Source: a virus. Taken from it: DNA of 64,000 bases. The stretch's first letter is position 1. Every line of letters begins with the position of its first letter. The notes beneath the pieces were generated by a model. It saw only the letters and a list, made by a program, of their open reading frames with translations, made no database searches and was not told the DNA's origin. Made by a program: the position numbers and the translations under genes. The stretch is taken from IMG/VR virus record IMGVR_UViG_3300027336_000001, positions 62,001 through 126,000 of that record. One strand, given 5' to 3'. Below are positions 1 through 64,000 of this stretch, in pieces.

Positions 1-114
1 TCTAATAATGAAGATAAAGAAAGAAAAGCTATACTTAAGACAATAAATGAAGAAAATATTATGTATTTAAAAACTCGTTTAGGTATAACAGATGAAAGCA
101 CAGAAGGATGTTAG
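1..114 (+). CDS. C-terminal end of an unknown protein (partial)
   Basis: The frame is open from the window edge and ends at a TAG stop at 112-114, giving the last 37 residues of a protein. The visible tail is highly charged, rich in Lys and Glu, probably helical, and ends TDESTEGC. Nothing in it identifies a family. The stop overlaps by four bases the stop of the convergent gene at 111-380. The start and most of the protein lie outside the window. Confidence 0.6.
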   Translation, partial: SNNEDKERKAILKTINEENIMYLKTRLGITDESTEGC

Positions 115-380
115 CACATTAAAGTAGTATGCTTTCTTAAAAAAGCACCTAAAGTTTCTTTGTTAATGATCCAAGAGTTGCTAGGTTTGTATCGATATTC
201 AAAACGAATAGAATATTTATTAGGCTGGTCTTTAATATCTGTGATAAAAATCTTATCATAAAATTCATTTACATCTGCAAGGTAGACGACCAAAGCATCT
301 GATTCATTTTTGAGATTAGATACAAGAATATCTGAATGTTCAATATTATCATAAATGATTTCAAGCAATTCATTAATCAT
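111..380 (-). CDS. small acidic protein of unknown function
   Basis: This is an 89-residue acidic protein. The start at 380 is supported by an AAAGGA ribosome binding site about seven bases upstream. I do not recognise the family. Its general build (N-terminal helix, central strands with aromatic residues, short C-terminal helix) resembles the other small acidic proteins of this window at 10429-10764, 12188-12574 and 51311-51580, but I see no shared motif strong enough to call homology. It stands alone in the gap beside the UvrD-type helicase gene and is read in the same direction. An inverted repeat lies about 55-85 bases upstream of the start. Confidence 0.65.
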   Translation of the reverse strand: MINELLEIIYDNIEHSDILVSNLKNESDALVVYLADVNEFYDKIFITDIKDQPNKYSIRFEYRYKPSNSWIINKETLGAFLRKHTTLMC

Positions 381-433
381 TTTAAATCCTTTGTTTAAGT
401 TGGATATGCTTATAACAAAAGATTTAGATAGGT

Positions 434-464
434 GACATAGTTTTTTGTGATACCTGCCTATGTC
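434..464. promoter_or_regulatory. inverted repeat in the gap between the helicase gene and a small gene
   Basis: GACATAG at 434-440 and CTATGTC at 458-464 form a perfect 7-base inverted repeat with a 17-base loop that begins with six T. It lies downstream of the helicase gene stop (537) and upstream of the small gene starting at 380. Read on the minus strand it could be a weak terminator for the helicase gene or an operator for the small gene. It is short, so it may be chance. Confidence 0.35.
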
Positions 465-536
465 ATACAGACGGAAAAGCTAATGGATACTAGCAATCAC
501 AAAAAAATAGAATACTGATAATTTTTAAAAAAGCAA

Positions 537-3500
537 TTATTTTTCAAATACCATAGCATGAATAAGATTTGAAAAATCAAGAGAAGATGTCTTATCTTGA
601 GATTCTTTTTGTGGAATACAGCCTTCTTCAATAAATCTTGATACAGGAACAGTAACATATTTCCAAGTTTTATTAGCTGAATCCCAAGTTCTCTTAACAT
701 TAGTAGCAAGTACTCTAACAGAATCTTGACCACGAGTAAGAGCAACATAAGCTAATCGTCTTTCAGATGCTACTTCAGCTTCATGCTCTTTATCTGTCAT
801 TTCTTCTTTTTTATCTCTTGGGAATTGACTAGAGAAAATGGTGGTTAGGTTTTTACATTCCAAACCTTTCCATTGGTGCATGGTGTCAATAAGCATACCT
901 GTATTCTTTTCTTTAGCTTCAGCGACTTGAGTAATATATTTAGTAATTTCTTTCATCGCATCTCTTAAAGTAGTGATAGCTGGATTATCTCTAAAATTGA
1001 TAAGAGATTTCATAATATCTAAATCTGCTGATGTATCTTCAGCCTCCTCATCCTCTGCACCATCTGATCTAGTTTTTGGGAAAAAGGCTTCAGCGAAATC
1101 TCTAAGTTTTTCTCTTTGTGTTGCTCTATCAATCACCTTTTTTTGATCTTTTAACAGCAATAAAGAATTAAAACAATCTATAGGACTACCTGTAATTCGT
1201 CTAGCTTGTTTAAGAGTTCTAAGATAAACTTCAACATTTTTACGAACAGATGTTTCAGTGATAGGAAAATTATCCTCAGAAAGATCAGTTAAGAGATTAA
1301 CATTCTTTTTACTTTGCAATAAATCCCTAACAACAACATTGAAGTTCTTTTCACCTAAAAAGTAAGTGGGTCCTGTGTTATGCAAAGTTAAAACATAGTT
1401 ATTAAGTTCATCTACAGCAGAATCAGGCAAACTAATAAAATTTAGCCATTTGAATACATTCTTAAAATTGCTTTTCATTAAAGGATTGGTTTGTGATCGG
1501 AAAGGAATCTTTTCTTTTAATGCTTGCAATAAGAAAGGATATGCTTCTCTCTTAGATCTAGTAGCAACACCATAATCTTCTGCTTTTCCACCTAATTCAA
1601 TATGTGTTTTAATTTCTTCTATTAAGCGAATAGCATCACTATTAAAAGTAGTATCAGGTGTTACTTCATAATAAATAGAACCTGTGCCTTTAGCTGGAAC
1701 AGAAACACAAGTCATAGGAATTTGTTCATTATAAGAGATGAGTTTATTAGCAGTATCTACAATATCACCACCACTTCTAAAATTGGTAGGAATGATAGCA
1801 GTTTGGAAACCACCATTAAGAAGATCAGATTTACCAATAAATTCTTTAGGTGTAGCACCTCTAAATTCATAAATCGCTTGTTTATCATCACCAATCAAAA
1901 CATAAGATTCTGCTCTCATGCGACCATAAACTTTAGATTTAACATCAGGTTTATTTTGATCTTTCACAACGAGTTGCATTTCATCATCTGTATATTGCAT
2001 TAAGTTCGCAGGATTGATAGTGCCTGCAATTAAACCAAAGAAGATATGTTGAGATTGATTTAAGTCTTGTGCTTCGTCCACCATGATATGAGAATATTGT
2101 CTTTGTAAAGATGCTAAAAGAGCAGGTTTCTTTACAAGTAATCCAATGGTCTTAACAAGTTGGTCATCACCACTGCAATAACCTCTAAATGTAGTATCAT
2201 TTTCTTTAAGCCATAAATAAGCACCATAGACTGCGACTAAAGCATTATTAAGAAAGTTAGGTGGCAACATTTCTTTAACTTGTTTTACAGACATTACATT
2301 GTTGTAAAATTGAGATACTTTTTTATGAAACCAATCAGATTGTCTTTTATCTGTGTAGTTTTCCATATCTTTTTCTAAACTATATAATTCTTGAAACAAT
2401 TTATTATTCTTTAAAATGTTCTTTTGAACTTCAATATCAGATCCATTTAAACCTAAATTAAACCACATATTGGCAGGTGTATTTTTAAAATATGGTGAGT
2501 CTTTCGCTGGCAAACCTTTTTCACTTTTATCAGCTTCAGCTTCAAGATCTTCAAAGTTTTTAGCAGATGTTTTATTTGATTTACCAAACTTTTGAAGTCT
2601 TTCTAAATTCTCAAGTTTATCTTGAGCAAGTAATTTACCAAAAACTTTCTTGCCTCTTTCAGAATTGATCATGCTATTAAGATATTCTTTTTGACTAGCA
2701 TCTAGATCATAAGGCAAGATTTTATTTTTTTGAATGACATTCAAGAGAGCAATATCTTTAGCTAAAACTTGTTTTTCTTGAGGATTTGTATTTGGATCAT
2801 TCATGAAATAGTTAGCATATCCCATAAAGTTATTGATGATCTGAATATAGTTATTAATGTCTTGTTCTGTATATTGATCAAACATAGGCTTATTAGAAAA
2901 TTTGCCTACTTGATTTTTAGGAACATTAGGTGACATTTCAATTTGATTAAGAGCAATATCCACTAACTTGCCGTCTAAAGCATGATCTACTTTATTATTG
3001 TCTTTGGTATTCTTCATTAAAATTCTATATGCAATAGAATGTGATGTACCAAAACCATCACCATAGATAGCACCTTCACCTGCAAATTCAGGTTTTTGGA
3101 TTCTTTCTTTTAATTCAATAGCAGAGTTTCTAGTAAAAGATGTTGCCATGATTTTATTAGCAGGTACACCTTTTTCTTTAATAAGCCATGCAACACGACC
3201 TGCAAGAACACGAGTTTTACCTGAGCCTGCACCTGCGGCGATGATTGCTTTACCTTCTACAGTCATAGCAAGTTCTTGTTCAGGTGTTAGATTTAATCTT
3301 TTACCTGTTTCAGTGATATGTGTATCTGTACTGTGAATGGTGCTTGTTAAAGAATTTAAAATACTTTTAGCATCTTTACCTTCATTTTCATAAATTTCAG
3401 TGATGAGTGCTTGAAGTTTTTCTCTTCTTGCATCTTGAATATCAATATATTCTTTAGTGTTTGGATTTAAAGATCTAGCTTTTGTATCAAACTCTCTGAT

Positions 3501-4106
3501 TTCAGTAGCAATATTGATATAGCTTTCTTTGATCGCAATCATTTGATCTAATTTTTCCACTTCACTTGAATTGGTAATATTAGCATCAATCAATTTCTTA
3601 ATCCAAGATGTAGGTGATTTGGCACTTGTCTTTAAATATAAGAATGATGGAATATTGATCAAATTTTTCAAACTTTGTTTGGTCTTTTTTTCAAGCACAC
3701 CTTGATTAATATCTTTAATGTAATTGATCATTAAAGGATCATTTTCACCAAACTTGAGAATTTCTGCACTGTTTGTACTTAAATATCTAAAACAGCTTTC
3801 AATTAAACCTATTCTAAGTTGTAAACTTTCAGAACTGTATGTTTTTTTAGCTGAACGATATTTAGTGTAAAGTGGATTGAGTTTTTGTACTGTTGATACA
3901 ATCTCATCAAAAAACAGTCCACCAATTTCATTGATGCCATTAATGTTTAAACGATATAGTTCAAAACCTTCTGCTAATAAATCAGCAGGCATCTCTGTAC
4001 CTAATTCTACACATCTATCTAAAATCAAAAGAAATCTGCTCAAATCTAGCAGTGTCTTTTTATCAACGATTTCATCTTGTTCGTCATTTGCTCTTTTAAT
4101 TGCCAT
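537..4106 (-). CDS. UvrD/PcrA-type superfamily 1 DNA helicase with long N-terminal extension
   Basis: This 1189-residue protein carries the ordered motifs of an SF1A helicase, which would unwind DNA 3' to 5' using ATP. The Walker A is AGAGSGKT near residue 290, preceded by a TPEQ element. DEAQD lies near 677, GDDKQAIYEFRG near 739, HQWKGLE near 1074 and YVALTRG near 1120. All catalytic residues look intact. UvrD-family enzymes are usually 650-750 residues. The excess here is an N-terminal region of about 270 residues that I cannot place and a large insert between motifs Ia and II. The start MAIKRAND has a clear AAGGAT binding site. The gene at 4128-4967 lies just upstream in the same direction, probably in one transcript. 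A role in phage DNA replication or repair is inferred. Confidence 0.93.
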   Translation of the reverse strand: MAIKRANDEQDEIVDKKTLLDLSRFLLILDRCVELGTEMPADLLAEGFELYRLNINGINEIGGLFFDEIVSTVQKLNPLYTKYRSAKKTYSSESLQLRIGLIESCFRYLSTNSAEILKFGENDPLMINYIKDINQGVLEKKTKQSLKNLINIPSFLYLKTSAKSPTSWIKKLIDANITNSSEVEKLDQMIAIKESYINIATEIREFDTKARSLNPNTKEYIDIQDARREKLQALITEIYENEGKDAKSILNSLTSTIHSTDTHITETGKRLNLTPEQELAMTVEGKAIIAAGAGSGKTRVLAGRVAWLIKEKGVPANKIMATSFTRNSAIELKERIQKPEFAGEGAIYGDGFGTSHSIAYRILMKNTKDNNKVDHALDGKLVDIALNQIEMSPNVPKNQVGKFSNKPMFDQYTEQDINNYIQIINNFMGYANYFMNDPNTNPQEKQVLAKDIALLNVIQKNKILPYDLDASQKEYLNSMINSERGKKVFGKLLAQDKLENLERLQKFGKSNKTSAKNFEDLEAEADKSEKGLPAKDSPYFKNTPANMWFNLGLNGSDIEVQKNILKNNKLFQELYSLEKDMENYTDKRQSDWFHKKVSQFYNNVMSVKQVKEMLPPNFLNNALVAVYGAYLWLKENDTTFRGYCSGDDQLVKTIGLLVKKPALLASLQRQYSHIMVDEAQDLNQSQHIFFGLIAGTINPANLMQYTDDEMQLVVKDQNKPDVKSKVYGRMRAESYVLIGDDKQAIYEFRGATPKEFIGKSDLLNGGFQTAIIPTNFRSGGDIVDTANKLISYNEQIPMTCVSVPAKGTGSIYYEVTPDTTFNSDAIRLIEEIKTHIELGGKAEDYGVATRSKREAYPFLLQALKEKIPFRSQTNPLMKSNFKNVFKWLNFISLPDSAVDELNNYVLTLHNTGPTYFLGEKNFNVVVRDLLQSKKNVNLLTDLSEDNFPITETSVRKNVEVYLRTLKQARRITGSPIDCFNSLLLLKDQKKVIDRATQREKLRDFAEAFFPKTRSDGAEDEEAEDTSADLDIMKSLINFRDNPAITTLRDAMKEITKYITQVAEAKEKNTGMLIDTMHQWKGLECKNLTTIFSSQFPRDKKEEMTDKEHEAEVASERRLAYVALTRGQDSVRVLATNVKRTWDSANKTWKYVTVPVSRFIEEGCIPQKESQDKTSSLDFSNLIHAMVFEK

Positions 4107-4127
4107 TTTATAACATCCTTTTTTATG

Positions 4128-4967
4128 TTAAATGTTGTAATCTTTTAAAAGACCTAAAAGTTTTTGTTTTTCTTCATTTGACAGTTTAATACCTTGTCTT
4201 GCTTTATTAATCATAATCAAAGTATATGTCTTATCCACAGGTGATGCTACTTCTGTTAAAGCTACCAATCTTGCCATTGCTCTTTCTTGTTCAGGTGTCA
4301 TTACAATACCTTTAATAGCAGATGGAGCATCTGTATATGTCTTTGGTGTAGATACAGGTCTTTCATAAGTAGGTCTACTTGGCTCAAATGATGGTCTAGG
4401 TTCAAATGATGGTCTAGGTTCAAAGGTTTTCTTTGGTTCTGCTTTGTTTCTTAAAAACTTAGCAATCGCATCTTCCTGAGCAACAGTCAAAATATTATTA
4501 TTTGTGACTTTTTCGTGCATACTAGTTAAGAAAGTATTCTTTTCCCAACCATAAACACTTTCAATATCTTCTAACAGATTTTTCTTATATTCTACACGAT
4601 CTTCAATCTCTGCAATCCTGTCATAAAAACCTTTGGCATTGTTATACACAGAAGACCAATGCTCTACACCATCTTTCCATGTTTTTTTCCAATTTAAAGT
4701 TCTTTTGAAATGTGAACGATCTGCATCTTTCTTATTTAATAACTGCTTTGTTACTAAACTCACAAGACTTAACTTCATTGAACCTTCAGCATATCCCATA
4801 GATCCACTGCTTGCAGTTTGTGTAGATGATAGCTTAACTGCTACTACATCTGATAAATGAATATAGTAGATACCTGCCATTCGTGGATCTTTTGTCCATT
4901 TATTTGGCAAACTATCTAACCATTCTTCCAATTCTTCTCTTGTAATATCAACATAAGAAACAGGCAT
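4128..4967 (-). CDS. unknown protein with proline-rich linker, upstream of the helicase
   Basis: This 279-residue protein has three visible parts. Residues 1 to about 110 form a domain with the stretches VVAVKLSSTQT, MKLSLVSLV and FKRTLNWKKTW. I have a vague memory of similar stretches in other phage and plasmid proteins but no function for them. A linker near residues 180-215 repeats the unit FEPRPS two to three times and continues with more Pro and Arg. The C-terminal end is helical. The gene ends 21 bases before the helicase start and is transcribed the same way, so a joint role in DNA transactions is plausible but unproven. The start at 4967 follows an AAAGGAT binding site. Confidence 0.75.
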   Translation of the reverse strand: MPVSYVDITREELEEWLDSLPNKWTKDPRMAGIYYIHLSDVVAVKLSSTQTASSGSMGYAEGSMKLSLVSLVTKQLLNKKDADRSHFKRTLNWKKTWKDGVEHWSSVYNNAKGFYDRIAEIEDRVEYKKNLLEDIESVYGWEKNTFLTSMHEKVTNNNILTVAQEDAIAKFLRNKAEPKKTFEPRPSFEPRPSFEPSRPTYERPVSTPKTYTDAPSAIKGIVMTPEQERAMARLVALTEVASPVDKTYTLIMINKARQGIKLSNEEKQKLLGLLKDYNI

Positions 4968-5035
4968 TTTTATATCCTTTGTGAAAAATAAGTTTACTAT
5001 TAGGTTATTCTTTTAATGATTATTAAATTTTTAAA

Positions 5036-5057
5036 CCTTTGTTAAACTTAACAAAGG
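5036..5057 (+). promoter_or_regulatory. perfect inverted repeat holding the ribosome binding site of the giant surface gene
   Basis: CCTTTGTTAA at 5036-5045 and TTAACAAAGG at 5048-5057 are perfect complements separated by two bases. The AAAGG at the end of the right arm is the only good ribosome binding site for the ATG at 5069. As RNA this would fold into a hairpin of eight to ten base pairs that hides the binding site. As DNA it is also a good dimeric operator. Either reading implies control of the downstream gene. Confidence 0.6.
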
Positions 5058-5068
5058 TAGATCCATAT

Positions 5069-8000
5069 ATGAACAAAACATTTTTTCTTTTTCTCTTGAT
5101 ACCTTATGTTGCATTCGCTCAACTTAAAGTATCTACTATTCCTTATGTGCAATCTAATCCTGATATTCCACATATCGCAGTAAATGGTTTACCTACTCAT
5201 TTACAAGCTATTGCTGAAGGATGTAACTCTTATTCTTATCGTTGGGATGTAAATGGTGATGGTGATTTTAATGATGCTAGTGAAACAAGTACATCAATCG
5301 CTGGTAATTCATTTTTTGCACCTTTACATTTAGCATATCAATATCCTAATGCTTTAGGTAATACTTATATTTATCCTAAAGTAGAAGTGACTTGTGGCAG
5401 TGAAATTGCCACAGCTACTATGCCTGTTCTTATTCATGTAGATCGTATCTGTGATAATTACTATAATGATCCTTTAAATGCAAATTGCACAGCGAACGAT
5501 GGCAACCTAAATCTTACAAGACAAATTTATTCTAGTAGAGCAGTAGATATAGCCTTATGGTATTTATTTAGACAAGCTATCCATAAAGGCAATGATTCAC
5601 TTGGACATAATGAACATCTTTGTTATGTAGCAGGTAATCAAACTTTATATTCCACAGGTATGGCATTAAATGTTTTTTTAAGAAGAGGACATGGCTTTGG
5701 TCTTAATAGAGATAATGATCCATATTATAGACACTTTACTCAATGTGGACTACATTCTATTTTATCTACAATGCAATTAAAGAACATAGGATTTACAGAT
5801 ACAGATACATTAGGTAATGCAGGTAAAGGAATGGAATTTGTTGCGACTAATAATTTAAGTGCTTGGTTTTGGTCTAGCTATGAATCAACAGCATGGTCTG
5901 AGCCTTTGGCAAATTTTGGCAACTCATCTTATATTTCACCTGTAGGTAGACAAGGTATTTTTGGCAATGATCTTAAAAATATTGGTCAAGACATTATAGA
6001 TGGTCTTTTACAATGTACTACATCTGATGGTGCATGGTTTTACACTTGCAGTAATATGGCAGGTGTTACAGACGATGCCTCAACAAATGGTTGGGCACCT
6101 GAAGCCATTCGTATTCTTAAAAGAAAATTTAATAATGTAGATTATGAAAGTTTTAAAACAAAACAAAGAGATTGGCTGTCACTTTATTGTCCAAATGGTA
6201 TATGTTATTATGATGGAAATGGTAATGGCAAACTAGCAGGTAATACTCTTGTTGGTTATGGCTGGACAGAAAACGAGGATTTAAATACAAATGCACAAGT
6301 TAATGCTTCTATTAATGCTATCCAATCTTGGTATGTTACTGATAACAGCCATTGGGGTCTTTACTACATCTATGCTTCTACAAAAGGTCTTAGATCTTTT
6401 TCGCCAGAAATAACTTATTTACCTAATGGTACTCATTGGTCTAATGAATATACAGATTTCTTTCTCACAGGTAAAAATGCCACTAAAAATTCTAATGGTG
6501 CATCTAAACAACAAGCTAATGCGACTTGGACTTGGACAGGTAATTGGCTATGGGCAGGTTCTTTCTCTACTAATGAAAAAACATCTGTTATTACTCAAAT
6601 CATTCAATCATGGTTAGAAGTTCAACCTTATGCCAAAGCAACACCACAATTAATATCACCTAACACACCTGTCACTTTTGATCATTCATGGTCTTATGCA
6701 CTTGATCCTGAAGTTAGCATTGTGCAATTTAAATGGAATGTTGTAGATGATTTATTAACAGAAGATCTTAATGCGAATGGTAAGATAGACAGTAATGAGA
6801 TCGTATGGGATTTTACTACTAATGATCTAAATGAAAAATTTACATATACATATACAAATGATGTCAGTTGGGGACAAACCATTAAACAAAAAGTCATTTT
6901 AAGAACGATTGATAATCTTAATCGTATTGTAGATGATGAAAATGCAGTATCTATAAGCATCAGTAAATATAACCATGCACCTATTGCTATTGCTCAAACC
7001 TTTACAGGATATACAGGTCAAACCATCACTTTAAATGCTAACCTGTCTTATGATGCAGATAGCAATCAAGATCCTTATCCAAACCATCCTAAAGATTTTA
7101 TTTCTTCTGTGGAATTTGATTCAAACCTTGATGGAGTTTTTACTACAAGCGAATCGTCTTATCTAGTACCTAATAACTTATCTAAGATTTCTATACCTTT
7201 TAAAATTTGTGATGATGGTCAATGGACAGATGCTTGTCTTGATGGTGTAGAAAAAACAGATTGCTCTTTATGTAGCTTTGGATCTGTAATTGTTAATATC
7301 TTGCCAAATACACAGCCACCTGTCATTGTAGAAGATGTTCTTAATAATCTTATTAATCTTAACCAATCATTTGATCCTGAATCTTTAAGTGTGTCTTATC
7401 AAGTAGAAGTCTTATCAGGACAAGGCAGTTTAAATGAGATTTCCACAGGCATTTATGAATATATTCCTATAGGTGATGGATTTAGAGTAGATACGATTAA
7501 AATCACAGCCACAGATGCAGGTGGTCTTGTTTCAACAAAAAACATTTATATCGAAGTGCCAAACCTTCCACCTGTCATTCAAGAGATTTCAGTTGAACAT
7601 AGAAATCTAAATCCTATCATTTCATCCGTGCAAATAGAAAAACAAGGAAATGGATTTTATGAGATTCAAGTTTATGCACAACCAAATCCTTTAATAGAAG
7701 TGAGAGCCTTAGCTACGATTACAGATTATGATCCATTTATCACAGCAACCTTTAATGACAATATTGTTATAGATACACCACCATATATAACACCATATAT
7801 ATTAAGCACAGGTACAGGTATTTTTACTTTAAATGCTTTTGATGGTTCAGATGCTAGTGAAACAGTTAGTAAACCTTATTCATTTGAGAAAGCAAGTAGT
7901 TTAATCTATACTATAGATATAAATGACAGTGCATATTTAGAAGTAGTAAATAGCAGTCTTAATACATATACCTTTAAAGCGAGCAGTGATACAACACCTG

Positions 8001-10174
8001 TAAGCATTATGGTAAAAGACAATTTAGGATTAGCAACAGAATACACAACAATTATAGATACAGGAAATCAAGCACCTGTCATTTTAGATGTAGATATAAC
8101 ACGGAATACAAATCTAGTAACTGTCTTTGTAAATGCTACTGATATGGATAATGACAGTTTGCAATATGAATTTAATGCAGGTGATGGTAGTACATCTATG
8201 GTAAATAACACAGGCATTTTTGTTTATACATATTCATCCTATGGTAGTTTTAGTCCAAGTGTGCGAGTGATAGATAGTATAGGATCACAAGCTACAAAAA
8301 ATTTAGAAACTTTAAACTTTATGGAAAACTTGCCACCTGTGATAAATGCAGTAACAAGTCTTATTGGATATGCAGGTAAATGCTGGTTAGTAGTAGATGC
8401 TACTGATCCAAATGGTGATGAGTTATCTTATGAAGTGAGAGTACATGATCAAGTATTTACTAAACTAGATTTTGATTTGCCATATCAAACAGAACCTTAT
8501 CTTGCTTTAATCACAGTTAAAGATACAAGTGGTTTAAACACTACAATCTCAACACAAATTCAAATAGTGGATGCACCTACAATCTTAAACATTAATAAAC
8601 ATTTACTAGCAGGTGGTAGTTATTTAATAGTGGCTAATGCGAGTGATCCTGATACGAATGCTTTTAAGTATTATTGGAAAGTAAATGCAGATCAAGACTA
8701 TGAAGAAAGAACGAACTTAGAGATTTTTAATTTGGATGTGAATCAGCAACATACAATATATCTTAAAGTAAAAGATCTTTGGTCAAATGTAGAAACAGAA
8801 GTGTCTTTAAATATTGAGCCTACACCTGTACCTGTGATTTCAGATGTAGATGTTGAAATAGGTGTAGGTGGTGTAGTGAGTTTAAGAGTTATTAGTGATA
8901 CTTATTTTCAAAGCTATGAAGTAGATTGGAATGATGGTACTGTTAATTCTTATTTAGAACATAAATATGCTTGGAAAGAAACACCATATTTAATAAAGGT
9001 CAAAGGTTTCACATCTAATAAGCAATCTGAAGTATTTACAAAAGAAGTGCAGGTGGTCAATCATCCAACAGAAGTAAATGAAGTACAGGTATGGCAAGAT
9101 GATGGTATGATTTCTTTAAATGTTTTAGCAGATGATCCTGATGTGGATGATTTGTTATATACGATAGACTTTGAGATGGATGGCATACTTGAAAGAGAGA
9201 GAAGTTGGAATGGCAGTAAAACATATGAAGCACAGAGAGCAGGCTTATTACCTGTGAAGATTTTGATTTATGATGAGTGGTCAAATACAACAACAGAAGT
9301 TATTAAACAGATTGATGTGCAGTCATGGTTATTAACAGTAGATAATGTGCAAAGTGAAGAAGGCAGGTGTGTGATTTTAAGTGCAGAAGAATTAGACAAT
9401 CCGAAAGTGAATTTAGAAAATTGTAATCTTGAATCGGATCTGACAAGTGATTATTTATGGTTATTAGAAAACGAGGCAAATAAGCAAGGTGAAGAAGTGT
9501 CTTATTTATTTGAAGATGATGGTATCTACACAATAAAGATGATTTCACCTTATGGATATTACAATAAGATTAGAGTTCATGTATCAAATGTAGCACCTGT
9601 GTTTATAAGTGTACCTGATATGATAGCATATGCAGGCAGGACATATAAATATGATATACGAGTAAAAGATCAAGGAGCATTTGATTTAATAGAGATGAAG
9701 TTAGGTGCAGGATCGCCAACAGAAATGACAGTAGAGCAAATAGATGATAATTTATTTAGATTAGAGTGGCAAGTGCCTAGTAATTTAGCAGGAACAGAAG
9801 CAAGTGTAAATTTAATAGCATTAGATTATCAAGGTGCAGATGATCATTATATGTATGATGGTGGACGAACAGAACAGTCATTTAGGATAAGAGTATTAAA
9901 TGGCAATAATTTAGTGAATGCAGGTGATATGAATGTAAGCGATATGTCAGTGAGTGATATGGCAGTAAATAAGCAAATAGATATAGATCAGATGATAAGA
10001 GATATGAGATTGGTGGATTATGATTTAGTGCCTGTGATGTATGAAGATAAAGGGAATACGAAAAAGACAAAGTTTCAAGGTGGCAGTTGTCAAAATGTAG
10101 ATCAAGCGACTAATTTGATAATGATGTTAGGTATTTTAGTTTTATTTACAAGGATGTACTTTAGGAAAAATTAG
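5069..10174 (+). CDS. giant secreted, repeat-rich surface protein with MYXO-CTERM-like tail
   Basis: This 1701-residue protein begins with a clear signal peptide (MNKTFFLFLLIPYVAFA, cleavage after AFA). I place the start at 5069, where AAAGG lies 11 bases upstream, rather than at the in-frame TTG at 5039. Residues of about 150-520 form a Trp- and Cys-containing domain with stretches such as DGAWFYT and DDASTNGWAPEAIRIL, loosely like alpha/alpha-toroid repeats. From about 690 to 1640 there is a string of Ig/PKD-like beta domains. Several begin with a P-P/A-V-I signature, near 747, 831, 999, 1086, 1250 and 1507. Near the end is an Asp-Met-rich run (VSDM three times), then GGSCQ at 1671-1675, a hydrophobic segment and a basic tail RMYFRKN. 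Signal peptide plus Gly-Cys, membrane segment and basic end is the layout of MYXO-CTERM surface sorting tags. It is probably exported and anchored on the host surface. Whether it acts in exclusion, adhesion or lysis is unknown. Confidence 0.88.
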   Translation: MNKTFFLFLLIPYVAFAQLKVSTIPYVQSNPDIPHIAVNGLPTHLQAIAEGCNSYSYRWDVNGDGDFNDASETSTSIAGNSFFAPLHLAYQYPNALGNTYIYPKVEVTCGSEIATATMPVLIHVDRICDNYYNDPLNANCTANDGNLNLTRQIYSSRAVDIALWYLFRQAIHKGNDSLGHNEHLCYVAGNQTLYSTGMALNVFLRRGHGFGLNRDNDPYYRHFTQCGLHSILSTMQLKNIGFTDTDTLGNAGKGMEFVATNNLSAWFWSSYESTAWSEPLANFGNSSYISPVGRQGIFGNDLKNIGQDIIDGLLQCTTSDGAWFYTCSNMAGVTDDASTNGWAPEAIRILKRKFNNVDYESFKTKQRDWLSLYCPNGICYYDGNGNGKLAGNTLVGYGWTENEDLNTNAQVNASINAIQSWYVTDNSHWGLYYIYASTKGLRSFSPEITYLPNGTHWSNEYTDFFLTGKNATKNSNGASKQQANATWTWTGNWLWAGSFSTNEKTSVITQIIQSWLEVQPYAKATPQLISPNTPVTFDHSWSYALDPEVSIVQFKWNVVDDLLTEDLNANGKIDSNEIVWDFTTNDLNEKFTYTYTNDVSWGQTIKQKVILRTIDNLNRIVDDENAVSISISKYNHAPIAIAQTFTGYTGQTITLNANLSYDADSNQDPYPNHPKDFISSVEFDSNLDGVFTTSESSYLVPNNLSKISIPFKICDDGQWTDACLDGVEKTDCSLCSFGSVIVNILPNTQPPVIVEDVLNNLINLNQSFDPESLSVSYQVEVLSGQGSLNEISTGIYEYIPIGDGFRVDTIKITATDAGGLVSTKNIYIEVPNLPPVIQEISVEHRNLNPIISSVQIEKQGNGFYEIQVYAQPNPLIEVRALATITDYDPFITATFNDNIVIDTPPYITPYILSTGTGIFTLNAFDGSDASETVSKPYSFEKASSLIYTIDINDSAYLEVVNSSLNTYTFKASSDTTPVSIMVKDNLGLATEYTTIIDTGNQAPVILDVDITRNTNLVTVFVNATDMDNDSLQYEFNAGDGSTSMVNNTGIFVYTYSSYGSFSPSVRVIDSIGSQATKNLETLNFMENLPPVINAVTSLIGYAGKCWLVVDATDPNGDELSYEVRVHDQVFTKLDFDLPYQTEPYLALITVKDTSGLNTTISTQIQIVDAPTILNINKHLLAGGSYLIVANASDPDTNAFKYYWKVNADQDYEERTNLEIFNLDVNQQHTIYLKVKDLWSNVETEVSLNIEPTPVPVISDVDVEIGVGGVVSLRVISDTYFQSYEVDWNDGTVNSYLEHKYAWKETPYLIKVKGFTSNKQSEVFTKEVQVVNHPTEVNEVQVWQDDGMISLNVLADDPDVDDLLYTIDFEMDGILERERSWNGSKTYEAQRAGLLPVKILIYDEWSNTTTEVIKQIDVQSWLLTVDNVQSEEGRCVILSAEELDNPKVNLENCNLESDLTSDYLWLLENEANKQGEEVSYLFEDDGIYTIKMISPYGYYNKIRVHVSNVAPVFISVPDMIAYAGRTYKYDIRVKDQGAFDLIEMKLGAGSPTEMTVEQIDDNLFRLEWQVPSNLAGTEASVNLIALDYQGADDHYMYDGGRTEQSFRIRVLNGNNLVNAGDMNVSDMSVSDMAVNKQIDIDQMIRDMRLVDYDLVPVMYEDKGNTKKTKFQGGSCQNVDQATNLIMMLGILVLFTRMYFRKN

Positions 10175-10423
10175 TTATTGGTTGTAATCAGGGATTGCAA
10201 CACCATTAAATTTTGAATATGTTTTAAGAGTGTCAATCAAAAAGTTAAGTTCAAGATCATTTTCATCTGTAGTAAGACATTCAAGGACTGCATCCATATC
10301 TTCTTTTTCAAGGATATATCTTAAAGAATATTTGCCAAGAGATAAATCTGCAACAAGACCTGAAAGTCTAGGTGTGTTATAGATGACAGTTCTAGTGTTT
10401 TCAGTAATAAAATGTAAATCCAT
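10175..10423 (-). CDS. small unknown protein, end of small-protein operon
   Basis: This 82-residue, mildly acidic protein has no motif I recognise. A strong AAAAGGAT binding site precedes the start at 10423. It is the last gene of the minus-strand run 12574-10175. It lies five bases downstream of the gene at 10429-10764 and shares that gene's promoter at 10804-10832. Its stop abuts, without a gap, the stop of the convergent giant surface gene. Confidence 0.7.
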   Translation of the reverse strand: MDLHFITENTRTVIYNTPRLSGLVADLSLGKYSLRYILEKEDMDAVLECLTTDENDLELNFLIDTLKTYSKFNGVAIPDYNQ

Positions 10424-10428
10424 TTTTA

Positions 10429-10764
10429 TTAAATCCTTTTATTGAGTTCATTTTGAAAGAGTTGGATAAAGTGTTCAATGGTAGAATTTCCATCTAAAGA
10501 GAAGTATTCATATTGAATGACTTCTTGGTTTCCCTTAATGATTTTAAAGAGAATGAAATCTTCTCCATATTCATCACAGAGTAGGATTTCAATGCCAATC
10601 TTTTGAGTACCTGTCATTCTAAAAATGAGATAGGTTTTGTCATGAGTATTTGCACCACTAAGGTACTTGATTTCTTGAATGTCAGTGTTTTTGTTAAATG
10701 CTGTATCTAAGACAACATTTATTTTGCATTCAAGAATTTGCTTTTGGGAAATGATTTTATCCAT
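10429..10764 (-). CDS. small acidic protein, C-terminal helix shared with the 12188 gene
   Basis: This is a 111-residue acidic protein of unknown function. Its C-terminal end (HFIQLFQNELNKRI) matches that of the gene at 12188-12574 (DFADHFKNELNKFI), with NELNK identical and the same spacing of hydrophobic residues. The two may be paralogues. The conserved promoter at 10804-10832 sits just upstream, giving a predicted transcript start about 30 bases before the ATG. AAAGGA lies about 12 bases from the start, a little further than usual. Confidence 0.72.
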   Translation of the reverse strand: MDKIISQKQILECKINVVLDTAFNKNTDIQEIKYLSGANTHDKTYLIFRMTGTQKIGIEILLCDEYGEDFILFKIIKGNQEVIQYEYFSLDGNSTIEHFIQLFQNELNKRI

Positions 10765-10803
10765 AATGGATTTTATCCTTTGGTTGTTGTTTGGATGATA
10801 TGT

Positions 10804-10832
10804 AAAACACTAAAGATAAGTTTTTATTGCAA
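10804..10832 (-). promoter_or_regulatory. conserved promoter, copy 1 (TTGCAA-17-TGTTTT)
   Basis: On the minus strand a TTGCAA -35 box (10832-10827) is followed by exactly 17 bases and TGTTTT (10809-10804). The flanks GAAC before the -35 box, TTAT in the spacer and AG before the -10 box match the four other copies at 12615-12643, 51613-51641, 56087-56115 and 58407-58435. It would drive the genes at 10429-10764 and 10175-10423. Confidence 0.75.
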
Positions 10833-10845
10833 GTTCAGAAAAAAA

Positions 10846-11328
10846 TTAATACCAAGCACTAAGACAGATGTTTTCAACAGTAGAGTAATATTCAAACATA
10901 CGGATAAAATCAATTGCTTCATCCATAGTGTATTCATCAAAAAAACCATAATGGTCTACAACAGTTTGTTTACCTGCTTTAATAAATTCTTCCCAATGCT
11001 GTTCAGCATCTTCACTTAGGAACTTATCAAGGTATGTACTCATTTGGCTATAGGCATCTTCAATTTCAGATTTAAAATGAAAGTTATATAACCAGCTATT
11101 TTCTTTTAGCATGGCATCACACATAGATAGGTAATATTTACCTCTAAATGATCCATTGCCATCACTTGTAAATAAACCACCTACAAGACTAATAGGATGT
11201 TTGCCATGATAGTAAACATTTTCAAAATCAACATTTTCAGGTGATTCTTGAGTTTGTGGTGCTTTAGAAAATACTGCAAGATTTTCTTCAGTTTGTTTAG
11301 GAATGAGCCAAAAGTTATCTAAACCCAT
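10846..11328 (-). CDS. unknown 160-residue acidic protein
   Basis: This soluble-looking, aromatic-rich acidic protein begins MGLDNFW, a start I associate with uncharacterised phage proteins but cannot assign. Residues of about 50-75 contain Gly-rich turns (GGLFTSDGNGSFRG), and the second half is predominantly helical. The start at 11328 follows an AAAGGAAAA binding site. It lies in the small-protein operon 15 bases after the gene at 11344-11967. The next downstream gene has its own promoter. Confidence 0.7.
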   Translation of the reverse strand: MGLDNFWLIPKQTEENLAVFSKAPQTQESPENVDFENVYYHGKHPISLVGGLFTSDGNGSFRGKYYLSMCDAMLKENSWLYNFHFKSEIEDAYSQMSTYLDKFLSEDAEQHWEEFIKAGKQTVVDHYGFFDEYTMDEAIDFIRMFEYYSTVENICLSAWY

Positions 11329-11343
11329 AAAAGTTTTCCTTTC

Positions 11344-11967
11344 TTAATTTCTAGTTCTTTCAAATTTTCTAGCTTCAAAAATAAGATATGTAGCCAAGTC
11401 ATAATCTAAAAAGATTTTCTTAACAAGTTCTGCAATCTCTTCTTTAGGTGGCATTAAAATTTCATCTTCACTTTCAGTTTTGATTTCACTTTCTAAAGCA
11501 TCTAAGAAAGCGAACATCTCTTTGCCTGCTTCAGTAAGTGGCTTTGTTAAATCATCATCTTCCACAGAAATACAATAATCTTTTTCAAGTTTCTCAATTA
11601 AAGCATCAAGACTTTGACGATAATCACTTAAAGGAAATGAATTGATAGTGGTTTCATCCAGCATAGTGCCAACAGAATTTAAAGCATCTGTGATTTTCAG
11701 AATACTTTCATTTTGTTTTAGTTTTTCTTCAATGTCTTTTTTTCTAAGTTCAACAAGTGATTTTAAACTTTCATAGTCATTAGTCATTCTTGATCTTAAA
11801 TAAGAGATACCATAAGAGAATGTTAGTTTGCCTGATCCTTCAAAAGTCTTTAAGAAAACTTCAATATCCTTTTCAGTAATAAGGCTAATGCTATCATCAT
11901 TGTGATATGTGATTTCATCAGCAATCGCTTGTAAATCGGTAGTGAATTTAAGGTTGTACTTTTCCAT
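11344..11967 (-). CDS. unknown acidic helical protein
   Basis: This 207-residue protein is rich in Glu, Lys and Leu and looks mostly helical, with a possible coiled coil around residues 65-90. No enzymatic motif, membrane segment or zinc cluster is visible. It starts four bases after the stop of the gene at 11971-12168, so the two are probably translationally coupled. It belongs to the operon driven from the conserved promoter at 12615-12643. Its function is unknown. Confidence 0.7.
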   Translation of the reverse strand: MEKYNLKFTTDLQAIADEITYHNDDSISLITEKDIEVFLKTFEGSGKLTFSYGISYLRSRMTNDYESLKSLVELRKKDIEEKLKQNESILKITDALNSVGTMLDETTINSFPLSDYRQSLDALIEKLEKDYCISVEDDDLTKPLTEAGKEMFAFLDALESEIKTESEDEILMPPKEEIAELVKKIFLDYDLATYLIFEARKFERTRN

Positions 11968-11970
11968 TTT

Positions 11971-12168
11971 TTAATCTTTAAGTTTAAGAGTGAGAGTAAG
12001 ATCACCTGCATCTGTTGTGATTTGGATTTCACCGAAGTGTTTTAAAAGGTGTATTGCATCAAGCATTTCTTCATTATCTTGATTTTTTTCAACAAAAGAA
12101 ACTAATGTTTCTTCGCTGATTAAAATGTCTTTATCGAACATTTGAATAATGGTGTTTTGACTAAGCAT
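11971..12168 (-). CDS. small acidic protein of unknown function
   Basis: This is a 65-residue acidic protein, probably two helices followed by a strand pair ending TLTLKLKD. The start at 12168 has an AAAGGACA binding site. It lies 19 bases downstream of the gene at 12188-12574 and four bases upstream of the gene at 11344-11967. It is small enough to be an inhibitor or adaptor of a host protein, but nothing in the sequence shows this. Confidence 0.65.
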   Translation of the reverse strand: MLSQNTIIQMFDKDILISEETLVSFVEKNQDNEEMLDAIHLLKHFGEIQITTDAGDLTLTLKLKD

Positions 12169-12187
12169 CTTTTGCTATGTCCTTTCT

Positions 12188-12574
12188 TTATCTCAAGTTC
12201 ATTTGTATAAACTTGTTAAGTTCATTTTTGAAGTGATCTGCAAAATCAGAAATTGTGGTAAGTGGAAATTCAGAAAATTCCATATCAGTTGAAAGGTCTT
12301 TAATAAATCCATATAGGATATATGTTTCATCATCATCTGTACACAATTGAGTTTCACATCTGAATGTTGTTTGAAGGTCAAACTTCCTATTGCCAATAAG
12401 GTAAGACTTGTGTAAATCTTCAACAAATTCTGAATTTTCATATCCATTGCTGAGATGTAAAATATTAGAAATATCATTATTTGTTTCTAAACAAGTCATC
12501 AAGATTTCACCAATCATGCAATCAAGTTCTGTTTTCATGTTTACTGTGCTTTCGTTTGAGAGTTGGTTAAGCAT
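12188..12574 (-). CDS. small acidic protein, first gene of the small-protein operon
   Basis: This 128-residue acidic protein of unknown function has three Cys in the N-terminal half and two near the middle. I choose the ATG at 12574 (MLNQLSNES) because GAAAGGACA lies upstream and the predicted transcript start from the promoter at 12615-12643 falls about 34 bases ahead. An upstream in-frame ATG at 12649 would lie before the promoter. The C-terminal NELNK helix matches the gene at 10429-10764. It is the first of six small genes read toward 10175. Confidence 0.72.
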   Translation of the reverse strand: MLNQLSNESTVNMKTELDCMIGEILMTCLETNNDISNILHLSNGYENSEFVEDLHKSYLIGNRKFDLQTTFRCETQLCTDDDETYILYGFIKDLSTDMEFSEFPLTTISDFADHFKNELNKFIQMNLR

Positions 12575-12614
12575 TTTGCTTTGTCCTTTCTGTGTTATCT
12601 GTTCTGATGTAGAT

Positions 12615-12643
12615 ATAACACTTAGGAATAAGAATAATTGCAA
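12615..12643 (-). promoter_or_regulatory. conserved promoter, copy 2 (TTGCAA-17-TGTTAT)
   Basis: The minus strand reads GAAC-TTGCAA (12643-12638), a 17-base spacer, then TGTTAT (12620-12615). It matches the other four copies, including the AG just before the -10 box. It heads the small-protein operon and is back to back with the promoter of the GMP reductase-like gene. Confidence 0.75.
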
Positions 12644-12687
12644 GTTCACTTAAAAATATTTTTATTTTGTCTTATCTGTTTTCAATG

Positions 12688-12693
12688 TATAAT
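12688..12693 (+). promoter_or_regulatory. TATAAT -10 box of the GMP reductase-like gene
   Basis: TATAAT with a preceding TG (TGTATAAT) lies 29 bases before the ATG at 12722. A loose TTGTCT lies about 15 bases upstream. It is divergent from the conserved promoter at 12615-12643. Confidence 0.5.
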
Positions 12694-12721
12694 TTCTTTG
12701 TTTAAAAAGGAGTATCTACAA

Positions 12722-13705
12722 ATGCTATTAAAGACTTTCAATGACTATCTCATTTCACCTCAATATTCTAGTATCGCATCAAGAGATGAAATTGATTTAA
12801 GTTCATCTCTTGGTAATCAGAAATATGCTTTACCTATTATCTCATCACCAATGACTACTGTCACAGAAACAGAGATGGCAATCGCAATGCAATCTAAAGG
12901 TGGTCTTGGTATCATTCATAGATATAATAGTATTGTTGATCGTACTCATCTTTCTTTTAATGCTAATAAAGCCTGTGTTGCTTTTGGCTGTAATGAACTA
13001 GACAGTATAGACAAGTTTATTAATGCAGGCATCACAACCTTTTGTTTAGATGTTGCACATGGTCATACTAAAATCGTAGGTGATACATTAAAAGAATTGA
13101 AAGCAAGACATAAAGACATTTATGTAATAGCTGGCAATGTAGCTACACAAGATGGATATGAGTTTTTAATAGATCATGGTGCAGATGCAGTTCGTGTAGG
13201 TATAGGTGGTGGTTCTATTTGTACTACTCGTATTCAAACAGGACATGGTATTCCTACATTAGCTAGTGTTTTTGATTGTGCTAAATCTACATATGAAAAA
13301 CCTATTATTGCAGATGGTGGAATTAAGACAACAGGTGATATGGTAAAGTGTTTGGCAGGTGGTGCAGATTTTGTCATGTTAGGTTCATATTTAGCAGGTA
13401 CAGATGAAGCCCCGGGTAGAGTACATACAGATGAACAAGGTAATAAATATAAGAAGTATGTAGGTATGGCAAGTAAAGAAGCACAATCTCAATGGCGAGG
13501 AAATGTAAGATCAGTAGAAGGTGTAAGTCATCAAGTGAATTACAAAGGATCAGTGTTAGATATATTAGATGAGATAGCAATTAATATTAAGAGTGGATTA
13601 AGCTATAGTGGAGCAAGGAATATTAGAGAATTGCAATTAACAGCAAAGTGGGTAGAGATTAGTAATCAAGCATATGCAGAAAGTCAAGCACACATCTTTA
13701 ATTAG
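12722..13705 (+). CDS. guaC: IMP dehydrogenase/GMP reductase family enzyme, GMP reductase-like
   Basis: This 327-residue TIM-barrel enzyme of purine metabolism has the loop GGGSICTTR with catalytic Cys near 167, the phosphate-binding IIADGGIKTTGD, and GSYLAGTDEAPGR. There are no CBS domains. Several features favour GMP reductase (GMP to IMP plus ammonia, with NADPH) over IMP dehydrogenase. It is short, it has the RSVEG segment where GMP reductases carry RASEG, it has YSGA near the end, and the Arg-Tyr pair of the IMP dehydrogenase flap is not seen. The C-terminal AESQAH recalls IMP dehydrogenase, so the direction is not settled. The start follows AAAAAGGAG at ideal spacing. Channelling G nucleotides toward A would suit an AT-rich phage. 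It overlaps the convergent gene by eight bases. Confidence 0.85.
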   Translation: MLLKTFNDYLISPQYSSIASRDEIDLSSSLGNQKYALPIISSPMTTVTETEMAIAMQSKGGLGIIHRYNSIVDRTHLSFNANKACVAFGCNELDSIDKFINAGITTFCLDVAHGHTKIVGDTLKELKARHKDIYVIAGNVATQDGYEFLIDHGADAVRVGIGGGSICTTRIQTGHGIPTLASVFDCAKSTYEKPIIADGGIKTTGDMVKCLAGGADFVMLGSYLAGTDEAPGRVHTDEQGNKYKKYVGMASKEAQSQWRGNVRSVEGVSHQVNYKGSVLDILDEIAINIKSGLSYSGARNIRELQLTAKWVEISNQAYAESQAHIFN

Positions 13706-14117
13706 GATTAGAAGGATAACAAACAAAGCTGGTGACAACAGTAGCAACAGTAGCTAAACCTGATACACCTAATTGTAGGTAGTTTCCATTTTTACAGTGT
13801 TTAAAATCTACTTCACATTCTTTCTTTTCGATAGCAATTTGGTTATTGACTTGGATAAGTCTTAAAATTTCAGCATCTTTTTCTCTAAGCAGGTTATCTT
13901 TTTCAACGAGTAGTTTTTCTAATTTCTTAACATTATCATTTAAGAAAGGTAATATGGCAAGGCTACTGAGATCTACTTTGGCAGATTCTTTAATGGTTTC
14001 AGCAGTTTTAGCAAGTTGGTTTTCATGTTGAAAAATCAAAGGTGATAAAAGGTAGTCTTTATCTTCTTGAGCAAAAGTATATAAGGGAAAGAATAAAAAG
14101 CAGGCAAGGTATTTCAT
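13698..14117 (-). CDS. exported protein with coiled coil and C-terminal membrane segment, possible spanin-like protein
   Basis: This 139-residue protein starts at 14117 (MKYLACFLFFPLYTFAQ), a clear signal peptide. A charged heptad-rich region of about residues 55-100 (KLEKLLVEKDNLLREKDAEI) should form a coiled coil. A hydrophobic segment near residues 113-130 ends in YPSNPN. A periplasmic coiled coil between two membrane-associated ends is the layout of spanins, which disrupt the outer membrane at lysis, but no lipobox is visible and no lysis genes adjoin. An ATG farther upstream at 14150 has no binding site and would put charged residues before the signal peptide. It is divergent from the methyltransferase gene. 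Confidence 0.7.
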   Translation of the reverse strand: MKYLACFLFFPLYTFAQEDKDYLLSPLIFQHENQLAKTAETIKESAKVDLSSLAILPFLNDNVKKLEKLLVEKDNLLREKDAEILRLIQVNNQIAIEKKECEVDFKHCKNGNYLQLGVSGLATVATVVTSFVCYPSNPN

Positions 14118-14137
14118 AGGGTATCTTTCTTTAGTTT

Positions 14138-14147
14138 GTATAATATA
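14138..14147. promoter_or_regulatory. GTATAATATA -10 element between divergent genes
   Basis: GTATAATATA lies in the 44-base gap between the exported protein (start 14117, minus) and the methyltransferase (14162, plus). Read on either strand it contains a near-consensus -10 box. The same ten bases occur at 15961-15970 and, inverted, at 45606-45615, each in a promoter position. Confidence 0.5.
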
Positions 14148-14161
14148 CATAAACTTATTAT

Positions 14162-15109
14162 ATGTATCAGAAATTGTTAATGAAATCTTATTTTGAAATA
14201 TCTAATAGTTTTGAAGAGGACAGTTCAATTGTAATTGCTACAAAAGACAGTTTAGAAGAGATTAAGAATTTGCCTAATGAGAAATTCAAACTTATTTTGA
14301 CATCACCACCTTATAATATAGGTAAGTCATATGAAACTCAAACCAAACTAGATGTCTATTTAGAATGGCAAGAAAATATACTTGTAGAATTAGTTAGAAT
14401 ACTACATTCAAATGGCAGTTTAGTATTACAGGTAGGCACTTTTGTAAATAATGGTGAAATGTTTCCTTTAGATTTTTATTTTTATCCTATTTGTAAGAAG
14501 CTAGGTTTACAGCTTAGAAATCGTATAGTATGGCATTTTGAGCATGGCTTACATAGCACAAAAAAGCTATCAGGTAGGTATGAAGTTTTATTATGGTTTA
14601 CAAAAACTAAAGACTATACTTTCAATCTTGACTCTATTAGAGTACCTTCTTTATATCCAGATAAAAAACATTTTAAAGGACCGAAAAAAGGACAACTTAG
14701 TGGAAATCCTTTAGGTAAAAATCCATCTGATTTTTGGGAAATAATAGAAAACGAATTTGAAAAAGGTATATTTGATGTACCTAATGTGAAAAATGCACAT
14801 CCTGAAAAAACAGAGCATCCTTGTCAATTTCCTGTAGAAATTGCAGAAAGGTGTGTTTTGGCATTTACAGATGAAGATGATTGGATACTTGATCCTTTTG
14901 GTGGAGTAGGCTCAACTTTGATTGCATCCATTAAAAATAATCGTAAAGCTATGAGTATAGATAGAGATGAAAAGTATTCTAATATTGCCACACAAAGAGT
15001 ATGTGATTTTTTTAATGGAAATTTAAAATTAAGAAAAATTGGAACACCCATTTCTAAACCTAAAAAGCCAATAGCTACACCAAATCAAGGATTGCATTCT
15101 CTTTTTTAA
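14162..15109 (+). CDS. DNA methyltransferase, beta-class amino-methyltransferase (N4-cytosine or N6-adenine)
   Basis: This 315-residue enzyme would transfer a methyl group from S-adenosylmethionine to an exocyclic amine in DNA. The catalytic motif TSPPYN is near residues 47-52. The cofactor motif DPFGGVGST is near 244-252, after HPCQFPVEIAER. The order catalytic motif first, cofactor motif second defines the beta class. TSPPYN is most typical of N4-cytosine enzymes, though N6-adenine is not excluded. No restriction nuclease gene adjoins, so this is a solitary enzyme, probably for protection against host restriction. The start is uncertain: the ATG at 14162 has no binding site and lies very close to the -10 element, and the ATG at 14180 is an alternative. 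The target site cannot be read from the sequence. Confidence 0.9.
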   Translation: MYQKLLMKSYFEISNSFEEDSSIVIATKDSLEEIKNLPNEKFKLILTSPPYNIGKSYETQTKLDVYLEWQENILVELVRILHSNGSLVLQVGTFVNNGEMFPLDFYFYPICKKLGLQLRNRIVWHFEHGLHSTKKLSGRYEVLLWFTKTKDYTFNLDSIRVPSLYPDKKHFKGPKKGQLSGNPLGKNPSDFWEIIENEFEKGIFDVPNVKNAHPEKTEHPCQFPVEIAERCVLAFTDEDDWILDPFGGVGSTLIASIKNNRKAMSIDRDEKYSNIATQRVCDFFNGNLKLRKIGTPISKPKKPIATPNQGLHSLF

Positions 15110-15110
15110 G

Positions 15111-15169
15111 ATTAGGATGCACGAATTTTTGTAGGATCGTTTCGTGCGAACGAACAAGGAACACCTAAT
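15111..15169. ncRNA. nested inverted repeats after the methyltransferase gene, possible structured RNA or terminator
   Basis: ATTAGG (15111-15116) pairs with CCTAAT (15164-15169). Inside, GCACGAA (15119-15125) pairs with TTCGTGC (15141-15147), with a loop beginning TTTTT. The structure starts directly after the methyltransferase stop. It is followed by AGGAGG at 15172-15177 with no usable start codon at normal distance. There is no T run after the outer stem, so it is not a classic intrinsic terminator. It occupies the only gap above 150 bases in this part of the window. The rest of the gap, to 15279, shows nothing I recognise. Confidence 0.4.
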
Positions 15170-15279
15170 TGCAGGAGGCGACTACATTTAATAAGAATGA
15201 TATAAATAAAGTATTGAGAAAGAGAATTTTATATGAAAATAAGCAAAGATTTTAGGATTCGATAGTTTGTGCCAAAGGT

Positions 15280-15666
15280 TTATCTCTTAATTACATCATT
15301 CTTAAGTTGATCTAAAGATGACATAAGTTCTTCAAAGTCCTTAGTAGATTCCACAGGAAGTGAAGGTGTTAAACTATAAGCTAAGTCTTGCCATTGAGTT
15401 AGAATATTATACTTGATATCCTCAAGATCAAGTTGTTCGCCTGTCAATTCTGCATGGAGATGATACAATTGGTCCCAGGGCATTTGATCTTCAAGTTGTT
15501 GATATCTTTTTTGTAAAAAAAGATCACCATCTTTTAGAAGTTTCCCCATTTGGTTTTTAATAATTTGGATTGTTTTTGCATATTCTTGCTTGAGAGCAGG
15601 ATTTGCTCTCTTATATTGAGAAGCTAAACGAGTTCTCAAAGAAGAAGTAGGATTTCTACGGATCAT
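15280..15666 (-). CDS. unknown 128-residue helical protein
   Basis: This protein has a basic N-terminus (MIRRNPTSSLRTRLASQYKR) and an acidic helical remainder. No known motif is visible. It starts after an AAAAGGACA binding site. Residues MPWDQ are encoded with CCC TGG, producing at 15475-15479 the only CCWGG site I noticed in the window. It lies downstream of the gene at 15739-15927 on the minus strand. The mix of basic head and helical body would fit a structural or DNA-associated protein, but this is only a guess. Confidence 0.65.
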   Translation of the reverse strand: MIRRNPTSSLRTRLASQYKRANPALKQEYAKTIQIIKNQMGKLLKDGDLFLQKRYQQLEDQMPWDQLYHLHAELTGEQLDLEDIKYNILTQWQDLAYSLTPSLPVESTKDFEELMSSLDQLKNDVIKR

Positions 15667-15738
15667 TTTATTTGTCCTTTTGTGAAAGTGGATTTTCTCT
15701 ATTCTATTAAGATTGATTTAATAAAAGAAATATTGATC

Positions 15739-15927
15739 TTATGCCCAAATAGGTGCTTGAGCCTGTCCATTCTTAACTTTTTGACCTAGATCAAAACCTT
15801 GATTATAGAATTGTAATTGCACAGGATCAGAAGGTGGATTAGATGTGCCTTGTAAACCATCTTGATAACCACGAACAGTTTCTGTATTCACTTGAGTAGC
15901 AGGTGTGCCTGTTTTCATCATAGCCAT
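15739..15927 (-). CDS. unknown 62-residue small protein
   Basis: This small, Gly-, Gln- and Asn-rich protein has a central stretch RGYQDGLQGTS and ends IWA. The start at 15927 (MAMMKTG) follows an AAAAAGGAT binding site. It is probably transcribed with the gene at 15280-15666, from the gap it shares with the divergent secreted-protein gene. No family is recognised. Confidence 0.6.
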   Translation of the reverse strand: MAMMKTGTPATQVNTETVRGYQDGLQGTSNPPSDPVQLQFYNQGFDLGQKVKNGQAQAPIWA

Positions 15928-15960
15928 AATAAAATCCTTTTTGTATCTCTTTTATTGTAT

Positions 15961-15970
15961 GTATAATATA
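15961..15970 (+). promoter_or_regulatory. GTATAATATA -10 element of the small secreted protein gene
   Basis: This has the same ten bases as at 14138-14147. A transcript start near 15975 would leave a leader of about 25 bases carrying AAGAAAGG before the ATG at 16001. No good -35 box is visible. Confidence 0.5.
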
Positions 15971-16000
15971 AAGACATTATACACCTAAGAAAGGTCAAAT

Positions 16001-16237
16001 ATGAAATATTTATTAGGATTGCTTTTATTAGTGAGTTTGATACTCAAATCACCAGCACAAGACAAACATAAAGAAGTGAGATCAAAAGCTGATTGGTGTG
16101 CATTAACAAAAGATGAAAAAGTAAAGTATTCAAATTCGCCTTTTAAATGTGAATTGCCAAAATGTGATTGCAATAACCAATGTGATACAGAACCTGAAAC
16201 CTGTGATTTTGAAGAGAAACCTGAAGGGATTAAATAA
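16001..16237 (+). CDS. small secreted cysteine-rich protein
   Basis: This 78-residue protein has a signal peptide (MKYLLGLLLLVSLILKSPAQ). The mature part is short and charged, with seven Cys, several in the run CELPKCDCNNQC, so disulfide bonds in the periplasm or outside the cell are likely. No lipobox Cys follows the signal peptide. The gene at 16239-16808 starts one base after its stop, so the two are coupled. Its function is unknown. A lysis-related or surface role is possible from export alone. Confidence 0.72.
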   Translation: MKYLLGLLLLVSLILKSPAQDKHKEVRSKADWCALTKDEKVKYSNSPFKCELPKCDCNNQCDTEPETCDFEEKPEGIK

Positions 16238-16238
16238 A

Positions 16239-16808
16239 ATGAGTAATATCTTTGGTGGTGGCAATAATAAGCATATCTATATTCCACTTACAGAAGTAGA
16301 ACAAGAATTTATTAGCAGGTTAGTAGAATCAAAAGACTTGCAAATAGTGATACATGGCTGGCAAACCATCACAGAAATTAGACCTGTGTTTGGCGATAAG
16401 AATTTGCATTTGCATTTTAATTTTCCATTTTTGAATGTTGAGCCAAAGGAAGTGTATTTCTTTGATATGGAATTACAGACAGGATCAGGTGCATCTTTAT
16501 ATAAAGAAAAGATGCCATGCGAATATGATGGTAAACCATTAAAGGTATGTTCACCAATGGTTTTAGCAATGGTATGGGATATATCAATTAATATGATAGA
16601 TCCAAAGCTAGTGAAAGCATTGATGCCGGGGGTAATAGGATTGACATCAAGACGAATAGATAAAGACAGTGGATTTGCTACAATAGAAGGGAATATGAAA
16701 TTAGATGCGAAACAAAAGTTTCATGCTTATGATTTAATGCAAAGAGAAAAGAAATTAAATATTCAAAGAAAAAAGAAAGTTCAATCTAAAAGTTCTAAAA
16801 CTCGTTGA
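16239..16808 (+). CDS. unknown protein with basic C-terminal tail
   Basis: This is a 189-residue protein. I take the ATG at 16239 (MSNIFGGGNN), directly after the upstream stop, rather than the in-frame ATG at 16149, which lies inside the secreted-protein gene. A beta-rich body is followed by a strongly basic tail ending KKVQSKSSKTR, which suggests contact with nucleic acid or membrane. ALMPGV is encoded with CCG GGG. It overlaps the convergent gene at 16781-17809 by 28 bases. No family is recognised. Confidence 0.7.
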   Translation: MSNIFGGGNNKHIYIPLTEVEQEFISRLVESKDLQIVIHGWQTITEIRPVFGDKNLHLHFNFPFLNVEPKEVYFFDMELQTGSGASLYKEKMPCEYDGKPLKVCSPMVLAMVWDISINMIDPKLVKALMPGVIGLTSRRIDKDSGFATIEGNMKLDAKQKFHAYDLMQREKKLNIQRKKKVQSKSSKTR

Positions 16809-17809
16809 TGGAAAACAGGATTAACAGATGCAAGTCTTAAGGTTTCTCTAAAGACAGCAACTTTGGGATTAGATGTTTCAACTTCTTCATCATCACCAAA
16901 CCATGAATCAAAGAAAGCAACAGTATTAGAAACGATTTTACTAAAGAAAGTAGAGATTTTATTCCAAGACCATTTTAATGCACGAATTAAATCATTAAAA
17001 AGCACAATAGGAATAGCTTTAATTAAAATATCTTGTTTGCGAATGAATTGGGCGGAATCTTTAATATCCAATAATAAAACAGACAAGATGACAATATAGA
17101 GAACTTCTTTAATGCCATGTCCGATACTATGAAGAATATCCATAAAAGAACCACCACCAAAAGCCATAACTACAAAACTAAAAACACTAGCTTCTAAAAG
17201 TGTCATTGCAAGTTCAACAGTAAATAACTTATATACTTCTTTAATTTCAGCAATAGCAGAGTAAAACTTTCTCCAACCACCACCAATAAGACCTGTGACT
17301 TTTTTACCTAAAAGTACAGAAAGGTATCCTTCAAATTCATCCATAGAAATATCAAGTGCTTTAACAATTTCTTCAGGTGATTCTGCTTGAGTAATACGAC
17401 CTAGAAAAGCAATGCTATCTGAAACATCTGCAAAACTTTTAGCTTTTTCACTAATCTTTTTTTCAAGTGGATTTGAAGGTGCAGTAATAATCTTTTCACC
17501 TCTACGAATTTTATTCGCAAGACCTGTTTCTTTGATTAGATCTTTAAAGGTATCTAAAGCACCTGCATCTATATGAGATTGCATTTGGACTTTAACTTTA
17601 TTTACGATTTCACTTAAAACACCTACTTTGACTTCTTTTTGTTCATTTGCAGGAAGTTCTGTTAATGCTTGTAGTTGACCATCAATATTGCCAACATTAG
17701 CTTTTCTTCTCATATTTGGTTTAGCTGTTAATGCTCTTAAACAAGCCTTTTGTAAAGCACTACTGCCTTTGGTTTGTTTTGCAATACGATAGATTTCATT
17801 GATTACCAT
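16781..17809 (-). CDS. membrane-associated protein at the end of the tail module
   Basis: This 342-residue protein has an N-terminal basic helical part (RIAKQTKGSSALQKACLRAL) and a soluble middle. Two strong hydrophobic segments lie near residues 195-215 and 232-250, followed by a shorter one near 265. It is the last gene of the tail block, 65 bases after the spike gene. That position and the membrane segments would suit a virion protein entering the host membrane during DNA injection. Its order of segments (hydrophobic helix, GGGSFMDIL, hydrophobic helix) loosely recalls the three tandem paralogues at 46755-49374. I do not know its function. Confidence 0.7.
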   Translation of the reverse strand: MVINEIYRIAKQTKGSSALQKACLRALTAKPNMRRKANVGNIDGQLQALTELPANEQKEVKVGVLSEIVNKVKVQMQSHIDAGALDTFKDLIKETGLANKIRRGEKIITAPSNPLEKKISEKAKSFADVSDSIAFLGRITQAESPEEIVKALDISMDEFEGYLSVLLGKKVTGLIGGGWRKFYSAIAEIKEVYKLFTVELAMTLLEASVFSFVVMAFGGGSFMDILHSIGHGIKEVLYIVILSVLLLDIKDSAQFIRKQDILIKAIPIVLFNDLIRALKWSWNKISTFFSKIVSNTVAFFDSWFGDDEEVETSNPKVAVFRETLRLASVNPVFHQRVLELLD

Positions 17810-17874
17810 TTGTTATGTCCTTTAAAAAAGAATTGGTTTTTGTTAATCACAAAGATATAAATAAATTATTAAGA

Positions 17875-20097
17875 TCAACCAATAGCTAAAACATGACCTC
17901 TTGGAATTAAACCTAATGCTACATATGGCAAGCCTGTGACAGTATCTCTATCTGATCCACACATAATAAAACCAACACTTGTACCTTTACTAGATAAAAC
18001 TAAAGCACCACCACCACGAATGGTAGTAACAACTTCACTATTAACTACTGCACTAGCAACACCATTGAGAGTAGCAATACCACTTAAAGCATTCACAGTA
18101 GCTACACCTGCAGTAGCATTTATTATTGCACTTGCAGGTGTAAGATTAATAGCATTTGCTCCAACAGTCATATTTAAAGCACCTGCACCAATGACAGTAT
18201 TTTTAGTACCTGATGTAATGAGATCGGTAATATTGCTAGTAGTCAAATAAGTATTAAGTTCATCACCAAAAGCAACAACCTTTTCATCTACAATACCTGC
18301 GACTTGACCTGTTGCAGGTGATGCCAAAATCTTTGTAGATCGTGGCGGTCCACTTAACATATTAAAGTCTTTGGGTCCACTAATGGTAGTACTTGAACCA
18401 CCCATAATGGTTTCATTTTTACCTTTAGCTGAAATATTGATTGATTCAGCACTACCAAAATTTAAAGCACTTTGAGATTTAAGTACAACTTGACCTGCAT
18501 CAGCTAAATTTACAACAGGAGCAGATAAGTTTATTCTTTCATTAGAGCTAAGATTGATCGTATTGACTGCATTAATATTAATAACTTTATTGGATTTTAA
18601 ATCTACATTGTTGCCAGCATTAAGAGAAACCTGTCCACCTAAGTTCATATCCAAATTACCTGTAGTTTGAACATTTACTTTTTGAGCAGATAGACCAACA
18701 CCACTATTGACTTTAGCCTTAATGCCATATTCAGTAGTAGCATTACCTATAAATGCTCTTAAAGCACCACCTTTGGTAAAAGAAATAAAAGATGCAGGAT
18801 CACCACCAACAACAGGTTGTACTTTTAATAAAGTAGCAGAATGTTCTTGTAAATCTAAAGTAGAAGCATCTACAAGAGAAGAACCTGCACCAAATTCAAT
18901 TTTAGGTGATAAAGGTTTACCATATAAATCTTTACCTGTTAAAGTAAATGCTTCATTACCGACTACAGAACCTAAAACAAATTCAACAAAAGGTAATTTA
19001 TCTTTGCTTTCTTTAACATCAGGCAGTCTATCAGAATCAAAACCATCTGTCTGTTCAGATACAGGTAAAGTGCCATCAGTTAAGTGATTAAGTTCGATAC
19101 GATATTCAGTAGCCATGTTAGTATTAAAAGATGCTTTGCCTTCTGTATTTAATCTAAGAATAGCTTTGCCACCATAAACAAGACTTCTAGTTTCACTTTC
19201 ATTTTCAAAAAACTCATTAACAAGGTTAGCATTGTAAACGAATTTATATGGATCAACAGTGATGAAACCATCATCTTTCTCAAAGTTGTTTTTTTCATTA
19301 AGACTTTCTTTTCTAAAAAGATGGTGTGGTTTATAGTTATCCTGTGAAACAGTATCATTTTTAAAATTTCTTTTAGGTTTGCCATCTACATCTAATTGAT
19401 ATGGATCAGACCAATCACTACCATCAGAGATAAGTTCTTTAGGTAAAGTTCTAGCATCTCTTTGAACAATGCCACCATAAATTCTAGCACCACTCATTGT
19501 ATGGAATTGTTGTTGGGATCTTACAACAAATGCTTGATCTTGATCTCTCAATCTAATTTCATTTGCTCGCCTATTAGATAATAAAACACTTTCATCTAAA
19601 ACAAGATCAGAGCCTTGAGATGAAGATGCACCAATATTGCCAGCTTGAAAGTGTCTTAATTTATTTCTAATACGATGACTAATACCTTTAAGTTCAATTC
19701 TATCTTTAGGTGTATTGAGCATACCTTCTTCAGTAGTAGTAGATTGAGTAGGCAACCAATCATGTCCTAGAAAAGGTGATTTGGGAAACCAACCTAAAAT
19801 AGCAGGTTTTCTTTTCCCATCTTGATCAGCAGACATCCAGCCTACAATACAAAGATCATTAATATCAGGAATAGCACCTAAGAAATGTCTAGCACCAAAA
19901 GCAGGCAGGATAATTTCAACACCTGAATAAATAGGTTCATCTTTTTCACCTTGCACAACTTTAATATCACATCTAAGTTCTTCAGCATAAACTTTAATAA
20001 TGCTTGCGAGAGAGATAGAAAGTTTAGACCATCCTTGAGAAGATGATTTAGGAGCAAGTTCATTTCTTAAATTATTAGTGAGAGTAGTATTACTCAT
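17875..20097 (-). CDS. baseplate central spike protein (gp5/VgrG-like)
   Basis: This is a 740-residue protein. Residues of about 45-110 (IYSGVEIILPAFG, GWMSADQDGKRKPAILGWFP) look like the OB-fold domain of phage spike proteins. From about 445 to 600 the chain repeats short alternating polar and hydrophobic units (NLDMNLGGQVSLNAGNNVDL and similar), as in the triple beta-helix needle of T4 gp5 and VgrG. The last 130 residues continue Gly-, Ala- and Thr-rich. No lysozyme domain is seen here. The neighbouring hub carries a peptidase-like domain instead. The start ATGA overlaps the stop of the hub gene. It would pierce the host outer membrane at the tip of the tail tube. Confidence 0.85.
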   Translation of the reverse strand: MSNTTLTNNLRNELAPKSSSQGWSKLSISLASIIKVYAEELRCDIKVVQGEKDEPIYSGVEIILPAFGARHFLGAIPDINDLCIVGWMSADQDGKRKPAILGWFPKSPFLGHDWLPTQSTTTEEGMLNTPKDRIELKGISHRIRNKLRHFQAGNIGASSSQGSDLVLDESVLLSNRRANEIRLRDQDQAFVVRSQQQFHTMSGARIYGGIVQRDARTLPKELISDGSDWSDPYQLDVDGKPKRNFKNDTVSQDNYKPHHLFRKESLNEKNNFEKDDGFITVDPYKFVYNANLVNEFFENESETRSLVYGGKAILRLNTEGKASFNTNMATEYRIELNHLTDGTLPVSEQTDGFDSDRLPDVKESKDKLPFVEFVLGSVVGNEAFTLTGKDLYGKPLSPKIEFGAGSSLVDASTLDLQEHSATLLKVQPVVGGDPASFISFTKGGALRAFIGNATTEYGIKAKVNSGVGLSAQKVNVQTTGNLDMNLGGQVSLNAGNNVDLKSNKVININAVNTINLSSNERINLSAPVVNLADAGQVVLKSQSALNFGSAESINISAKGKNETIMGGSSTTISGPKDFNMLSGPPRSTKILASPATGQVAGIVDEKVVAFGDELNTYLTTSNITDLITSGTKNTVIGAGALNMTVGANAINLTPASAIINATAGVATVNALSGIATLNGVASAVVNSEVVTTIRGGGALVLSSKGTSVGFIMCGSDRDTVTGLPYVALGLIPRGHVLAIG

Positions 20098-23000
20098 TTG
20101 CCACCACCTATTAATTTGCTTTGGTTAGATTGCCAAACTTCAGCTTTAGAGAAGTTATCGTTAGCCATTTTCTTAACAAGTTGTTCTTGACCAACATTGA
20201 CATAGTTATATGCACCATCAAGACTTATACCTAAAAGCTGTAAATCTCTATCATAAGATCTACAATCACAGACATTACCTTTTTGATCAAAGTTTGGAGT
20301 AATATCTTGAAGTTTCTTTGGCACGGATTCAATAATAAGACCTTGATCAACAGAAGTTTGATTTACAGGCTGGTTAGCAAGACCACTATCAATAATATTT
20401 GTAGACATTTCTTTATTTAAATTCGCATCTGAATTGACTGCATTTTTAATTGTATTGCTACCTTCTTGAATAGTGACATTAGCAAGTTCACTGCCTGCAA
20501 CATCTTCTTTAGTGTCCTCTAAATTTACAGAAGATGTTTTATCTTTCTTTAATAGTTTTTCAAAAGATCCATTTTTTCTTAAAGTCAATCCTCTGCCATA
20601 AGGATAACTACCAAATACTTCATAACCATATTCATCAGATACAGGGAAAACAGGCATAACAGTAGGATCATTATTATAAGCACCTGCACCACTAGCAAGA
20701 CTATTACTTGGAGTGAGATTAAAACCACCTGTAAGACTTAAAAGGATTTTTAAATCTTTTTGAAGTTTATCAATATTTTCACCTTGAGTATTAAAGACAT
20801 TTTGGACAGCTTGTGGATTTTCTTTAGCTTTTTTAAGATCAGTAAGTACAGAATGTTTTTTTTCTAGTTTAGCCATAAGGTTAGTAACAATGTTATTAAG
20901 TTTAATTTTATAGACACTGTCATTAGGATTAGCTTTTGGAGTTTGAGCAGGTGGAATAAAATCTTCAGGAAGGAAACGATAAAGATACCAAATAATATCT
21001 TTTTTTCGTTTAGTTTTAACAACACCTGTACCTTCTTTACCATCTGGATGTAGTCCAAACGAATTACCATCTACACAGATAATATAATCTTGATGGATTT
21101 CAGCACAAAGAGCAATATGTTTACCATGTTCAGCAGATTTATTAGTGGGTGCACCTGTTTCACTATCAATACCATTAAAGATAACAATATCACCTACTTT
21201 GATTTCTGCATTTTTATTTTTATAGTAATCGATAAATCTAGGAGTATTTCCCCATTTACTAAAAATGCCACCACATCCACCTAAAAATCCACCATCATAA
21301 ACACTAGGTTTAATTGCACCACTTTCTTTAATGCAATATTGAGCAAAAAGACCACACCATGCGACTTGACAATCATAACGATAATCTCGTCCTGTATATA
21401 TATCTAAATATGTTTTACTTGGTGTTGCACACCATCTTTGATTAGCAGGATCAAGACGAGCATTTGCAACACCTATTTTATCAGGTGATACAGGTGCATC
21501 ATAAATATCTCTTGACCATTCTCTAATCGCAACACCTAGAATCCTTTGGATACCTTCACCATTAATTTCTATATAATCACCTACAAGAGATTTGCCATCA
21601 CCATCACATAAAGAACCATTTGCATATGCTTGGAAAATATCCTCATTTATATCATCTATTTTATCTTTATCAAATAAAACTTCGCAAATATTCTTATTGA
21701 TTTGTGGATCATTAGCACCAATCTTCTTTTCTCTTAATAAAGGTCTACCATTACTAAATAATTGATCACGGATAATTTTGGCAATTTGAGAATAAGAAAT
21801 ACCTGTCATTTTTCCCATAGGTGTGCCTTGAGTTTGCTCTGTAATAACAGTAGTAGGTATCTCTAAATCTATCTTTTGAAAAGCAAGACCTTTGATTTCA
21901 CTTGTAGGTACAATTTCCTGTGGTTGTCCAATGTTCTTAAAGATACGAATACCTGTCTTAACAAAATTAGGATCATCTACAAATTCAATAAGATTACCAT
22001 CAGTATTAGCATTAGTAGGATCAGGCATTACAACATTTACATTTTTAAGATTGGGATTAGCCTCTATTCTAGGTGGTTGCTTAAAATCTACTTTGCCTTT
22101 CTTTACTGATATTTCAATTGCACCTTGCATTTGAACATCAGGATGAGAGCAACTATAATATCTATAATGTCCAGCGACAGCACCACCAAAGGTAGATTTT
22201 CTTGTAGCTAAATTTGCAAGGATATTTGCTTTACTGCCTTGACCAAAAGCTGTTGTATTTGATGATCTATATGATTTAACAAGATCTACCAATTGACTTA
22301 AAGTGACTTTCTTATCTGCAATAGATTGTTGTTGTCCAATATCTACAGATGTAGTAGGTATTTCATCAGGTAGAGATTGGTTTTGTACATTAAGTTCATT
22401 ACTAGCAATTTGATCTTGGCTCAAATCATTACCTTTAATAGAATTATCTTTAGGTTGGACTGCATTAGTAGAGTTATTAGGTGATATACTAGCTTGTGTT
22501 CCTAATTGACTTGTAGCATCTTTAACATCAAGAATACCTATGATTTCACCTTCACCATCTGTACTAGCAGGATTTCTAACAAAGAAGGGTCCATTAAATA
22601 GAGGATTACCTTTATTTAAATCACTAGATGCTTGAGGTGCAATTTGTAAAATACCTGCATTATGTGCTTCAAGGATAAGCATATTAAGATGTTCAGGTGT
22701 AGAGATTTCAATATTATCTTGACCTGATGGTAAAGAAGTAGGATTGATTTTAGTTTGGTCAATAGCCATAACTACATTAGGAAAACCACAGACACGAACA
22801 TTGCCTTCCGTGTCTAAAGAATTGAGATATTTATTAGGCTGAGAGATATTAGCTAGATCGACAGCTTTACTACTGTCTTGTGCATAAGAAGTGTTAGAAC
22901 TGCCGGGCAGGATAAATTTCTTTCTTCTGCAAACAAGAGTTAAAGAAGTAGTGCAATCACCACCAAAAGAAAAAGAATGACTAACAGCTTCTACATAATA

Positions 23001-24551
23001 AAAGCAATCTATATGTTCAATATAGATAGGATAACCTGCTTTTAATTCAGGTCTTAAAGGAATAGTGAGTGTACAGCCTTCAACATCTTTATTAAGAAGA
23101 TCAAGTTTAGCAGATGCCATATAGAAAGCAGATTTAGGATCTTTAATATGAGTGGCATCAAATTGATTTTCTCGCCATCCAAATTTAGCAACTAAACGAT
23201 AATCTACATATTGTGCTTGAGGTGCAATTTGTTGGTTATCTACAAGACCTGTCATATTGCCAAACATACTACCTTTACAGACAACATAGGTAGCATTAGG
23301 TTCTTTTTGAGTAAAACCTAAATCTACAATATCTTCAGGTTTAATAGTATAGACACGATTACCTTTAACATTAAGATTAAACATAGGTGGTTTAAAAACA
23401 AGATCACCATCTACATCTTGAAAAAATTCCCAATTTGTTTTTTCAACGACAGTATCTGCAATACCTAATTTAGTTTCATAAGTAGATTGATAAGAATCAA
23501 ATTGACCAACACTGCCAACATCTAAAGTAAAAGGTTGTATTTGTTCTGTGTCTGTACCTGTCAAAGGTACTTCAATTAAATCATATTGTCTAAGAACTCT
23601 AGGATCAAGAGTGTTATCTACTCTTTGTTGAGAGTTCATTGTAGGTAAACCATTTTGAGATCTAGGACTTAAAGAACCACTATTAACAATAAGCTGATCT
23701 ATATAAGCATCTGCACCATTAGTAAGAAGATTGCCTGATGCACCATACATTCTTAAATTATAAAGACCTTGAGAAAATCTAGTTTCCCAATATTGTAATG
23801 CTTGTTGCCAAAGTTCATCACCACCTTGAGAAGATAAATTACTAACACCATTGATTACATAACCTAAATCATTTTTTTGAGCCCCACCACGATCTTTAAA
23901 TAGATATTTAATAATTTGATGTGGTGTCCAGCCTGTGAACACATGACCTGTAGGTTGCATTTGAGCATTAGGTACAGATTCAAGTGATGCTGATTGTGTG
24001 ATGATATGTTGATATTGCCAAAAATGTAATAAACCATTACACGATAAACTGCCTGAATAAAAGCCACCACTATATGTGTAATTTACACTTGTAACAACAC
24101 CATGAAAGACAGGATAATAAGGTTTCATTTGTAGATCAGCTAAATCATATTCTTCATCACCATAATCAATGATTTCTGATTCAACTAAATTCTGGACATT
24201 AAAAAAACCACGATAATAGACATTGATCTCTAAGCCTACACATAAAATAAAAGTACCATCTTTAAAGATGCTATCACCATGATGTTTAGGTATAGAAAAA
24301 TTAATAGAAGATGATGATGATGAAGATGTATTACCTGCTTCAACATTAACAGATGTAATAAAAGGTTGGAAATCTATTTTATTTTTACATTCTTGACAGC
24401 CTATTAAAGCAGTATCACCATTAATATAGACAAGAGCATCGGGTGACCATGTATGTACTTTTCTAAAATTAGGTTTCCATGATCCTGCATAAGGTCTATT
24501 TTCAATTCTTGAAGTATTAACAAAGCTAGTGCCTTTAGTAGTAGTACTCAT
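20094..24551 (-). CDS. baseplate hub protein with internal CHAP-like peptidase domain
   Basis: This protein has 1485 residues from the ATG at 24551 (MSTTTKG), which lies directly after the stop of the upstream gene. An ATG at 24665 would lie inside that gene. Residues of about 45-560 are beta-rich, with FSIPKHHGD and FHGVVTSVNY, as in gp27/gpD hub proteins. Near residues 1010-1190 lies a CHAP/NlpC-type amidase or endopeptidase module. It has Cys in CQVAWCGLFAQYC, then GDIVIFNG, then the probable catalytic His in EHGKHIALCAEI and VDGNSFG. The C-terminal 290 residues are low in order and contain CDCRSYDRDL. It probably caps the tail tube and cuts peptidoglycan during infection. The ILPGSS codons are CCC GGC. 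The length is unusual for a hub. Confidence 0.85.
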   Translation of the reverse strand: MSTTTKGTSFVNTSRIENRPYAGSWKPNFRKVHTWSPDALVYINGDTALIGCQECKNKIDFQPFITSVNVEAGNTSSSSSSSINFSIPKHHGDSIFKDGTFILCVGLEINVYYRGFFNVQNLVESEIIDYGDEEYDLADLQMKPYYPVFHGVVTSVNYTYSGGFYSGSLSCNGLLHFWQYQHIITQSASLESVPNAQMQPTGHVFTGWTPHQIIKYLFKDRGGAQKNDLGYVINGVSNLSSQGGDELWQQALQYWETRFSQGLYNLRMYGASGNLLTNGADAYIDQLIVNSGSLSPRSQNGLPTMNSQQRVDNTLDPRVLRQYDLIEVPLTGTDTEQIQPFTLDVGSVGQFDSYQSTYETKLGIADTVVEKTNWEFFQDVDGDLVFKPPMFNLNVKGNRVYTIKPEDIVDLGFTQKEPNATYVVCKGSMFGNMTGLVDNQQIAPQAQYVDYRLVAKFGWRENQFDATHIKDPKSAFYMASAKLDLLNKDVEGCTLTIPLRPELKAGYPIYIEHIDCFYYVEAVSHSFSFGGDCTTSLTLVCRRKKFILPGSSNTSYAQDSSKAVDLANISQPNKYLNSLDTEGNVRVCGFPNVVMAIDQTKINPTSLPSGQDNIEISTPEHLNMLILEAHNAGILQIAPQASSDLNKGNPLFNGPFFVRNPASTDGEGEIIGILDVKDATSQLGTQASISPNNSTNAVQPKDNSIKGNDLSQDQIASNELNVQNQSLPDEIPTTSVDIGQQQSIADKKVTLSQLVDLVKSYRSSNTTAFGQGSKANILANLATRKSTFGGAVAGHYRYYSCSHPDVQMQGAIEISVKKGKVDFKQPPRIEANPNLKNVNVVMPDPTNANTDGNLIEFVDDPNFVKTGIRIFKNIGQPQEIVPTSEIKGLAFQKIDLEIPTTVITEQTQGTPMGKMTGISYSQIAKIIRDQLFSNGRPLLREKKIGANDPQINKNICEVLFDKDKIDDINEDIFQAYANGSLCDGDGKSLVGDYIEINGEGIQRILGVAIREWSRDIYDAPVSPDKIGVANARLDPANQRWCATPSKTYLDIYTGRDYRYDCQVAWCGLFAQYCIKESGAIKPSVYDGGFLGGCGGIFSKWGNTPRFIDYYKNKNAEIKVGDIVIFNGIDSETGAPTNKSAEHGKHIALCAEIHQDYIICVDGNSFGLHPDGKEGTGVVKTKRKKDIIWYLYRFLPEDFIPPAQTPKANPNDSVYKIKLNNIVTNLMAKLEKKHSVLTDLKKAKENPQAVQNVFNTQGENIDKLQKDLKILLSLTGGFNLTPSNSLASGAGAYNNDPTVMPVFPVSDEYGYEVFGSYPYGRGLTLRKNGSFEKLLKKDKTSSVNLEDTKEDVAGSELANVTIQEGSNTIKNAVNSDANLNKEMSTNIIDSGLANQPVNQTSVDQGLIIESVPKKLQDITPNFDQKGNVCDCRSYDRDLQLLGISLDGAYNYVNVGQEQLVKKMANDNFSKAEVWQSNQSKLIGGGK

Positions 24552-24552
24552 G

Positions 24553-25620
24553 TTATTGTCCTTGTTGGGATGAAGTAAACAAAGCATTGACTTGAGTTTG
24601 TTGGCTTTGCTCTGTAGGAAGTAAAACACCTGATCCAACAGGTTTAGTAGTTTGGTTATCCTCAATAATATCGTTTTGAGTAAGTTCTATTTTATCAGCA
24701 TCAAGATTTGTTTTAGGTGTGGCAGTATTTTGTGCTTTAGTAGGCTCAAAATAAGTCATTTCATGAACTTTCATTTTAAAGTTAAAATCCATACCACCAA
24801 GCATTTGTGCTTCATCATAACCATAGTCAAAGGATTCAAGACTGCCTTTATATCTAGTACCATCATATTCAATAACAAAGCGACCAACTTCATGTATCAT
24901 TTCAGATCTACCAACACGATCACGGATGGTAGCACCATTACGATACATGGCAAGGATAGCAAGTATTTGTCTAAAGCTGGCACTATCTCTCATAGATGCG
25001 AATTGCAAACCTGTGGCAGTTTTACTTGGATCACCATAGGCAATAAAAGCACCTGATTTGCATTGAATATCGAGATCAGGTAAATCTTCACCCCATGCTT
25101 GAAAAACATAACCAAATCTAGTTCGTTCGGAATATTGTTGGACTTTAGTAAAGGTTAAGCCTAGTGATTGTGGATTAGAAAGAAAGACGAGTGGTGGCAA
25201 ATCTCTTAATTGTTTAAATTGATCTACAATATCTAAAGCCATTAAACGATCTGAAAGACCAGCTTGAGAAGTATTATTTTCAGTAACTTGACTATTAAAA
25301 GAGTAAATAGGATTTTTAGCATTAGAAGAAATAGATGCACCATTAAGACTATTAACATTAGTAGCTAGATATGCTCTATTTCTTAAAGGTGATGCAAAAG
25401 GTGGGATTTTAGTAGAAGAGATTTCACTTTGTTTTCTTATTGTTTTAGGAAAGATAATAGCAGGTGGTTCGATATACATAACAAAAGGTGAATAAGAACG
25501 AGCAACAGGATCAGCAGTATCTACAGGATAACCACCATTAGATACTTCATTGCTATACATTTGAAAGAGTTCACCTGTTGCCAATTGGGAAAATTGACTA
25601 ATATCAAGAGTAGGTTTCAT
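24553..25620 (-). CDS. baseplate/tail protein, paralogue of the gene at 25624
   Basis: This 355-residue protein shares a core with its upstream neighbour. LTFTKVQQYSERTRFGYVFQ here aligns with FSYTKKITRTQTFGGFIETHWG there, followed in both by an acidic strand and GAFI/GGFI. In both, the core continues with a run containing an aspartate-rich helix and MYRNGA or FHNNGA. This copy has an added N-terminal 120 residues and a low-complexity tail rich in Thr, Gln and Asn. The position between tape measure and hub suggests a tube-end or baseplate component. The start follows a GGGAGG binding site. Confidence 0.75.
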   Translation of the reverse strand: MKPTLDISQFSQLATGELFQMYSNEVSNGGYPVDTADPVARSYSPFVMYIEPPAIIFPKTIRKQSEISSTKIPPFASPLRNRAYLATNVNSLNGASISSNAKNPIYSFNSQVTENNTSQAGLSDRLMALDIVDQFKQLRDLPPLVFLSNPQSLGLTFTKVQQYSERTRFGYVFQAWGEDLPDLDIQCKSGAFIAYGDPSKTATGLQFASMRDSASFRQILAILAMYRNGATIRDRVGRSEMIHEVGRFVIEYDGTRYKGSLESFDYGYDEAQMLGGMDFNFKMKVHEMTYFEPTKAQNTATPKTNLDADKIELTQNDIIEDNQTTKPVGSGVLLPTEQSQQTQVNALFTSSQQGQ

Positions 25621-25623
25621 ATT

Positions 25624-26220
25624 TTAAAAACCTCCCATTTGAGTTCGGATTTCATGTACTTCTCTTTCGATTTGAAAGCCTGCACTTAAAGCAAAGCTAT
25701 ATGGAGTTTCAATACTATCAGTAACAGTAAAGGTTTGAAACCAACCAAACCATGTACCACCATTAAAAGACATTTTAATTCTACCATGCACAACAATATT
25801 GCCAAAGGCATCATATAAAGCACCATTGTTATGGAATAGAGCAAGGAAATCTAAATATTTATCATAGGCAAGAGTATCCATTCGAGTACCTGTATCTAAA
25901 TTAGAACCACCTACACTAGGAACAGCACCTGTGATAGCAGATGTACCTGTACCTACACGGATAAAACCACCTGTAGCAGTTTCGATATTAGTGGTGATAG
26001 GTTCATCGCCCCAATGAGTTTCAATAAATCCACCAAAGGTTTGAGTACGAGTGATTTTTTTAGTGTAAGAGAATTTAAGATTGGATGGATTGACTTGAAG
26101 AACAAGTCTAAGATCAGATTGACCATCATTTAAGAGAGAAGTGTATCCATCAGGAGCAACAATATCAAAAATGACAGGTCTAACACCTGATCCATTATTA
26201 AGATCATTTAAGCTAGGCAT
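25624..26220 (-). CDS. baseplate/tail protein, short paralogue
   Basis: This 198-residue protein consists mainly of the core shared with the gene at 24553-25620: PSNLKFSYTKKITRTQTFGG, GGFIRVGTG, YDKYLDFLALFHNNGALYDA. The tail position, directly after the tape measure, and the two-copy arrangement suggest paralogous rings at the baseplate end of the tube. The start follows AAAGGATAT at 26220. I recognise the type from other myovirus-like tail modules but cannot give a precise family name. Confidence 0.75.
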   Translation of the reverse strand: MPSLNDLNNGSGVRPVIFDIVAPDGYTSLLNDGQSDLRLVLQVNPSNLKFSYTKKITRTQTFGGFIETHWGDEPITTNIETATGGFIRVGTGTSAITGAVPSVGGSNLDTGTRMDTLAYDKYLDFLALFHNNGALYDAFGNIVVHGRIKMSFNGGTWFGWFQTFTVTDSIETPYSFALSAGFQIEREVHEIRTQMGGF

Positions 26221-26242
26221 TTAAACATATCCTTTCTTTCTA

Positions 26243-29200
26243 TTAAGCATAAGAAGTTCGTTCAGTAACAACACCTGCTCTTTTAAGAGCATCAGTAATA
26301 GTTTTAAGAACTTCATCTTTATTACCACCATTGATATTGATATTAAACATAGCACGAGCATTATTGTTATTATTAGTAGTATTGCCTGCCATCATAGAAT
26401 TGATAGCAGAACCCATTTTACCTTGATCTTTAAAACCAATGACATTATCTTGAGGTGAGAATGATTGTAGACCACCTTTTTCTCGCCAAATAAAATCCTG
26501 CATAGGTAGAGCAGGTATAGGATTGCCACTTGCATCAAATTGAGTTTTACTAAGTTCGTGTTTTTCTAAACCTTGTTGAATACCTTCAGCAGTAGTATCG
26601 ACAGTTTCTTTTCTATTTTTTTTATTTTCTTCTGTTTGTGCTTTAGCAAATAAAGCTGGATTAAAAACATCTTTCATTGTGTCTGATACATATTGACCTT
26701 CACCATGACTTGTTCGAAGAAACTTTTCATCGCCTTTAGATAAGGATAAATTTGAAGTTAGATAATCGGATTCAAAATTAGTTTGGATGCCATGCTTTTT
26801 CATAGCATCTTCAATTTTCTTTTTTTGTTCTTCCTGTTCTTTAGTAAGTTTATTAAAGTAAGGATCATTTTCTTGCTCTAAAATATCACTACGATAAGAC
26901 TCTAATATTTTTAGAGCATCCTCTTGAGTTTTAGCACCAATTTCTTCAAAGAAACCTGAAATTTCTTTTTGATTATTTTGTGAACTAAGAAGTTCTTTAT
27001 GTAAAACATCCGTGTTCACTTTATTTGTATCACTCATATAACCTTCAATAGATTCAAATAAAGCTCTACCTTGATCATCAAAGATTTTAGCATATTCAGT
27101 ACCTAAAGTAGAATCGAGTTGTAATTGTAGACCTGATGCTTTAACTTTTTCTTCAAAGTCAGCAAGTTTTTTTAATTCTTCTTCAGTAGCATCTTCATCA
27201 TCTTTGTTTTCATAAATATCTCTCATTTCATCTAATAAATCTAAAACTTCTTGATCTGTAGATTTGCCTAAACTTTCTTTTAAAGCACCTAATTTAGCAC
27301 CTGCTGTGCCAGCACCAAATGCTTTACTAGCAACATCTCTTTTAGTAGTAGCAAGTTGGAGTTCTTGTTGTTTTTTATTTCCTAATAAAGTAGCACCTTT
27401 TTGTAGAAGTTCTAGTTCGCTTTGACTAGATTCTTTAAGTTTAGAAAGTTCAGCAATTCTTTTTTCACTTTTCGCAACTTCATCTGCACTGCCACCTGTC
27501 TTTTTAAGTTGAGCGATTTTATCTGTTTCTTCTTTAATTTGTTTATCGTATCGCTTTTGTTGGTCAATTTTTTCTTCTTGTAGTCTTTGTTGAGTTTTCA
27601 TTTCTTGATTTGTTTGAGTGCCAAACCAAGATGAAATATAAGATAAGATTTTAGCAACATAAGTATTAAGCTGTTCAAGATAAACACCGAAGGTAGCTTC
27701 AAGACGATCACCCATACCCCAAGTAGCATCTATTTGATCTTTCATAAGATCCTGTTCAGATTTAACTTTAGGTTCTCTTGCTTTTTGTTCCTCACTAAAA
27801 ATTTCACCTGTTGCGACATACATATCTTCAGTAGATTTAACGAGTTGCTGTGTATTTTTAGTAACAAGTTCACCTTGAGCATTCATCATTAAACCCATTT
27901 TAGCTAAATCTTCATCCATTTTTTGTTTGTCCTCAGCACTAGCACTTGCATATTTAGCTTGGATTTCTTGTGCTTTGCTAAAATCACCTCTTGCTCTTTG
28001 ATCTAAAGAAATTAAAGTATTGATTTCTTTTTCAGTTTTGCCTTGACCTTTGAGAGCAGTTTTAACTGTTTCTAAAACTTTTTCATCTAATTGACTAATT
28101 GTTTTACCTTTACCTGCACCTGTTTCAATAATAGCTTTTGCTTCAGCAAATTTCATTGCATATTGACCACCCATAGAAAGTTCTCTTAAAGCTAATGATT
28201 GTTCTTCAAATCCTTTATCTTTACCAACACCTTGAGCAGATCTAACACCTGCTTGTACTTTTTCAATTAAAGCAGAGGCATTACCAATACCTGAATCTTC
28301 TAAAGTACTTATGAATTTAACAAAAGCATCGCTTGTTAGATCAACACCTTGTAATTGTGTCATAATTTCTTCATTACTTTTAGTGAGATCGAGATTTAAA
28401 CCTGATTCTTTAGATGCTTTTTCAAATGCTTTTTTTTCTTCATCACTGCTAATTGCTTTTTGAAGACCACCTGCACTTGTAATAGCATTTTGTCGCATAA
28501 TTTTTTGCATCGTTTCGCTTGCGGGACCTCCAGCCATTGCAAGGTTTTTAATAAGATCTGCATATTCTTTTTCTTTTTGATCCTCAAATCCTTCAAAGAA
28601 GTCTTTTGCTCGATTTGCACCTAATGCTTTATTAACTTTAAACATAACAGATGCAGTTTGAACAATAGACTTATTAAAGCTAGTAGATTTAGCATTAGCC
28701 TCTTTAAGCTGGTTGGTAAATGCTTTGGTAGAGATATTAGATTTGCTTGCAAAGAAACCAATACTTTGAAAAGCAGAAGATAAAGTTTCCATACCATCTT
28801 GTGTAGATGTATCGATAGCCATACTATCAACAAAAGATTCAGCAATTTCTGTTGTTTCAGAAATAGAAAGACCAAGACCTTTAGAATAAGTAGATAGTGT
28901 TTTAAATGCTCTTTCAAAACCATCAAAATCTTTAAGTGTTTCTTTATTGAAGAAAGTAGTGTCTTGTAGAGCAATAAATTGAGATTTGATCTCATCAGCT
29001 TTCATACCTACAGTGTTTGCCATTTTAGCAAAACCTTCACGATAGGTATTTAAACTACTAGCTAAACCTTCTTGACTATGTTTAAGAAAAGATAAAGAAC
29101 CACCTGCATCGTTCAACATATCTTTATTAAATTCTTTAACTTTAGATTCAGCATCAATCATCATTTTAAAGGCAGTGACAACACCCATTACACCTACAGA

Positions 29201-30013
29201 AAGCATCTGCATACCTTTACTCATAGCTAACATACCTGTAGCATCTTTTTCAGAACTAACTCTACTTGATTCTAATGTAGTAAGTTCTTTATCATCATCG
29301 GATGAACCACCTGATTTAGCACCTCTTTTTTTTAATTCAGTAATTCTAGCTAAATCTTTTTTACCTTGTTCAGCTAGTTTTAATGCTCTTATTTGAAAGA
29401 CTTTAGTGATGCCACCTAAAGAAGATGATAGGATTTTTTCCATTCCTGCAATACCACCATCCATAGCAGTTTCTATAACTTCTTGTAATTCGCTACCTAT
29501 TGAAGAAATTTGTTTGAAAAGATTTCCATCTTTAAAAGCACTATCTAAATTTTGATTAATTTCTTCAATACCATCTTCAAAGTCTTTAATGATCTTTAAA
29601 TTCTGTTTGGCAATTTCTTCATATGCTCTCCTTTGAGTATTAAACATTTTTTCATGTTCTTTTTGTAAATTCTTTAATTCAAGTCTTTGTTCAATGATTT
29701 GTTTTCTTGATTCTTTAGATCCTACTGCTTGAAGGTTTTTGATATTATTTAAAATTTCCATTTCGGATTTTTGGAAATCCTTATTGATTTTATTGATTTC
29801 TTTTAGTTTTTTCTTTTGAGCTTCATAATCACCTAAAGTTCTACTATTCACTTTAGCAAGAGTATCATTAAAATTAGCAGATGCTTTTTTCACAAGTTCT
29901 GCTTGATGCACAATAGTATTCATCACACCTAAAAGACTTTTATCGGTATCAGAAATTTTTTTGGTTAGATCTTTCAGCTGATCCATTGTCATTTGCATCT
30001 TTGGAATTGCCAT
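26243..30013 (-). CDS. tail tape measure protein
   Basis: This 1256-residue protein is overwhelmingly helical, with long charged coiled-coil stretches, especially residues 1-160 and about 810-1000. A small hydrophobic patch near 265-285 (MLSVGVMGVVTAFKMMIDA) is typical of tape measures. An Asn-rich end (TTNNNNNARAMFNI) precedes an amphipathic tail. It is the longest protein of the tail block and lies between chaperone-like genes and baseplate genes, the standard place. It sets tail length by spanning the tube lumen and leaves with the DNA at infection. No peptidase domain is evident in this copy. The start MAIPKM lies ten bases after the upstream stop. Confidence 0.9.
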   Translation of the reverse strand: MAIPKMQMTMDQLKDLTKKISDTDKSLLGVMNTIVHQAELVKKASANFNDTLAKVNSRTLGDYEAQKKKLKEINKINKDFQKSEMEILNNIKNLQAVGSKESRKQIIEQRLELKNLQKEHEKMFNTQRRAYEEIAKQNLKIIKDFEDGIEEINQNLDSAFKDGNLFKQISSIGSELQEVIETAMDGGIAGMEKILSSSLGGITKVFQIRALKLAEQGKKDLARITELKKRGAKSGGSSDDDKELTTLESSRVSSEKDATGMLAMSKGMQMLSVGVMGVVTAFKMMIDAESKVKEFNKDMLNDAGGSLSFLKHSQEGLASSLNTYREGFAKMANTVGMKADEIKSQFIALQDTTFFNKETLKDFDGFERAFKTLSTYSKGLGLSISETTEIAESFVDSMAIDTSTQDGMETLSSAFQSIGFFASKSNISTKAFTNQLKEANAKSTSFNKSIVQTASVMFKVNKALGANRAKDFFEGFEDQKEKEYADLIKNLAMAGGPASETMQKIMRQNAITSAGGLQKAISSDEEKKAFEKASKESGLNLDLTKSNEEIMTQLQGVDLTSDAFVKFISTLEDSGIGNASALIEKVQAGVRSAQGVGKDKGFEEQSLALRELSMGGQYAMKFAEAKAIIETGAGKGKTISQLDEKVLETVKTALKGQGKTEKEINTLISLDQRARGDFSKAQEIQAKYASASAEDKQKMDEDLAKMGLMMNAQGELVTKNTQQLVKSTEDMYVATGEIFSEEQKAREPKVKSEQDLMKDQIDATWGMGDRLEATFGVYLEQLNTYVAKILSYISSWFGTQTNQEMKTQQRLQEEKIDQQKRYDKQIKEETDKIAQLKKTGGSADEVAKSEKRIAELSKLKESSQSELELLQKGATLLGNKKQQELQLATTKRDVASKAFGAGTAGAKLGALKESLGKSTDQEVLDLLDEMRDIYENKDDEDATEEELKKLADFEEKVKASGLQLQLDSTLGTEYAKIFDDQGRALFESIEGYMSDTNKVNTDVLHKELLSSQNNQKEISGFFEEIGAKTQEDALKILESYRSDILEQENDPYFNKLTKEQEEQKKKIEDAMKKHGIQTNFESDYLTSNLSLSKGDEKFLRTSHGEGQYVSDTMKDVFNPALFAKAQTEENKKNRKETVDTTAEGIQQGLEKHELSKTQFDASGNPIPALPMQDFIWREKGGLQSFSPQDNVIGFKDQGKMGSAINSMMAGNTTNNNNNARAMFNININGGNKDEVLKTITDALKRAGVVTERTSYA

Positions 30014-30022
30014 GTTCTTTAC

Positions 30023-31081
30023 CTATATCTTTGGTTGCCTTTGTGTAATTTTATCCATTAATGATGTTTTTGATTGATTGAAAATTGAATCTTGTTCAGG
30101 ATTTAAAGGCTCAGGTACAAGAGCATCTGCCATAATTTTATTTAATACTTTTTCATTGTCTTTACTTAAATGCACACCTATTGTTGTTGATTGTGTTATT
30201 CCACCTGTCTTTTGTTTTATATCATCTAAGGAATAACCAACCAATGGTATAGCTTGTATTTCTTCCTTTTTCTCAATAGCAATTTGTCTTTGTTCTTCTG
30301 CATAGGTTTTAGCTTTAGTGATTTGCTCTTTCATAAATTCTTTATGTTCTCTAATCACTTTATCATGTTCATCTTCTTCACCAGCTAACCACCTTCTCAT
30401 TTCTTCAATCAATTTTTCATTTTGATCTAGGACAGCTCCTTTAGCATCTTTAGGCATAGGTTTTCCCATGCGAGCATATTTCTTTACTTCTTCTCTTCTC
30501 TTGTTTTCCAATTCTTCTTGATTTTTCCATTTGGCTTTAATTTTATCTACACCTGATGCCATAGCACTAGCTACAAATAATGACCTTTGCCAATGTGAAT
30601 CTTCTATAGCTTTTAAATCTTCACTTTCATTCCATATAATCCAAGCGAGTTGCAAAGTATCAAAAGCACCATCAGATACTTCTTTTTGAAATCTATTTTT
30701 AGACATCCAAGTTTTCCAAAGCTGTCTTGATTCAGTTTCATAGCAAAATCCTTCAAGTAAAATACCTGCATTTCTTAAACGATTAGTGATTGCATATATA
30801 TAAAGCACAATCTTATTAAAACATGACATAGGAATGGTTTTACAAAATTCTATCATTTGATAGAAATCTCTGTCTTGATTGATTTTGACATAACCAATAG
30901 AATAGATACACCTTGCGATAAGAATAATATCTCTTACAGATCTTAAAGAATAAGATTCCATCAATTCAAAATCTTTAAGAGATGGTGATCTGAAAGTAAT
31001 ATATCTGTGATTGATAAGTATTTTAAAAGAAAGAAAGCCATATTCAATGACTTGTCTTAAATCTTGATAATGATCTATCAT
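30023..31081 (-). CDS. unknown tail-module protein, candidate second tail assembly chaperone
   Basis: This 352-residue protein has a folded first half of mixed hydrophobic helices (residues 1-180). A highly charged helical stretch follows near 195-275 (EELENKRREEVKKYARMGK and onward), then a less ordered end. It lies two bases after the gene at 31084-31689 and ten bases before the tape measure, where many phages place chaperone genes or proteins that load the tape measure. No slippery frameshift site between the two genes is apparent to me. The function is inferred from position only. Confidence 0.65.
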   Translation of the reverse strand: MIDHYQDLRQVIEYGFLSFKILINHRYITFRSPSLKDFELMESYSLRSVRDIILIARCIYSIGYVKINQDRDFYQMIEFCKTIPMSCFNKIVLYIYAITNRLRNAGILLEGFCYETESRQLWKTWMSKNRFQKEVSDGAFDTLQLAWIIWNESEDLKAIEDSHWQRSLFVASAMASGVDKIKAKWKNQEELENKRREEVKKYARMGKPMPKDAKGAVLDQNEKLIEEMRRWLAGEEDEHDKVIREHKEFMKEQITKAKTYAEEQRQIAIEKKEEIQAIPLVGYSLDDIKQKTGGITQSTTIGVHLSKDNEKVLNKIMADALVPEPLNPEQDSIFNQSKTSLMDKITQRQPKI

Positions 31082-31083
31082 TT

Positions 31084-31689
31084 TTATTCAACAGATCCGA
31101 TTTCCTTTAAAGCATCACTAAAATTTGGTTGCTTAATATTATTTAAAGTTGCCAAACTTTGCTTGGTCTTTTCTTCATTCTTTTTCTGAATTTCTTGTTG
31201 TCTTAAAGTATTTGCTCTATTTTCTAATAAATCTGCCTCAACAAGATTATCTTTTTCTTTAACCTGCAATAAACTTTCCACTTGTTTTTCAGATTGCTCT
31301 GTTAAAGCAGTCATTTCATTAAACAGGTGTGCAAGAATACCTTTAGGTAATTTATCAAGCATTTTCATAATAGCTTCTTGTTTGGTGATCTTAATGGAAA
31401 CACCATTATCTAAATTTTCTTCAGTTTCAATGACTGTGAGATTTCTTAGATTTTTACCATTCACTTCAATGATTGCTCTTGAAAGAGTTTCTTTTCTAAA
31501 CACATCAATAAACTCAACTGCGAGTGTATCATCATTTCTAAAAGCACTAATGACTTTTTGGATTTCAATTTCATCAGCTGGTGTGAGTGTTTTAAGCACT
31601 AAAGAAATATTGCCAATAGTAACTTGTCTTTCGAGATTACCAATTTTAATAAGATCATCAAATGCAGATGCGATTTCATTTAAAAACAT
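31084..31689 (-). CDS. probable tail assembly chaperone
   Basis: This 201-residue protein has an N-terminal beta-rich part with VTIGNISLVLKTLTPADEIE, a style common in tail assembly chaperones and tail-associated small proteins. A Glu-, Gln- and Lys-rich coiled-coil tail follows. It lies between the tail tube and tape measure genes. Such proteins coat the tape measure before the tube polymerises. The start follows AAGGGAGA. Confidence 0.65.
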   Translation of the reverse strand: MFLNEIASAFDDLIKIGNLERQVTIGNISLVLKTLTPADEIEIQKVISAFRNDDTLAVEFIDVFRKETLSRAIIEVNGKNLRNLTVIETEENLDNGVSIKITKQEAIMKMLDKLPKGILAHLFNEMTALTEQSEKQVESLLQVKEKDNLVEADLLENRANTLRQQEIQKKNEEKTKQSLATLNNIKQPNFSDALKEIGSVE

Positions 31690-31739
31690 ATTTATATTCT
31701 CCCTTTATAGATCGTCATCTATATCATACAATAAAATTA

Positions 31740-32513
31740 TCAACGAGATGCAGGGAATCGTTTAGATGCAACTTGACCAAGATAAGGATTATTACCTGTA
31801 GATAAGAACTCACCATAAGTAGAAAGACCATCGTGTACATCTGTAACACCACAAGCAACATTTTCCATAATATGTGCAGAACTAATATCAACAGAGTGAT
31901 CAATAGAGTGCAACCAACAGGTTTCAAAATAAGTTAAAATAGCTTTGTGTACTTTTTTAGAATATCTAAATGCTGAGACATCAGGTTCAGTAACATTTTG
32001 AGCAGAGTAATCTACATTAACAATACCTTGAGTATATGTATTGCCATCTGTACCATCTGATTCATTATCTGCAATATCACTAAACACAAGTTGTTCTTCA
32101 ACATCAAAGGGCCAGCGAGTATGCTTAACACTTCTTACGGGTCCGTCTACACCACCTGCAAAACCAATCGTTTGGAAAGCATTAGATAAATAAAATAAAG
32201 CACGAGTGAAAGAAATGGTTGGTGGATCAGTGAGCCCGGGTACAAGTTCTGCAATCTGATCACCAAAACCAATACCTCTTCTAGCTTCTGTAGATCTACT
32301 ATTACCTTCATAAGAAAAAGTTTCTACAACACCTAACTGATATTTCTTTAAAGCAGTTTGTCCTGTTTTACCATAAGTAGGTGCTAGGATTCTTACCTTT
32401 TGAGAAAGAGCAACACGAGTATTTGGTGATGTATTAAATTTGTAAAGTTCGCTAGTACCTTGCATATCAAAGCCACCCACATTTTGTGGATTTTGATCTG
32501 GATTCTTAGACAT
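31740..32513 (-). CDS. probable tail tube protein
   Basis: This 257-residue protein has a beta-rich composition with Gly- and Pro-containing turns (GVVETFSYEGNSRSTEARRG, AELVPGLTDPP). It is the first gene of the tail operon, ahead of the chaperone and tape measure, which is where the tube gene normally sits. No sheath gene is seen before it in this window, so the contractile nature of the tail is not proven here. The Pro-Gly pair is encoded CCC GGG. The start at 32513 follows AAAAAAGGAT. Confidence 0.7.
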   Translation of the reverse strand: MSKNPDQNPQNVGGFDMQGTSELYKFNTSPNTRVALSQKVRILAPTYGKTGQTALKKYQLGVVETFSYEGNSRSTEARRGIGFGDQIAELVPGLTDPPTISFTRALFYLSNAFQTIGFAGGVDGPVRSVKHTRWPFDVEEQLVFSDIADNESDGTDGNTYTQGIVNVDYSAQNVTEPDVSAFRYSKKVHKAILTYFETCWLHSIDHSVDISSAHIMENVACGVTDVHDGLSTYGEFLSTGNNPYLGQVASKRFPASR

Positions 32514-32541
32514 GGTGATCTATCCTTTTTTCTGAAATTAG

Positions 32542-32554
32542 AGTATTTAATACT
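32542..32554. promoter_or_regulatory. palindrome AGTATTTAATACT between tail and replication modules
   Basis: This 13-base near-perfect palindrome (AGTATT and AATACT around one T) lies in the 96-base divergent gap between the tail tube gene (minus) and the replication genes (plus). It could be an operator controlling the switch between the modules. In such AT-rich DNA it could also be chance. Confidence 0.3.
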
Positions 32555-32609
32555 TAAGAAAATAATAAAATATTTATTGAAAACTACTTTTGCATAAAGG
32601 AGTTTTAAA

Positions 32610-33074
32610 ATGAACAGATCAGAAAAAGCCTATGGTGGATATTCAACACATTCTTTACCTACAAGAAATGCTGAAGACAATATAGCAACCTTATTAGATA
32701 TATATGCTACGATTGAAAAGTTTGATGATCCAAAGATTGTAGATGTCTTAATGGCAAATGATTATGATACAGCTATTAAGATGGCATCAAATGAAACCTG
32801 TAGAATATTGATAGGCAATATTCAAAAGCATAGTGCAAGAGTAAAACAAGCAAGAGATAGAATTATTGCTACAATTCTAAATGAAAAAAGAAGAAATAAG
32901 ATCATGATTCATGAACCAATGAATGGTGATGTAGTCATTCAACTTTTATTAGCAGGTGATTGGGAAGGTGCTTTAGATCAAGCAGATCATCCAAAAAGCA
33001 AAGAAGTCGCAATCGAAGTAAAGAATTTATACATTAGACTTATTAACAAACTTGGACTAAGGATGGTAGGTTAA
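32610..33074 (+). CDS. unknown 154-residue protein at the head of the replication module
   Basis: This helical protein is rich in Asp, Ala and Lys, with no recognised motif. A clear AAAGGAG binding site precedes the ATG at 32610. It is followed two bases later by the gene at 33076-33522. The arrangement suggests an operon that continues into the SNF2 helicase and DnaB genes. The function may therefore relate to replication, but this is position-based only. Confidence 0.7.
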   Translation: MNRSEKAYGGYSTHSLPTRNAEDNIATLLDIYATIEKFDDPKIVDVLMANDYDTAIKMASNETCRILIGNIQKHSARVKQARDRIIATILNEKRRNKIMIHEPMNGDVVIQLLLAGDWEGALDQADHPKSKEVAIEVKNLYIRLINKLGLRMVG

Positions 33075-33075
33075 A

Positions 33076-33522
33076 ATGGATATTTTTAAATTTACAGATG
33101 TTGAAACAGATGAACTGTTTAAGTTTATTTTAGAGTTTTTTGGTCGTGATGCCGATTCAGCAAATGTTGCTTGGTACTTCTTTATTAAAAGAAAGGTTGG
33201 TAAATCCGAGCAAACACAAGCATATATTATGCTAACTAGAATAGCTAAACTTAAATATGGTACTATTAAGAGAAAACCTGTCTATACAGGTGATATCTAT
33301 TTAAGAGCAATCACAGCTGTTCGTAAAATTATTAAATGGATTCAAAAAACATGGCTTAAAGAAAAACAAAAACAAATTAATATCAAGTCAGATTATATTC
33401 AAGAACAAACATTTAAACTTTTACATTCTAATAGACCACTAGCTACTGAATATGCTATCCTGTTTAATATTATTTTGACTTGGAAACCAATGACAGGTGT
33501 TGTAAAAAAACAAGTGCTTTAA
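33076..33522 (+). CDS. unknown basic 148-residue protein
   Basis: This basic protein is rich in Lys, Ile and aromatic residues, with several helices and a run TWLKEKQKQINIK. No known domain is visible. It is coupled to the gene upstream (two-base gap) and lies about 70 bases before the SNF2 helicase. The charge would allow nucleic acid binding. This is inference. Confidence 0.68.
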   Translation: MDIFKFTDVETDELFKFILEFFGRDADSANVAWYFFIKRKVGKSEQTQAYIMLTRIAKLKYGTIKRKPVYTGDIYLRAITAVRKIIKWIQKTWLKEKQKQINIKSDYIQEQTFKLLHSNRPLATEYAILFNIILTWKPMTGVVKKQVL

Positions 33523-33594
33523 TAGATGTAAAGCATAGATAAATATCTTATAAGTAGATCATTCATTATCACTTTGAAAGATGACTACTTAAAA

Positions 33595-35193
33595 ATGAAT
33601 TATTTAAAAGATCCAAAGCTACTTGCTACTATTGAAAAATTAAGAGAAGTTCGTGTTAAACAAGAAATCAAAATGCCTGCAAACTCATTCTTGAGAACTC
33701 ATTTGGCAAATGGCAAACCTTTAACATTAAGAAACTATCAATTACAAGGCATTCTGCATTTACTTGCAATGCCACGATTTGTACTTGGCGATGACACGGG
33801 GTTAGGTAAAACGATTCAAACCATAGCATCTCTATGCTATGTATGGGAAAAAAGACCTGATATGCCTGCTGTCATTATGACTACTAAATCTGCTCTAAAC
33901 CAATGGGCAAGTGAATTTGAGAAATTTACCAATGGTAGTATCTCTTGTTTTGTTGTCAGTGGAGATAAAAAGAAAAGACAAAAGGTTTATGATGCTTACT
34001 TTGCCTGTACTACTACTAAAGTTCTTATTTTAGGTTATAGAACAGGTGTGATTGATTTTGATATTATTCAACCTATCACAGGTAATGTTATGGTCTTTGA
34101 CGAGGCAACTGCTTTTAAAAACGATACTTCTCAAATCCATCAAGTTTGTTCTCATTTATCTGGTAGTGCAGAAAAGGTATGGTCTTTATCAGCTACTATT
34201 ATTAAAAATAGACTTATGGAAGCATGGGCAATCTATAAAGTAACTGTCCCCGGACTTATGCCTAGCAAGAATGTATTCATGTCTAATTACTGTGTATGTG
34301 TAGATAAGCAAATAGGTAGAAAGAGAATTAAGTTTGTAGTAGGTCATAGGAAATCTGATATTGAAGCATTTAAAGAAAAGATTGATCCTTTCTTTGTAGG
34401 TAGACCAAAACATGAAGTAGCGAGTGAATTGCCACCATTGACTACTAAGAGAATTGAATGTGAATTATCTGATCAACAAAGATCAAAATATAAAGAAGCA
34501 TTAAGTGGTCTATTAGAAAAATATGATGCTGAATCAGGTGAGATCAAACAAAAGGAAGTAACAAAACTCACAGCAGTTATGTATTGTCAACAGATTGTAA
34601 ACCATTTAGAACTTGTAGATGCGACAGGTGATAGTGGCAAAATGGATGCTTTATTTGAGTTACTAGAAGATGAACTAGATGGAGAAAAGGTAATTATCTT
34701 TTCAAGGTTTAGGAAGATGATAGATGTTTTGGAAAGAGAACTAACAGCAAAGAAAATTAAGAGTGTAAGAATTACAGGTGGTGAAAAGGATGATGAGAGA
34801 AAGAAATCACAAGAGGCATTTCAAGATGAAAATTCTGATGTAAAGGTCGTCTTGATTACAATGGCGGCGGCAGAAGGTATTAATTTACAGTTAGCTAAAG
34901 CAGTTATCTTTTATGACTCCCCATGGAGTGCAGGTGATTATCTTCAAATCATTGGTAGAATGATTCGTATCGGTAGTATTCATGATCGTGTATTTTGTTA
35001 TCATTTAGTTTGTCCAAAGACTATTGATGATCGTGTAATGAAAGCCTTAGCAAGTAAAATGGATTTAATTGAAAATGTTTTAGGTAAAAGACTGAAAAAC
35101 GATGAAGAATCAGATAAGATAGAAGGAGTATCTGATACAGAACTCAAAGATATTTTCAATGGCTTACTAGAGGATGCAAAAGACAATGGCTAA
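33595..35193 (+). CDS. SNF2-type superfamily 2 helicase/translocase
   Basis: This is a 532-residue protein. Motif I DDTGLGKTIQT is near residue 66, the DEAH-position motif is DEATAFKN near 169, and SATIIKN follows. The C-terminal lobe has IIFSRFRKMIDVLE and the motif V/VI pair GINLQLAKAVIFYD and QIIGRMIRIG. All main catalytic residues are present. SNF2 proteins move along double-stranded DNA to displace proteins or remodel forks. I prefer the ATG at 33595 to the in-frame TTG at 33574. The last eight bases overlap the next gene. VPGLM uses CCC GGA. Its place before the DnaB gene suggests a role at the phage replication fork. Confidence 0.9.
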   Translation: MNYLKDPKLLATIEKLREVRVKQEIKMPANSFLRTHLANGKPLTLRNYQLQGILHLLAMPRFVLGDDTGLGKTIQTIASLCYVWEKRPDMPAVIMTTKSALNQWASEFEKFTNGSISCFVVSGDKKKRQKVYDAYFACTTTKVLILGYRTGVIDFDIIQPITGNVMVFDEATAFKNDTSQIHQVCSHLSGSAEKVWSLSATIIKNRLMEAWAIYKVTVPGLMPSKNVFMSNYCVCVDKQIGRKRIKFVVGHRKSDIEAFKEKIDPFFVGRPKHEVASELPPLTTKRIECELSDQQRSKYKEALSGLLEKYDAESGEIKQKEVTKLTAVMYCQQIVNHLELVDATGDSGKMDALFELLEDELDGEKVIIFSRFRKMIDVLERELTAKKIKSVRITGGEKDDERKKSQEAFQDENSDVKVVLITMAAAEGINLQLAKAVIFYDSPWSAGDYLQIIGRMIRIGSIHDRVFCYHLVCPKTIDDRVMKALASKMDLIENVLGKRLKNDEESDKIEGVSDTELKDIFNGLLEDAKDNG

Positions 35194-35854
35194 AGTTTGT
35201 GAAAAATGTGGTGGCATAGGTTTAGTACCTAGTGGTCAATATTATAGAAATGAACCTATCATGGCTCAATGTTCATGTGTATTAAAAGAACATTTGAAAA
35301 ATCAATGTGAAAGAGCTTGGACAGGTTTAAGTCAATTTCCAGCGAAAAAAGCTACACCTTTAAAAGGTAAACTAAAAGAAAACATTATTGTTCATGCAGA
35401 GAAAACAGAATTATGTTCTCATCTGAAAGGAGCAATCTTTTTAGAAAAGAATCCTAGCTTTTTTATTAAAGTTGTATCTGATGCAAATTTAATGAGTGCA
35501 TGGCTTTCTAATATCTCATTAGCACAAAGTGATATTATTGATCCTGATTTCACTAGAGAAATTACAGTTCGTGGTTTAGAAGATATGGCTGAAGCACCAA
35601 GTCTTTTAATAGTGAGATTAGGTGTTAAGATGGCAAGAAATTCAGCTATGCCTGAAGTCTTAATAGAAACAATAGAATTAAGACAACATCTTAATAAACC
35701 TACTTGGATTGTAGTTGATCCAAACAGACCATTATGTGAAGGACATATTGCATGGTCAAGAGGTGTAGAAGATGTATTATTAGGATGGAATAATATAAGA
35801 CTTGTAGAGCAACAAGAAGTTGAAAACAAAAAAGTACCAACACTTAAAATTTAA
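35186..35854 (+). CDS. zinc-ribbon protein resembling a helicase loader that has lost its P-loop
   Basis: This 222-residue protein has an N-terminal Cys cluster (CEKCGGIG, then QCSC) that should bind zinc. The later half, with LLIVRLGVKMARNS and RQHLNKPTWIVVDPN, recalls the Walker B and sensor region of DnaC/DnaI-type AAA+ loaders. I see no Walker A GxxGxGKT, so ATP binding is probably lost. It sits between the SNF2 and DnaB genes, the usual place of a helicase loader. I take the ATG at 35186 (MAKVCEKC) because the GAGG binding site is too close to the ATG at 35174. It overlaps the upstream gene by eight bases. Confidence 0.6.
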   Translation: MAKVCEKCGGIGLVPSGQYYRNEPIMAQCSCVLKEHLKNQCERAWTGLSQFPAKKATPLKGKLKENIIVHAEKTELCSHLKGAIFLEKNPSFFIKVVSDANLMSAWLSNISLAQSDIIDPDFTREITVRGLEDMAEAPSLLIVRLGVKMARNSAMPEVLIETIELRQHLNKPTWIVVDPNRPLCEGHIAWSRGVEDVLLGWNNIRLVEQQEVENKKVPTLKI

Positions 35855-35867
35855 GAGATAAGAAAAC

Positions 35868-37376
35868 ATGAAGATTTTAAGAAGTATATTGCCTGATCAA
35901 AGATTAGGTGATGATATTAATCAAATGCAGATGAATTACATGGCATTAAGAGAAAGCATTTTTAACTTTGAAACAAAAGAAGATAATGCGATTTGGTCTT
36001 ATGTAAAAGGTTTTATGTCAAATCACGGACATTTACCTGATCATGCTACTATTACACAACACTTTGAAACACAAAATGAATTTGAATGTTCAGATCGTGT
36101 TCGTGCATTAGCATCTATTACACCTATCTATAAAGGTAATTTCCTAAGTGAAATTGAAAACCTTGTAGAAGAGGCTCGTATCATTAAATTGTCAAATACC
36201 ATTACAGATGTTAAGACAATTATTAAAAGTGGTTTAGAAGTCAAAGAAAAAGGCAACCATAAAACTATTCTTAAAGGAGCAAGAGATGCAGGTCGTTTCT
36301 TATCTAATAAGTTAGTAGAAGTGATGACACCTACATTTGGATCAAAGCTAGGTGGTGAAGTATTAACAGATGTAGAAGACCTTGCAGAAGAATATCAAAA
36401 AGCAGAAGAGGCAGGTAGAGAAGTCATTCCTACAACAGGTATTAAGATTATAGATGATGCGATAGGTGGATTTAGAAAAAAAGAGTTATATATTTTAGCT
36501 GGCTTTACAGGTCATGCTAAATCAAAGACAGCATTAAATTGGGCATATTCACAAGCTACTTGGGATAAGACCAATACTTTATATTTCTCATTAGAAATGC
36601 ACTATCCACAAGTAAGAAGATCAATTTATTGTATTCATTCTTGTCATTCTAAATTTAAGAATATTCGTTTAGCATTAGGATTACAGAAACCTAATGTAGA
36701 ATTATATGAAGGGATTGATCCATCTAAAGTTCGTGGTGGCAAGCTAACAGCAGAAGAGAAAGATTTCTTTTTTAATTATGTAGTACCTGATTTAAAGAAA
36801 TGTAGAGAAAATGGTGAATATGGAGCAATTCATATAGAAGGAGATAATCCTGATAGCTTTGATTTCACAGTAGAAGATTTAAGAGCAAAAGCAGAGTTAT
36901 TAAGTCAAAAAGAAAAGATAGATTTGATCGTAGTAGACCATGCTTTGTTACTAGCAAGTAGAACTAAATATGGATCAACCACAGAAAGATTAAATGAAGT
37001 CATTAGAGATTTAAAGAGAATGGCAATGAATTTTAATCGTGGTCAAGGTATTCCTGTGTTATGTTTATTTCAGATTAGTCGTGATGGCTATAATGATGCT
37101 CTTAAAAAGAATGGTGAGTATCAATTAACACACTTGTCTTATGCAAATGAAGCAGAACGATCAGCAGATATAGTGATAGCAAATTGGTTTGGTAATGATG
37201 TGAGAGAACAGAAACAAATTAAGTATCAATGTTTAAAGAGTAGAGATCAAGCAGGCTTTCCTACATTTAATGCAAACATTTTGTTTCCTGCAGGTAAAAT
37301 CACAAACAGTGATAATTTGTCATTATTGCCATTAACAGGTAATGCAAAAGCAGATCCATTAACAGATGTGATATAG
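35868..37376 (+). CDS. dnaB: DnaB-type replicative DNA helicase
   Basis: This 502-residue hexameric helicase of the RecA-fold DnaB family would unwind DNA at the replication fork. The core starts near residue 190 with GIKIIDDAIGGFRKKEL, then the P-loop GFTGHAKS near 211-218, LYFSLEM, IDLIVVDHALLL near 360 (Walker B) and PVLCLFQISR. The arm YANEAERSADIVI is the DnaB signature near the end. The P-loop has Ala where GxxxxGKS normally has the last Gly. The N-terminal 170 residues are helical and atypical for DnaB. It stands between the loader-like gene and the primase zinc-domain gene. Confidence 0.9.
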   Translation: MKILRSILPDQRLGDDINQMQMNYMALRESIFNFETKEDNAIWSYVKGFMSNHGHLPDHATITQHFETQNEFECSDRVRALASITPIYKGNFLSEIENLVEEARIIKLSNTITDVKTIIKSGLEVKEKGNHKTILKGARDAGRFLSNKLVEVMTPTFGSKLGGEVLTDVEDLAEEYQKAEEAGREVIPTTGIKIIDDAIGGFRKKELYILAGFTGHAKSKTALNWAYSQATWDKTNTLYFSLEMHYPQVRRSIYCIHSCHSKFKNIRLALGLQKPNVELYEGIDPSKVRGGKLTAEEKDFFFNYVVPDLKKCRENGEYGAIHIEGDNPDSFDFTVEDLRAKAELLSQKEKIDLIVVDHALLLASRTKYGSTTERLNEVIRDLKRMAMNFNRGQGIPVLCLFQISRDGYNDALKKNGEYQLTHLSYANEAERSADIVIANWFGNDVREQKQIKYQCLKSRDQAGFPTFNANILFPAGKITNSDNLSLLPLTGNAKADPLTDVI

Positions 37377-37380
37377 AAAA

Positions 37381-37905
37381 ATGAGTAAAAGATCAGATCG
37401 TATTAAAAACCAAGTACCTTTAGATCAAGTGTTAGGTGCTTATGGATATAATGTAAGAACGAATGGATCTGATCAACAATTTTCATGTGATTTACATGGT
37501 AGTGGTGTAGATACAAAACCTAGTGCAAGATATTACCATAATACAAAGACATGGTATTGCTTTGCTTGTGGCAAGGTAAGAGATGTAGTATCAACAGTAA
37601 TGGAAAAAGAAGGTGTGGAATTTAATGTAGCTTGCAGGATGATAGAAAAGAAATATGGTTTAAGCGAATGGCAGGAATATGAGAAACCTGATGTGTTTAA
37701 AGATGTGGATATAGAAGATAGTGAAATTGATTGGCAGGCGAAAACAATAAATAAGTTGTCAAGGATTACAAAAGAAAAAGTATTATCTTTAAAGGAATGT
37801 TTAAAGTTATGGGAAGCAGTAGATTTTTTATTGTTTGCCAAAAAGACAGAACCTGAACTATGGATAAAGATATACAGGAAACTTGAAAATGACAGACAAC
37901 AATGA
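37381..37905 (+). CDS. primase zinc-binding domain protein (CHC2 type), without catalytic domain
   Basis: This 174-residue protein contains a DnaG-type zinc finger with Cys36, His39, Cys60 and Cys63 (SCDLHG, then TWYCFACG), followed by the helix RDVVSTVMEKEG typical of the domain. The remainder is a helical tail with no Toprim or RNA polymerase core. A Toprim protein is encoded separately at 49874-50551. It starts four bases after the helicase stop. The likely role is template sequence recognition during primer synthesis, acting together with the helicase and the separate Toprim protein. Confidence 0.85.
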   Translation: MSKRSDRIKNQVPLDQVLGAYGYNVRTNGSDQQFSCDLHGSGVDTKPSARYYHNTKTWYCFACGKVRDVVSTVMEKEGVEFNVACRMIEKKYGLSEWQEYEKPDVFKDVDIEDSEIDWQAKTINKLSRITKEKVLSLKECLKLWEAVDFLLFAKKTEPELWIKIYRKLENDRQQ

Positions 37906-38251
37906 AGAAGATAAAGAACTACTACCGAGTGATGTATTTAATCAAGAAGGATTTGAGTTTTTAATATCACAGTTAGCACAGACATATTACTTTGGACAAA
38001 ATGATTTTGAAGGTGAACAGGAATTATTAAATGTATGGATTAAGATAGGACAGCTTTTAAATATATTTCATGTTTTGCCACATCATAAGTTAATAGTGAA
38101 TAATGAAGAAGGTCAAACCAAAATCTTATCTTATATTTTATGTGCAAGTAAAAAGGTATTAGAGCAGATCACAGATCATGATATATTTGATCAAGACATG
38201 GTAGAGCAGTCAGTAAAGGCAATAGAAGATAAGAAAAAAGGATATAATTAA
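37889..38251 (+). CDS. unknown acidic 120-residue protein in the replication operon
   Basis: This acidic helical protein (MTDNNEEDKELL start) overlaps the end of the primase zinc-domain gene by 17 bases. I choose the ATG at 37889, with AGGAA about eight bases upstream, over the TTG at 37883. No motif is recognised. Its repeated Asp/Glu and helical pattern would suit a partner protein of the replication machinery, but there is no direct evidence. Confidence 0.65.
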   Translation: MTDNNEEDKELLPSDVFNQEGFEFLISQLAQTYYFGQNDFEGEQELLNVWIKIGQLLNIFHVLPHHKLIVNNEEGQTKILSYILCASKKVLEQITDHDIFDQDMVEQSVKAIEDKKKGYN

Positions 38252-38253
38252 AA

Positions 38254-38688
38254 ATGTATAGAGAAAATGGAATGATCTTTTGTGTGATAACAGATGAGAG
38301 ATATGGTAATCCAAAGGTAGCTAGAATAATACCAAAAGAGAATGTAGACAATTGGGGTGAGTATATAGAATTAAAAGATAGTGAATGGGAAAGATTATTG
38401 CCTGTCATATCAGAGGAAGTGATAGACAGAGCATTAAGAGGTGATGCGAAAACATTAATGCAGTCGCAGGGATTAAGAGATCCGAAAGGATGTTTAAAGT
38501 TAATACCGATAAAGAATAGTGTATGTGCAGATAAGAAAGGATGTCCATCATATACAGTAAAATGTGATTTTAGGAATAAGGATTGTCCTGAGTGTTTTAG
38601 TGTAGATGGTGATGTGAGTATGGTAAAGAGGAATTTAATACAAGCATGGCGAATGGGATATATAGTGGTTCGGATGTTAGAATTTTAA
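38254..38688 (+). CDS. unknown protein with C-terminal cysteine cluster
   Basis: This is a 144-residue protein. The second half contains five Cys within about 30 residues (VCADKKGCPSYTVKC, then KDCPECF), probably binding zinc or an iron-sulfur cluster. The first half is a mixed alpha/beta domain. A strong AAAAAAGGAT binding site precedes the ATG. It is the last gene of the tightly packed replication run before a 71-base gap. The family is not recognised. Confidence 0.68.
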   Translation: MYRENGMIFCVITDERYGNPKVARIIPKENVDNWGEYIELKDSEWERLLPVISEEVIDRALRGDAKTLMQSQGLRDPKGCLKLIPIKNSVCADKKGCPSYTVKCDFRNKDCPECFSVDGDVSMVKRNLIQAWRMGYIVVRMLEF

Positions 38689-38759
38689 TAATGATTAAAA
38701 GAAATTTGTATAAAGCAAAAACTCATTTTTTTTAATAGAAAAAGAAAGGTCGTAGTAAA

Positions 38760-39140
38760 ATGCTACAACACCAACATATTGTAATCCGTGCTTATGTAAA
38801 TAAGCCACCTATGGCAACAGATGTGATTGAATCATGGTTAAAGGATTTGATCCAAGCGATTGACATGAAGATTTTAAGTGGACCCCATGCTGTGTATCTT
38901 GACAAGGCAGGCAATAGAGGTTTAACAGCAGTGACTATTATTGAAACATCACATATTGCGATTCATGTGTGGGATGAAGCAGTGCCCGGCTTAATTCAAT
39001 TGGATGTATATTCATGCAAGGAATTTGACAAAGAAACAGTGTTTGCAAAGTTTGCACAATTTGAACCTGTGAGTGTGGAATGGTTTATGATGGATCGTAC
39101 AGACAAGTTATCTATTACGAATGAGATTGAGAAAATTTAA
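38760..39140 (+). CDS. speD: SpeD-like pyruvoyl decarboxylase (S-adenosylmethionine decarboxylase family)
   Basis: This 126-residue protein matches the small bacterial SpeD proenzyme. The self-cleavage segment IETSHIAIHVWDE (Ser64, His69) is followed by LIQLDVYSCKEF (Cys86). These correspond to the pyruvoyl-forming Ser and the catalytic His and Cys of Thermotoga SpeD. In the canonical enzyme the residue before the Ser is Glu. Here it is Thr, with Glu one place earlier. I recall this E-T-S-H form from SpeD-like proteins of marine phages. The product would be decarboxylated S-adenosylmethionine for spermidine, but some SpeD homologues decarboxylate ornithine or arginine instead. The Pro-Gly pair is CCC GGC. 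It has its own gap and AAAGG site, between the replication operon and the giant helicase. Confidence 0.85.
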   Translation: MLQHQHIVIRAYVNKPPMATDVIESWLKDLIQAIDMKILSGPHAVYLDKAGNRGLTAVTIIETSHIAIHVWDEAVPGLIQLDVYSCKEFDKETVFAKFAQFEPVSVEWFMMDRTDKLSITNEIEKI

Positions 39141-39209
39141 TATTAAATCTATATTTACAAGCATAATTATAAAAGAGCATATTTTCACTTAAAACAAAGG
39201 ATAAGCAAA

Positions 39210-42200
39210 ATGCCTGTTGTGAAATTGATAAACAATCCAAATCGCAGTGCCAATCCATTTAAATCTAATTTTCTATTAGCTTTTAAAGTTCCACAATTGT
39301 CTAGTAGAGATACTACTAGAGGCAAGATCGAAGGAAATGGCAATTATGTTTTTAATCACTACCAGCAATTGGTAGAGTTTGAAGATTACTTAATCGATTA
39401 TATTAATGATCGAGTATCACAGGTAGCGAAAGATAAGTCTTTAGTTAAGTGGTCTTTAGATGAAGATATGGAAAAAGCATATCTGTATTATTTGGGATTT
39501 TTCAGAGAAAAAGAACAAGATGAGGAATTGAAAAACCTTTGGATTGACTTGAAAGTAAATATTCAAAAAGTAGATGCTTTCATTGAAACGAATTTACAAA
39601 AGGTATGGGAAGGATATTTAGAGTTCATTGTGAGACAAGGAAATCCAACAAGTAATTCACAAGAAGAAGTCTTTAAGAAAGCTAAAGTTGTTTTAATGGC
39701 AGGTGCTTTTGATGTGGCAAATCGTTTAGGTAAGCAAGCATTTTTCAAAGAAAGTTTGAAGTCATTATCAGGATGGATTGCTTTAATTTGCAAAGCAAAA
39801 GGTTTGCAATATGAGATCACACAAAAAGTAACAAGCACAGGTGTAAAATACGATGTGTTTAAAGAAGTATCAGGAGCAATACCTGCTGTTGTGATTGCAG
39901 AAAATGCAAATACGATTAAGAAGAAATATGTTGAGTATGAAAAAGCTCAATTAAAGACTAAGTTATCAGGAATCGGAGCATTTACAGAAGTTAAATTAGA
40001 AGATGGTGATCGTCTTGATTTATATTTAAATGATCCAAAAAATATGCCTACGATTGCAGGTGTTATTAAAAAAAGAAAACTAGACTTTTTACAGACAATG
40101 AATTTGCCTGTTGATTTAGACATTGATACGATGTCGGAAGTCAAAGAAGAAGATTACTTAGTAAAAATGGATCAATTAGCTAAAAAGAAGTTAAGTGCCA
40201 AATTATTAAGTACATCAGTCGTAGGTACAACAGAAGATGTAATTAAAAAGATTTTATCTCAAACAGATATGGATTTGACCTTTGCTAATCTTATGGAATA
40301 TATGATAGCAAAAAACAATATTGTACCAATTGGTCTATCTTTAAAACCATTGATCACAAAATTTAAGCAATTTAAGATTGATAGTAATCTTAAGCTATCT
40401 CAAATTTGCCAAAACTATTTTCTGAGTCAAGGTTGGGATATTGATCAAGATCCATATAAAGAGATGTTTGAAAAATTAGTGTCTTTAGTGGATGTGCCTT
40501 CATTTAAATATGTTTTAGATGAATATAATATGGAAAAAGAAATTATTGATTCAGATATGCAAATCAATAAGCGAGCAGTAAAGCAATTATATGGACAGCT
40601 TAAAGAACTTGAAAAACCAAATTCTATTGTCAAAGGTAAAACTTTAAAGGTAGCTATCAAAGAAGAACAAAAGAACTTTTTAGATAAAGCACATACCATT
40701 TATAGTGAAAAGCTAGGTGTGATTGAATCCGAAAATGGTTTATCTGCATATGAAGTTTATCAACAAAAGAAATTTGATGTCCAAATTAAGTCAAAGGTTT
40801 TAAGAGATGCTTTTCCTGAAATCAGAACGATTACAGTAACAAACCAAAATGGTGAAGAAGTACAACAAAAGCAATTAATCTTTAAGCATATCAAGAGAAG
40901 AGTGATTTATGAAAAAGATGAATTAGGAAATGTAATTTTTAAAAATGGTGAGCCTGTACCTAAATATGAAACCAAAAAAGATGGTACACTTAAATTTGAT
41001 GAGATTGGAAATCCTATTCCATTAACAGAAGATTTGGATATGAATATTCCACCTATTGTGATAGATCATTTACCTGATTCAGTAGTAGATGCACTTCCGG
41101 GCGAAGAAAGAGAAGTAGAATTATCTGATGATACAACACCAAAGGCATCAAATCCTTTAAGATTTGCACATTGGGTCAAAGTAAAGACTACTACTATTAA
41201 AGGTGTTACTAAAGATATTATCACAAGGGGACCAATGAAAGGTTTCTCTGTGGAAGATTTAGCAAATGCAACAGGAAGATTAACAAGCGAAAATAAATGT
41301 TATTCTGTTGGAGCAAATGGTAAAATTATTAATATCTATGAAGGTATTAAAGTAGAGAGTGGTGATATTAAGATCAATTATAATGTTTTGGAAGAACCAT
41401 ATATCACATGGTTTAAAGGCAGGTTTGTAATTGCATTACCAAAAGGTGATGCTTTTAAAGGTGAAAGAGGTGCTTTAAAGAATTTAAAGAAGACAAGAGC
41501 ATCAGTTGAAGAAATTGAAAATATTAGTGGTACAAGAGTAACTTATTATTTTGATGGTGATGATTATGAGTCAATCAAAGATTCTTTAGGATCTTGTTTG
41601 ATGACTAGAAAAGCACATGAAGAATTAGAAAAGTATTATGGTATTGTCTTACAGAAAGACAAAGCATTAAATGCACAGAATTTAGAAAAATATAAACCTG
41701 TATCAATAGGTGGATTTAAAGATAACATTGTATTTAACAATAAGCAAGTTGAGGCATTAGCTTGGTTAGATGCAAATGATTTAAAAGGTGTGATGGCATT
41801 AGACACAGGTGTAGGTAAAACCTTAGTAGGTGTGACTGCAATGCAATTGGGATCAAAAAAAGAAAAGGATGCAAAGTTTTTAATTGTGGGTCCTGATGCT
41901 TTAAGAGGAAACTTTTTAAGTGAAGTGAGAAAGTTTTTAACAGAAGATGTAGCAGATGGATTAGCTGGGAATGTAGAAAAAAAGATTGATAGTCGTGCAA
42001 AAGAAATTGGATATACCGAATTTGTTAAGATGTACGAAAGCAAGTTTGATTTTGAAAATGAATATTACTGCATGATTTTTGATGAAGTGAATGAAGCCTT
42101 AACAGGAAAGAAAGCACAAGCGATTAGTGGAGTAAAACATAAAAGAAAGATTTTACTAACTGCATCTGCATTAGAAACATCACCTATGGATTTATTTAGA

Positions 42201-45056
42201 TTTGTATCTTTATCTACAGGTAATCCTATTGAACCTGCAAAAGAAAAAGCATTTGCAGATAAATATGCAATCAATATTGGTGGCAAGTTTGTAGGTATTA
42301 AACCTGAAGCAAGACATCAATTTAATATTTGGTTAAAGCAAAATGCTTACTTTGCAGATAAGATGGATGTGGATTACGAGGCAGTAGGTAAAAAACAACT
42401 TAAACCTTTAGTGAAATTAAACACAGCTGTAAATATGCCACCTGAAGTAGGTAAGGCATATGTAGAAGTAGCAAGTGGCATTAAAAACCAGCTTAAAGAA
42501 ATGAAAGACAGGTATTCTGCTTTATTGACACAAAATGCTGAAGATATTTCAGTAACCTTGCAAAAAGAAAAAGATATTGCAGTTGGTAATTTAAAGGATA
42601 AGATTGCTTTATTACACTTGTTTAGTTTAAATCCACATAAAGCAATGGCAAAATATAATAAGATGAAAGGCATTGAGCCAAAAACTTATACTTTTGTAAA
42701 TCCAAAGGTAGAACAAGCAACAGCTTTAGCTACTAAATTCTTACAGGAATCTAAACGAACAATTTATTTCACAGAAGATAATGATGTAGCAAAACAAACA
42801 GTCATTTCTATTTCTATGAGACATCGTACAAAAATTCATGCTCTTTGTTTATCTAATATGATTGTGTTTTATCAGGCAGGTGTTCCTTTAAAGAAAGGTC
42901 GTGCTACTAAAAAAACCAATGTAGAGAATTTTAAGATCAATCGTTTAACAGAAGAACAAATTGAAGCGATTGAAAGAGAAAGAATGTCAAAGACAGGTGC
43001 AGTAGCTAAACCTTCTGTAAAAAATATGCCTGTAGATATGACATGGGCAATTAAGATTGTTAAGAACTTTATTGCAGAAAATGATCAAGTAGTTACAATG
43101 GTATGTAATTCATCTTATGCAAGAGGATTTAATTTACAAAAATTTAAAGCTGTTGTGCATTTAGATAGAGATGGTTGGGATAGTGAAGAAATTAAGCAAA
43201 GAACAGCAAGAGCATTTAGACAAGGACAGGAGAATGAAGTTCTTGAAGTGATGGTAGATGCAGTAGCACCTAATGATGAAAAAGGCAAACCAACAGTGTC
43301 AATAGATGAATTGAGAGGTCTAGTACATGAAACAGATCAGAAGTTCTTTAATGACATTATTAAAAAAAGTGGTGCTATCAAGTTATCTGAAAACTACAGT
43401 GCGATTGAACATGGTGTTGTAAGTGATAAAATGACAACACCAAACTTAGAAGAATTTACAAGAGCGATTTTGCCTACAAGAGAAGCATCAAATGAAATTG
43501 ATGAATACTTTAAGAATAAGAAGGAAGATCCTGTTAAGCATACAGTTTTAGATCCAAATCGTTTTAATCATCCATCAATTAAAACTATACTACAACAATT
43601 AGGCACTACTGTATTGACACCTGAATTGAAAGAAAAGTTAGATGTTTCAGGTATATCAGGTGTTTTGAATGTAACACCTGCTGAAATTACAAGTAGTGTT
43701 TCTGTACCTGATGTAAAGCATATTAGGTTAAAAGGCGATTGGATTGCATCACAAATTAGAGCAGTCAATTCTGATTCAGTAAAAAATTGTGAGTTTTTTA
43801 CAACAACTTGTGCCCCAAAGAGTATTGGAAACAAAGCATTGTTTTCTCAATTAGTAGCTTGTAAAAAGGCAGGTAAAAAAGAACTTGTAACAGATGGTGG
43901 TGGTTCTTTTAATAGCTTTGATCCTGAAACAGGACTTGGTAAAAAAGGTCAAGGACATAATCCTATGATTGGTTATTATATCTGGCCCAAGTTTGGATAT
44001 GATGCTACTGTGCTAATACTTACACTACAGTATCCTCCTTTACAACAGAATTTTGATTTGGTATTAAAATTCTTAAATCCAACTAATCTAGTTTCACCAC
44101 TACCAGCAGGAAATGATGCACAATCACAATTGGTTTTTCAGGAAGAATTGAAAAACTATATTGAAAAAGTCGAAGAACACAATGCAAGTTTAAAAACAAA
44201 AGCAGTAGATGTAAAAGTAGATAAAGAAAGTGTTTTGGATTTAATTTCAAAACTAAAAAATCCTGATACTAAAGGACTTAATTCTCAACAAAAACATCAA
44301 ATTGTTACTTTCCTTAGAGATGGTGCAGGTTGGTGGCTTTTAAAACTAGCTAAATGTTATTATCTTGTTTCCGAAATGACAGATGTTTACAAGCAACAAA
44401 CTTATAGTCTTTTAGATCTTTATGCAATCACTTTTACAGATTCTGAAGGTAATGTTGTTAAAGCAGGTGAAGAACTATGGAAATTCTTTGGTAGTACTAC
44501 AAAACTTACTTTATCTTTAGATGACAATTCTAAGTCATATAAGCATTTAACTAAATATGTAGATGCAAAAGTTAAAGAGGCAGGCTTTGAAACTTTAGAA
44601 GAATATTTATCAGCACCTACAGATCCATTTGATACTAAAAGTACTGAATGTTGGTTTTTGTTCTTTAGAGATCAAATCTTAACACAGTTAACAAAATCAG
44701 AAAAATCTACTCTTGTAAAAACTTATATGAAAGACTTAAAAGAAGTTCTTGTCAAAGCTAATATGAATGAAAGAGTAGCTATTCTAGATAGTTTAAAAAT
44801 GTTTAAAGAAAATAATCCTGAACTTTCATCTATGAAATTAGCATCTAAAAAGTATGCAGATGAAGATCAAGAAGTATCATCTGAAAGTTTAATGGGAATG
44901 TTAGCAGTACAAGACGATGCTCTTTTTACTACTATTACTAAAGAACTAGAAAATGAAAAAACTTTAGAAAATACACAAAAAGAAATTGCAGTATTGAGAG
45001 GTGATTTGAAACCTGTTTTAAATCCTTTTGATCTAAGCAAGAAAGGCAATAAATAA
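39210..45056 (+). CDS. giant multidomain protein with SF2 helicase core
   Basis: This is a 1948-residue protein. Residues 1 to about 850 are of unknown fold, rich in Lys and Glu. An SF2/SNF2-like helicase core follows, with P-loop DTGVGKT near 868, DEVNEA near 957, LLTASALETS near 985 and the motif V/VI region RGFNLQKFK with RTARAFRQGQ near 1303-1335. The C-terminal 600 residues contain a compact domain near 1500-1620 with GYYIWPKFGYDA, which I cannot name, and then helical segments. Giant helicase-bearing proteins are injected with phage DNA as anti-restriction factors in some phages (DarB of P1) and occur as polyvalent proteins in others. Either role is possible. The LPGEE codons are CCG GGC. 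The gene at 45059-45331 is coupled. Confidence 0.85.
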   Translation: MPVVKLINNPNRSANPFKSNFLLAFKVPQLSSRDTTRGKIEGNGNYVFNHYQQLVEFEDYLIDYINDRVSQVAKDKSLVKWSLDEDMEKAYLYYLGFFREKEQDEELKNLWIDLKVNIQKVDAFIETNLQKVWEGYLEFIVRQGNPTSNSQEEVFKKAKVVLMAGAFDVANRLGKQAFFKESLKSLSGWIALICKAKGLQYEITQKVTSTGVKYDVFKEVSGAIPAVVIAENANTIKKKYVEYEKAQLKTKLSGIGAFTEVKLEDGDRLDLYLNDPKNMPTIAGVIKKRKLDFLQTMNLPVDLDIDTMSEVKEEDYLVKMDQLAKKKLSAKLLSTSVVGTTEDVIKKILSQTDMDLTFANLMEYMIAKNNIVPIGLSLKPLITKFKQFKIDSNLKLSQICQNYFLSQGWDIDQDPYKEMFEKLVSLVDVPSFKYVLDEYNMEKEIIDSDMQINKRAVKQLYGQLKELEKPNSIVKGKTLKVAIKEEQKNFLDKAHTIYSEKLGVIESENGLSAYEVYQQKKFDVQIKSKVLRDAFPEIRTITVTNQNGEEVQQKQLIFKHIKRRVIYEKDELGNVIFKNGEPVPKYETKKDGTLKFDEIGNPIPLTEDLDMNIPPIVIDHLPDSVVDALPGEEREVELSDDTTPKASNPLRFAHWVKVKTTTIKGVTKDIITRGPMKGFSVEDLANATGRLTSENKCYSVGANGKIINIYEGIKVESGDIKINYNVLEEPYITWFKGRFVIALPKGDAFKGERGALKNLKKTRASVEEIENISGTRVTYYFDGDDYESIKDSLGSCLMTRKAHEELEKYYGIVLQKDKALNAQNLEKYKPVSIGGFKDNIVFNNKQVEALAWLDANDLKGVMALDTGVGKTLVGVTAMQLGSKKEKDAKFLIVGPDALRGNFLSEVRKFLTEDVADGLAGNVEKKIDSRAKEIGYTEFVKMYESKFDFENEYYCMIFDEVNEALTGKKAQAISGVKHKRKILLTASALETSPMDLFRFVSLSTGNPIEPAKEKAFADKYAINIGGKFVGIKPEARHQFNIWLKQNAYFADKMDVDYEAVGKKQLKPLVKLNTAVNMPPEVGKAYVEVASGIKNQLKEMKDRYSALLTQNAEDISVTLQKEKDIAVGNLKDKIALLHLFSLNPHKAMAKYNKMKGIEPKTYTFVNPKVEQATALATKFLQESKRTIYFTEDNDVAKQTVISISMRHRTKIHALCLSNMIVFYQAGVPLKKGRATKKTNVENFKINRLTEEQIEAIERERMSKTGAVAKPSVKNMPVDMTWAIKIVKNFIAENDQVVTMVCNSSYARGFNLQKFKAVVHLDRDGWDSEEIKQRTARAFRQGQENEVLEVMVDAVAPNDEKGKPTVSIDELRGLVHETDQKFFNDIIKKSGAIKLSENYSAIEHGVVSDKMTTPNLEEFTRAILPTREASNEIDEYFKNKKEDPVKHTVLDPNRFNHPSIKTILQQLGTTVLTPELKEKLDVSGISGVLNVTPAEITSSVSVPDVKHIRLKGDWIASQIRAVNSDSVKNCEFFTTTCAPKSIGNKALFSQLVACKKAGKKELVTDGGGSFNSFDPETGLGKKGQGHNPMIGYYIWPKFGYDATVLILTLQYPPLQQNFDLVLKFLNPTNLVSPLPAGNDAQSQLVFQEELKNYIEKVEEHNASLKTKAVDVKVDKESVLDLISKLKNPDTKGLNSQQKHQIVTFLRDGAGWWLLKLAKCYYLVSEMTDVYKQQTYSLLDLYAITFTDSEGNVVKAGEELWKFFGSTTKLTLSLDDNSKSYKHLTKYVDAKVKEAGFETLEEYLSAPTDPFDTKSTECWFLFFRDQILTQLTKSEKSTLVKTYMKDLKEVLVKANMNERVAILDSLKMFKENNPELSSMKLASKKYADEDQEVSSESLMGMLAVQDDALFTTITKELENEKTLENTQKEIAVLRGDLKPVLNPFDLSKKGNK

Positions 45057-45058
45057 AA

Positions 45059-45331
45059 ATGGAAGATCCAAAGACACTAAAAGAATGGATTTTGTATGTA
45101 TCACAAATTTCAGATGAAGATTTAATTGTGCAAGCTAAATATGCAGGCACTCAAGTTTTTATCAATATGCTTACAGAAGATGGATATTCAAGTGATGATA
45201 TTTTTAAGATTCACAAAGCATTTGCTTTAAGATTTCAAGAAGATGGTCGCAGGATTCCTATGTATGATGGGATTTTAGTAGATTATAAGTCTATCCTTAA
45301 TCCTACAAGTTTGCCTGATGATGCTACTTAG
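45059..45331 (+). CDS. unknown 90-residue acidic protein
   Basis: This small acidic protein starts two bases after the stop of the giant helicase gene and is certainly co-transcribed with it. It has no motif I recognise, with helices in the first half (EWILYVSQISDEDLIVQAK). Its stop overlaps by eight bases the convergent gene at 45324-45545. A partner role for the giant protein is a reasonable guess. Confidence 0.7.
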   Translation: MEDPKTLKEWILYVSQISDEDLIVQAKYAGTQVFINMLTEDGYSSDDIFKIHKAFALRFQEDGRRIPMYDGILVDYKSILNPTSLPDDAT

Positions 45332-45545
45332 TTTGCACGAATTGATTTAATTTATCAGCAACAGATAAAATTTCTTCAATTGTATTGGCAGGTGCATTTA
45401 GCTTGGCTAAATCTTCTAAAGACTTTGCCATATGTAATTTTGCTTCAAATAATTTAAGCTGTGTTTGAGATTGTTCTTCTACAATACGAGTTGCTAAATG
45501 TAAAAGATCTGTACGAATTTGATAACCATTTACTTTGTCAGACAT
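45324..45545 (-). CDS. small helical protein of unknown function
   Basis: This is a 73-residue helical, probably coiled-coil protein (EEQSQTQLKLFEAKLHMAKSL). I choose the ATG at 45545 (MSDKVNG) because AGGAAT lies about ten bases upstream. The ATG at 45551 is too close to it. A GTATAATATA promoter element lies at 45606-45615. The function is unknown. Confidence 0.65.
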   Translation of the reverse strand: MSDKVNGYQIRTDLLHLATRIVEEQSQTQLKLFEAKLHMAKSLEDLAKLNAPANTIEEILSVADKLNQFVQTK

Positions 45546-45605
45546 GATCATTATTCCTATAAAAAAGTGTGTGTGTGTTTTAATAAGCAACATTGCCTAT
45601 CTTTT

Positions 45606-45615
45606 TATATTATAC
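45606..45615 (-). promoter_or_regulatory. GTATAATATA -10 element, third copy
   Basis: The minus strand reads GTATAATATA, identical to the elements at 14138-14147 and 15961-15970. It lies between the sliding clamp stop (45625) and the small helical gene, giving a leader of about 50 bases. Confidence 0.5.
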
Positions 45616-45624
45616 CATCACTTT

Positions 45625-46674
45625 TTAAACTTTTGTAGGCATCAATAAGATTTTAACATTATCTTTTGTAAATAAGAATGGTGCAGATGAAAAGTTTCTA
45701 GGATTGCAGTAAATGTTTTCAGTTAAAGCTAGAACTTGAGTGAGGTTGTTAATATTGAAATTAACAGATCGTTCTTTACCTTGAAATTCATTCTCTTGCC
45801 ATACATATTGACTTTCTGTATTGGTCAATCTCAATGTGGATCTTTCATCTACATCTATTTTCATAATAGGTGTATCAATCACTTTTTCGCTTTCATATAA
45901 TGCTTGTTTGCCACGAGCAGAGATATTGATCTTTTCAAGATCAGCATCTTTAGGCATGACATTTAAGTAGTTTGGAAAACTTTCATTCACCAGCAAAATT
46001 GAATATCTTGTAGTCGCATTTTGGATATTCAAATGACAATCCTTAACACTAGCATGAGCATTAATAAGGTTATCAGCAAGAATAGGAATAGCATCAGCAG
46101 GGATCAAAGCCTTTTGATTGACAAATTCAAATGTTAGCTTTTGAGTAAAGAGTTTAGTACCATCAGTAGATACGATATTACGATTGGTTGGATCATAATA
46201 AACACCTGTGATTTTATTCTTTCCTTCTTCTTTGGATAAGAAACGAACAGCATTTTTAAGAGCATATCCGAGTTCAATCGCTTGTGCTTGATTGATCTTT
46301 TTACCTGTAAAGGTTTCAAAATCATCTTCTTTGCTAGTAAATTCTAATTGAGTAAACTCAACAGTTTCAATATCACCTTGAGAGAAAAGACCATCAGGTT
46401 CTTCACCATAAGAGATGCGATCATCTTTTAAAATGATAGTAGATGATCTCATAGCTTTATCTAAAACATCAGTAGGTAAAAAGACAATACCATCATCATA
46501 GATAGATCCGTCTAAAATACATGACAAGATGAAATCATTATTTGTAGCAGTTGCTTTAATGGTGTTATTAAAACATTCAAATTTTACTGCACGAGATGTT
46601 TTATTTTTTTTAGACAAACTGATCAATGATCTTAAATGTTGTCTGTTTTGTTTAACATGAAAATGGACTTCCAT
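45625..46674 (-). CDS. dnaN: DNA polymerase sliding clamp, DnaN-like
   Basis: This 349-residue protein has the three-domain pattern of bacterial beta clamps. VYYDPTNRNIVSTDGTKLF corresponds to the ATDGHRL segment of domain 2. FPNYLNVMPKD corresponds to the YPDYRRVLP segment that opens the central loop. The end NVKILLMPTKV corresponds to the C-terminal peptide-binding MPM region. It encircles DNA and tethers the polymerase. It completes the phage replication set with the helicase, primase parts and ligase, although it is encoded on the opposite strand. The start MEVHFHV follows AAAAGGA, which overlaps the palindrome at 46685-46697. Confidence 0.82.
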   Translation of the reverse strand: MEVHFHVKQNRQHLRSLISLSKKNKTSRAVKFECFNNTIKATATNNDFILSCILDGSIYDDGIVFLPTDVLDKAMRSSTIILKDDRISYGEEPDGLFSQGDIETVEFTQLEFTSKEDDFETFTGKKINQAQAIELGYALKNAVRFLSKEEGKNKITGVYYDPTNRNIVSTDGTKLFTQKLTFEFVNQKALIPADAIPILADNLINAHASVKDCHLNIQNATTRYSILLVNESFPNYLNVMPKDADLEKINISARGKQALYESEKVIDTPIMKIDVDERSTLRLTNTESQYVWQENEFQGKERSVNFNINNLTQVLALTENIYCNPRNFSSAPFLFTKDNVKILLMPTKV

Positions 46675-46684
46675 TTGTTTTTTC

Positions 46685-46697
46685 CTTTTGACAAAAG
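46685..46697 (-). promoter_or_regulatory. palindrome over the sliding clamp ribosome binding site
   Basis: CTTTTG-T-CAAAAG on the minus strand overlaps the AAAAGGA binding site of the clamp gene. The centre is one base, so an RNA hairpin would have about five pairs. It is equally suitable as a DNA operator. This is the weakest of the three inverted repeats that touch a ribosome binding site. Confidence 0.35.
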
Positions 46698-46754
46698 AAG
46701 AGTTTTGTTGTCCATTTACTTATATTATTAAGGATTTGATTTACTTAAAAAATG

Positions 46755-47627
46755 CTATTCTAATTTTAAAACTTCACTTTCAATTAGATTACCTTTTTCA
46801 TCTATTAAATGCCTGCGATACAGATAATAAAATTGAGCACCCATAGCAGGTATTATTAAAGCATTCCATCCTATCTTCAAAGAGGATGCAATCATTCCAC
46901 TTGGGATAAAAGGACAAAATACTTGAATAAGTAAACCTAAACCTGTTTCAGGTAAAGTACGAATAAGATCACCCCATGACATTAAACCTAAAAATCCTTT
47001 AGTGATATCTGTAACCTTCCAACTTATTTCTGTTACATTTGTCCAAACTAACCAAAATACATATGCTTTAGCAGGCATAGACATGACATCAAAAACAGGA
47101 TGATGATCAAAAAAATCTTCAATAATTTCTGCAAAGGTATTAAAACCACCATTGTATTTTTTAAATGCCTGCATGATAATTTGCTTTTCTTCACTATCTA
47201 CTCTTTCAAGTAAATAGTTTATTGAACTTGTTACTGTTGGTGCTTTATCTGCATATAAGAACATAAAGTACAAATACTTATTTTTTTCCGATAGCTGTTG
47301 TTTATGCTTATTGACCCATTCTTTACCTTGTTCAAGATATCCTGCTAATTTATCATTAAGCTGGTGATATAGAGAAACATTATCTATAGCATTAATACCT
47401 AAAGTCTTTTTAAAAAGATTCCACATCTGTGGTTGCTCTTGGTACTTTTCATAAATATCTTTGAGTTTACTTGTTAGTCCAAAAAGAGAACCATGTTTAA
47501 CAATTTGGTTAGCAAAAGGTATTAAGGTAGTCGCATTAAGTTCTTTTCTAACTTGATATGCACTAGCTGTCCTTATCTTTTTACTTTCTTTTATTGCTTG
47601 TATGCAGGCAAGTTTTATATATTTCAT
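46755..47627 (-). CDS. membrane-associated protein, tandem paralogue C
   Basis: This 290-residue protein is about half identical by eye to the next gene upstream. Both begin with a basic amphipathic segment (KLACIQAIKESKKIRTASAY here), followed by NATTLIPFANQIV. Hydrophobic stretches occur near 110-120, 190-205 and 235-275. Both end QFYYLY, then a short Asp- and Glu-rich tail. It starts with an ATGA overlap on the previous gene. The family is not known to me. Membrane segments and a basic lead segment would fit a virion protein that enters the host membrane. Confidence 0.75.
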   Translation of the reverse strand: MKYIKLACIQAIKESKKIRTASAYQVRKELNATTLIPFANQIVKHGSLFGLTSKLKDIYEKYQEQPQMWNLFKKTLGINAIDNVSLYHQLNDKLAGYLEQGKEWVNKHKQQLSEKNKYLYFMFLYADKAPTVTSSINYLLERVDSEEKQIIMQAFKKYNGGFNTFAEIIEDFFDHHPVFDVMSMPAKAYVFWLVWTNVTEISWKVTDITKGFLGLMSWGDLIRTLPETGLGLLIQVFCPFIPSGMIASSLKIGWNALIIPAMGAQFYYLYRRHLIDEKGNLIESEVLKLE

Positions 47628-48499
47628 GTTAGTTTCTCTACTTCACTTTCAATCAGTTTACCATGTTCATCTATTAAGTGTTGTTGATACAGATAATAAA
47701 ATTGTATACCCATAGCAGGGATGATCAGTGCATTCCAACCTATCTTTAAAGAAGATGCAACCATGCCACTTGGGATGAAAGGCATAAAGATTTGGATAAG
47801 AAAACCTAAACCACTTTCAGGTAGTGATTCTAAAAGATCACCCCATGAGATTTGACCTAGAAAACCTTTAATAATATCTGTGATTTTCCAACTGACTTCA
47901 GCTACATTGACCCAAATGATCCAAAATAAATATGCTTTAGCAGGAATACTGATTGTATGTAGAACAGGATGTTTTTTAAAGAACTCATCTATTGTGTCTT
48001 TTAGGTTTCCAAATCCATCTGATAATTGTTTAAGTTTTTTAGACAGCTTAGATGAATTATCAGGATTGATCTTTTCAAGTAGTGTTTTTATAGAACCTGT
48101 TATTGTAGGTGCATTCTCTGCATATAAGAACATAAAATAAATTAGCTTGTTTTCTTTTGCTAGTTTCTGTTTATGTCCATCAATCCATTTTTTACCTTCT
48201 TCAAGATATTCAGATAACTTTTCATTAAGTTGCTTATATAGAGAAACAACATTAGTCGCAGTGATACCTAATTTTTCTTTAAACTTTTCCCAAAGGTTTG
48301 GCATCTTTTGAAAACCTTCATAGATTTGTTTAATTTTACCAACAAGACCTTTAATAGAACCATACTTAACAATTTGATTGCCAAAAGGTATTAAAGTAGT
48401 CGCATTAAGTTCTTGTCTTAAATGTGATGCAGTTTTATATTTAATGCTTTTATGTACTGCTATTTGACAGGCAAGTTTTATTAAAATTTCTCTTTTCAT
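47624..48499 (-). CDS. membrane-associated protein, tandem paralogue B
   Basis: This is a 291-residue protein. Shared segments with paralogue C include NATTLIPFGNQIVKYGS, WGDLLESLPESGLGFLIQI and PSGMVASSLKIGWNALIIPA. The first 20 residues (MKREILIKLACQIAVHKSIK) are basic and amphipathic. Several hydrophobic helices lie in the last third. The gene lies two bases after paralogue A and overlaps paralogue C by four bases, so all three form one operon. Its function is unknown. Confidence 0.75.
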   Translation of the reverse strand: MKREILIKLACQIAVHKSIKYKTASHLRQELNATTLIPFGNQIVKYGSIKGLVGKIKQIYEGFQKMPNLWEKFKEKLGITATNVVSLYKQLNEKLSEYLEEGKKWIDGHKQKLAKENKLIYFMFLYAENAPTITGSIKTLLEKINPDNSSKLSKKLKQLSDGFGNLKDTIDEFFKKHPVLHTISIPAKAYLFWIIWVNVAEVSWKITDIIKGFLGQISWGDLLESLPESGLGFLIQIFMPFIPSGMVASSLKIGWNALIIPAMGIQFYYLYQQHLIDEHGKLIESEVEKLT

Positions 48500-48501
48500 T
48501 C

Positions 48502-49374
48502 CTAATGTCCTTTCAATATTCTTAGTTCTTCATCTAAATATCCTTCTTGATAAAGGAAATAAATCTGAAAAGGTAAAGTCTTATATTTCACAATATCTTC
48601 AATATCTATGAAATCCTCTAAAAGAGCAGATATGAAATCACTTAACTTATCCATAGGTAAATCATCTAGTATCTGATCACTATCTAATTTGCCTGTTAGT
48701 CCTGATACTAGATTTTTCTTTGCAAAGGTATCATCATCTATTTTTCTTGAAATACCTAAATAGACTAAAAACACAGCTATGTTTACTGCTTTGTTATCTG
48801 TCTTTTTAATTTTTTCTTTTAATAAATCCCAAATCTTTCCTAACCAATCCTTAACAGATGTAGCCATATTTTTAAGTTTATCTATACCTTGTTGGATTTT
48901 AGCAGGTAGTTTAGCATATAAGTTCTCTAACCATTGTTTCGCTTGTGTATATTCTAATTTAGACACTTTATACATGATGTTTAAGAAAGGTATATCTTTA
49001 ATAACACTTTCTAACCACTTGCCAAAATTGGATTTAAAATTAGGCAAGTCCATTAGCATAGAACCAATATTTTTAGGATCGAGATTTAAGGTTTTTTTAA
49101 TTTCTTCCCATTTGTTTGGTTTCTTTTGTATTTCTTCATAGATATGGATTAAAGAATTTTTAGTGTTTTCATATAAAGAAGTAATGTCTTTAATAAAAGC
49201 AGTCTTATAGAAAAGATGATTGCCTAAAACTTCTAAAACTTCAGGTGTGATTTCAGAACGAACATATCCAGCACTAGCTGTTTTATATTTTTTACTTTCA
49301 CGAATAGCATCAATAGATGCTAAACGAATGATATGTCTTTTGACTACATTATTTATTAAAACTTGTCTACTCAT
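48502..49374 (-). CDS. membrane-associated protein, tandem paralogue A (divergent)
   Basis: This 290-residue protein is more diverged than B and C but has the same layout. The lead segment IRLASIDAIRESKKYKTASA matches KLACIQAIKESKKIRTASA of C. SGLTGKLDSDQILDDLPMD aligns with KGFLGQISWGDLLESLPES of B. The end PFQIYFLYQEGYLDEELRI matches QFYYLYQQHLIDEHGKL. The middle is helical and lysine-rich. It is the first gene of the trio, and its ribosome binding site lies in the hairpin at 49377-49413, so the hairpin may set output for the whole set. Confidence 0.75.
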   Translation of the reverse strand: MSRQVLINNVVKRHIIRLASIDAIRESKKYKTASAGYVRSEITPEVLEVLGNHLFYKTAFIKDITSLYENTKNSLIHIYEEIQKKPNKWEEIKKTLNLDPKNIGSMLMDLPNFKSNFGKWLESVIKDIPFLNIMYKVSKLEYTQAKQWLENLYAKLPAKIQQGIDKLKNMATSVKDWLGKIWDLLKEKIKKTDNKAVNIAVFLVYLGISRKIDDDTFAKKNLVSGLTGKLDSDQILDDLPMDKLSDFISALLEDFIDIEDIVKYKTLPFQIYFLYQEGYLDEELRILKGH

Positions 49375-49376
49375 CT

Positions 49377-49413
49377 GATATTCCCTTTTTATTTTATAAT
49401 AGAAGGGAATATC
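49377..49413 (-). promoter_or_regulatory. 11-base-pair hairpin hiding the ribosome binding site of paralogue A
   Basis: GATATTCCCTT (49377-49387) and AAGGGAATATC (49403-49413) are perfect complements with a 15-base AT-rich loop. On the minus strand the arm nearest the gene contains AAGGGA, the only binding site for the ATG at 49374. It lies between the stop of the 49420 gene and this start, so it may act as an attenuating or autoregulatory hairpin, or as a terminator for the upstream gene. Confidence 0.6.
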
Positions 49414-49419
49414 AAAATT

Positions 49420-49818
49420 TTATTGAAGGTAGCCTTTTTGCCAAGAGAGTTTAAACATCTTTACAATATAACCTACGAGTTCTTGTTCAATTTCATCAGA
49501 TGTAAGATTGCTTTCTTTACCATCCCAAACCTTTGAAAATCCTGCGATTTCCCAAGAGATGGCATAACCATTAATTTTAGGACTTTCTAACATCAATCTA
49601 AAAACTAATGCAAGTTCTTGATCATCTTTATAAATAACAATACTTTCTGCATCATCATCCACAGCTACTTTATATTCTGATTTTTTAATCACAGGATTAG
49701 ACTTCAATTGCTTTTCTACAGTCTTAAAAAAAATCTCACTAAAAAGACCACCTGCAATCTTTTCAACACCTGCTATTTTATTTAAACGATTCTTTAAAGA
49801 TGAAATAAGATACTTCAT
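49420..49818 (-). CDS. unknown 132-residue protein with basic amphipathic start
   Basis: This protein begins MKYLISSLKNRLNKIAG, a basic amphipathic helix similar in character to the start of the three paralogues downstream. The rest is a compact alpha/beta acidic domain (VAVDDDAESIVIYKDDQELA). No family is recognised. It directly precedes the paralogue trio and is separated from it by the hairpin. Common transcription with the Toprim gene upstream is possible, with a 55-base gap. Confidence 0.68.
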   Translation of the reverse strand: MKYLISSLKNRLNKIAGVEKIAGGLFSEIFFKTVEKQLKSNPVIKKSEYKVAVDDDAESIVIYKDDQELALVFRLMLESPKINGYAISWEIAGFSKVWDGKESNLTSDEIEQELVGYIVKMFKLSWQKGYLQ

Positions 49819-49873
49819 TTTGATTACCTTTCATATTGTGTTCATATCTAAATATAATAAGATAAAAGAATTA

Positions 49874-50551
49874 TTAAAATAGGAAGTATCTTTTTAGACC
49901 TGCATCTCCTTGTATCGTCCATAATTCATTTGGATCTTTGCCACGATATTTACATTCCACAGCACGAATACCTAACTTTTTGAATTTATAAATAGCATCA
50001 CTAGATTTCAATCTACCTGTGTTGTCATTATCGTATGCCATATAAATAGTACTGATCTTATTAGCAAACCTTTGGATTAAAGAGATTGTTAATTCATCTA
50101 CACCTGCTCTCATAGTACAGCCTACTGCATTGGGATATGAGATAACCTTTTTAAGAGCAACCATATCAAAGACACCTTCAACAAAATAAACATCACCATT
50201 AGACCATAATGATTCAGCTACTTCATGTCCATTAAGTAAAGAAGGTATCCATTGACTGCGATCTAGCATATATTTAAAAACTTTTTTATTACCATTTGCA
50301 TCCCAAGACCTTGCTTCAAATCCATAGGTTTCACCTTTTGGACAGGTAGCAGGGATGATTAAACAGTCTTTTAATTTTTCACCTGCTTTGCCAAAGGTTG
50401 CTTTAAATCGATCACACGGAATGTTAAAGTTTACCATATCAAAGGTTTTAAAATTAACATTAGTGTTTTGATCCACACCTCTTTTATTTAAGTAGTTTTG
50501 ATGCTCTGTGCTTAAAGGCAGGATTGAGATAAAATCATCTAGCCAATTCAT
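49874..50551 (-). CDS. Toprim-domain primase catalytic protein
   Basis: This 225-residue protein has the Toprim fold of DnaG-type primases. VEGVFDMVALKK carries the catalytic Glu near residue 125. YMAYDNDNTGR carries the metal-binding Asp pair near 172. AVECKYRGKDPNELW, near 205-215, is the typical third element. An N-terminal part of about 110 residues contains LNKRGVD and ATCPKGETYGFEARSW, as in primase RNA-polymerase domains. No zinc finger is present. The CHC2 finger is encoded at 37381-37905, and a different Cys4 protein overlaps its start. It would synthesise RNA primers with the DnaB-type helicase. Confidence 0.85.
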   Translation of the reverse strand: MNWLDDFISILPLSTEHQNYLNKRGVDQNTNVNFKTFDMVNFNIPCDRFKATFGKAGEKLKDCLIIPATCPKGETYGFEARSWDANGNKKVFKYMLDRSQWIPSLLNGHEVAESLWSNGDVYFVEGVFDMVALKKVISYPNAVGCTMRAGVDELTISLIQRFANKISTIYMAYDNDNTGRLKSSDAIYKFKKLGIRAVECKYRGKDPNELWTIQGDAGLKRYFLF

Positions 50552-50715
50552 TTTTTAGCTTTCTTATTTTCATGTGTAATGAAATGTTCATGGTATTTGC
50601 CAAAGGTTTTTCTAAGTCTATGTACACAAGGTTCACAAGCACCACCATCTCTTTCAGTCCATTTGATAGCATTAGGCAGGTCGTGGTATTTTTTGCCACA
50701 GATCGTGCAATTCAT
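50548..50715 (-). CDS. 55-residue zinc-binding protein coupled to the Toprim primase gene
   Basis: This short gene on the minus strand starts MNCTICGKKYHDL. It has two CxxC pairs (Cys3, Cys6, Cys27, Cys30) separated by 20 residues, then a basic His-rich tail. A strong AAGGAG binding site lies nine bases upstream of the ATG at 50715. Its TGA overlaps the ATG of the Toprim gene (ATGA), so the two are translationally coupled. The Cys4 layout is that of a zinc ribbon. It may be the template-binding partner of the Toprim protein. The plus-strand reading frame across the same bases lacks a good start and is not credible. Confidence 0.78.
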   Translation of the reverse strand: MNCTICGKKYHDLPNAIKWTERDGGACEPCVHRLRKTFGKYHEHFITHENKKAKK

Positions 50716-50753
50716 TTTTAAGTACTCCTTTATAAAAATTCAAATTCATTATA

Positions 50754-51299
50754 TTAAAGACAGGTTTCTATTACTTTCTTAATTTCAGAATGATCAATAT
50801 TTTTAGATTTCTTTAAAAACTCTACTGCTTTAAGTCTTGCATTTTTATGATTACTTGCATAGGTTTCAGATGCTTTATCATCACATCTATTGCCACTAAA
50901 GTAATGACAGATGGTTTTATCTAGTTTGCCATCCCATCTTTCTTTTATGTATTTCAATTGATCTAATGCCTCTTTGGTTGCTCTAGTAGGATGTAAAAGA
51001 TCAACACAATCAAATTTATTCATGCTTAATTTATCTGTCTGTTGAAACACACCACAAGCCTCACCATAGTAGTTTGGTGTGATATGATCTGTATCAAAAG
51101 AAAATCTAGTTTCATTCCATGCAAGTGCAATTAAATGTTGCACAGATTGCTCTTGAGTAAAGTATGTGTTCTCTACACTATAGGAATAGATAACATTTGA
51201 GAGTTGGTTTAGTTTACAGATTTCATCTGTATCTAAGACAGGTGTTTCGGTGTTTAACATAGATAAGAGAGTAAAGAGAATATCGATTGACTTGATCAT
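50754..51299 (-). CDS. lytic transglycosylase/lysozyme-like protein (SLT fold)
   Basis: This is a 181-residue protein. LIALAWNETRF places the probable catalytic Glu at residue 63, and YYGEACGVFQQ corresponds to the GLMQ segment of soluble lytic transglycosylases. CHYFSGNRCDD further on fits the end of the domain. A short hydrophobic N-terminus (IDILFTLLSML) could be a signal-arrest or signal segment. It would cleave peptidoglycan glycan strands at lysis or during entry. It is encoded apart from the tail genes, which favours an endolysin role. No holin gene is obvious nearby. The start follows AAGGACA. Confidence 0.78.
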   Translation of the reverse strand: MIKSIDILFTLLSMLNTETPVLDTDEICKLNQLSNVIYSYSVENTYFTQEQSVQHLIALAWNETRFSFDTDHITPNYYGEACGVFQQTDKLSMNKFDCVDLLHPTRATKEALDQLKYIKERWDGKLDKTICHYFSGNRCDDKASETYASNHKNARLKAVEFLKKSKNIDHSEIKKVIETCL

Positions 51300-51310
51300 T
51301 TTTTTTGTCC

Positions 51311-51580
51311 TTATAGGTTAGAGAAAAAAGTTTTAAGGTCTTGTGCAATATCATCAGATGTATCATAAGACTTATGATACACTTGATACATATCATCATT
51401 TTCACTGTCATCTACATCTAAAGAGATTTCGATTTTGTTATTATCAGATATATAACTGTAAAGGTAAAAACTACCTTTATCACAGTAAAGAAGACTTTCT
51501 AGTTCAGTATCGGAACAGTCAAGTACATCAATAGAAGAGATTAGATCAACAGATTTGATTTGATTTAAGATAGTGTTCAT
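51311..51580 (-). CDS. small acidic protein under a conserved promoter
   Basis: This is an 89-residue, very acidic protein of unknown function (DCSDTELESLLYCDKGS, DVDDSENDDMY). The ATG at 51580 (MNTILNQ) has AAGGAG five bases upstream. The predicted transcript start from the promoter at 51613-51641 lies about 26 bases before it. A longer in-frame start at 51619 would lie inside the promoter. Twelve bases separate it from the transglycosylase gene, so both may be expressed together. Strong acidity suggests a DNA-mimic or inhibitor role, but that is inference. Confidence 0.72.
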   Translation of the reverse strand: MNTILNQIKSVDLISSIDVLDCSDTELESLLYCDKGSFYLYSYISDNNKIEISLDVDDSENDDMYQVYHKSYDTSDDIAQDLKTFFSNL

Positions 51581-51612
51581 AAGAACTCCTTTTTGTTTAG
51601 GTTTGTACTTAT

Positions 51613-51641
51613 ATAACACTTTGCATAAGATATTATTGCAA
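51613..51641 (-). promoter_or_regulatory. conserved promoter, copy 3 (TTGCAA-17-TGTTAT)
   Basis: The minus strand reads GAAC-TTGCAA (51641-51636), 17 bases, then TGTTAT (51618-51613) followed by ATAAG. It is nearly identical to copy 2 at 12615-12643. Confidence 0.75.
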
Positions 51642-51647
51642 GTTCAT

Positions 51648-52010
51648 TTAAATTTCTAAAATTTTTTTAATCCTTTCTCTTAAGACATCCTGTTTCCAAA
51701 AGTAATAGTCATCTGCATTATGAATATGAGAAATTTCATTCACTTCAAAGTTTTCAAGTGGAAAACCAACAGACACAATAGGATGCTTAACATTAATAAT
51801 GTCATGTTGATATTCTTTAATCCATAGCACCAAGTAATCTTCAAAGTCGTCTTTTTTCACTACAATATAAGTTTGTCCATCACGATCTTCTTTTGTTTCA
51901 TTATTAGAAACGAAAGGTCTTACAGGTTCTTCGAGTTCTAAGAAGATTTGATGCAGGTCTTGTAGGATTGCATTTTGAACTTGTATTGCTTTACGAGTTT
52001 TTAAAGCCAT
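51648..52010 (-). CDS. unknown 120-residue acidic protein
   Basis: This mixed alpha/beta acidic protein has a start (MALKTRKAIQ) that follows an AAAGGAAAA site. It contains aromatic-rich segments (DYLVLWIKEYQHDI, ADDYYFWKQDV). Its stop lies seven bases before the conserved promoter of the next small gene. No family is recognised. It resembles in size and charge the small proteins of the 10175-12574 operon. Confidence 0.68.
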   Translation of the reverse strand: MALKTRKAIQVQNAILQDLHQIFLELEEPVRPFVSNNETKEDRDGQTYIVVKKDDFEDYLVLWIKEYQHDIINVKHPIVSVGFPLENFEVNEISHIHNADDYYFWKQDVLRERIKKILEI

Positions 52011-52099
52011 TTTCTTTTCCTTTATTTAAAAGAGATATGTATCTTATACTATATTTGTTTTATTAAATGTTCTTTATGTGAAAAAAGGTGAGATTAAAA

Positions 52100-52285
52100 A
52101 TGACAGAATGGAAAAGCAAGATCAATCCAGATCAAGAAAAAGTTAAATCCTTTACAGATCAGTTAGAAAGTTTAAAGCAGATGTTTCAATCTATGCTGGA
52201 TAAAGACTTAATGGAATTAAGTAAAGCACAAATGGAATTAGAAAGATTAGAAGCACAAAAAAGAAATCAAAGAGAGAAAAAATAA
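52100..52285 (+). CDS. small coiled-coil protein at the head of a structural operon
   Basis: This 61-residue protein is almost wholly helical and charged (LESLKQMFQSMLDKDLMEL). I choose the ATG at 52100, with AAGG at 52085-52088 about 11 bases upstream, over the GTG at 52088. The next gene starts on the base after its stop. It probably assembles with, or assists, the large protein downstream. Confidence 0.65.
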   Translation: MTEWKSKINPDQEKVKSFTDQLESLKQMFQSMLDKDLMELSKAQMELERLEAQKRNQREKK

Positions 52286-54766
52286 ATGGCAGAATGGTCA
52301 ATTATTAAAACACCTAAAATACCTGACATCTTTAAAGAAGTTAGACCAATTGTAGATAACATCTTTGCTACTCTTAATATCTTTCTTACCTTTCTTAATA
52401 ATGTGTTAGAATTTGTGAAAGCCTTTCTAATAGATTTCAGTAATCCTTTGTTATTGCTTTTGAAAGAGCTTATTGCACTTATTAAAAATATCATTTCAGA
52501 TCTTCAAAACTTAGGTCTTTATTTAACTACCGATTTGGATATGTTGCCAAGAGTTTTTGATGAAGGCTATAAAGTGTATGCTGGTGGATATCAAGCATTT
52601 GAGCAAAGGATGGTAAACAAGTTTACTAATCCAGCTGATACAACAAGACCTGTTATCAGTAAAGATAGTGTTGTGCTTGGTATTTTTCAATTCGCAGGTT
52701 CTAATATAGAAGGGATTTTAAGACTCATCAAAATATTTAATGATTTGAAAAAGCTATTTACAGGAATTTTAGAAGATAGTGGTTTGCCAGTCGCATCCAA
52801 TGTTAAAGCAACACTTGTTTCAAAGTTCGGAGTTCCTTTCTCTAATTCAAAACTTAAAACACCTGAAGGTTTAAAAATCTCTTGGGAATTAACACCACCT
52901 TCTAATAGTCAAGACAGTTTTTTTCCATCTTTTGTAGTACCACCTGATGCTTTCTTAGTAAATATAAGTACTATGCCTGTGAAAGTAGGTTTATTAAGAA
53001 GAACTAAATCTGCACAGACAACTACTAATATTGAACTTGCACAAGAAATAGGTGCAAGTTTATATAAGCCTGTTACTGTAAATGGAAAGTCATTTACATT
53101 ATTAAGTAGTCCAACACTCATTCAAGATAGTCGTGTAATACCTTATTTTGAAAACTTTATTGATGACATTATTAAAAAAGGTTATCCCTTTAGTTATCAG
53201 TATTTTTTTAATGATAAAGTGATCCTGCCACAAGACTTGGTAGAAAAGACAAATAAATCTTTTTACTACAATCCTTTCGCAGTAGGTGCTTTCTTAACAG
53301 GTAATTCATATAGCTTAACCATACCATATAAAGATTTGCCTAAAAAAATCACATATTCAAGTAAACCATATGAAGTAGATGGCAATACAACAAATGGCAT
53401 CACTGTTATTGATAAACAAACTGAAAGTGAAGCAGAAGATTTATATGTAGAAGTTTTATCTTTAAGTTCAGATTTAGGTTTTAGTGATAGTGATCTTGTA
53501 GAAAATCTTCCTTTATACTTATGGAACTCTATTGTTTCTAATGGGATTGTTACAGGTTTGGTTTCTACTAATTCTAATGCTATCTCAACCAAGCTACCTA
53601 AATATGATCGTGTAGATTATATCAATGCTTTAAGAGAGGCATTAGCTATTTTCATTTTAGGTGATTATTTAAATGAAAAGAATTATTTGAATGGTCAAGA
53701 GGCTGGTGTAAAAAGTGCTGAGTTTGCCAAATCATATTTATATGGTACAAGTAAGTTTCATTTTTTCAATTTGCCATCACAAGTGAAATTCAATCTTATG
53801 GCATATGCCAATAGACAGGCAAATGCCACCAGCTTTGTGAAATTTGATCAAGATGCGAATAGCTTTAGATCAGATGTTTTAGCTGTCATTCAGAACATAG
53901 TAAATAAATTACCTTTTCCAACAGAAGCACAACTGATAGCATTGCAAGAGCCAATTGAATTTCTTTCTGAAAAAAGAATAGATGTTAAAGTAGGCGATCA
54001 AATTCAAAAGAAAAGTTTTTATGATTTCTTAATAGAAGATAATATGTATGGTGTGCATGGGAATGCTAATAATTATGGTAGCTTTGGCGATACTTCTTTT
54101 GATGAAGTTCTAAAGGCAAATAAACCTCGTGTTGAAGGATCTGCATTTAATAACATCATCTACTTAACTACAGGTCTTGAAAGAAGAATCGAACCTTTGT
54201 TTCCTACTGCATACACAGAAAAGAAATTAGGTGTTTCAGAAAAAGAACAAGTAAAGACTACTGCTAAACTTTCTCTTATGTATGATTTGGTAGATCAAGA
54301 TATTGTAGATAATGCTAGACGGATGCTTACTTCTTTACCACAGAAGGTATTAAATGAAACAGGTGCTTGGTTTAATGTGAAATTCTTTATTGATGGCTTT
54401 CCTGATTTCACAGCTTATTTAAATGAAATTATTGCTTTTGTAGAAACCTTAACTTTAGGTTTAGAAGGTCTTATTAAAGCGATTAAAGATTTTATTGAAG
54501 TCTTGCAAAAGAGAATACAAGAAATTCAAAGAATCATTGCTAAACTAAAAGCATTTATAGATGCTATCTTAAATTTCGCTTTAGATCTAGGTGCAACTGT
54601 CGGTATGCTTTTTGTTGTTTCACAAGGTACAGATGGTTTACTTGCTGATTTCTTATCTGCTACTAAAAAACCTAATGCTCCTTCTTTAGGTATTGGTCAA
54701 TGTGTTGTCATCCCCGGTCCACCACAAATTGTTATTGATCTTTTCTCTGCTATCTTTGGAGGATAA
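52286..54766 (+). CDS. large virion structural protein (probable)
   Basis: This 826-residue protein has a hydrophobic helical N-terminus (residues 15-75, with repeated Leu, Ile and Phe) and a long mixed middle. The helical C-terminal region carries a Lys- and Ile-rich coiled coil near 735-775 and an apolar end with GATVGMLFVVSQG and VIPGPPQIVI. No enzymatic motif is seen. Size, composition and the coupled small coiled-coil gene suggest a tail or baseplate component. I cannot name it. The Pro-Gly pair is CCC GGT. Hydrophobic ends could insert into a membrane. Confidence 0.7.
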   Translation: MAEWSIIKTPKIPDIFKEVRPIVDNIFATLNIFLTFLNNVLEFVKAFLIDFSNPLLLLLKELIALIKNIISDLQNLGLYLTTDLDMLPRVFDEGYKVYAGGYQAFEQRMVNKFTNPADTTRPVISKDSVVLGIFQFAGSNIEGILRLIKIFNDLKKLFTGILEDSGLPVASNVKATLVSKFGVPFSNSKLKTPEGLKISWELTPPSNSQDSFFPSFVVPPDAFLVNISTMPVKVGLLRRTKSAQTTTNIELAQEIGASLYKPVTVNGKSFTLLSSPTLIQDSRVIPYFENFIDDIIKKGYPFSYQYFFNDKVILPQDLVEKTNKSFYYNPFAVGAFLTGNSYSLTIPYKDLPKKITYSSKPYEVDGNTTNGITVIDKQTESEAEDLYVEVLSLSSDLGFSDSDLVENLPLYLWNSIVSNGIVTGLVSTNSNAISTKLPKYDRVDYINALREALAIFILGDYLNEKNYLNGQEAGVKSAEFAKSYLYGTSKFHFFNLPSQVKFNLMAYANRQANATSFVKFDQDANSFRSDVLAVIQNIVNKLPFPTEAQLIALQEPIEFLSEKRIDVKVGDQIQKKSFYDFLIEDNMYGVHGNANNYGSFGDTSFDEVLKANKPRVEGSAFNNIIYLTTGLERRIEPLFPTAYTEKKLGVSEKEQVKTTAKLSLMYDLVDQDIVDNARRMLTSLPQKVLNETGAWFNVKFFIDGFPDFTAYLNEIIAFVETLTLGLEGLIKAIKDFIEVLQKRIQEIQRIIAKLKAFIDAILNFALDLGATVGMLFVVSQGTDGLLADFLSATKKPNAPSLGIGQCVVIPGPPQIVIDLFSAIFGG

Positions 54767-54771
54767 TAAAA

Positions 54772-55608
54772 ATGTCTTTTGCTTGGTCTGTTTATTTTAG
54801 AGAAGGTAGTTGGTATGAGTTCAGAAACTTTGCTTTAAACCAAAGAAGAAATGTCGAAGCACGATTGAAAGTTATTAACAATGAACTTTCACAAATAGGA
54901 TATATCCGTGTATCTTTTTTAAAAGATGGTTCTACAAGTAAAATGACAGAAAGAAGAATAGGATTTGAAGTCAATAAAGGATCAAGCCTGCATAAACTCA
55001 TTATTGCTTATGTTGTGCAAGGTGGAAATCCTTTTGATATTTCTATGTTCTTAAAACCAGATTCATATTTTTACAGTGATGAACAAATTATTGAAACACA
55101 GCCTTACACGGGTATCATTGCACCACAGCCAGATAAAAATCCACAAACAGGTACATTAAGTACAGGTGGTTGGTTGCCATTATGGAAATTTCCACCTAGA
55201 AAGTTTGGCAAGAATTTAAATATGTATGACTTTGGCAAAGAGATTAGTGATGCAGTCGAATCAGCTAAAAGATGGTTGCCACAGGAAATTAAAGAATTGA
55301 GAAATGATCTTGAGGCAAGAATTATTAAGCTATGCGATTTAAGAGAACAGCTGGTCAAAGAAAGAGATGAAATCTTATTAGGTGCAGTAGGTGGTGTCAC
55401 ACCAAGTCTTTTATTTGATAGTGAATCATATTCAGATACACATCATTTAAGTTTCATTGTAAATAACATAGACAATATTGTTTATCCTAATTTAGATACA
55501 AATCTAAGCAGGGATTTTAATAATCCACGAATAACAACAGTAGAAAGTGCTTTTCCTACATTAGTAGATAATGCACCTAATAATGAAGAGAAATGGACAG
55601 CTTTGTAA
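54772..55608 (+). CDS. probable structural protein
   Basis: This 278-residue protein starts after GGAGGATAA, five bases from the upstream stop. Residues 1-100 look like a compact alpha/beta domain. There is a Pro-rich loop (IIAPQPDKNPQTGT), then a charged helix near 165-205 (RNDLEARIIKLCDLREQL) and a disordered tail. It is co-transcribed with the 826-residue protein and probably belongs to the same virion substructure. The family is unknown. Confidence 0.7.
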   Translation: MSFAWSVYFREGSWYEFRNFALNQRRNVEARLKVINNELSQIGYIRVSFLKDGSTSKMTERRIGFEVNKGSSLHKLIIAYVVQGGNPFDISMFLKPDSYFYSDEQIIETQPYTGIIAPQPDKNPQTGTLSTGGWLPLWKFPPRKFGKNLNMYDFGKEISDAVESAKRWLPQEIKELRNDLEARIIKLCDLREQLVKERDEILLGAVGGVTPSLLFDSESYSDTHHLSFIVNNIDNIVYPNLDTNLSRDFNNPRITTVESAFPTLVDNAPNNEEKWTAL

Positions 55609-55609
55609 A

Positions 55610-55732
55610 ATGATTAAGCATCTTTTAATTTGTTTAGCTTTATTCTTTTTAAGTAAAGAGGCATTATTTATATATCTAGTAGGTTTGCTTGGCTCTTATA
55701 TAGAAAGCCACCATGAATCTAATGCACCATAA
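55610..55732 (+). CDS. 40-residue hydrophobic membrane peptide
   Basis: The frame starts one base after the stop of the structural gene, with AGAG and GAA upstream as a weak binding site. It encodes MIKHLLICLALFFL, SKEALFIYLVGLLGSYI and a short polar tail ESHHESNAP. The peptide has one or two membrane segments. Its last 37 bases overlap the convergent GIY-YIG-like gene. A small holin-like or other membrane peptide is possible. It may also be a chance frame, but the tight spacing to the operon supports it. Confidence 0.45.
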   Translation: MIKHLLICLALFFLSKEALFIYLVGLLGSYIESHHESNAP

Positions 55733-56040
55733 GGTATCTGTTCATATATCTCAACAGGCAGTGAGCCAACACATTTATAGGAAAACCATTCACCTTTTTC
55801 TCTAAACTTTTTCAATTCTTTATGCAGTGGTCTTTCTACATTGCCATATCCTTTAAAGACATGAATCAATCTTAATTCTACAGCATTGCCTGTCTGTAAT
55901 TGCTTTATACGAGCATCACAATCTTTAGCTACACCTATTTTAATAGAACCTGATCCTTTAGCTTGGATCAAATACATATCCTGTTCGGAATAAGGCACTT
56001 TTATCAAATCTTGTGTAAAAGGTAAGTAAAGTTTAATCAA
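55696..56040 (-). CDS. T5orf172/MUG113 domain protein (GIY-YIG clan)
   Basis: This 114-residue protein has the segment MYLIQAKGSGSIKIGVAKD, then RIKQLQTGNAVELRLIHVF, then ERPLHKELKKFREKGEWFS. This is the order seen in T5orf172 and MUG113 domains, which belong to the GIY-YIG nuclease clan. In GIY-YIG terms the IKIG and RIKQLQ elements are conserved and the H-x-x-L-K/R and E-W-F elements are present. Whether it cuts DNA or only binds it is unknown. The TTG at 56040, with AGGTG upstream, is the first possible start. The ATG at 55977 begins exactly at the domain but has poor spacing. Confidence 0.75.
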   Translation of the reverse strand: MIKLYLPFTQDLIKVPYSEQDMYLIQAKGSGSIKIGVAKDCDARIKQLQTGNAVELRLIHVFKGYGNVERPLHKELKKFREKGEWFSYKCVGSLPVEIYEQIPYGALDSWWLSI

Positions 56041-56086
56041 TTAAACACCTGCTTTCTTTTTTTTCTTATAATCTTTTTTATCTGAC

Positions 56087-56115
56087 TTGCAATAAATCTT
56101 AATCTTAAGTGTTTA
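56087..56115 (+). promoter_or_regulatory. conserved promoter, copy 4 (TTGCAA-17-TGTTTA)
   Basis: GAC-TTGCAA (56087-56092), a 17-base spacer ending AAG, then TGTTTA (56110-56115). It matches the other four copies. Predicted transcription begins about 42 bases before the ATG at 56164. Confidence 0.72.
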
Positions 56116-56163
56116 AGTAGTATCAATAAGACAAAACCACTTTTCAAAAAAAGGAAAATGAAA

Positions 56164-56556
56164 ATGGCAAGAAGATCAAAAGGTATTACTGTTCTCAAGG
56201 AAAAGACATACATCAAAGAAAGATTGACCATGAAAGGTTTAAACTTCTCAATCAAAAAGAATGAAGTAATTCTTCATGATTTTGTAGCAATGGGATTTGA
56301 AAGTATCACCATTAGGACAACAGAAGATGGTAAATATGTCACAGGTCTAGTAGTCAATCACAAAAATTTATTATCCTTCACAGAAAATGATAATAATTAT
56401 CCTCTTTTCACAGATGGTAAATTTGTGACAAGTGATATAGATTTCATCCTATCTTACTTATCATGGGAATGTAGAAACAATCCTAGCGATAAAGTACCTG
56501 ATGGATTACAAATAAAAAGACTAACAAAAATGAGTGTCAATCAAGTAGATTGTTAA
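56164..56556 (+). CDS. unknown 130-residue basic-start protein under a conserved promoter
   Basis: This protein has a basic N-terminus (MARRSKGITVLKEKTYIKER) followed by a compact beta-rich domain and an acidic end. I prefer the ATG at 56164, nine bases after AAGGA, over the ATG at 56158. The family is unknown. It lies directly upstream of the DNA ligase gene, probably in one transcript. The basic arm could contact DNA or RNA. Confidence 0.7.
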   Translation: MARRSKGITVLKEKTYIKERLTMKGLNFSIKKNEVILHDFVAMGFESITIRTTEDGKYVTGLVVNHKNLLSFTENDNNYPLFTDGKFVTSDIDFILSYLSWECRNNPSDKVPDGLQIKRLTKMSVNQVDC

Positions 56557-56577
56557 AAAACGAAAGGACGAATGAAA

Positions 56578-58404
56578 ATGTTATCTATCACAGAACTTGA
56601 AAATCTAGTTAAGAAACACAATTCTCTTTATTGGGATTTGAATGCACCTGAAATCTCTGATGTAGAGTATGATGCACTTGTAGAGCAATTAAGAGCAGTT
56701 GCACCTACATCACCTGTCTTAAGCAGTTTAGGCACATTCGCAGAAATTGGTATGGAAGTACAACATTCTAAACCTATGTTGTCATTAGACAAGTGTTATA
56801 ATGAAGATGACTTAAAGAAATGGTCTAGGTCTTTTTCATCTTATGTATGCACACCTAAAATTGATGGTATGGCTTGCAGTATCAAATATGAAAATGGCAT
56901 TTTGGTACAAGGTGCAACAAGAGGTGATGGCAATATAGGTGAAGATATTACACAAAACATTATCAACATCGTACCAAAGCAAATTAGCATAACAACACCT
57001 GTAGAAATTCGTGGTGAATTATATATGCCTATTTCTGTATTTAATACTCAAAAGGATATCTTTGCAAATCCTAGAAATGCAGTAGCAGGTATTATTAAGA
57101 GAAAAGATGGCAATGTACAAGGCATCAAGTTTCTTGCATACGATTTCATAGGCAGTGAGTTTAATCTATTTTCTGATAAAATAGATGCACTTAAAGCATT
57201 AGGTTTTGAAATCCCATTTTATACTGTCTTTAATGGTATTGATCATCTACAAGCAGGTTATGATCATATCCTAAACATTAAAGATAGTTTGGACTATGAA
57301 CTAGATGGTGTTGTTTATCGTGTAAATGATAATCAAGCATATGAAAATGCAGGATATACATCACATCACCCTAAAGGAGCAATAGCATATAAATTTCAAG
57401 GTGAGTTTGGTACAACTAAACTTTTAAATGTTGAATGGCAAATTAGCAGATCAGGTATCTTAACACCTGTAGCAATCGTCCAACCTGTGAAATTAAGTGG
57501 TGCAATGGTAGGCAGGATTACTTTGCATCATGCAGGTATGATTAAGACAAAAGGTTTAACTCTTAATGCAGATGTTTTGGCAATAAGAAGAGGTGGTGTT
57601 ATTCCACACCTTGAAAAAGTCATTAATGCAGGTGATACATCTATTGAAATTCCTGTATGTTGTCCATTCTGTTCATCAGCAACAGAACAAAAAGAAGATT
57701 TTCTATATTGCACAGCGAATTGTAGTTTATCTACAAAGGTAAGTTACTTTATGGAAAAAGTAGGTATTGAAGGCATAGGCAATGTATGGATTGAAAAGTT
57801 AATAGAAGAAGGTCTTGTCAATAACTTTGCTGATCTATATAGACTTAAAAGAGAAGATTTATTAAAGATTGAAAGTGTTGGTGAAACTAGAGCAGATAAT
57901 TGGTTATCTAGCATTACCAAAAGCACTAGATTATCTTTAGATAAGTTTTTAATATCTCTTGGCATTCACAGTTTAGGTAAAAAAGCAAGTGATGTTTTAA
58001 CAAGTCAATTTAAAACCTTAGATGCAGTTTTAGCATTAAAGACATCTGATATTGAAAAACTAGATGGTTTTGGCAGTATCACAGCACAGGATATTGTTAA
58101 TGGTCTTAAAGCAAATGTAAATGTTATTACTGATCTTTTGCAATATATCCAAATTGACAATGGCAGTGAAAAGACAGGTATCTTTAAAAACAAATCATTT
58201 CTTTTCACAGGTACATTGACTACCTTAAAGAGAAATGATGCAGAAGCAAAGGTATTAGAGTTAGGTGGCAATGTAGCATCATCAGTAAGCAAGAATTTAA
58301 GTTATCTTGTAGCAGGTGAAAAAGCTGGCAGTAAACTAGATAAAGCAAATGCACTTGGCATTAAGGTTATCACAGAACAAGAATTTTTAAATATGTGTAA
58401 ATGA
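56578..58404 (+). CDS. ligA: NAD-dependent DNA ligase
   Basis: This 608-residue enzyme seals nicks using NAD. A short Ia-like NMN-binding start (LNAPEISDVEYDALV) is followed by the nucleotidyltransferase motif PKIDGM, with the adenylated Lys near residue 94. TRGDGNIGEDITQN, ELDGVVYRVND and GAIAYKF follow. Then come the OB fold (LTPVAIVQPVKL), the Cys4 zinc finger (CCPFC, then CTANC, near 361-383), helix-hairpin-helix repeats and a C-terminal BRCT domain near 530-608. It is complete, though somewhat shorter than the 670 residues usual in bacteria. Phages more often encode ATP-dependent ligases. The start at 56578 has better spacing to AAAGGA than 56572. Confidence 0.95.
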   Translation: MLSITELENLVKKHNSLYWDLNAPEISDVEYDALVEQLRAVAPTSPVLSSLGTFAEIGMEVQHSKPMLSLDKCYNEDDLKKWSRSFSSYVCTPKIDGMACSIKYENGILVQGATRGDGNIGEDITQNIINIVPKQISITTPVEIRGELYMPISVFNTQKDIFANPRNAVAGIIKRKDGNVQGIKFLAYDFIGSEFNLFSDKIDALKALGFEIPFYTVFNGIDHLQAGYDHILNIKDSLDYELDGVVYRVNDNQAYENAGYTSHHPKGAIAYKFQGEFGTTKLLNVEWQISRSGILTPVAIVQPVKLSGAMVGRITLHHAGMIKTKGLTLNADVLAIRRGGVIPHLEKVINAGDTSIEIPVCCPFCSSATEQKEDFLYCTANCSLSTKVSYFMEKVGIEGIGNVWIEKLIEEGLVNNFADLYRLKREDLLKIESVGETRADNWLSSITKSTRLSLDKFLISLGIHSLGKKASDVLTSQFKTLDAVLALKTSDIEKLDGFGSITAQDIVNGLKANVNVITDLLQYIQIDNGSEKTGIFKNKSFLFTGTLTTLKRNDAEAKVLELGGNVASSVSKNLSYLVAGEKAGSKLDKANALGIKVITEQEFLNMCK

Positions 58405-58406
58405 AC

Positions 58407-58435
58407 TTGCAATAAAAATTTATCTTTAGTGTTTA
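58407..58435 (+). promoter_or_regulatory. conserved promoter, copy 5 (TTGCAA-17-TGTTTA), upstream of sspB
   Basis: GAAC-TTGCAA (58407-58412), 17 bases ending TTTAG, then TGTTTA (58430-58435), starting two bases after the ligase stop. The first 18 bases of this element are almost the same as in copy 1. Confidence 0.75.
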
Positions 58436-58452
58436 GGTATATGTAGACAATA

Positions 58453-58467
58453 AGTTCTTTGAGAACT
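58453..58467 (+). promoter_or_regulatory. small hairpin in the sspB leader
   Basis: AGTTCT and AGAACT around TTG form a six-pair stem about ten bases after the predicted transcript start. It is ahead of, not over, the GAAGGA binding site. It may stabilise the messenger or serve as an operator. Confidence 0.4.
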
Positions 58468-58495
58468 CAAACTTCAATAACGAAGGAAAATACAA

Positions 58496-58924
58496 ATGGA
58501 TAGAAAGCAAATCCTTTTAGATCACTTAGCAATAGCAAAAACCACTGTTGCAATTAATCCTACCTATGAAGGTGTTAAATTACCAAAAGATTTAATGAGT
58601 AAAGATAATGTACGATTAAATCTTTCAAATCACTTTTCATATCCTATGCAGTTTAGAGATGATAAAGTCGTGGCAACTTTATCCTTTGGTGGTGTACCTT
58701 TTGAATGTCATATTCCATACAATGCAATCTTTGCAGTTTTCATTGCAGGTGCATCACTTGAAGATGCAGTTCTTTTTGATGATGCAATTCCTGATTCCAC
58801 AAAGAGATTGATTCCTTTAATTGAATTAGGTGATATTGATGCAATGAAATTTATTTCAGATTTACAAAAACAATTTGAAAGAGATGATATTACTGTTGGT
58901 CAATATAATGACAAACCACAATGA
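58496..58924 (+). CDS. sspB: SspB-like ClpXP protease adaptor
   Basis: This 142-residue protein resembles the SspB family, which delivers tagged proteins to the ClpXP protease. The resemblance covers VAINPTYEGVKLPKDLM, VRLNLSNHFSYPM and especially VATLSFGGVPFECHIPYNAIFAVFI, which correspond to the conserved beta core and the FGG(V/R)P-x-x(V/I)P signature. I recall the deltaproteobacterial form as closest in wording (ATLSFGGRPF). The end KQFERDDITVGQYNDKPQ is short and lacks an obvious ClpX-binding C-terminal hydrophobic tail. It sits alone behind a copy of the conserved promoter and a good GAAGGA site. It could redirect host proteolysis during infection. Confidence 0.75.
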   Translation: MDRKQILLDHLAIAKTTVAINPTYEGVKLPKDLMSKDNVRLNLSNHFSYPMQFRDDKVVATLSFGGVPFECHIPYNAIFAVFIAGASLEDAVLFDDAIPDSTKRLIPLIELGDIDAMKFISDLQKQFERDDITVGQYNDKPQ

Positions 58925-58936
58925 TCATTTACTTTG

Positions 58937-61900
58937 TTACCTTGTAAATGGTGCAGGACTAATTGTTAAATCAGGTTTCTGAATTTTATTCTTAATCACA
59001 GGTCTACCTTTAATATTAAATCTATCTGCACTTGCATATCCTTCACCATATCCACTTGGTGAAATACTACCTTGTAAAGTAATTGCCTGATTCACATCTG
59101 ATCTGTAAATTGCCTGTGTAATGATAACTAATTGTAATTCACTACCATAAGATACTTCATCATCTGTAGTAAATGCAGTTTCATCAAAGTTTTGAACGAG
59201 CATAGCTTTACAAGCTAAAACACCACCTTTAAGGACAGGTTGTACACTTGTAGGAAAGCTAGTGACAACATAAGAAACAGCACCACCTTTAACTTTACCT
59301 GATGCTCCAAATAAAACAGCACCACGATGTGTTCTATAGGTTTTAGTACCTGATGGACTAAGATCAGTAAAAGCAATATATGTATCATTTACTGCTTCAC
59401 TCATAATAAGAGCATCACCAGCAACACCATTCACTTTAGAATAAGCAAGACCATTGCTACCAATAGGTAAAGAGATATTAGCAGTCTTAACACTACCTAA
59501 AGTAGATTGTAAATAGCTTGATCCATCATTAAGAATATCTTCACATAAGAAATCATAATCATTTACAAGTAAACCTAATGGCAATCGAGATGTTAAGCCT
59601 ATTAAAGATGAGTCAAGTGATCCATTGCCTGCATTATTTTGAATACCTGTGCCACCTGTCATATACACTTTTGTTGTGGCATATAAAGTATCTACACCTA
59701 ATTTATATGTGAACTTATTTTGATTTACAGGGAAGGTAAAATAAATAGAGATTTGAGCTTGATTCCCAATCACACCTTTTTCCATATATGTAAACACAAT
59801 TCTATTTACATAAAGATCTATTGTATATGATCCACTAATAATGTAGTCAGATAAAATGCCTACTGTGTCAATAATGGTAGATGCTAAACTCTCATCTGTG
59901 AAAACATTAGTGATCGCAAAGTCATCTGATTTAATTGTACCATTAGGCAATGTGATTGTAATATAGCAATGGTTTACTTGTAAGACACCATCTACAATTT
60001 TATTTTTTACATAAACTAAAGTAGCAGTAGCATTTGTTAATCCAATTTCTTTTCCATTAAAGGCTTTTGCTTTGATATGGATCAATTCTTGATTTAAGGC
60101 AGTTGGTGGTGTATGTGTAGATTCATATCCAATATCTGTTACTGTGTTCTCATAAAGAGTACCACCGATATTACCTGTACCTAATGTCAAATAAAAATCC
60201 ATAGATGCAAGCACTGCAAATCCTCTTGGATTAGTGATTGTAATAGCTGATGAACCATCTGTATTAAATTGTTTTCTTGTAAGTCCACCATAATAGTGAT
60301 CATTTGGATTAAGTTGTCCTTGTCTAATAACTTCATCATTATAATTTGCAACTGATCCTCCTCTTGTATGGTAAATATCACCTTGATATGCTGTTCTTGA
60401 ATACTCTACATAAAGTTCATCTGCTGATCCAAAAGGTGAAGGGATAACAACATCCACATTTTGTAATTCTGTTGGTAAGGTAGTGAGATTTACATTCTCA
60501 ACACCAGCACCATCATATTTACGAATGAGAATAAAGCTATTCTTATTAATAAATCCATTTGCAAAGCCAAAGACACAGCATTCTACTACATAATCAAAAT
60601 CTGCAAATTCATCGCCTGCTACATAAGTAGGAATTTTACGAATATCAAGAGAATGTTCTGTTAAGATATAAGTATGACTGCCTGTTGTGTCTGCTACATC
60701 ACTTGCACCATCTTGTCTAATAAACATAGTGTATTTAGTAGCATCTGTTCTTAATAAATTAATAGGTGGATTTGCAATAGGAGTAACACGATCTGATTCA
60801 TGTCCACCAGCTACAGATGAACCTACTTTAGCAAGGTAATCTGTTTTTTCATATACACCATAAACACGAGCAAGACCATGATAAGGTGGCAGTTCAATAC
60901 CATTTAAGATATTGCCAAAGTCTGTACTTGGGATTTCAAGAGAAACTTTTCTAGCACCTAAAGATGGATGACCTGTAGTAATATCATCACTTGTACCATA
61001 ATCAATAGCAGTGTAGAAAAGCATAGGCTCAACACCAGCTGAACCCTCATTACTATCACCACCAATGATATTATAGACATCATCTGTATTTGTATTAGTG
61101 TCAATAAAGAGATGATGTAAACCATTTAAGAAAGGATCACCTAAACCTGTGTTTGTATGGAAAGGAATATCCTGTCTACCAAATTTAGGTAGGTGCATAG
61201 GTGGAAATTCAAAATAATCTTGAGGCAATCCAGCACCTGTGAAGATGCCTGCACCATCTTTATCAGTGACACCATCTTGATAATATTGACTTAAAAGCAA
61301 ATCAGTAGATGTACTTGCACGGAAGGATTGCAATAATAGATTATGTTGCTTAAAAGGTTTAAGAATTAAAGTTTTAGAATTTGGATCAGCAAAGATTTCA
61401 TTATTACGATCAATATCTGCACCACCAATAACACTGCCACCAAAAGTATTAAGATTACCTGTAGGACTAGGATCAGCATTTTTAGATGCTAAAGCATTCC
61501 ATAATTGAATATGAGTATTGGCATCATATTTAACAAGGTCTGTTTCAAAAATAGTTTGAGTAGCATCAAGATCACTAATAGCATTTCTAAGATAAGCTGT
61601 GCTTTTATTTCTTAAAGACACATTATGGATTTGATCAGGTGAACGAGCAAGACCACTGTGACCGGGTGCATATTGTAAAGTAGCATTAATTAAAAGTTTA
61701 GATGTAGAGTATGTGCCTTCAGTAGCATAAATTTGAGATACTGCATTATTTTCATAAACAGTATGATAAGGCAAGACGATACATAAAGAAGGATCAGTAG
61801 CAGTAGTACCATCAAAAGCATAAGTTCTTCTAGTTCTGATTTCTACTGTTAAAGTATTGCCATCTGTATCTTCTGTCCAATTAGAGAAAGCACCATTTAA

Positions 61901-64000
61901 ACGAAGTAAGCGAATGGTAGAATTTGTATTTAAACCACTAGCATCAGTTTCACTAGAAGTTAAACCATCTTTTCCCATGCCTATAATTTGAAAGGATTGG
62001 TTGTTTTGTGTTTTAGGTGATCCATAAACAATAGCAAATAATTCAGAACTAAAGCCTGTATTATCTTTACCATAGTTTGTAAGAAGATCAGCTACTGATT
62101 CATTACCTAAAACTTTAGTAGTACCATCAAGTAAACTTGCAAGATTTACACCTAAATCAATTTCATAATAATATTCAAGATTGACATCTGCACTATTAGA
62201 AATTCTTTTAATTTGAAGATCAGCTAAGACTGTTGAAATACCTGTAACTTTTAAAGATGAGTGTACAAGACCACCAAAGATTTCTACTTTAGATGGATAA
62301 CCTGCAAAAGTTGATAGTACAGGCAAAAGAGTTTTTTTGGTGAATGGATCGGTATATCCATTATCATTAATAAGATATAGCTTTAAATCTTCCTCTGATT
62401 CAGTTAAGAAACGAACTGCTTTTTGATTATTCTTAAAACCTTTTCTTGCACCACTTTGACCATCAAGACCACCTAAGTTTAAGAAAATGACAGCACCACT
62501 TGACCATGCTTGTTGATATGTACCACCACCAATATCTACACTAGGCATAAAACCTGTTGGTTTTAAATCTGCACTAATCGTCCAATTGTCTGTTAAGCCA
62601 CTATCAAAATATCCAACAGTAGTACCATCATCATTTAAAGCTGTAGCTGGATCAATAATGATATTTACATTTTTCTCAACCACTGCACTATCTGACCATA
62701 CTGTTCTAATACCATTTGGAGCATCTAAAATTTCAGTATATGGTCTTGTTGTATTAGGATTACCAATAACATCCACTTGAGCCAAAGTAATACCTTTACT
62801 ATCACTGCCTGTAGCACTTGATTTCCAAGTTGTTCTTAAATTATTTGTGATCAAGTCATTTACTGCATTTTGCAATAGCTGTGAATAATCAAATCCTGTT
62901 AAAGAAATGCTATTCATCAAATCTAAAATATCTTGTTCATGAATTTGATCTGCATATAAACCATCAGGTCTTGCATTATATAAACTCACTTGTGTAGATG
63001 CTAGATGAGATTTAGCTTGAGTACCTAATTGACCACGAACAATAACAATAGCACCTGTGCCTACATTCACACTAGAGATCAAAACAATCTCTTTATTAAT
63101 GCCTGTGTTTAAAACTAGATAATCACCTACAGAATTACCTTCATCTAAACCACTGCCTACAATAGAACTGCCTAAATTTAAAGTAGTAGCAGATGAAGTC
63201 AAACTTGCAGATAAAATAGCTTGTGTTAAGGTTTTAGGTGTAGATGATGATCTTACAGATGCACCATTATGTGTAGGTGATGAACCATTAAGAACAGCAA
63301 TATAAGAAGAAGTAGATCGTCTAAAGACAGCACAAATAGGAATAGCATAGGAATAATTATCTGTTGATTCAAAATCAACAGATGATGCTTTCCAGCAGGA
63401 TGGATCACCTTCGCTTGCCATATTAGTATATACTGCACTTGTCACAGGATTAATAGAATTACCTTGACCAAAAACAGATGGATCACCTAAGCCTTGTGGA
63501 TAAGTGTCAATATCAATATTAGTTTCTACTCTTAAACGATATTGAATTTGAACTCGTTTAGTGGTTTCAAATCCTATGTCATTATCAATAAGATCATCTG
63601 TAATATTAGTACCACCAAATTGAGTGTTGCCATATTTATAGAAAGTAATAGCACTAGGTTTATAATCAGTAGAAGGATTTGGACTAACTAAAGATCGCCA
63701 AACTTCTAAGAAAACAAAATCTACACGATTGCCTGTGGCAGGTGGTGCAGATAATTTAATGATGTTAGAGGTTTCACTATTCGTATTACAGCCACGAATA
63801 CGAATAGGCATACCATTAACAATAGCATCAATAGAATTTAATCTGAACTGATTGCTATCTAAAGGATTACATTCAAAATCAATCGCACTAATAGGATCAG
63901 CAAGAAAACCACTAGGTGTAGTTTGTTTAATTGCATCAATTAAAGAATCATTGGCAAGCTGTCCAACAAAGTTTAATTCAGAATCCAAAGGTGGTTTACC
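58937..64000 (-). CDS. very large virion structural protein, N-terminus beyond window (partial)
   Basis: At least 1687 residues are visible. The frame is still open at the window edge. A TTG at 63988 is not a convincing start because the codons before it read on as GKPP. The first part contains IVNGMPIRIRG and RVDFVFLEVWRSLV, a type of segment I recall from baseplate or neck proteins of large myoviruses. The rest is beta-rich, Thr-, Ser- and Asn-heavy, without a recognisable enzymatic domain. It ends ISPAPFTR. It is probably a tail or baseplate component, possibly a fibre anchor. The Pro-Gly pair is CCC GGT. It is convergent with sspB. Confidence 0.8.
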   Translation of the reverse strand, partial: GKPPLDSELNFVGQLANDSLIDAIKQTTPSGFLADPISAIDFECNPLDSNQFRLNSIDAIVNGMPIRIRGCNTNSETSNIIKLSAPPATGNRVDFVFLEVWRSLVSPNPSTDYKPSAITFYKYGNTQFGGTNITDDLIDNDIGFETTKRVQIQYRLRVETNIDIDTYPQGLGDPSVFGQGNSINPVTSAVYTNMASEGDPSCWKASSVDFESTDNYSYAIPICAVFRRSTSSYIAVLNGSSPTHNGASVRSSSTPKTLTQAILSASLTSSATTLNLGSSIVGSGLDEGNSVGDYLVLNTGINKEIVLISSVNVGTGAIVIVRGQLGTQAKSHLASTQVSLYNARPDGLYADQIHEQDILDLMNSISLTGFDYSQLLQNAVNDLITNNLRTTWKSSATGSDSKGITLAQVDVIGNPNTTRPYTEILDAPNGIRTVWSDSAVVEKNVNIIIDPATALNDDGTTVGYFDSGLTDNWTISADLKPTGFMPSVDIGGGTYQQAWSSGAVIFLNLGGLDGQSGARKGFKNNQKAVRFLTESEEDLKLYLINDNGYTDPFTKKTLLPVLSTFAGYPSKVEIFGGLVHSSLKVTGISTVLADLQIKRISNSADVNLEYYYEIDLGVNLASLLDGTTKVLGNESVADLLTNYGKDNTGFSSELFAIVYGSPKTQNNQSFQIIGMGKDGLTSSETDASGLNTNSTIRLLRLNGAFSNWTEDTDGNTLTVEIRTRRTYAFDGTTATDPSLCIVLPYHTVYENNAVSQIYATEGTYSTSKLLINATLQYAPGHSGLARSPDQIHNVSLRNKSTAYLRNAISDLDATQTIFETDLVKYDANTHIQLWNALASKNADPSPTGNLNTFGGSVIGGADIDRNNEIFADPNSKTLILKPFKQHNLLLQSFRASTSTDLLLSQYYQDGVTDKDGAGIFTGAGLPQDYFEFPPMHLPKFGRQDIPFHTNTGLGDPFLNGLHHLFIDTNTNTDDVYNIIGGDSNEGSAGVEPMLFYTAIDYGTSDDITTGHPSLGARKVSLEIPSTDFGNILNGIELPPYHGLARVYGVYEKTDYLAKVGSSVAGGHESDRVTPIANPPINLLRTDATKYTMFIRQDGASDVADTTGSHTYILTEHSLDIRKIPTYVAGDEFADFDYVVECCVFGFANGFINKNSFILIRKYDGAGVENVNLTTLPTELQNVDVVIPSPFGSADELYVEYSRTAYQGDIYHTRGGSVANYNDEVIRQGQLNPNDHYYGGLTRKQFNTDGSSAITITNPRGFAVLASMDFYLTLGTGNIGGTLYENTVTDIGYESTHTPPTALNQELIHIKAKAFNGKEIGLTNATATLVYVKNKIVDGVLQVNHCYITITLPNGTIKSDDFAITNVFTDESLASTIIDTVGILSDYIISGSYTIDLYVNRIVFTYMEKGVIGNQAQISIYFTFPVNQNKFTYKLGVDTLYATTKVYMTGGTGIQNNAGNGSLDSSLIGLTSRLPLGLLVNDYDFLCEDILNDGSSYLQSTLGSVKTANISLPIGSNGLAYSKVNGVAGDALIMSEAVNDTYIAFTDLSPSGTKTYRTHRGAVLFGASGKVKGGAVSYVVTSFPTSVQPVLKGGVLACKAMLVQNFDETAFTTDDEVSYGSELQLVIITQAIYRSDVNQAITLQGSISPSGYGEGYASADRFNIKGRPVIKNKIQKPDLTISPAPFTR

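Follow-up and report, generated by a model that had tools for sequence, protein, structure and literature searches.

A giant exported-type protein of a Myxococcota surface family encoded by an uncultured jumbo phage

An isolated gene in an uncultured phage genome raises the question of why a virus would encode a protein of 1701 residues that begins with a signal peptide and ends in a segment resembling a bacterial sorting tag. We examined this gene within a window of 64,000 nucleotides (the whole stretch of DNA that was analysed), which lies within a jumbo-phage record of 195,689 bases. As an earlier sequence-only reading had stated, the gene sits among phage genes: a terminase, a tail sheath protein, a PolA-type DNA polymerase, a helicase and tail proteins were all found around it. 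The large terminase shares 68% identity with the one encoded by LR745208, the genome of an uncultured phage, which measures 485 kb.

The reading frame (1701 codons plus stop) is real, with an ATG preceded by an AAAGG Shine-Dalgarno site located 11 bases upstream; a mechanical open reading frame beginning at TTG 5039 gives a longer version whose start is no better. The gene is the lone plus-strand gene at this place and is flanked by minus-strand genes. Shine-Dalgarno sites of this kind precede 24 of the 35 genes checked in the window. A Bacteroidota host, which we considered and set aside, is unlikely for this low-GC phage because it uses AAAGGA Shine-Dalgarno sites. An inverted repeat read from the sequence (Table 1) would cover the site in front of the giant gene and could act as a translation regulator or an operator; in the related phage contig L010 its AACAAAG and CTTTGTT words are present in a different arrangement.

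Table 1. Features of the giant gene and its immediate surroundings (positions in the window)
Feature	Position	Strand	Details
Giant surface protein gene	5069..10174	+	1701 aa; orthologues at L010:9947-15100 (82% aa identity) and L394:9944-15109 (53%)
Signal peptide, residues 1-17	5069..5119	+	MNKTFFLFLLIPYVAFA, then Q; by eye from sequence
N-terminal region, residues 18-545	5120..6703	+	Includes residues 128-545, the 'toroid' of the sequence-only reading; 44-55% identity with Myxococcota homologues
PKD/Ig-like repeat region, residues 546-1611	6704..9901	+	Pfam PKD_4/PKD; tblastn alignment to residue ~1635 in host homologue L335
Acidic Asp-Met-rich linker, residues 1612-1656	9902..10036	+	GDMNVSDMSVSDMAV...; fast-evolving (49% aa identity, dN/dS 0.36)
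C-terminal sorting-tag-like tail	10037..10171	+	YEDKGNTKKTK-FQGGSCQNVDQAT-hydrophobic helix-TRMYFRKN; Cys at 10088-10090
9-bp inverted repeat	5035..5058	+	ACCTTTGTT-aaactt-AACAAAGGT (6-base loop); Shine-Dalgarno site AAAGG at 5053-5057
Upstream neighbours	537..4967	-	UvrD/PcrA-type helicase (537-4106) and 4128-4967; syntenic in L010; flank, outside the system

The domain plan proposed from the sequence alone was largely borne out. The signal peptide is plain by eye, and each relative carries a typical one of different sequence (MKYLLIFLLLFSSLYA in L010, MKTLLPLLLVLPIHLLA in a third phage, L394, and other ones in the host homologues). The Asp-Met stretch, the GGSCQ motif, the hydrophobic segment and the basic tail (the FRKN end) are all present. 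The proposal of six or more Ig/PKD repeats holds in part: Pfam recognizes PKD_4 (3.3e-10) and PKD (1.1e-6) with only two stretches significant, and the remaining Ig-like units, visible only as recurring D-P/D-x-D...Y motifs, are plausible rather than proven.

Relatives in phages and in one Myxococcota order

The gene was found in three related phages and in at least two genomic places. The copy in L010 (a 316-kb contig) is 82% identical to the window protein over the whole frame and has the same neighbours, with the helicase and the 4128-4967 homologue upstream and an IMPDH-family gene downstream. The copy in L394 (an 85-kb contig) is 53% identical and lies in a different place, downstream of the DNA polymerase; that phage and the window phage share 59% identity in the sheath and 71% in the polymerase. 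Identities among the three giant proteins range from 51 to 82%. In L013 and L015, two related phages represented by fragments only, the gene is absent at the IMPDH locus. Outside this group, the sole match among known phages was a weak one to an Ig stretch, in phages of Salinibacter, and a plasmid collection gave none.

The giant gene is under purifying selection in these phages. Between the window and L010, dN/dS is approximately 0.17 overall, falling to 0.10 for residues 128-545 and rising to 0.36 in the Asp-Met linker. Conservation of the whole frame, at 82% with a dN/dS of 0.17 in L010 and at 53% in L394, goes beyond what chance would give.

Homologues outside phages were reached through a DNA pattern of the period-5 Asp-Met linker, which gave five matches in two related Myxococcota MAGs (G001 and G002). 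The pattern does not serve as a marker by itself, its matches lying mostly in unrelated proteins, and an early contig scan with poor patterns of the N-terminal region gave no match. The N-terminal region itself (alignment A4) was used to search 379 Myxococcota genomes and found matches in 14. Twelve are strong and span the whole domain (E values of 1e-134 to 1e-212; best match 707 bits, E 1.1e-212), and two are weak. All 14 genomes belong to a single order, which is represented by 16 genomes. Of two control phyla, that of a Colwellia (G387) contained no match in 398 genomes, and that of a Desulfocapsaceae member (G383) contained two weak partial matches of 22-27 bits in 395 genomes.

Most complete homologues share one plan, comprising a signal peptide, an N-terminal region of ~530 residues, PKD/Ig repeats, a linker and a Cys-helix-basic tail. 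The homologue L335 (G001:C45, 1860 aa) aligns to residues 19-1635 of the phage protein at 37% identity (tblastn) and is located among metabolic genes on a chromosomal contig. By homology and domain order, the phage protein is a member of this order's giant surface family, as exemplified by L335, by L340 (G113:C87) and by further members of what is so far an unnamed family; all are alike in their signal peptide, N-terminal region (44-55% identity), PKD/Ig stalk, linker and Cys-helix-basic C-terminus. The phage version differs from them in being encoded by a jumbo phage, in its low GC content and in having no OmpA/SPOR or GDSL genes beside it. Its tag is also shortened relative to the G001/G002 orthologues, and is without their YATxx insert.

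At the L335 locus a gene for a GDSL-type (esterase-like) protein lies upstream and one for an OmpA + TSP3 + SPOR protein lies downstream. A paralogue fused to OmpA-/SPOR-type sequence is encoded in the same genome as L335. The two arrangements, adjacency and fusion, are represented by L390:1654-9262 and L341:2125-10185. From this arrangement, the host giant protein and its OmpA/SPOR neighbour probably form one outer-membrane or surface complex.

In a phylogenetic tree the three phage copies form one clade (support 100/100) that is sister to the paralogues of the G001/G002 family (100/99); the branch leading to the phages has a length of 0.46, which is long, and their composition differs, so that the exact sister group could shift. 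A single capture of the gene is the simplest reading of this tree. The suggestion that the protein offers a clue to the host was thereby sharpened: homology leads to one Myxococcota order, and the gene likely tells which bacteria this uncultured virus infects. Comparison of one 20-kb stretch of the phage with the order's 16 genomes revealed no CRISPR spacer or shared DNA. The assignment would place an uncultured jumbo-phage clade in an order for which few such phages are known.

The C-terminal tail

The sequence-only reading had described the tail as MYXO-CTERM-like and had proposed a profile search as its check, regarding the lack of a match to sorting-tag models as evidence against it. That search was negative: none of the three phage tails (window, L010 and L394) matched the curated MYXO-CTERM models TIGR03901 and TIGR03382 at E<=10. 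Taken literally, that outcome would overturn the sequence-only reading. A model match is nevertheless too strict a demand, because the tags of the G001/G002 family are a variant, most of which escape the curated model, and the part of the description that stands is a Cys-helix-basic tail at the position of the host tags.

The tail is retained in all three phages and shows the order of elements expected of such tags (alignment A6), with an invariant cysteine and a transmembrane helix followed by basic residues at the very end of the protein. The same ending at the same place is seen in seven complete host homologues; others end in a SPOR domain or have no tag. One of the seven, L340 (from genome G113), passes TIGR03901 with 22.3 bits against a cut-off of 20. 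Ordinary MYXO-CTERM tags score above the cut-off in 14 of the 16 genomes of the order, often with dozens per genome, whereas G001 has none above it and G002 very few.

A profile made from the phage tails and five G001/G002 tails located 34 places in G001 and 20 in G002. Those inspected are mostly the C-termini of other proteins, and bear tags such as RFAGGSYGVANCDQ, NFAGGSFQASHCDQ, SGCDQ, RFAGGSYGVANCDQSSNHQ..., NFAGGSFQASHCDQSS..., AGCDQASKH... and SSCEQHH.... The family uses a tag variant of the form xxSC[DEQ]Q, at times FAGGS....CDQ, on dozens of proteins (e.g. L413-L418 and L419-L438). The phage tail FQGGSCQNVDQ has the F-x-GG, the S-C and the polar, Q-rich stretch in common with that variant, which the standard model largely fails to reveal.

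Scored with a profile of 23 host-family tags containing no phage sequences, the window, L010 and L394 tails reach 8.7, 13.8 (the highest) and 4.9 bits, compared with -0.4, 2.8 and 1.6 bits under a profile of the order's ordinary tags. Segment-preserving shuffles attain the host-family scores in 85/2000, 49/2000 and 426/2000 cases, with the 23 tags themselves having been gathered by a query that included the phage tails; we regard the resulting support for a phage tag as modest. A hidden Markov model of the ordinary tags did not separate the phage tails from shuffles, and pairwise alignments of the phage tail with single host tails were mostly not above shuffles. Positional homology is the stronger argument, with the cysteine and the F-x-G motif invariant in the three phages and in the host protein L335.

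A further comparison is with the substrates of myxosortase. In Myxococcus xanthus, TraA is exported by Sec, is held by its C-terminal helix and is predicted to be lipidated at a cysteine; cleavage by MrtX is then followed by type II secretion to the surface (PMC11980579). Like TraA and other bearers of the TIGR03901 tag, the phage protein has an N-terminal signal peptide and a C-terminus composed of a Cys motif, a transmembrane helix and basic residues. It differs in the absence of a curated-model match, in having FQGGSCQ in place of a GCGC-type motif and in its weak K/R tail (TRMYFRKN). Genes of the myxosortase fold (PF02517) were absent from the two phage records searched. Such proteins occur in G001, G002 and G203, and also in 11 of 14 controls, so that finding them in the host family is consistent with such processing but no more than that.

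Possible roles during infection

We consider it quite likely that the phage encodes a captured giant surface protein of one Myxococcota order that is exported and becomes anchored on the infected cell through a host pathway. The phage has retained what appears to be the whole host plan, from the signal peptide, N-terminal region and PKD/Ig stalk to the acidic linker and a putative variant MYXO-CTERM tag. By analogy with TraA, Sec would take the protein across the inner membrane during infection, and its C-terminal helix would hold it there. Lipidation at the cysteine and cleavage would then fall to a myxosortase-type pathway of the host, after which the protein would reach the surface of the infected cell by type II secretion.

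The phage protein probably redecorates the infected cell. Once at the surface it would displace or compete with the host orthologue and most likely alter what binds to the cell, either by masking a receptor against other phages or by acting in a dominant-negative manner on a host surface complex. Superinfection exclusion or such a dominant-negative effect is our first guess at the benefit. Phage envelope proteins that exclude superinfection include T5 Llp and T1 Cor, which are small lipoproteins. What they would share with the present protein is the idea of a phage envelope protein that blocks or masks a receptor; the giant protein differs in its 1701 residues, its capture from a host and its C-terminal anchor.

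We suggest more tentatively, as a possibility somewhat short of probable, that a jumbo-phage clade has domesticated a host social or surface protein together with its sorting tag. The result would be a phage-encoded client of myxosortase-type sorting that rewrites the surface identity of the infected cell, through receptor replacement, kin recognition, contact or predation. The architecture is known from host surface proteins, and the novelty lies in finding it put to use by a phage: in the literature records available to us, no MYXO-CTERM-type tag was described on a phage protein, those naming both being concerned with myxobacterial biology. The gene offers a concrete way to ask whether phages remodel the surfaces of predatory and social bacteria via host sorting machinery.

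The main rival, which we hold to be rather unlikely, is that the N-terminal region is an enzyme (for example a glycan-active alpha/alpha-toroid) that assists release or spread by trimming glycans of the host's capsule or matrix, or those linked to peptidoglycan, with the tail as a temporary hold. This region is the best conserved part of the protein in phages (dN/dS 0.10) and in hosts, many Trp, Tyr, Cys and Asp residues are invariant in its alignment with the host proteins, and the host gene adjoins the GDSL-esterase-like gene. Such conservation would equally fit a binding domain, and no catalytic motif was found. Pfam and PDB profile searches (the latter with a profile from 19 sequences) gave no match for the proposed toroid, and two AlphaFold2 runs on two to three phage sequences only were uninformative (pLDDT 28-30).

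It is unlikely, too, that the tail is a plain membrane anchor that keeps the protein in the inner membrane facing the periplasm, where it might interfere with DNA entry or with the host OmpA/SPOR complex. The tail does score below all tag models, the window protein has a short basic end (FRKN), and OmpA and SPOR domains, to which the host paralogue is joined, act in the periplasm. Against a plain anchor stand the invariant Cys and F-x-G ahead of the helix in the three phages and the host, and the variant tags of the host family, which have in common a Cys followed by D, E or Q and often then by Q.

A virion component (a tail fibre, decoration or appendage whose hydrophobic ends are incidental) appears very unlikely. 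Ig/PKD domains are frequent in phage tail and decoration proteins, and the window encodes other large tail proteins; against this, the signal peptide and Cys-helix-basic tail recur in all three phages, and its homologues, encoded by hosts, are exported proteins that match it in plan and length class. In the window and L010 it is a lone plus-strand gene between the helicase and the IMPDH-family gene, and in L394 it lies near the DNA polymerase rather than in a structural operon. The earlier view that this is no tail fibre was supported: it is a surface-type protein of Myxococcota kind, bearing a signal peptide and encoded at an isolated position that differs between phages.

The least probable reading, that recently captured host DNA is carried as a useless passenger, could draw on the host-type gene, its isolated position and its absence from that place in L013 and L015, but is already disfavoured by a single clade spanning three substantially diverged phage species (51-82% identity), by a locus shared between two of them and by strong purifying selection.

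Other genes of these phages

Several further genes in the window and its relatives are of separate interest. An IMPDH/GMP-reductase-family enzyme is encoded at 12638-13705 of the window. An adenylosuccinate-synthetase-like protein at L004:1187-2248 has PHROG 1211 (the 2-amino type) as its best match, yet retains GDEGKG, and a QueC-like protein is encoded at L003:15182-15982. Together these three genes suggest an altered purine supply or modified DNA. In L015, four tandem paralogous DNA methyltransferase genes (6095-9910) adjoin the IMPDH gene.

A small protein at 13698-14150 of the window, which is kept in L010 and L013, combines a signal peptide, a coiled coil and a hydrophobic C-terminal part, and resembles a spanin or another protein of the envelope. 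The tail-type protein encoded at 20094-24665 is a possible tail-associated lysin, as its residues 1099-1223 weakly match an endolysin family (PHROG 9589). Three tandem minus-strand genes of ~290 aa each occupy 46755-49374, at least two of which (46755-47627 and 47624-48499) are close paralogues. Finally, a helicase of 539 aa at 33574-35193 of the window has a relative of 981 aa at L015:16483-19428, in which an insertion after GLGK, beginning CVVGDT.. and ending ..VGNGITSHN, appears by eye to be an intein.

Follow-up and report, generated by a model that had tools for sequence, protein, structure and literature searches.

Which machinery reads a set of near-identical elements that recur between the scattered genes of a jumbo phage? 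In the window, i.e. the whole 64-kb stretch of phage DNA that was analysed, a first-pass annotation had listed five such elements, and their coordinates and strands all proved correct (Table 1). As described there, each copy consists of TTGCAA, exactly 17 bases and TGTT, with (A/G)AC before TTGCAA, a TTA in the spacer and an AG before TGTT, and the claimed distances to the start codons agree with the 34-62 nt that separate AGTGTT from the start in the window. A matrix built from the five sites scores them at 40.2-46.0 bits, whereas the sixth-best position in the 64 kb reaches 10.4; when left out in turn, each site still scores 26.9-39.7, any non-site at most 12.5, and the maximum in ten random 64-kb sequences (third-order Markov) is 17.7. 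A search for pairs of 5-mers in the non-coding DNA of the window, restricted to pairs with at least three G/C, also ranked the element motif first. An over-strict consensus string, in which the spacer was written too tightly, gave no match in the window with up to three mismatches.

Table 1. Elements, genes behind them and candidate readers (window positions unless marked as record positions)
Feature	Position	Strand	Remarks
Promoter-like element copy 1	10804..10838	-	spacer 17; 46.0 bits; between genes 10429-10764 and 10846-11328
Promoter-like element copy 2	12615..12649	-	spacer 17; 42.0 bits
Promoter-like element copy 3	51613..51647	-	spacer 17; 41.5 bits
Promoter-like element copy 4	56081..56115	+	spacer 17; 40.2 bits
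Promoter-like element copy 5	58401..58435	+	spacer 17; 44.9 bits; overlaps ligase stop codon
Gene served by copy 1	10429..10764	-	111 aa, net charge -4; no Pfam match
Gene behind it, copy 1 unit	10175-10423
Gene served by copy 2	12188..12574	-	128 aa, charge -14
Genes after it	11971-12168, 11344-11967, 10846-11328	-	same strand as 12188-12574
Gene served by copy 3	51311..51580	-	89 aa, charge -14; followed by 50754-51299
Gene served by copy 4	56158..56556	+	132 aa, net charge +4; function unassigned
NAD-dependent DNA ligase	56572..58404	+	PF01653 E 2.6e-56
SspB-like gene served by copy 5	58496..58924	+	142 aa
Phage sigma candidate	record 28019-28774		phrog_1740 E 1.4e-6
HTH protein encoded in the regulon	record 189005-189856		five predicted HTH units

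The scan of the whole genome that had been proposed was run on the phage record (195,689 bp), to which a second, overlapping record of the same phage can be added, and matches lie almost only upstream of genes. The exact pattern TTGCAATN6TN7AGTGTTWW occurs 15 times in the record, and its reversed control 0 times; with up to three mismatches the same pattern gives 55 matches versus 11 in the control, most of the extras not being the element. The looser TTGCAAN{12,20}AGTGTT gives 26 matches versus 0, and 25 of these are the element, the 26th being an intragenic match with spacer 19 (window 17183-17211) and a matrix score of only 6.4. The spacer is 17 at 21 of the 25 record sites and 18 at the other 4, and with five further sites of the overlapping record the phage has 30 copies (25 with spacer 17, 5 with spacer 18). 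All members of the initial five-site set are real, but the set was an undercount, as at least 30 sites exist. An ORF with a Shine-Dalgarno-like word stands downstream of AGTGTT at 24 of the 25 sites (26-62 nt) and at 5/5 extra sites; over the sites of all phages the distance is 15-62 nt, with mechanically chosen ORF starts and many of the ORFs truncated at the stretch end. The leaders of this phage are A/C-rich from about q16 onward (q0 being the A of AGTGTT). The element is thus repeated, oriented, almost always intergenic, at least 35 bp long and placed just upstream of words that resemble ribosome-binding sites, which supports both the proposed single regulon of scattered genes and the proposed conservation well beyond two boxes.

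The genes behind the element had been called mostly small and acidic, and this stands in so far as 17 of 24 regulon products, a set that includes two truncated ones, are net negative in this phage. The units do not consist of small genes alone, however, since the ligase gene is also located behind the 56087 site (copy 4): it follows the copy 4 gene with a gap of 15 nt and probably shares its transcription unit. The products served by copies 1 and 2 are homologous (30.9% identity over 123 aa, E 3.3e-9). The assignment of an SspB-like gene to the set is supported, as its product matches the profile PF04386 of SspB, a ClpXP adaptor, with 23.8 bits (E 4.9e-5; below the curated cut-off of 27) and SspB structures (chains) with E 2e-4, and the homologues in two related phages likewise stand behind the element. 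Other members encode an ATPase-like protein, an acidic CobT-like protein and a protein with predicted helix-turn-helix (HTH) units. Because the tail-like gene block of the window is free of the element, the regulon genes are probably expressed early or in the middle phase.

In the two related phages the element takes a lengthened form, with 14 copies in G004 and 45 in G005; the spacer of this form has 18 instead of 17 bases and includes a GC. This form was first recognised at the ligase-SspB junction of L078. The spacer is 18 in 14/14 and 45/45 fetched sites with a collecting pattern that permitted gaps of 12-20; TTGCAA and AGTGTT were required by that pattern, and their invariance in the relatives is therefore by construction. 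With the 17-spacer pattern and up to three mismatches, G004 yields 9 matches (control 4) and G005 yields 48 (control 22), but none of these was taken as the element. ORFs with Shine-Dalgarno-like words follow at 14/14 sites of G004 and 44/45 of G005. Conservation in G005 covers about 60 bp, from an A-tract (A-tract and then T-tract together at q-40 to q-31) through to a small hairpin-like dyad, and position q17 is a purine in 45/45 sites of G005 and 13/14 of G004, but in only 13/21 of this phage. The spacer and the flanking bases have changed across most of the set, and as the form is 17 in this phage but 18 in the relatives at 15 of 19 linked homologous regulon genes (blastp), much of the regulon is shifted by one base.

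The viral collection was scanned for the element as well. The first scan matched records of this phage only (10 stretches), and a wider scan (23 stretches) added one match each in five other contigs; a pattern that proved too loose matched at least 120 stretches. With the 18 form (42 stretches), clusters were found only in G004 and G005, whereas 14 other contigs and three records of this phage had a single match each; the chance level, as given by an 18-form pattern with the spacing off by one, is 49 stretches with one match each. In the distant 485-kb phage LR745208.1, the element was not found in the 100 kb examined, which contain one weak look-alike. LR745208.1 shares homologues of an 826-aa protein, the helicase and the sigma candidate, and these 100 kb have 55-56% GC.

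Could the one-base shift have arisen without any change of the reader? T4-type mobile promoter cassettes consist of a promoter with a stem-loop and are copied between intergenic sites, and a similar process, with recombination homogenising the copies, would suit the spacers: five site pairs of this phage differ by at most one mismatch in the 13 free spacer bases (300 column shuffles: mean 0.35, maximum 3), as do 15 pairs in G005 (shuffle mean 3.9, maximum 10), and copies 3 and 5 share all 13 bases with the sites at record positions 39168 and 183048, respectively. As near-identical spacers occur at unrelated genes, copying could spread a form while the reader stays the same. However, the majority of spacers in any one phage are different, agreement in the flanks of matching pairs is partial, and copying alone leaves unexplained why 15 genes moved in the same direction. 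Terminator-like matches in two window stretches (3 and 0) do not exceed those in shuffles. As the whole explanation we consider such copying unlikely, but it is compatible with, and not exclusive of, phage-specific promoter reading.

The dyad of G005 (GTCR-ATAA-YGAC), located just after the presumed start, brings in the idea that the element is an operator or acts at the RNA level, as a repressor site or 5' leader element, and is not itself the promoter. Its inner pair covaries, with pairing in 40/45 sites, and a fraction of 0.0036 of shuffles reaches this value, in a test that is made lenient by related copies. The dyad is absent from the logo of this phage, though, the orientation and the place before start codons are constant, and no other constant signal was seen between the element and the ribosome-binding site, so that this reading is very improbable. 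A translational leader element was dropped in view of its position far from the start codon.

If the element is a promoter, does the host enzyme suffice for its recognition? The first-pass annotation had taken TTGCAA and TGTTWW as a -35/-10 pair, and for sigma-70, whose consensus is TTGACA-16..18-TATAAT with A at -11 and T at -7, this is not supported: TGTTWW is not a sigma-70 -10, and neither the promoter scan nor the comparison of registers favours it. None of the five elements (0/5) was called in this register; one same-strand call (TTTAGA-17-AATAAT, 9/12, 51660-51632) lies across copy 3 but in a different register, and neither of the scanned stretches has more calls than its shuffles. No register of this phage combines A at -11 with T at -7 at the majority of sites, the best register reaches a mean of 3.05 of 6, and in the register suited to G005 only 4/21 sites show A at -11. 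The sites of this phage thus give no good match to sigma-70 in any register. An ECF-type reading with GAACTT as -35 was dropped, GAAC being absent from the logos of the relatives, as was a sigma-54 reading with TTGCA as -12, there being no GG upstream.

In G005 the situation differs, since TGTTATA is a passable extended -10 there (A at -11 in 44/45, mean 4.2 of 6), and plain host recognition is possible in that phage. The elements could then be strong host-type promoters, read by sigma-70 alone through an A-tract that resembles an UP element, a -35 of poor quality and an extended -10, the long conservation reflecting optimisation and not a regulator. This would agree with the A-tract/T-tract, with the TATA-like hexamer behind TGT (TGT itself being fixed by the search pattern), with a presumed purine start 6-7 nt after this hexamer, and with the conservation beyond the known boxes that is likewise described for T4 early promoters (PMC2988021). 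But TTGCAA would stand 20-21 bp from that -10, and nothing about so conserved a reader as sigma-70 would explain why the spacing moved by one base in the greater part of the regulon. Together with the poor fit in this phage, this leaves only a small chance for the host-type reading, and it supports the earlier idea that the element is read by more than plain RNA polymerase.

We therefore favour, as a fairly probable explanation, that the element represents a phage-specific promoter class that serves about 30 scattered units of a jumbo phage and is read by host RNA polymerase together with a phage specificity factor. The host core enzyme would transcribe under the control of this factor, which would contact both TTGCAA and AAGTGTT. 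Transcription may begin at the purine at q17, 12 nt behind AGTGTT, and the factor and the promoter set would have changed together. A point against this explanation is that this phage has kept five sites with the 18 form, so that its reader may tolerate both forms.

Which protein could be this factor? An obvious suspect is the phage-encoded sigma candidate, with TTGCAA as -35 and AAGTGTT as -10. The two boxes have a sigma-like spacing, the gene is present (Table 1) with a weak region 2 match (PF04542, 15.1 bits, cut-off 24), and jumbo phages that lack an RNA polymerase usually encode sigma homologues, according to PMC7598289. However, the protein is 88% identical between the related phages, with differences at only 4 places in residues 95-245, even though their promoters differ in spacing and flanks, and it looks too conserved to explain the one-base shift. 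Moreover, a start at q17 would leave a long distance of 11 nt to the end of the -10, and the upstream regions without the element are enriched in another word, TATAA(G/A) (12/22 versus 5.7 in shuffles), which would suit a T4-like late sigma. We regard this assignment as rather unlikely. A second sigma match (record 18265) was discarded, as on visual inspection it resembled a homing-endonuclease-type ORF; G005 has a sigma-region-4-like ORF at 76449.

Because the DNA-binding half of the phage sigma is nearly unchanged, the HTH protein of the regulon, or some other DNA-binding protein that has changed, is preferred to it as candidate reader. The structure model of the HTH protein contains five three-helix units (pTM 0.26) and gave no match in a structure search at E <= 0.001; at the sequence level, the similarity of 3 of the 10 unit pairs exceeds that of nearly all shuffles (0-2/500), unlike that of the other 7. 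The protein matches phrog_323 ('transcriptional regulator, D5-like', E 4.6e-6), but its candidacy is weakened by better matches to HNH-endonuclease families (phrog_8446 E 1.1e-11, phrog_7545 E 6.2e-9). At 52% its identity is low, but this is nothing special beside a median of 68% for 67 ORFs, and it was not found in the G004 record, a fragment of 72 kb.

How does this promoter class compare with known systems? The early motifs of phiKZ and AR9 are described as AT-rich blocks of about 10 nt near -10, with AAATATATATTAT-6N-G in AR9, where 34 predicted motifs and 41 starts are reported and the motif was computed first and then shown to be early by transcript profiling (PMC5312081, PMC7598289). 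A highly conserved motif upstream of scattered operons is common to these virion RNA polymerase promoters and the element, but here two GC-bearing boxes lie 17-18 bp apart. Behind AGTGTT there is an AT-rich stretch, whose place relative to -10 depends on where transcription starts. A phiKZ-type multisubunit RNA polymerase was not detected in G000, G002, G004 and G005 with phrog_3148 and PF04998, in records that may be incomplete; the positive control phiKZ was found by phrog_3148 and weakly by PF04998 (E 7e-4). PF00562, run without a phage control, found no RNA polymerase in G000-G003.

In T4 middle promoters, the box TGCTTtA of the early phage activator MotA is stated to lie 12 +/- 1 bp before a sigma-70 -10 (PMC2988021). 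The similarities are a phage-specific box that replaces the -35 and, in G005, a TGn/TATA-like extended -10, but the box sequence and spacing differ, the box being further from the -10 here. T4 early promoters share the UP-like A-tract and conservation beyond the core boxes, according to PMC2988021, but this phage offers no good sigma-70 -35/-10 match. The phiEco32 and 7-11 sigma promoters resemble the element as phage-specific motifs upstream of a gene class in phages with a sigma gene, but the consensus given for phiEco32, TAATGTATA (PMC4331800), is unlike the element, and the sigma of this phage seems to have changed too little to go with the shift. Long repeated intergenic elements are also known from halovirus HF2, whose 58-bp repeats (seven class I copies) are reported to act as promoters at positions conserved among relatives (PMC8707807); HF2 is a haloarchaeal virus with other transcription machinery.

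A bolder version of the favoured explanation would be that a jumbo phage without an apparent multisubunit RNA polymerase runs a regulon of 30-45 units from a promoter of about 60 bp, which is read box by box by a five-HTH-unit protein encoded within the same regulon, and that, in the window phage's lineage, promoter and reader were adjusted by one base pair at the majority of sites. That all of this applies is quite improbable. The one-base spacing change across most of the regulon nevertheless represents a natural experiment on how specificity can change while the transcription system keeps working. Two related phages now offer both forms, the genes and a candidate reader, so that promoter and reader swaps can test the reader, and the element itself can be used to search for dispersed candidate takeover genes in a group of phages whose genes are mostly without annotated function.

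The five sites flagged by the first-pass annotation, near-identical and with exactly 17 bases between TTGCAA and TGTT, were borne out by extraction and alignment. All share (T)GAAC or TGAC, TTGCAAT, AGTGTT and AT-rich bases thereafter, and a matrix built from them scores its own sites at 40.2-46.0 bits; the runner-up position in the window reaches 10.4, and ten simulated windows at most 17.7 (leave-one-out scores 26.9-39.7, versus at most 12.5). A pair-word search of the window's non-coding DNA, made without prior knowledge of the motif and confined to word pairs with at least three G/C, also ranks the element first. Three of the five copies start within 8 nt behind the preceding gene's stop or overlap that stop, and at 58401 the TGA of the ligase gene forms part of the element's TGAAC.

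A scan of the whole genome, the check named in the annotation, upheld the element: in the 195,689-bp record (G000; window at 62001-126000), TTGCAAN{12,20}AGTGTT has 26 matches and none in the reversed control, 25 of them being the element (21 with 17 and 4 with 18 bases in the spacer) and one, with spacer 19, lying inside a gene. A looser search (up to 3 mismatches) dilutes the signal to 55 matches versus 11 in the control. The overlapping IMG/VR records 3300027375_000003 (G001), 3300027287_000002 (G002) and 3300008261_002596 (G003) carry the same copies in their overlaps and, as the ligase is moreover 100% identical in G001 and G002, are treated as the same phage. G002 extends about 30 kb past G000 and adds four spacer 17 sites and one spacer 18 site, a variant with ATGTGTT at 19773 being left out, which brings the total to 30.

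Two related phages are G004 (stretch L078, 72 kb), whose ligase shows 91% identity across the final 302 residues, and G005 (L102, 316 kb), with an 88% identical sigma factor. Within 3 mismatches, neither contains an element of the spacer 17 type, and at the ligase-SspB junction of G004 the element is present with one extra spacer base. With a free gap, the pattern matches 14 times in G004 and 46 times in G005 (control 0), with spacer 18 in 14/14 and 45/46, respectively, and a gap of 20 in the other G005 match, which was left out of the alignment. The invariance of TTGCAA and AGTGTT among these sites is by construction, since the collecting pattern required both; the remaining positions were free. 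Counted from the A of AGTGTT (q0), the 45 G005 sites are A-rich at q-40 to -37 and T-rich at q-33 to -31, with G before TTGCAA (40/45), AG after it, GC at q-11/-10 (44/45) and A at q-1 (45), followed by AT at q6-7 (44), TATGTC near q11-16, a purine at q17 (45), ATAA and YGAC. The inner pair of the dyad GTCR/YGAC covaries (40/45 pair; fraction 0.0036 of shuffles), in a lenient test, as the copies are related by descent. G004 shares the GC (14/14), and its downstream dyad is weaker.

By blastp of the downstream products, 19 genes of the window's phage, some of them paralogues, could be linked to element-served genes in G004 or G005: 15 have spacer 17 in the window's phage but 18 in the relatives, and four have 18 in both. 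Judged from these sequences, spacer 18 is probably ancestral, because site 143761 of G000 resembles the G004 form, GC included, and G004 and G005 have 18 throughout; the window's phage would then have lost one base at most sites. Similar spacers at different genes exceed chance (5 pairs versus a mean of 0.35 in the window's phage, 15 versus 3.9 in G005), which suggests that some sites were probably copied from one another.

In G000, 24 of the 25 sites are followed by an ORF that has a Shine-Dalgarno-like word and begins 26-62 nt after AGTGTT; site 161263 has no clear ORF downstream. The annotation's picture of mostly small, acidic products plus SspB holds for the 17 of 24 that are net negative (two of the 24 are cut short) and for the SspB-like protein, and needs to be widened by an ATPase, a SWIM zinc finger protein and a protein that looks VWA-like. 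The ATPase may be a CobS, and the acidic phrog_1576 protein a CobT. A gap of 15 nt separates the 56158 gene from the ligase gene downstream of it.

Features of the phage and its relative G005 (L numbers, stretches read)
Feature	Position	Strand	Match or remark
Inverted repeat	window 4968-5068		10-bp arms, CCTTTGTTAA-GT-TTAACAAAGG, between two divergent genes
IMP dehydrogenase/GMP reductase-like gene	window 12722-13705	+	PF00478 E 4.7e-93 (scan began at earlier TTG, 12638); diverges from element copy 2; bacterial genomes yielded no close relative
Three adjoining genes	window 46755-49374	-	290, 291, 290 aa; perhaps tandem triplication, in line with weak, similar matrix hits at 47525 and 48394
SspB-like protein, behind element	window 58496-58924		
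ATPase, behind element			phrog_249 'porphyrin biosynthesis' E 5.9e-10; PF00004 E 0.0014, under cut-off
Acidic protein, behind element			phrog_1576 'unknown function' E 1.1e-11
278-aa protein, behind element			VWA-like by eye; no library match
SWIM zinc finger protein, behind element			PF04434 E 1.3e-6
Phage sigma factor	record 28019-28774		phrog_1740
261-aa protein	L075:3890-4675 (record 183890-184675)	-	resembles class III nucleotide cyclases, PF00211 E 0.016, below cut-off; 89.5% identical in G005
LAGLIDADG-type homing endonuclease ORF (by eye)	L342:17-1656 (record near 18 kb)		directly behind possible capsid gene piece
Sigma-region-4-like 187-aa ORF adjoining NusG/KOW-like 212-aa and clamp-loader-like ORFs (latter two by eye)	L341:1228-2434 (G005 near 76.4 kb)		perhaps further phage transcription factors

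What could read the element? A PF00562 search of G000-G003, run without a phage control, found no RNA polymerase, and PF04998 and phrog_3148 found nothing in G000, G002, G004 and G005; both detect phiKZ (PF04998 weakly, E 7e-4). The proposal that TTGCAA and TGTTWW are the -35 and -10 boxes of a sigma-70 promoter did not hold, as the sigma-70 scan called 0/5 window sites in that register and no register gives most sites of the window's phage an A at -11 together with a T at -7. One call overlaps copy 3 in another register, and calls do not exceed those in shuffles (37 vs 46; 22 vs 23.5). Read as TGT-TATA, the G005 sites partly fit an extended -10, and TTGCAA then stands at a distance of 21 bp. 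The phage's own sigma factor appears poorly suited as reader, because only four of residues 95-245 differ between G000 and G005, and a factor this conserved does not suit a changed promoter.

A 283-aa HTH protein is a candidate reader only. Its gene lies between the 278-aa and SWIM genes, in the same order in G000 and G005; in G004, a fragment, it was not found. The protein matches HTH families (PF13384, E 1.3e-6; phrog_323 'D5-like', E 4.6e-6) and, better, HNH-endonuclease families (phrog_8446, E 1.1e-11; phrog_7545, E 6.2e-9). It is 52% identical between G000 and G005, against a median of 68% over 67 ORFs, overlapping ones included, and the predicted third helices are among the places that changed. 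An AlphaFold2 model from two sequences has five three-helix units (pLDDT 70-90 at 158/283 residues, the first unit lower at 57-70 by blocks; pTM 0.26), of which the local helices are credible but not their arrangement; a PDB structure search with it gave no match at E <= 0.001.

The element is probably not the only promoter-like signal before genes. TATAA(G/A) occurs in 12 of the window's 22 element-free upstream regions of at least 28 nt, where shuffles give 5.7 and the opposite strand has 5, so at least one further promoter class is likely, possibly one that the phage sigma factor uses late. No copy of the element lies in the block 16781-32513, which has weak matches to tail proteins.

Published work deals with early-promoter motifs that recur within phiKZ-like jumbo phages (PMC5312081, PMC7598289), T4 early and middle promoters (PMC2988021), phage-sigma promoters (PMC4331800), promoter repeats in halovirus HF2 (PMC8707807) and other aquatic jumbo phages that lack an RNA polymerase (PMC12619734); work on T4 promoter cassettes is cited in PMC4177764. 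A literature search, with subscription journals mostly outside its reach, returned no paper on the element. The element is real, compact, lineage-specific and promoter-like, and belongs to a little-known jumbo phage group; its promoter function, timing and reader are what we infer. With the spacing changed over most of the regulon, the element's reader becomes testable.
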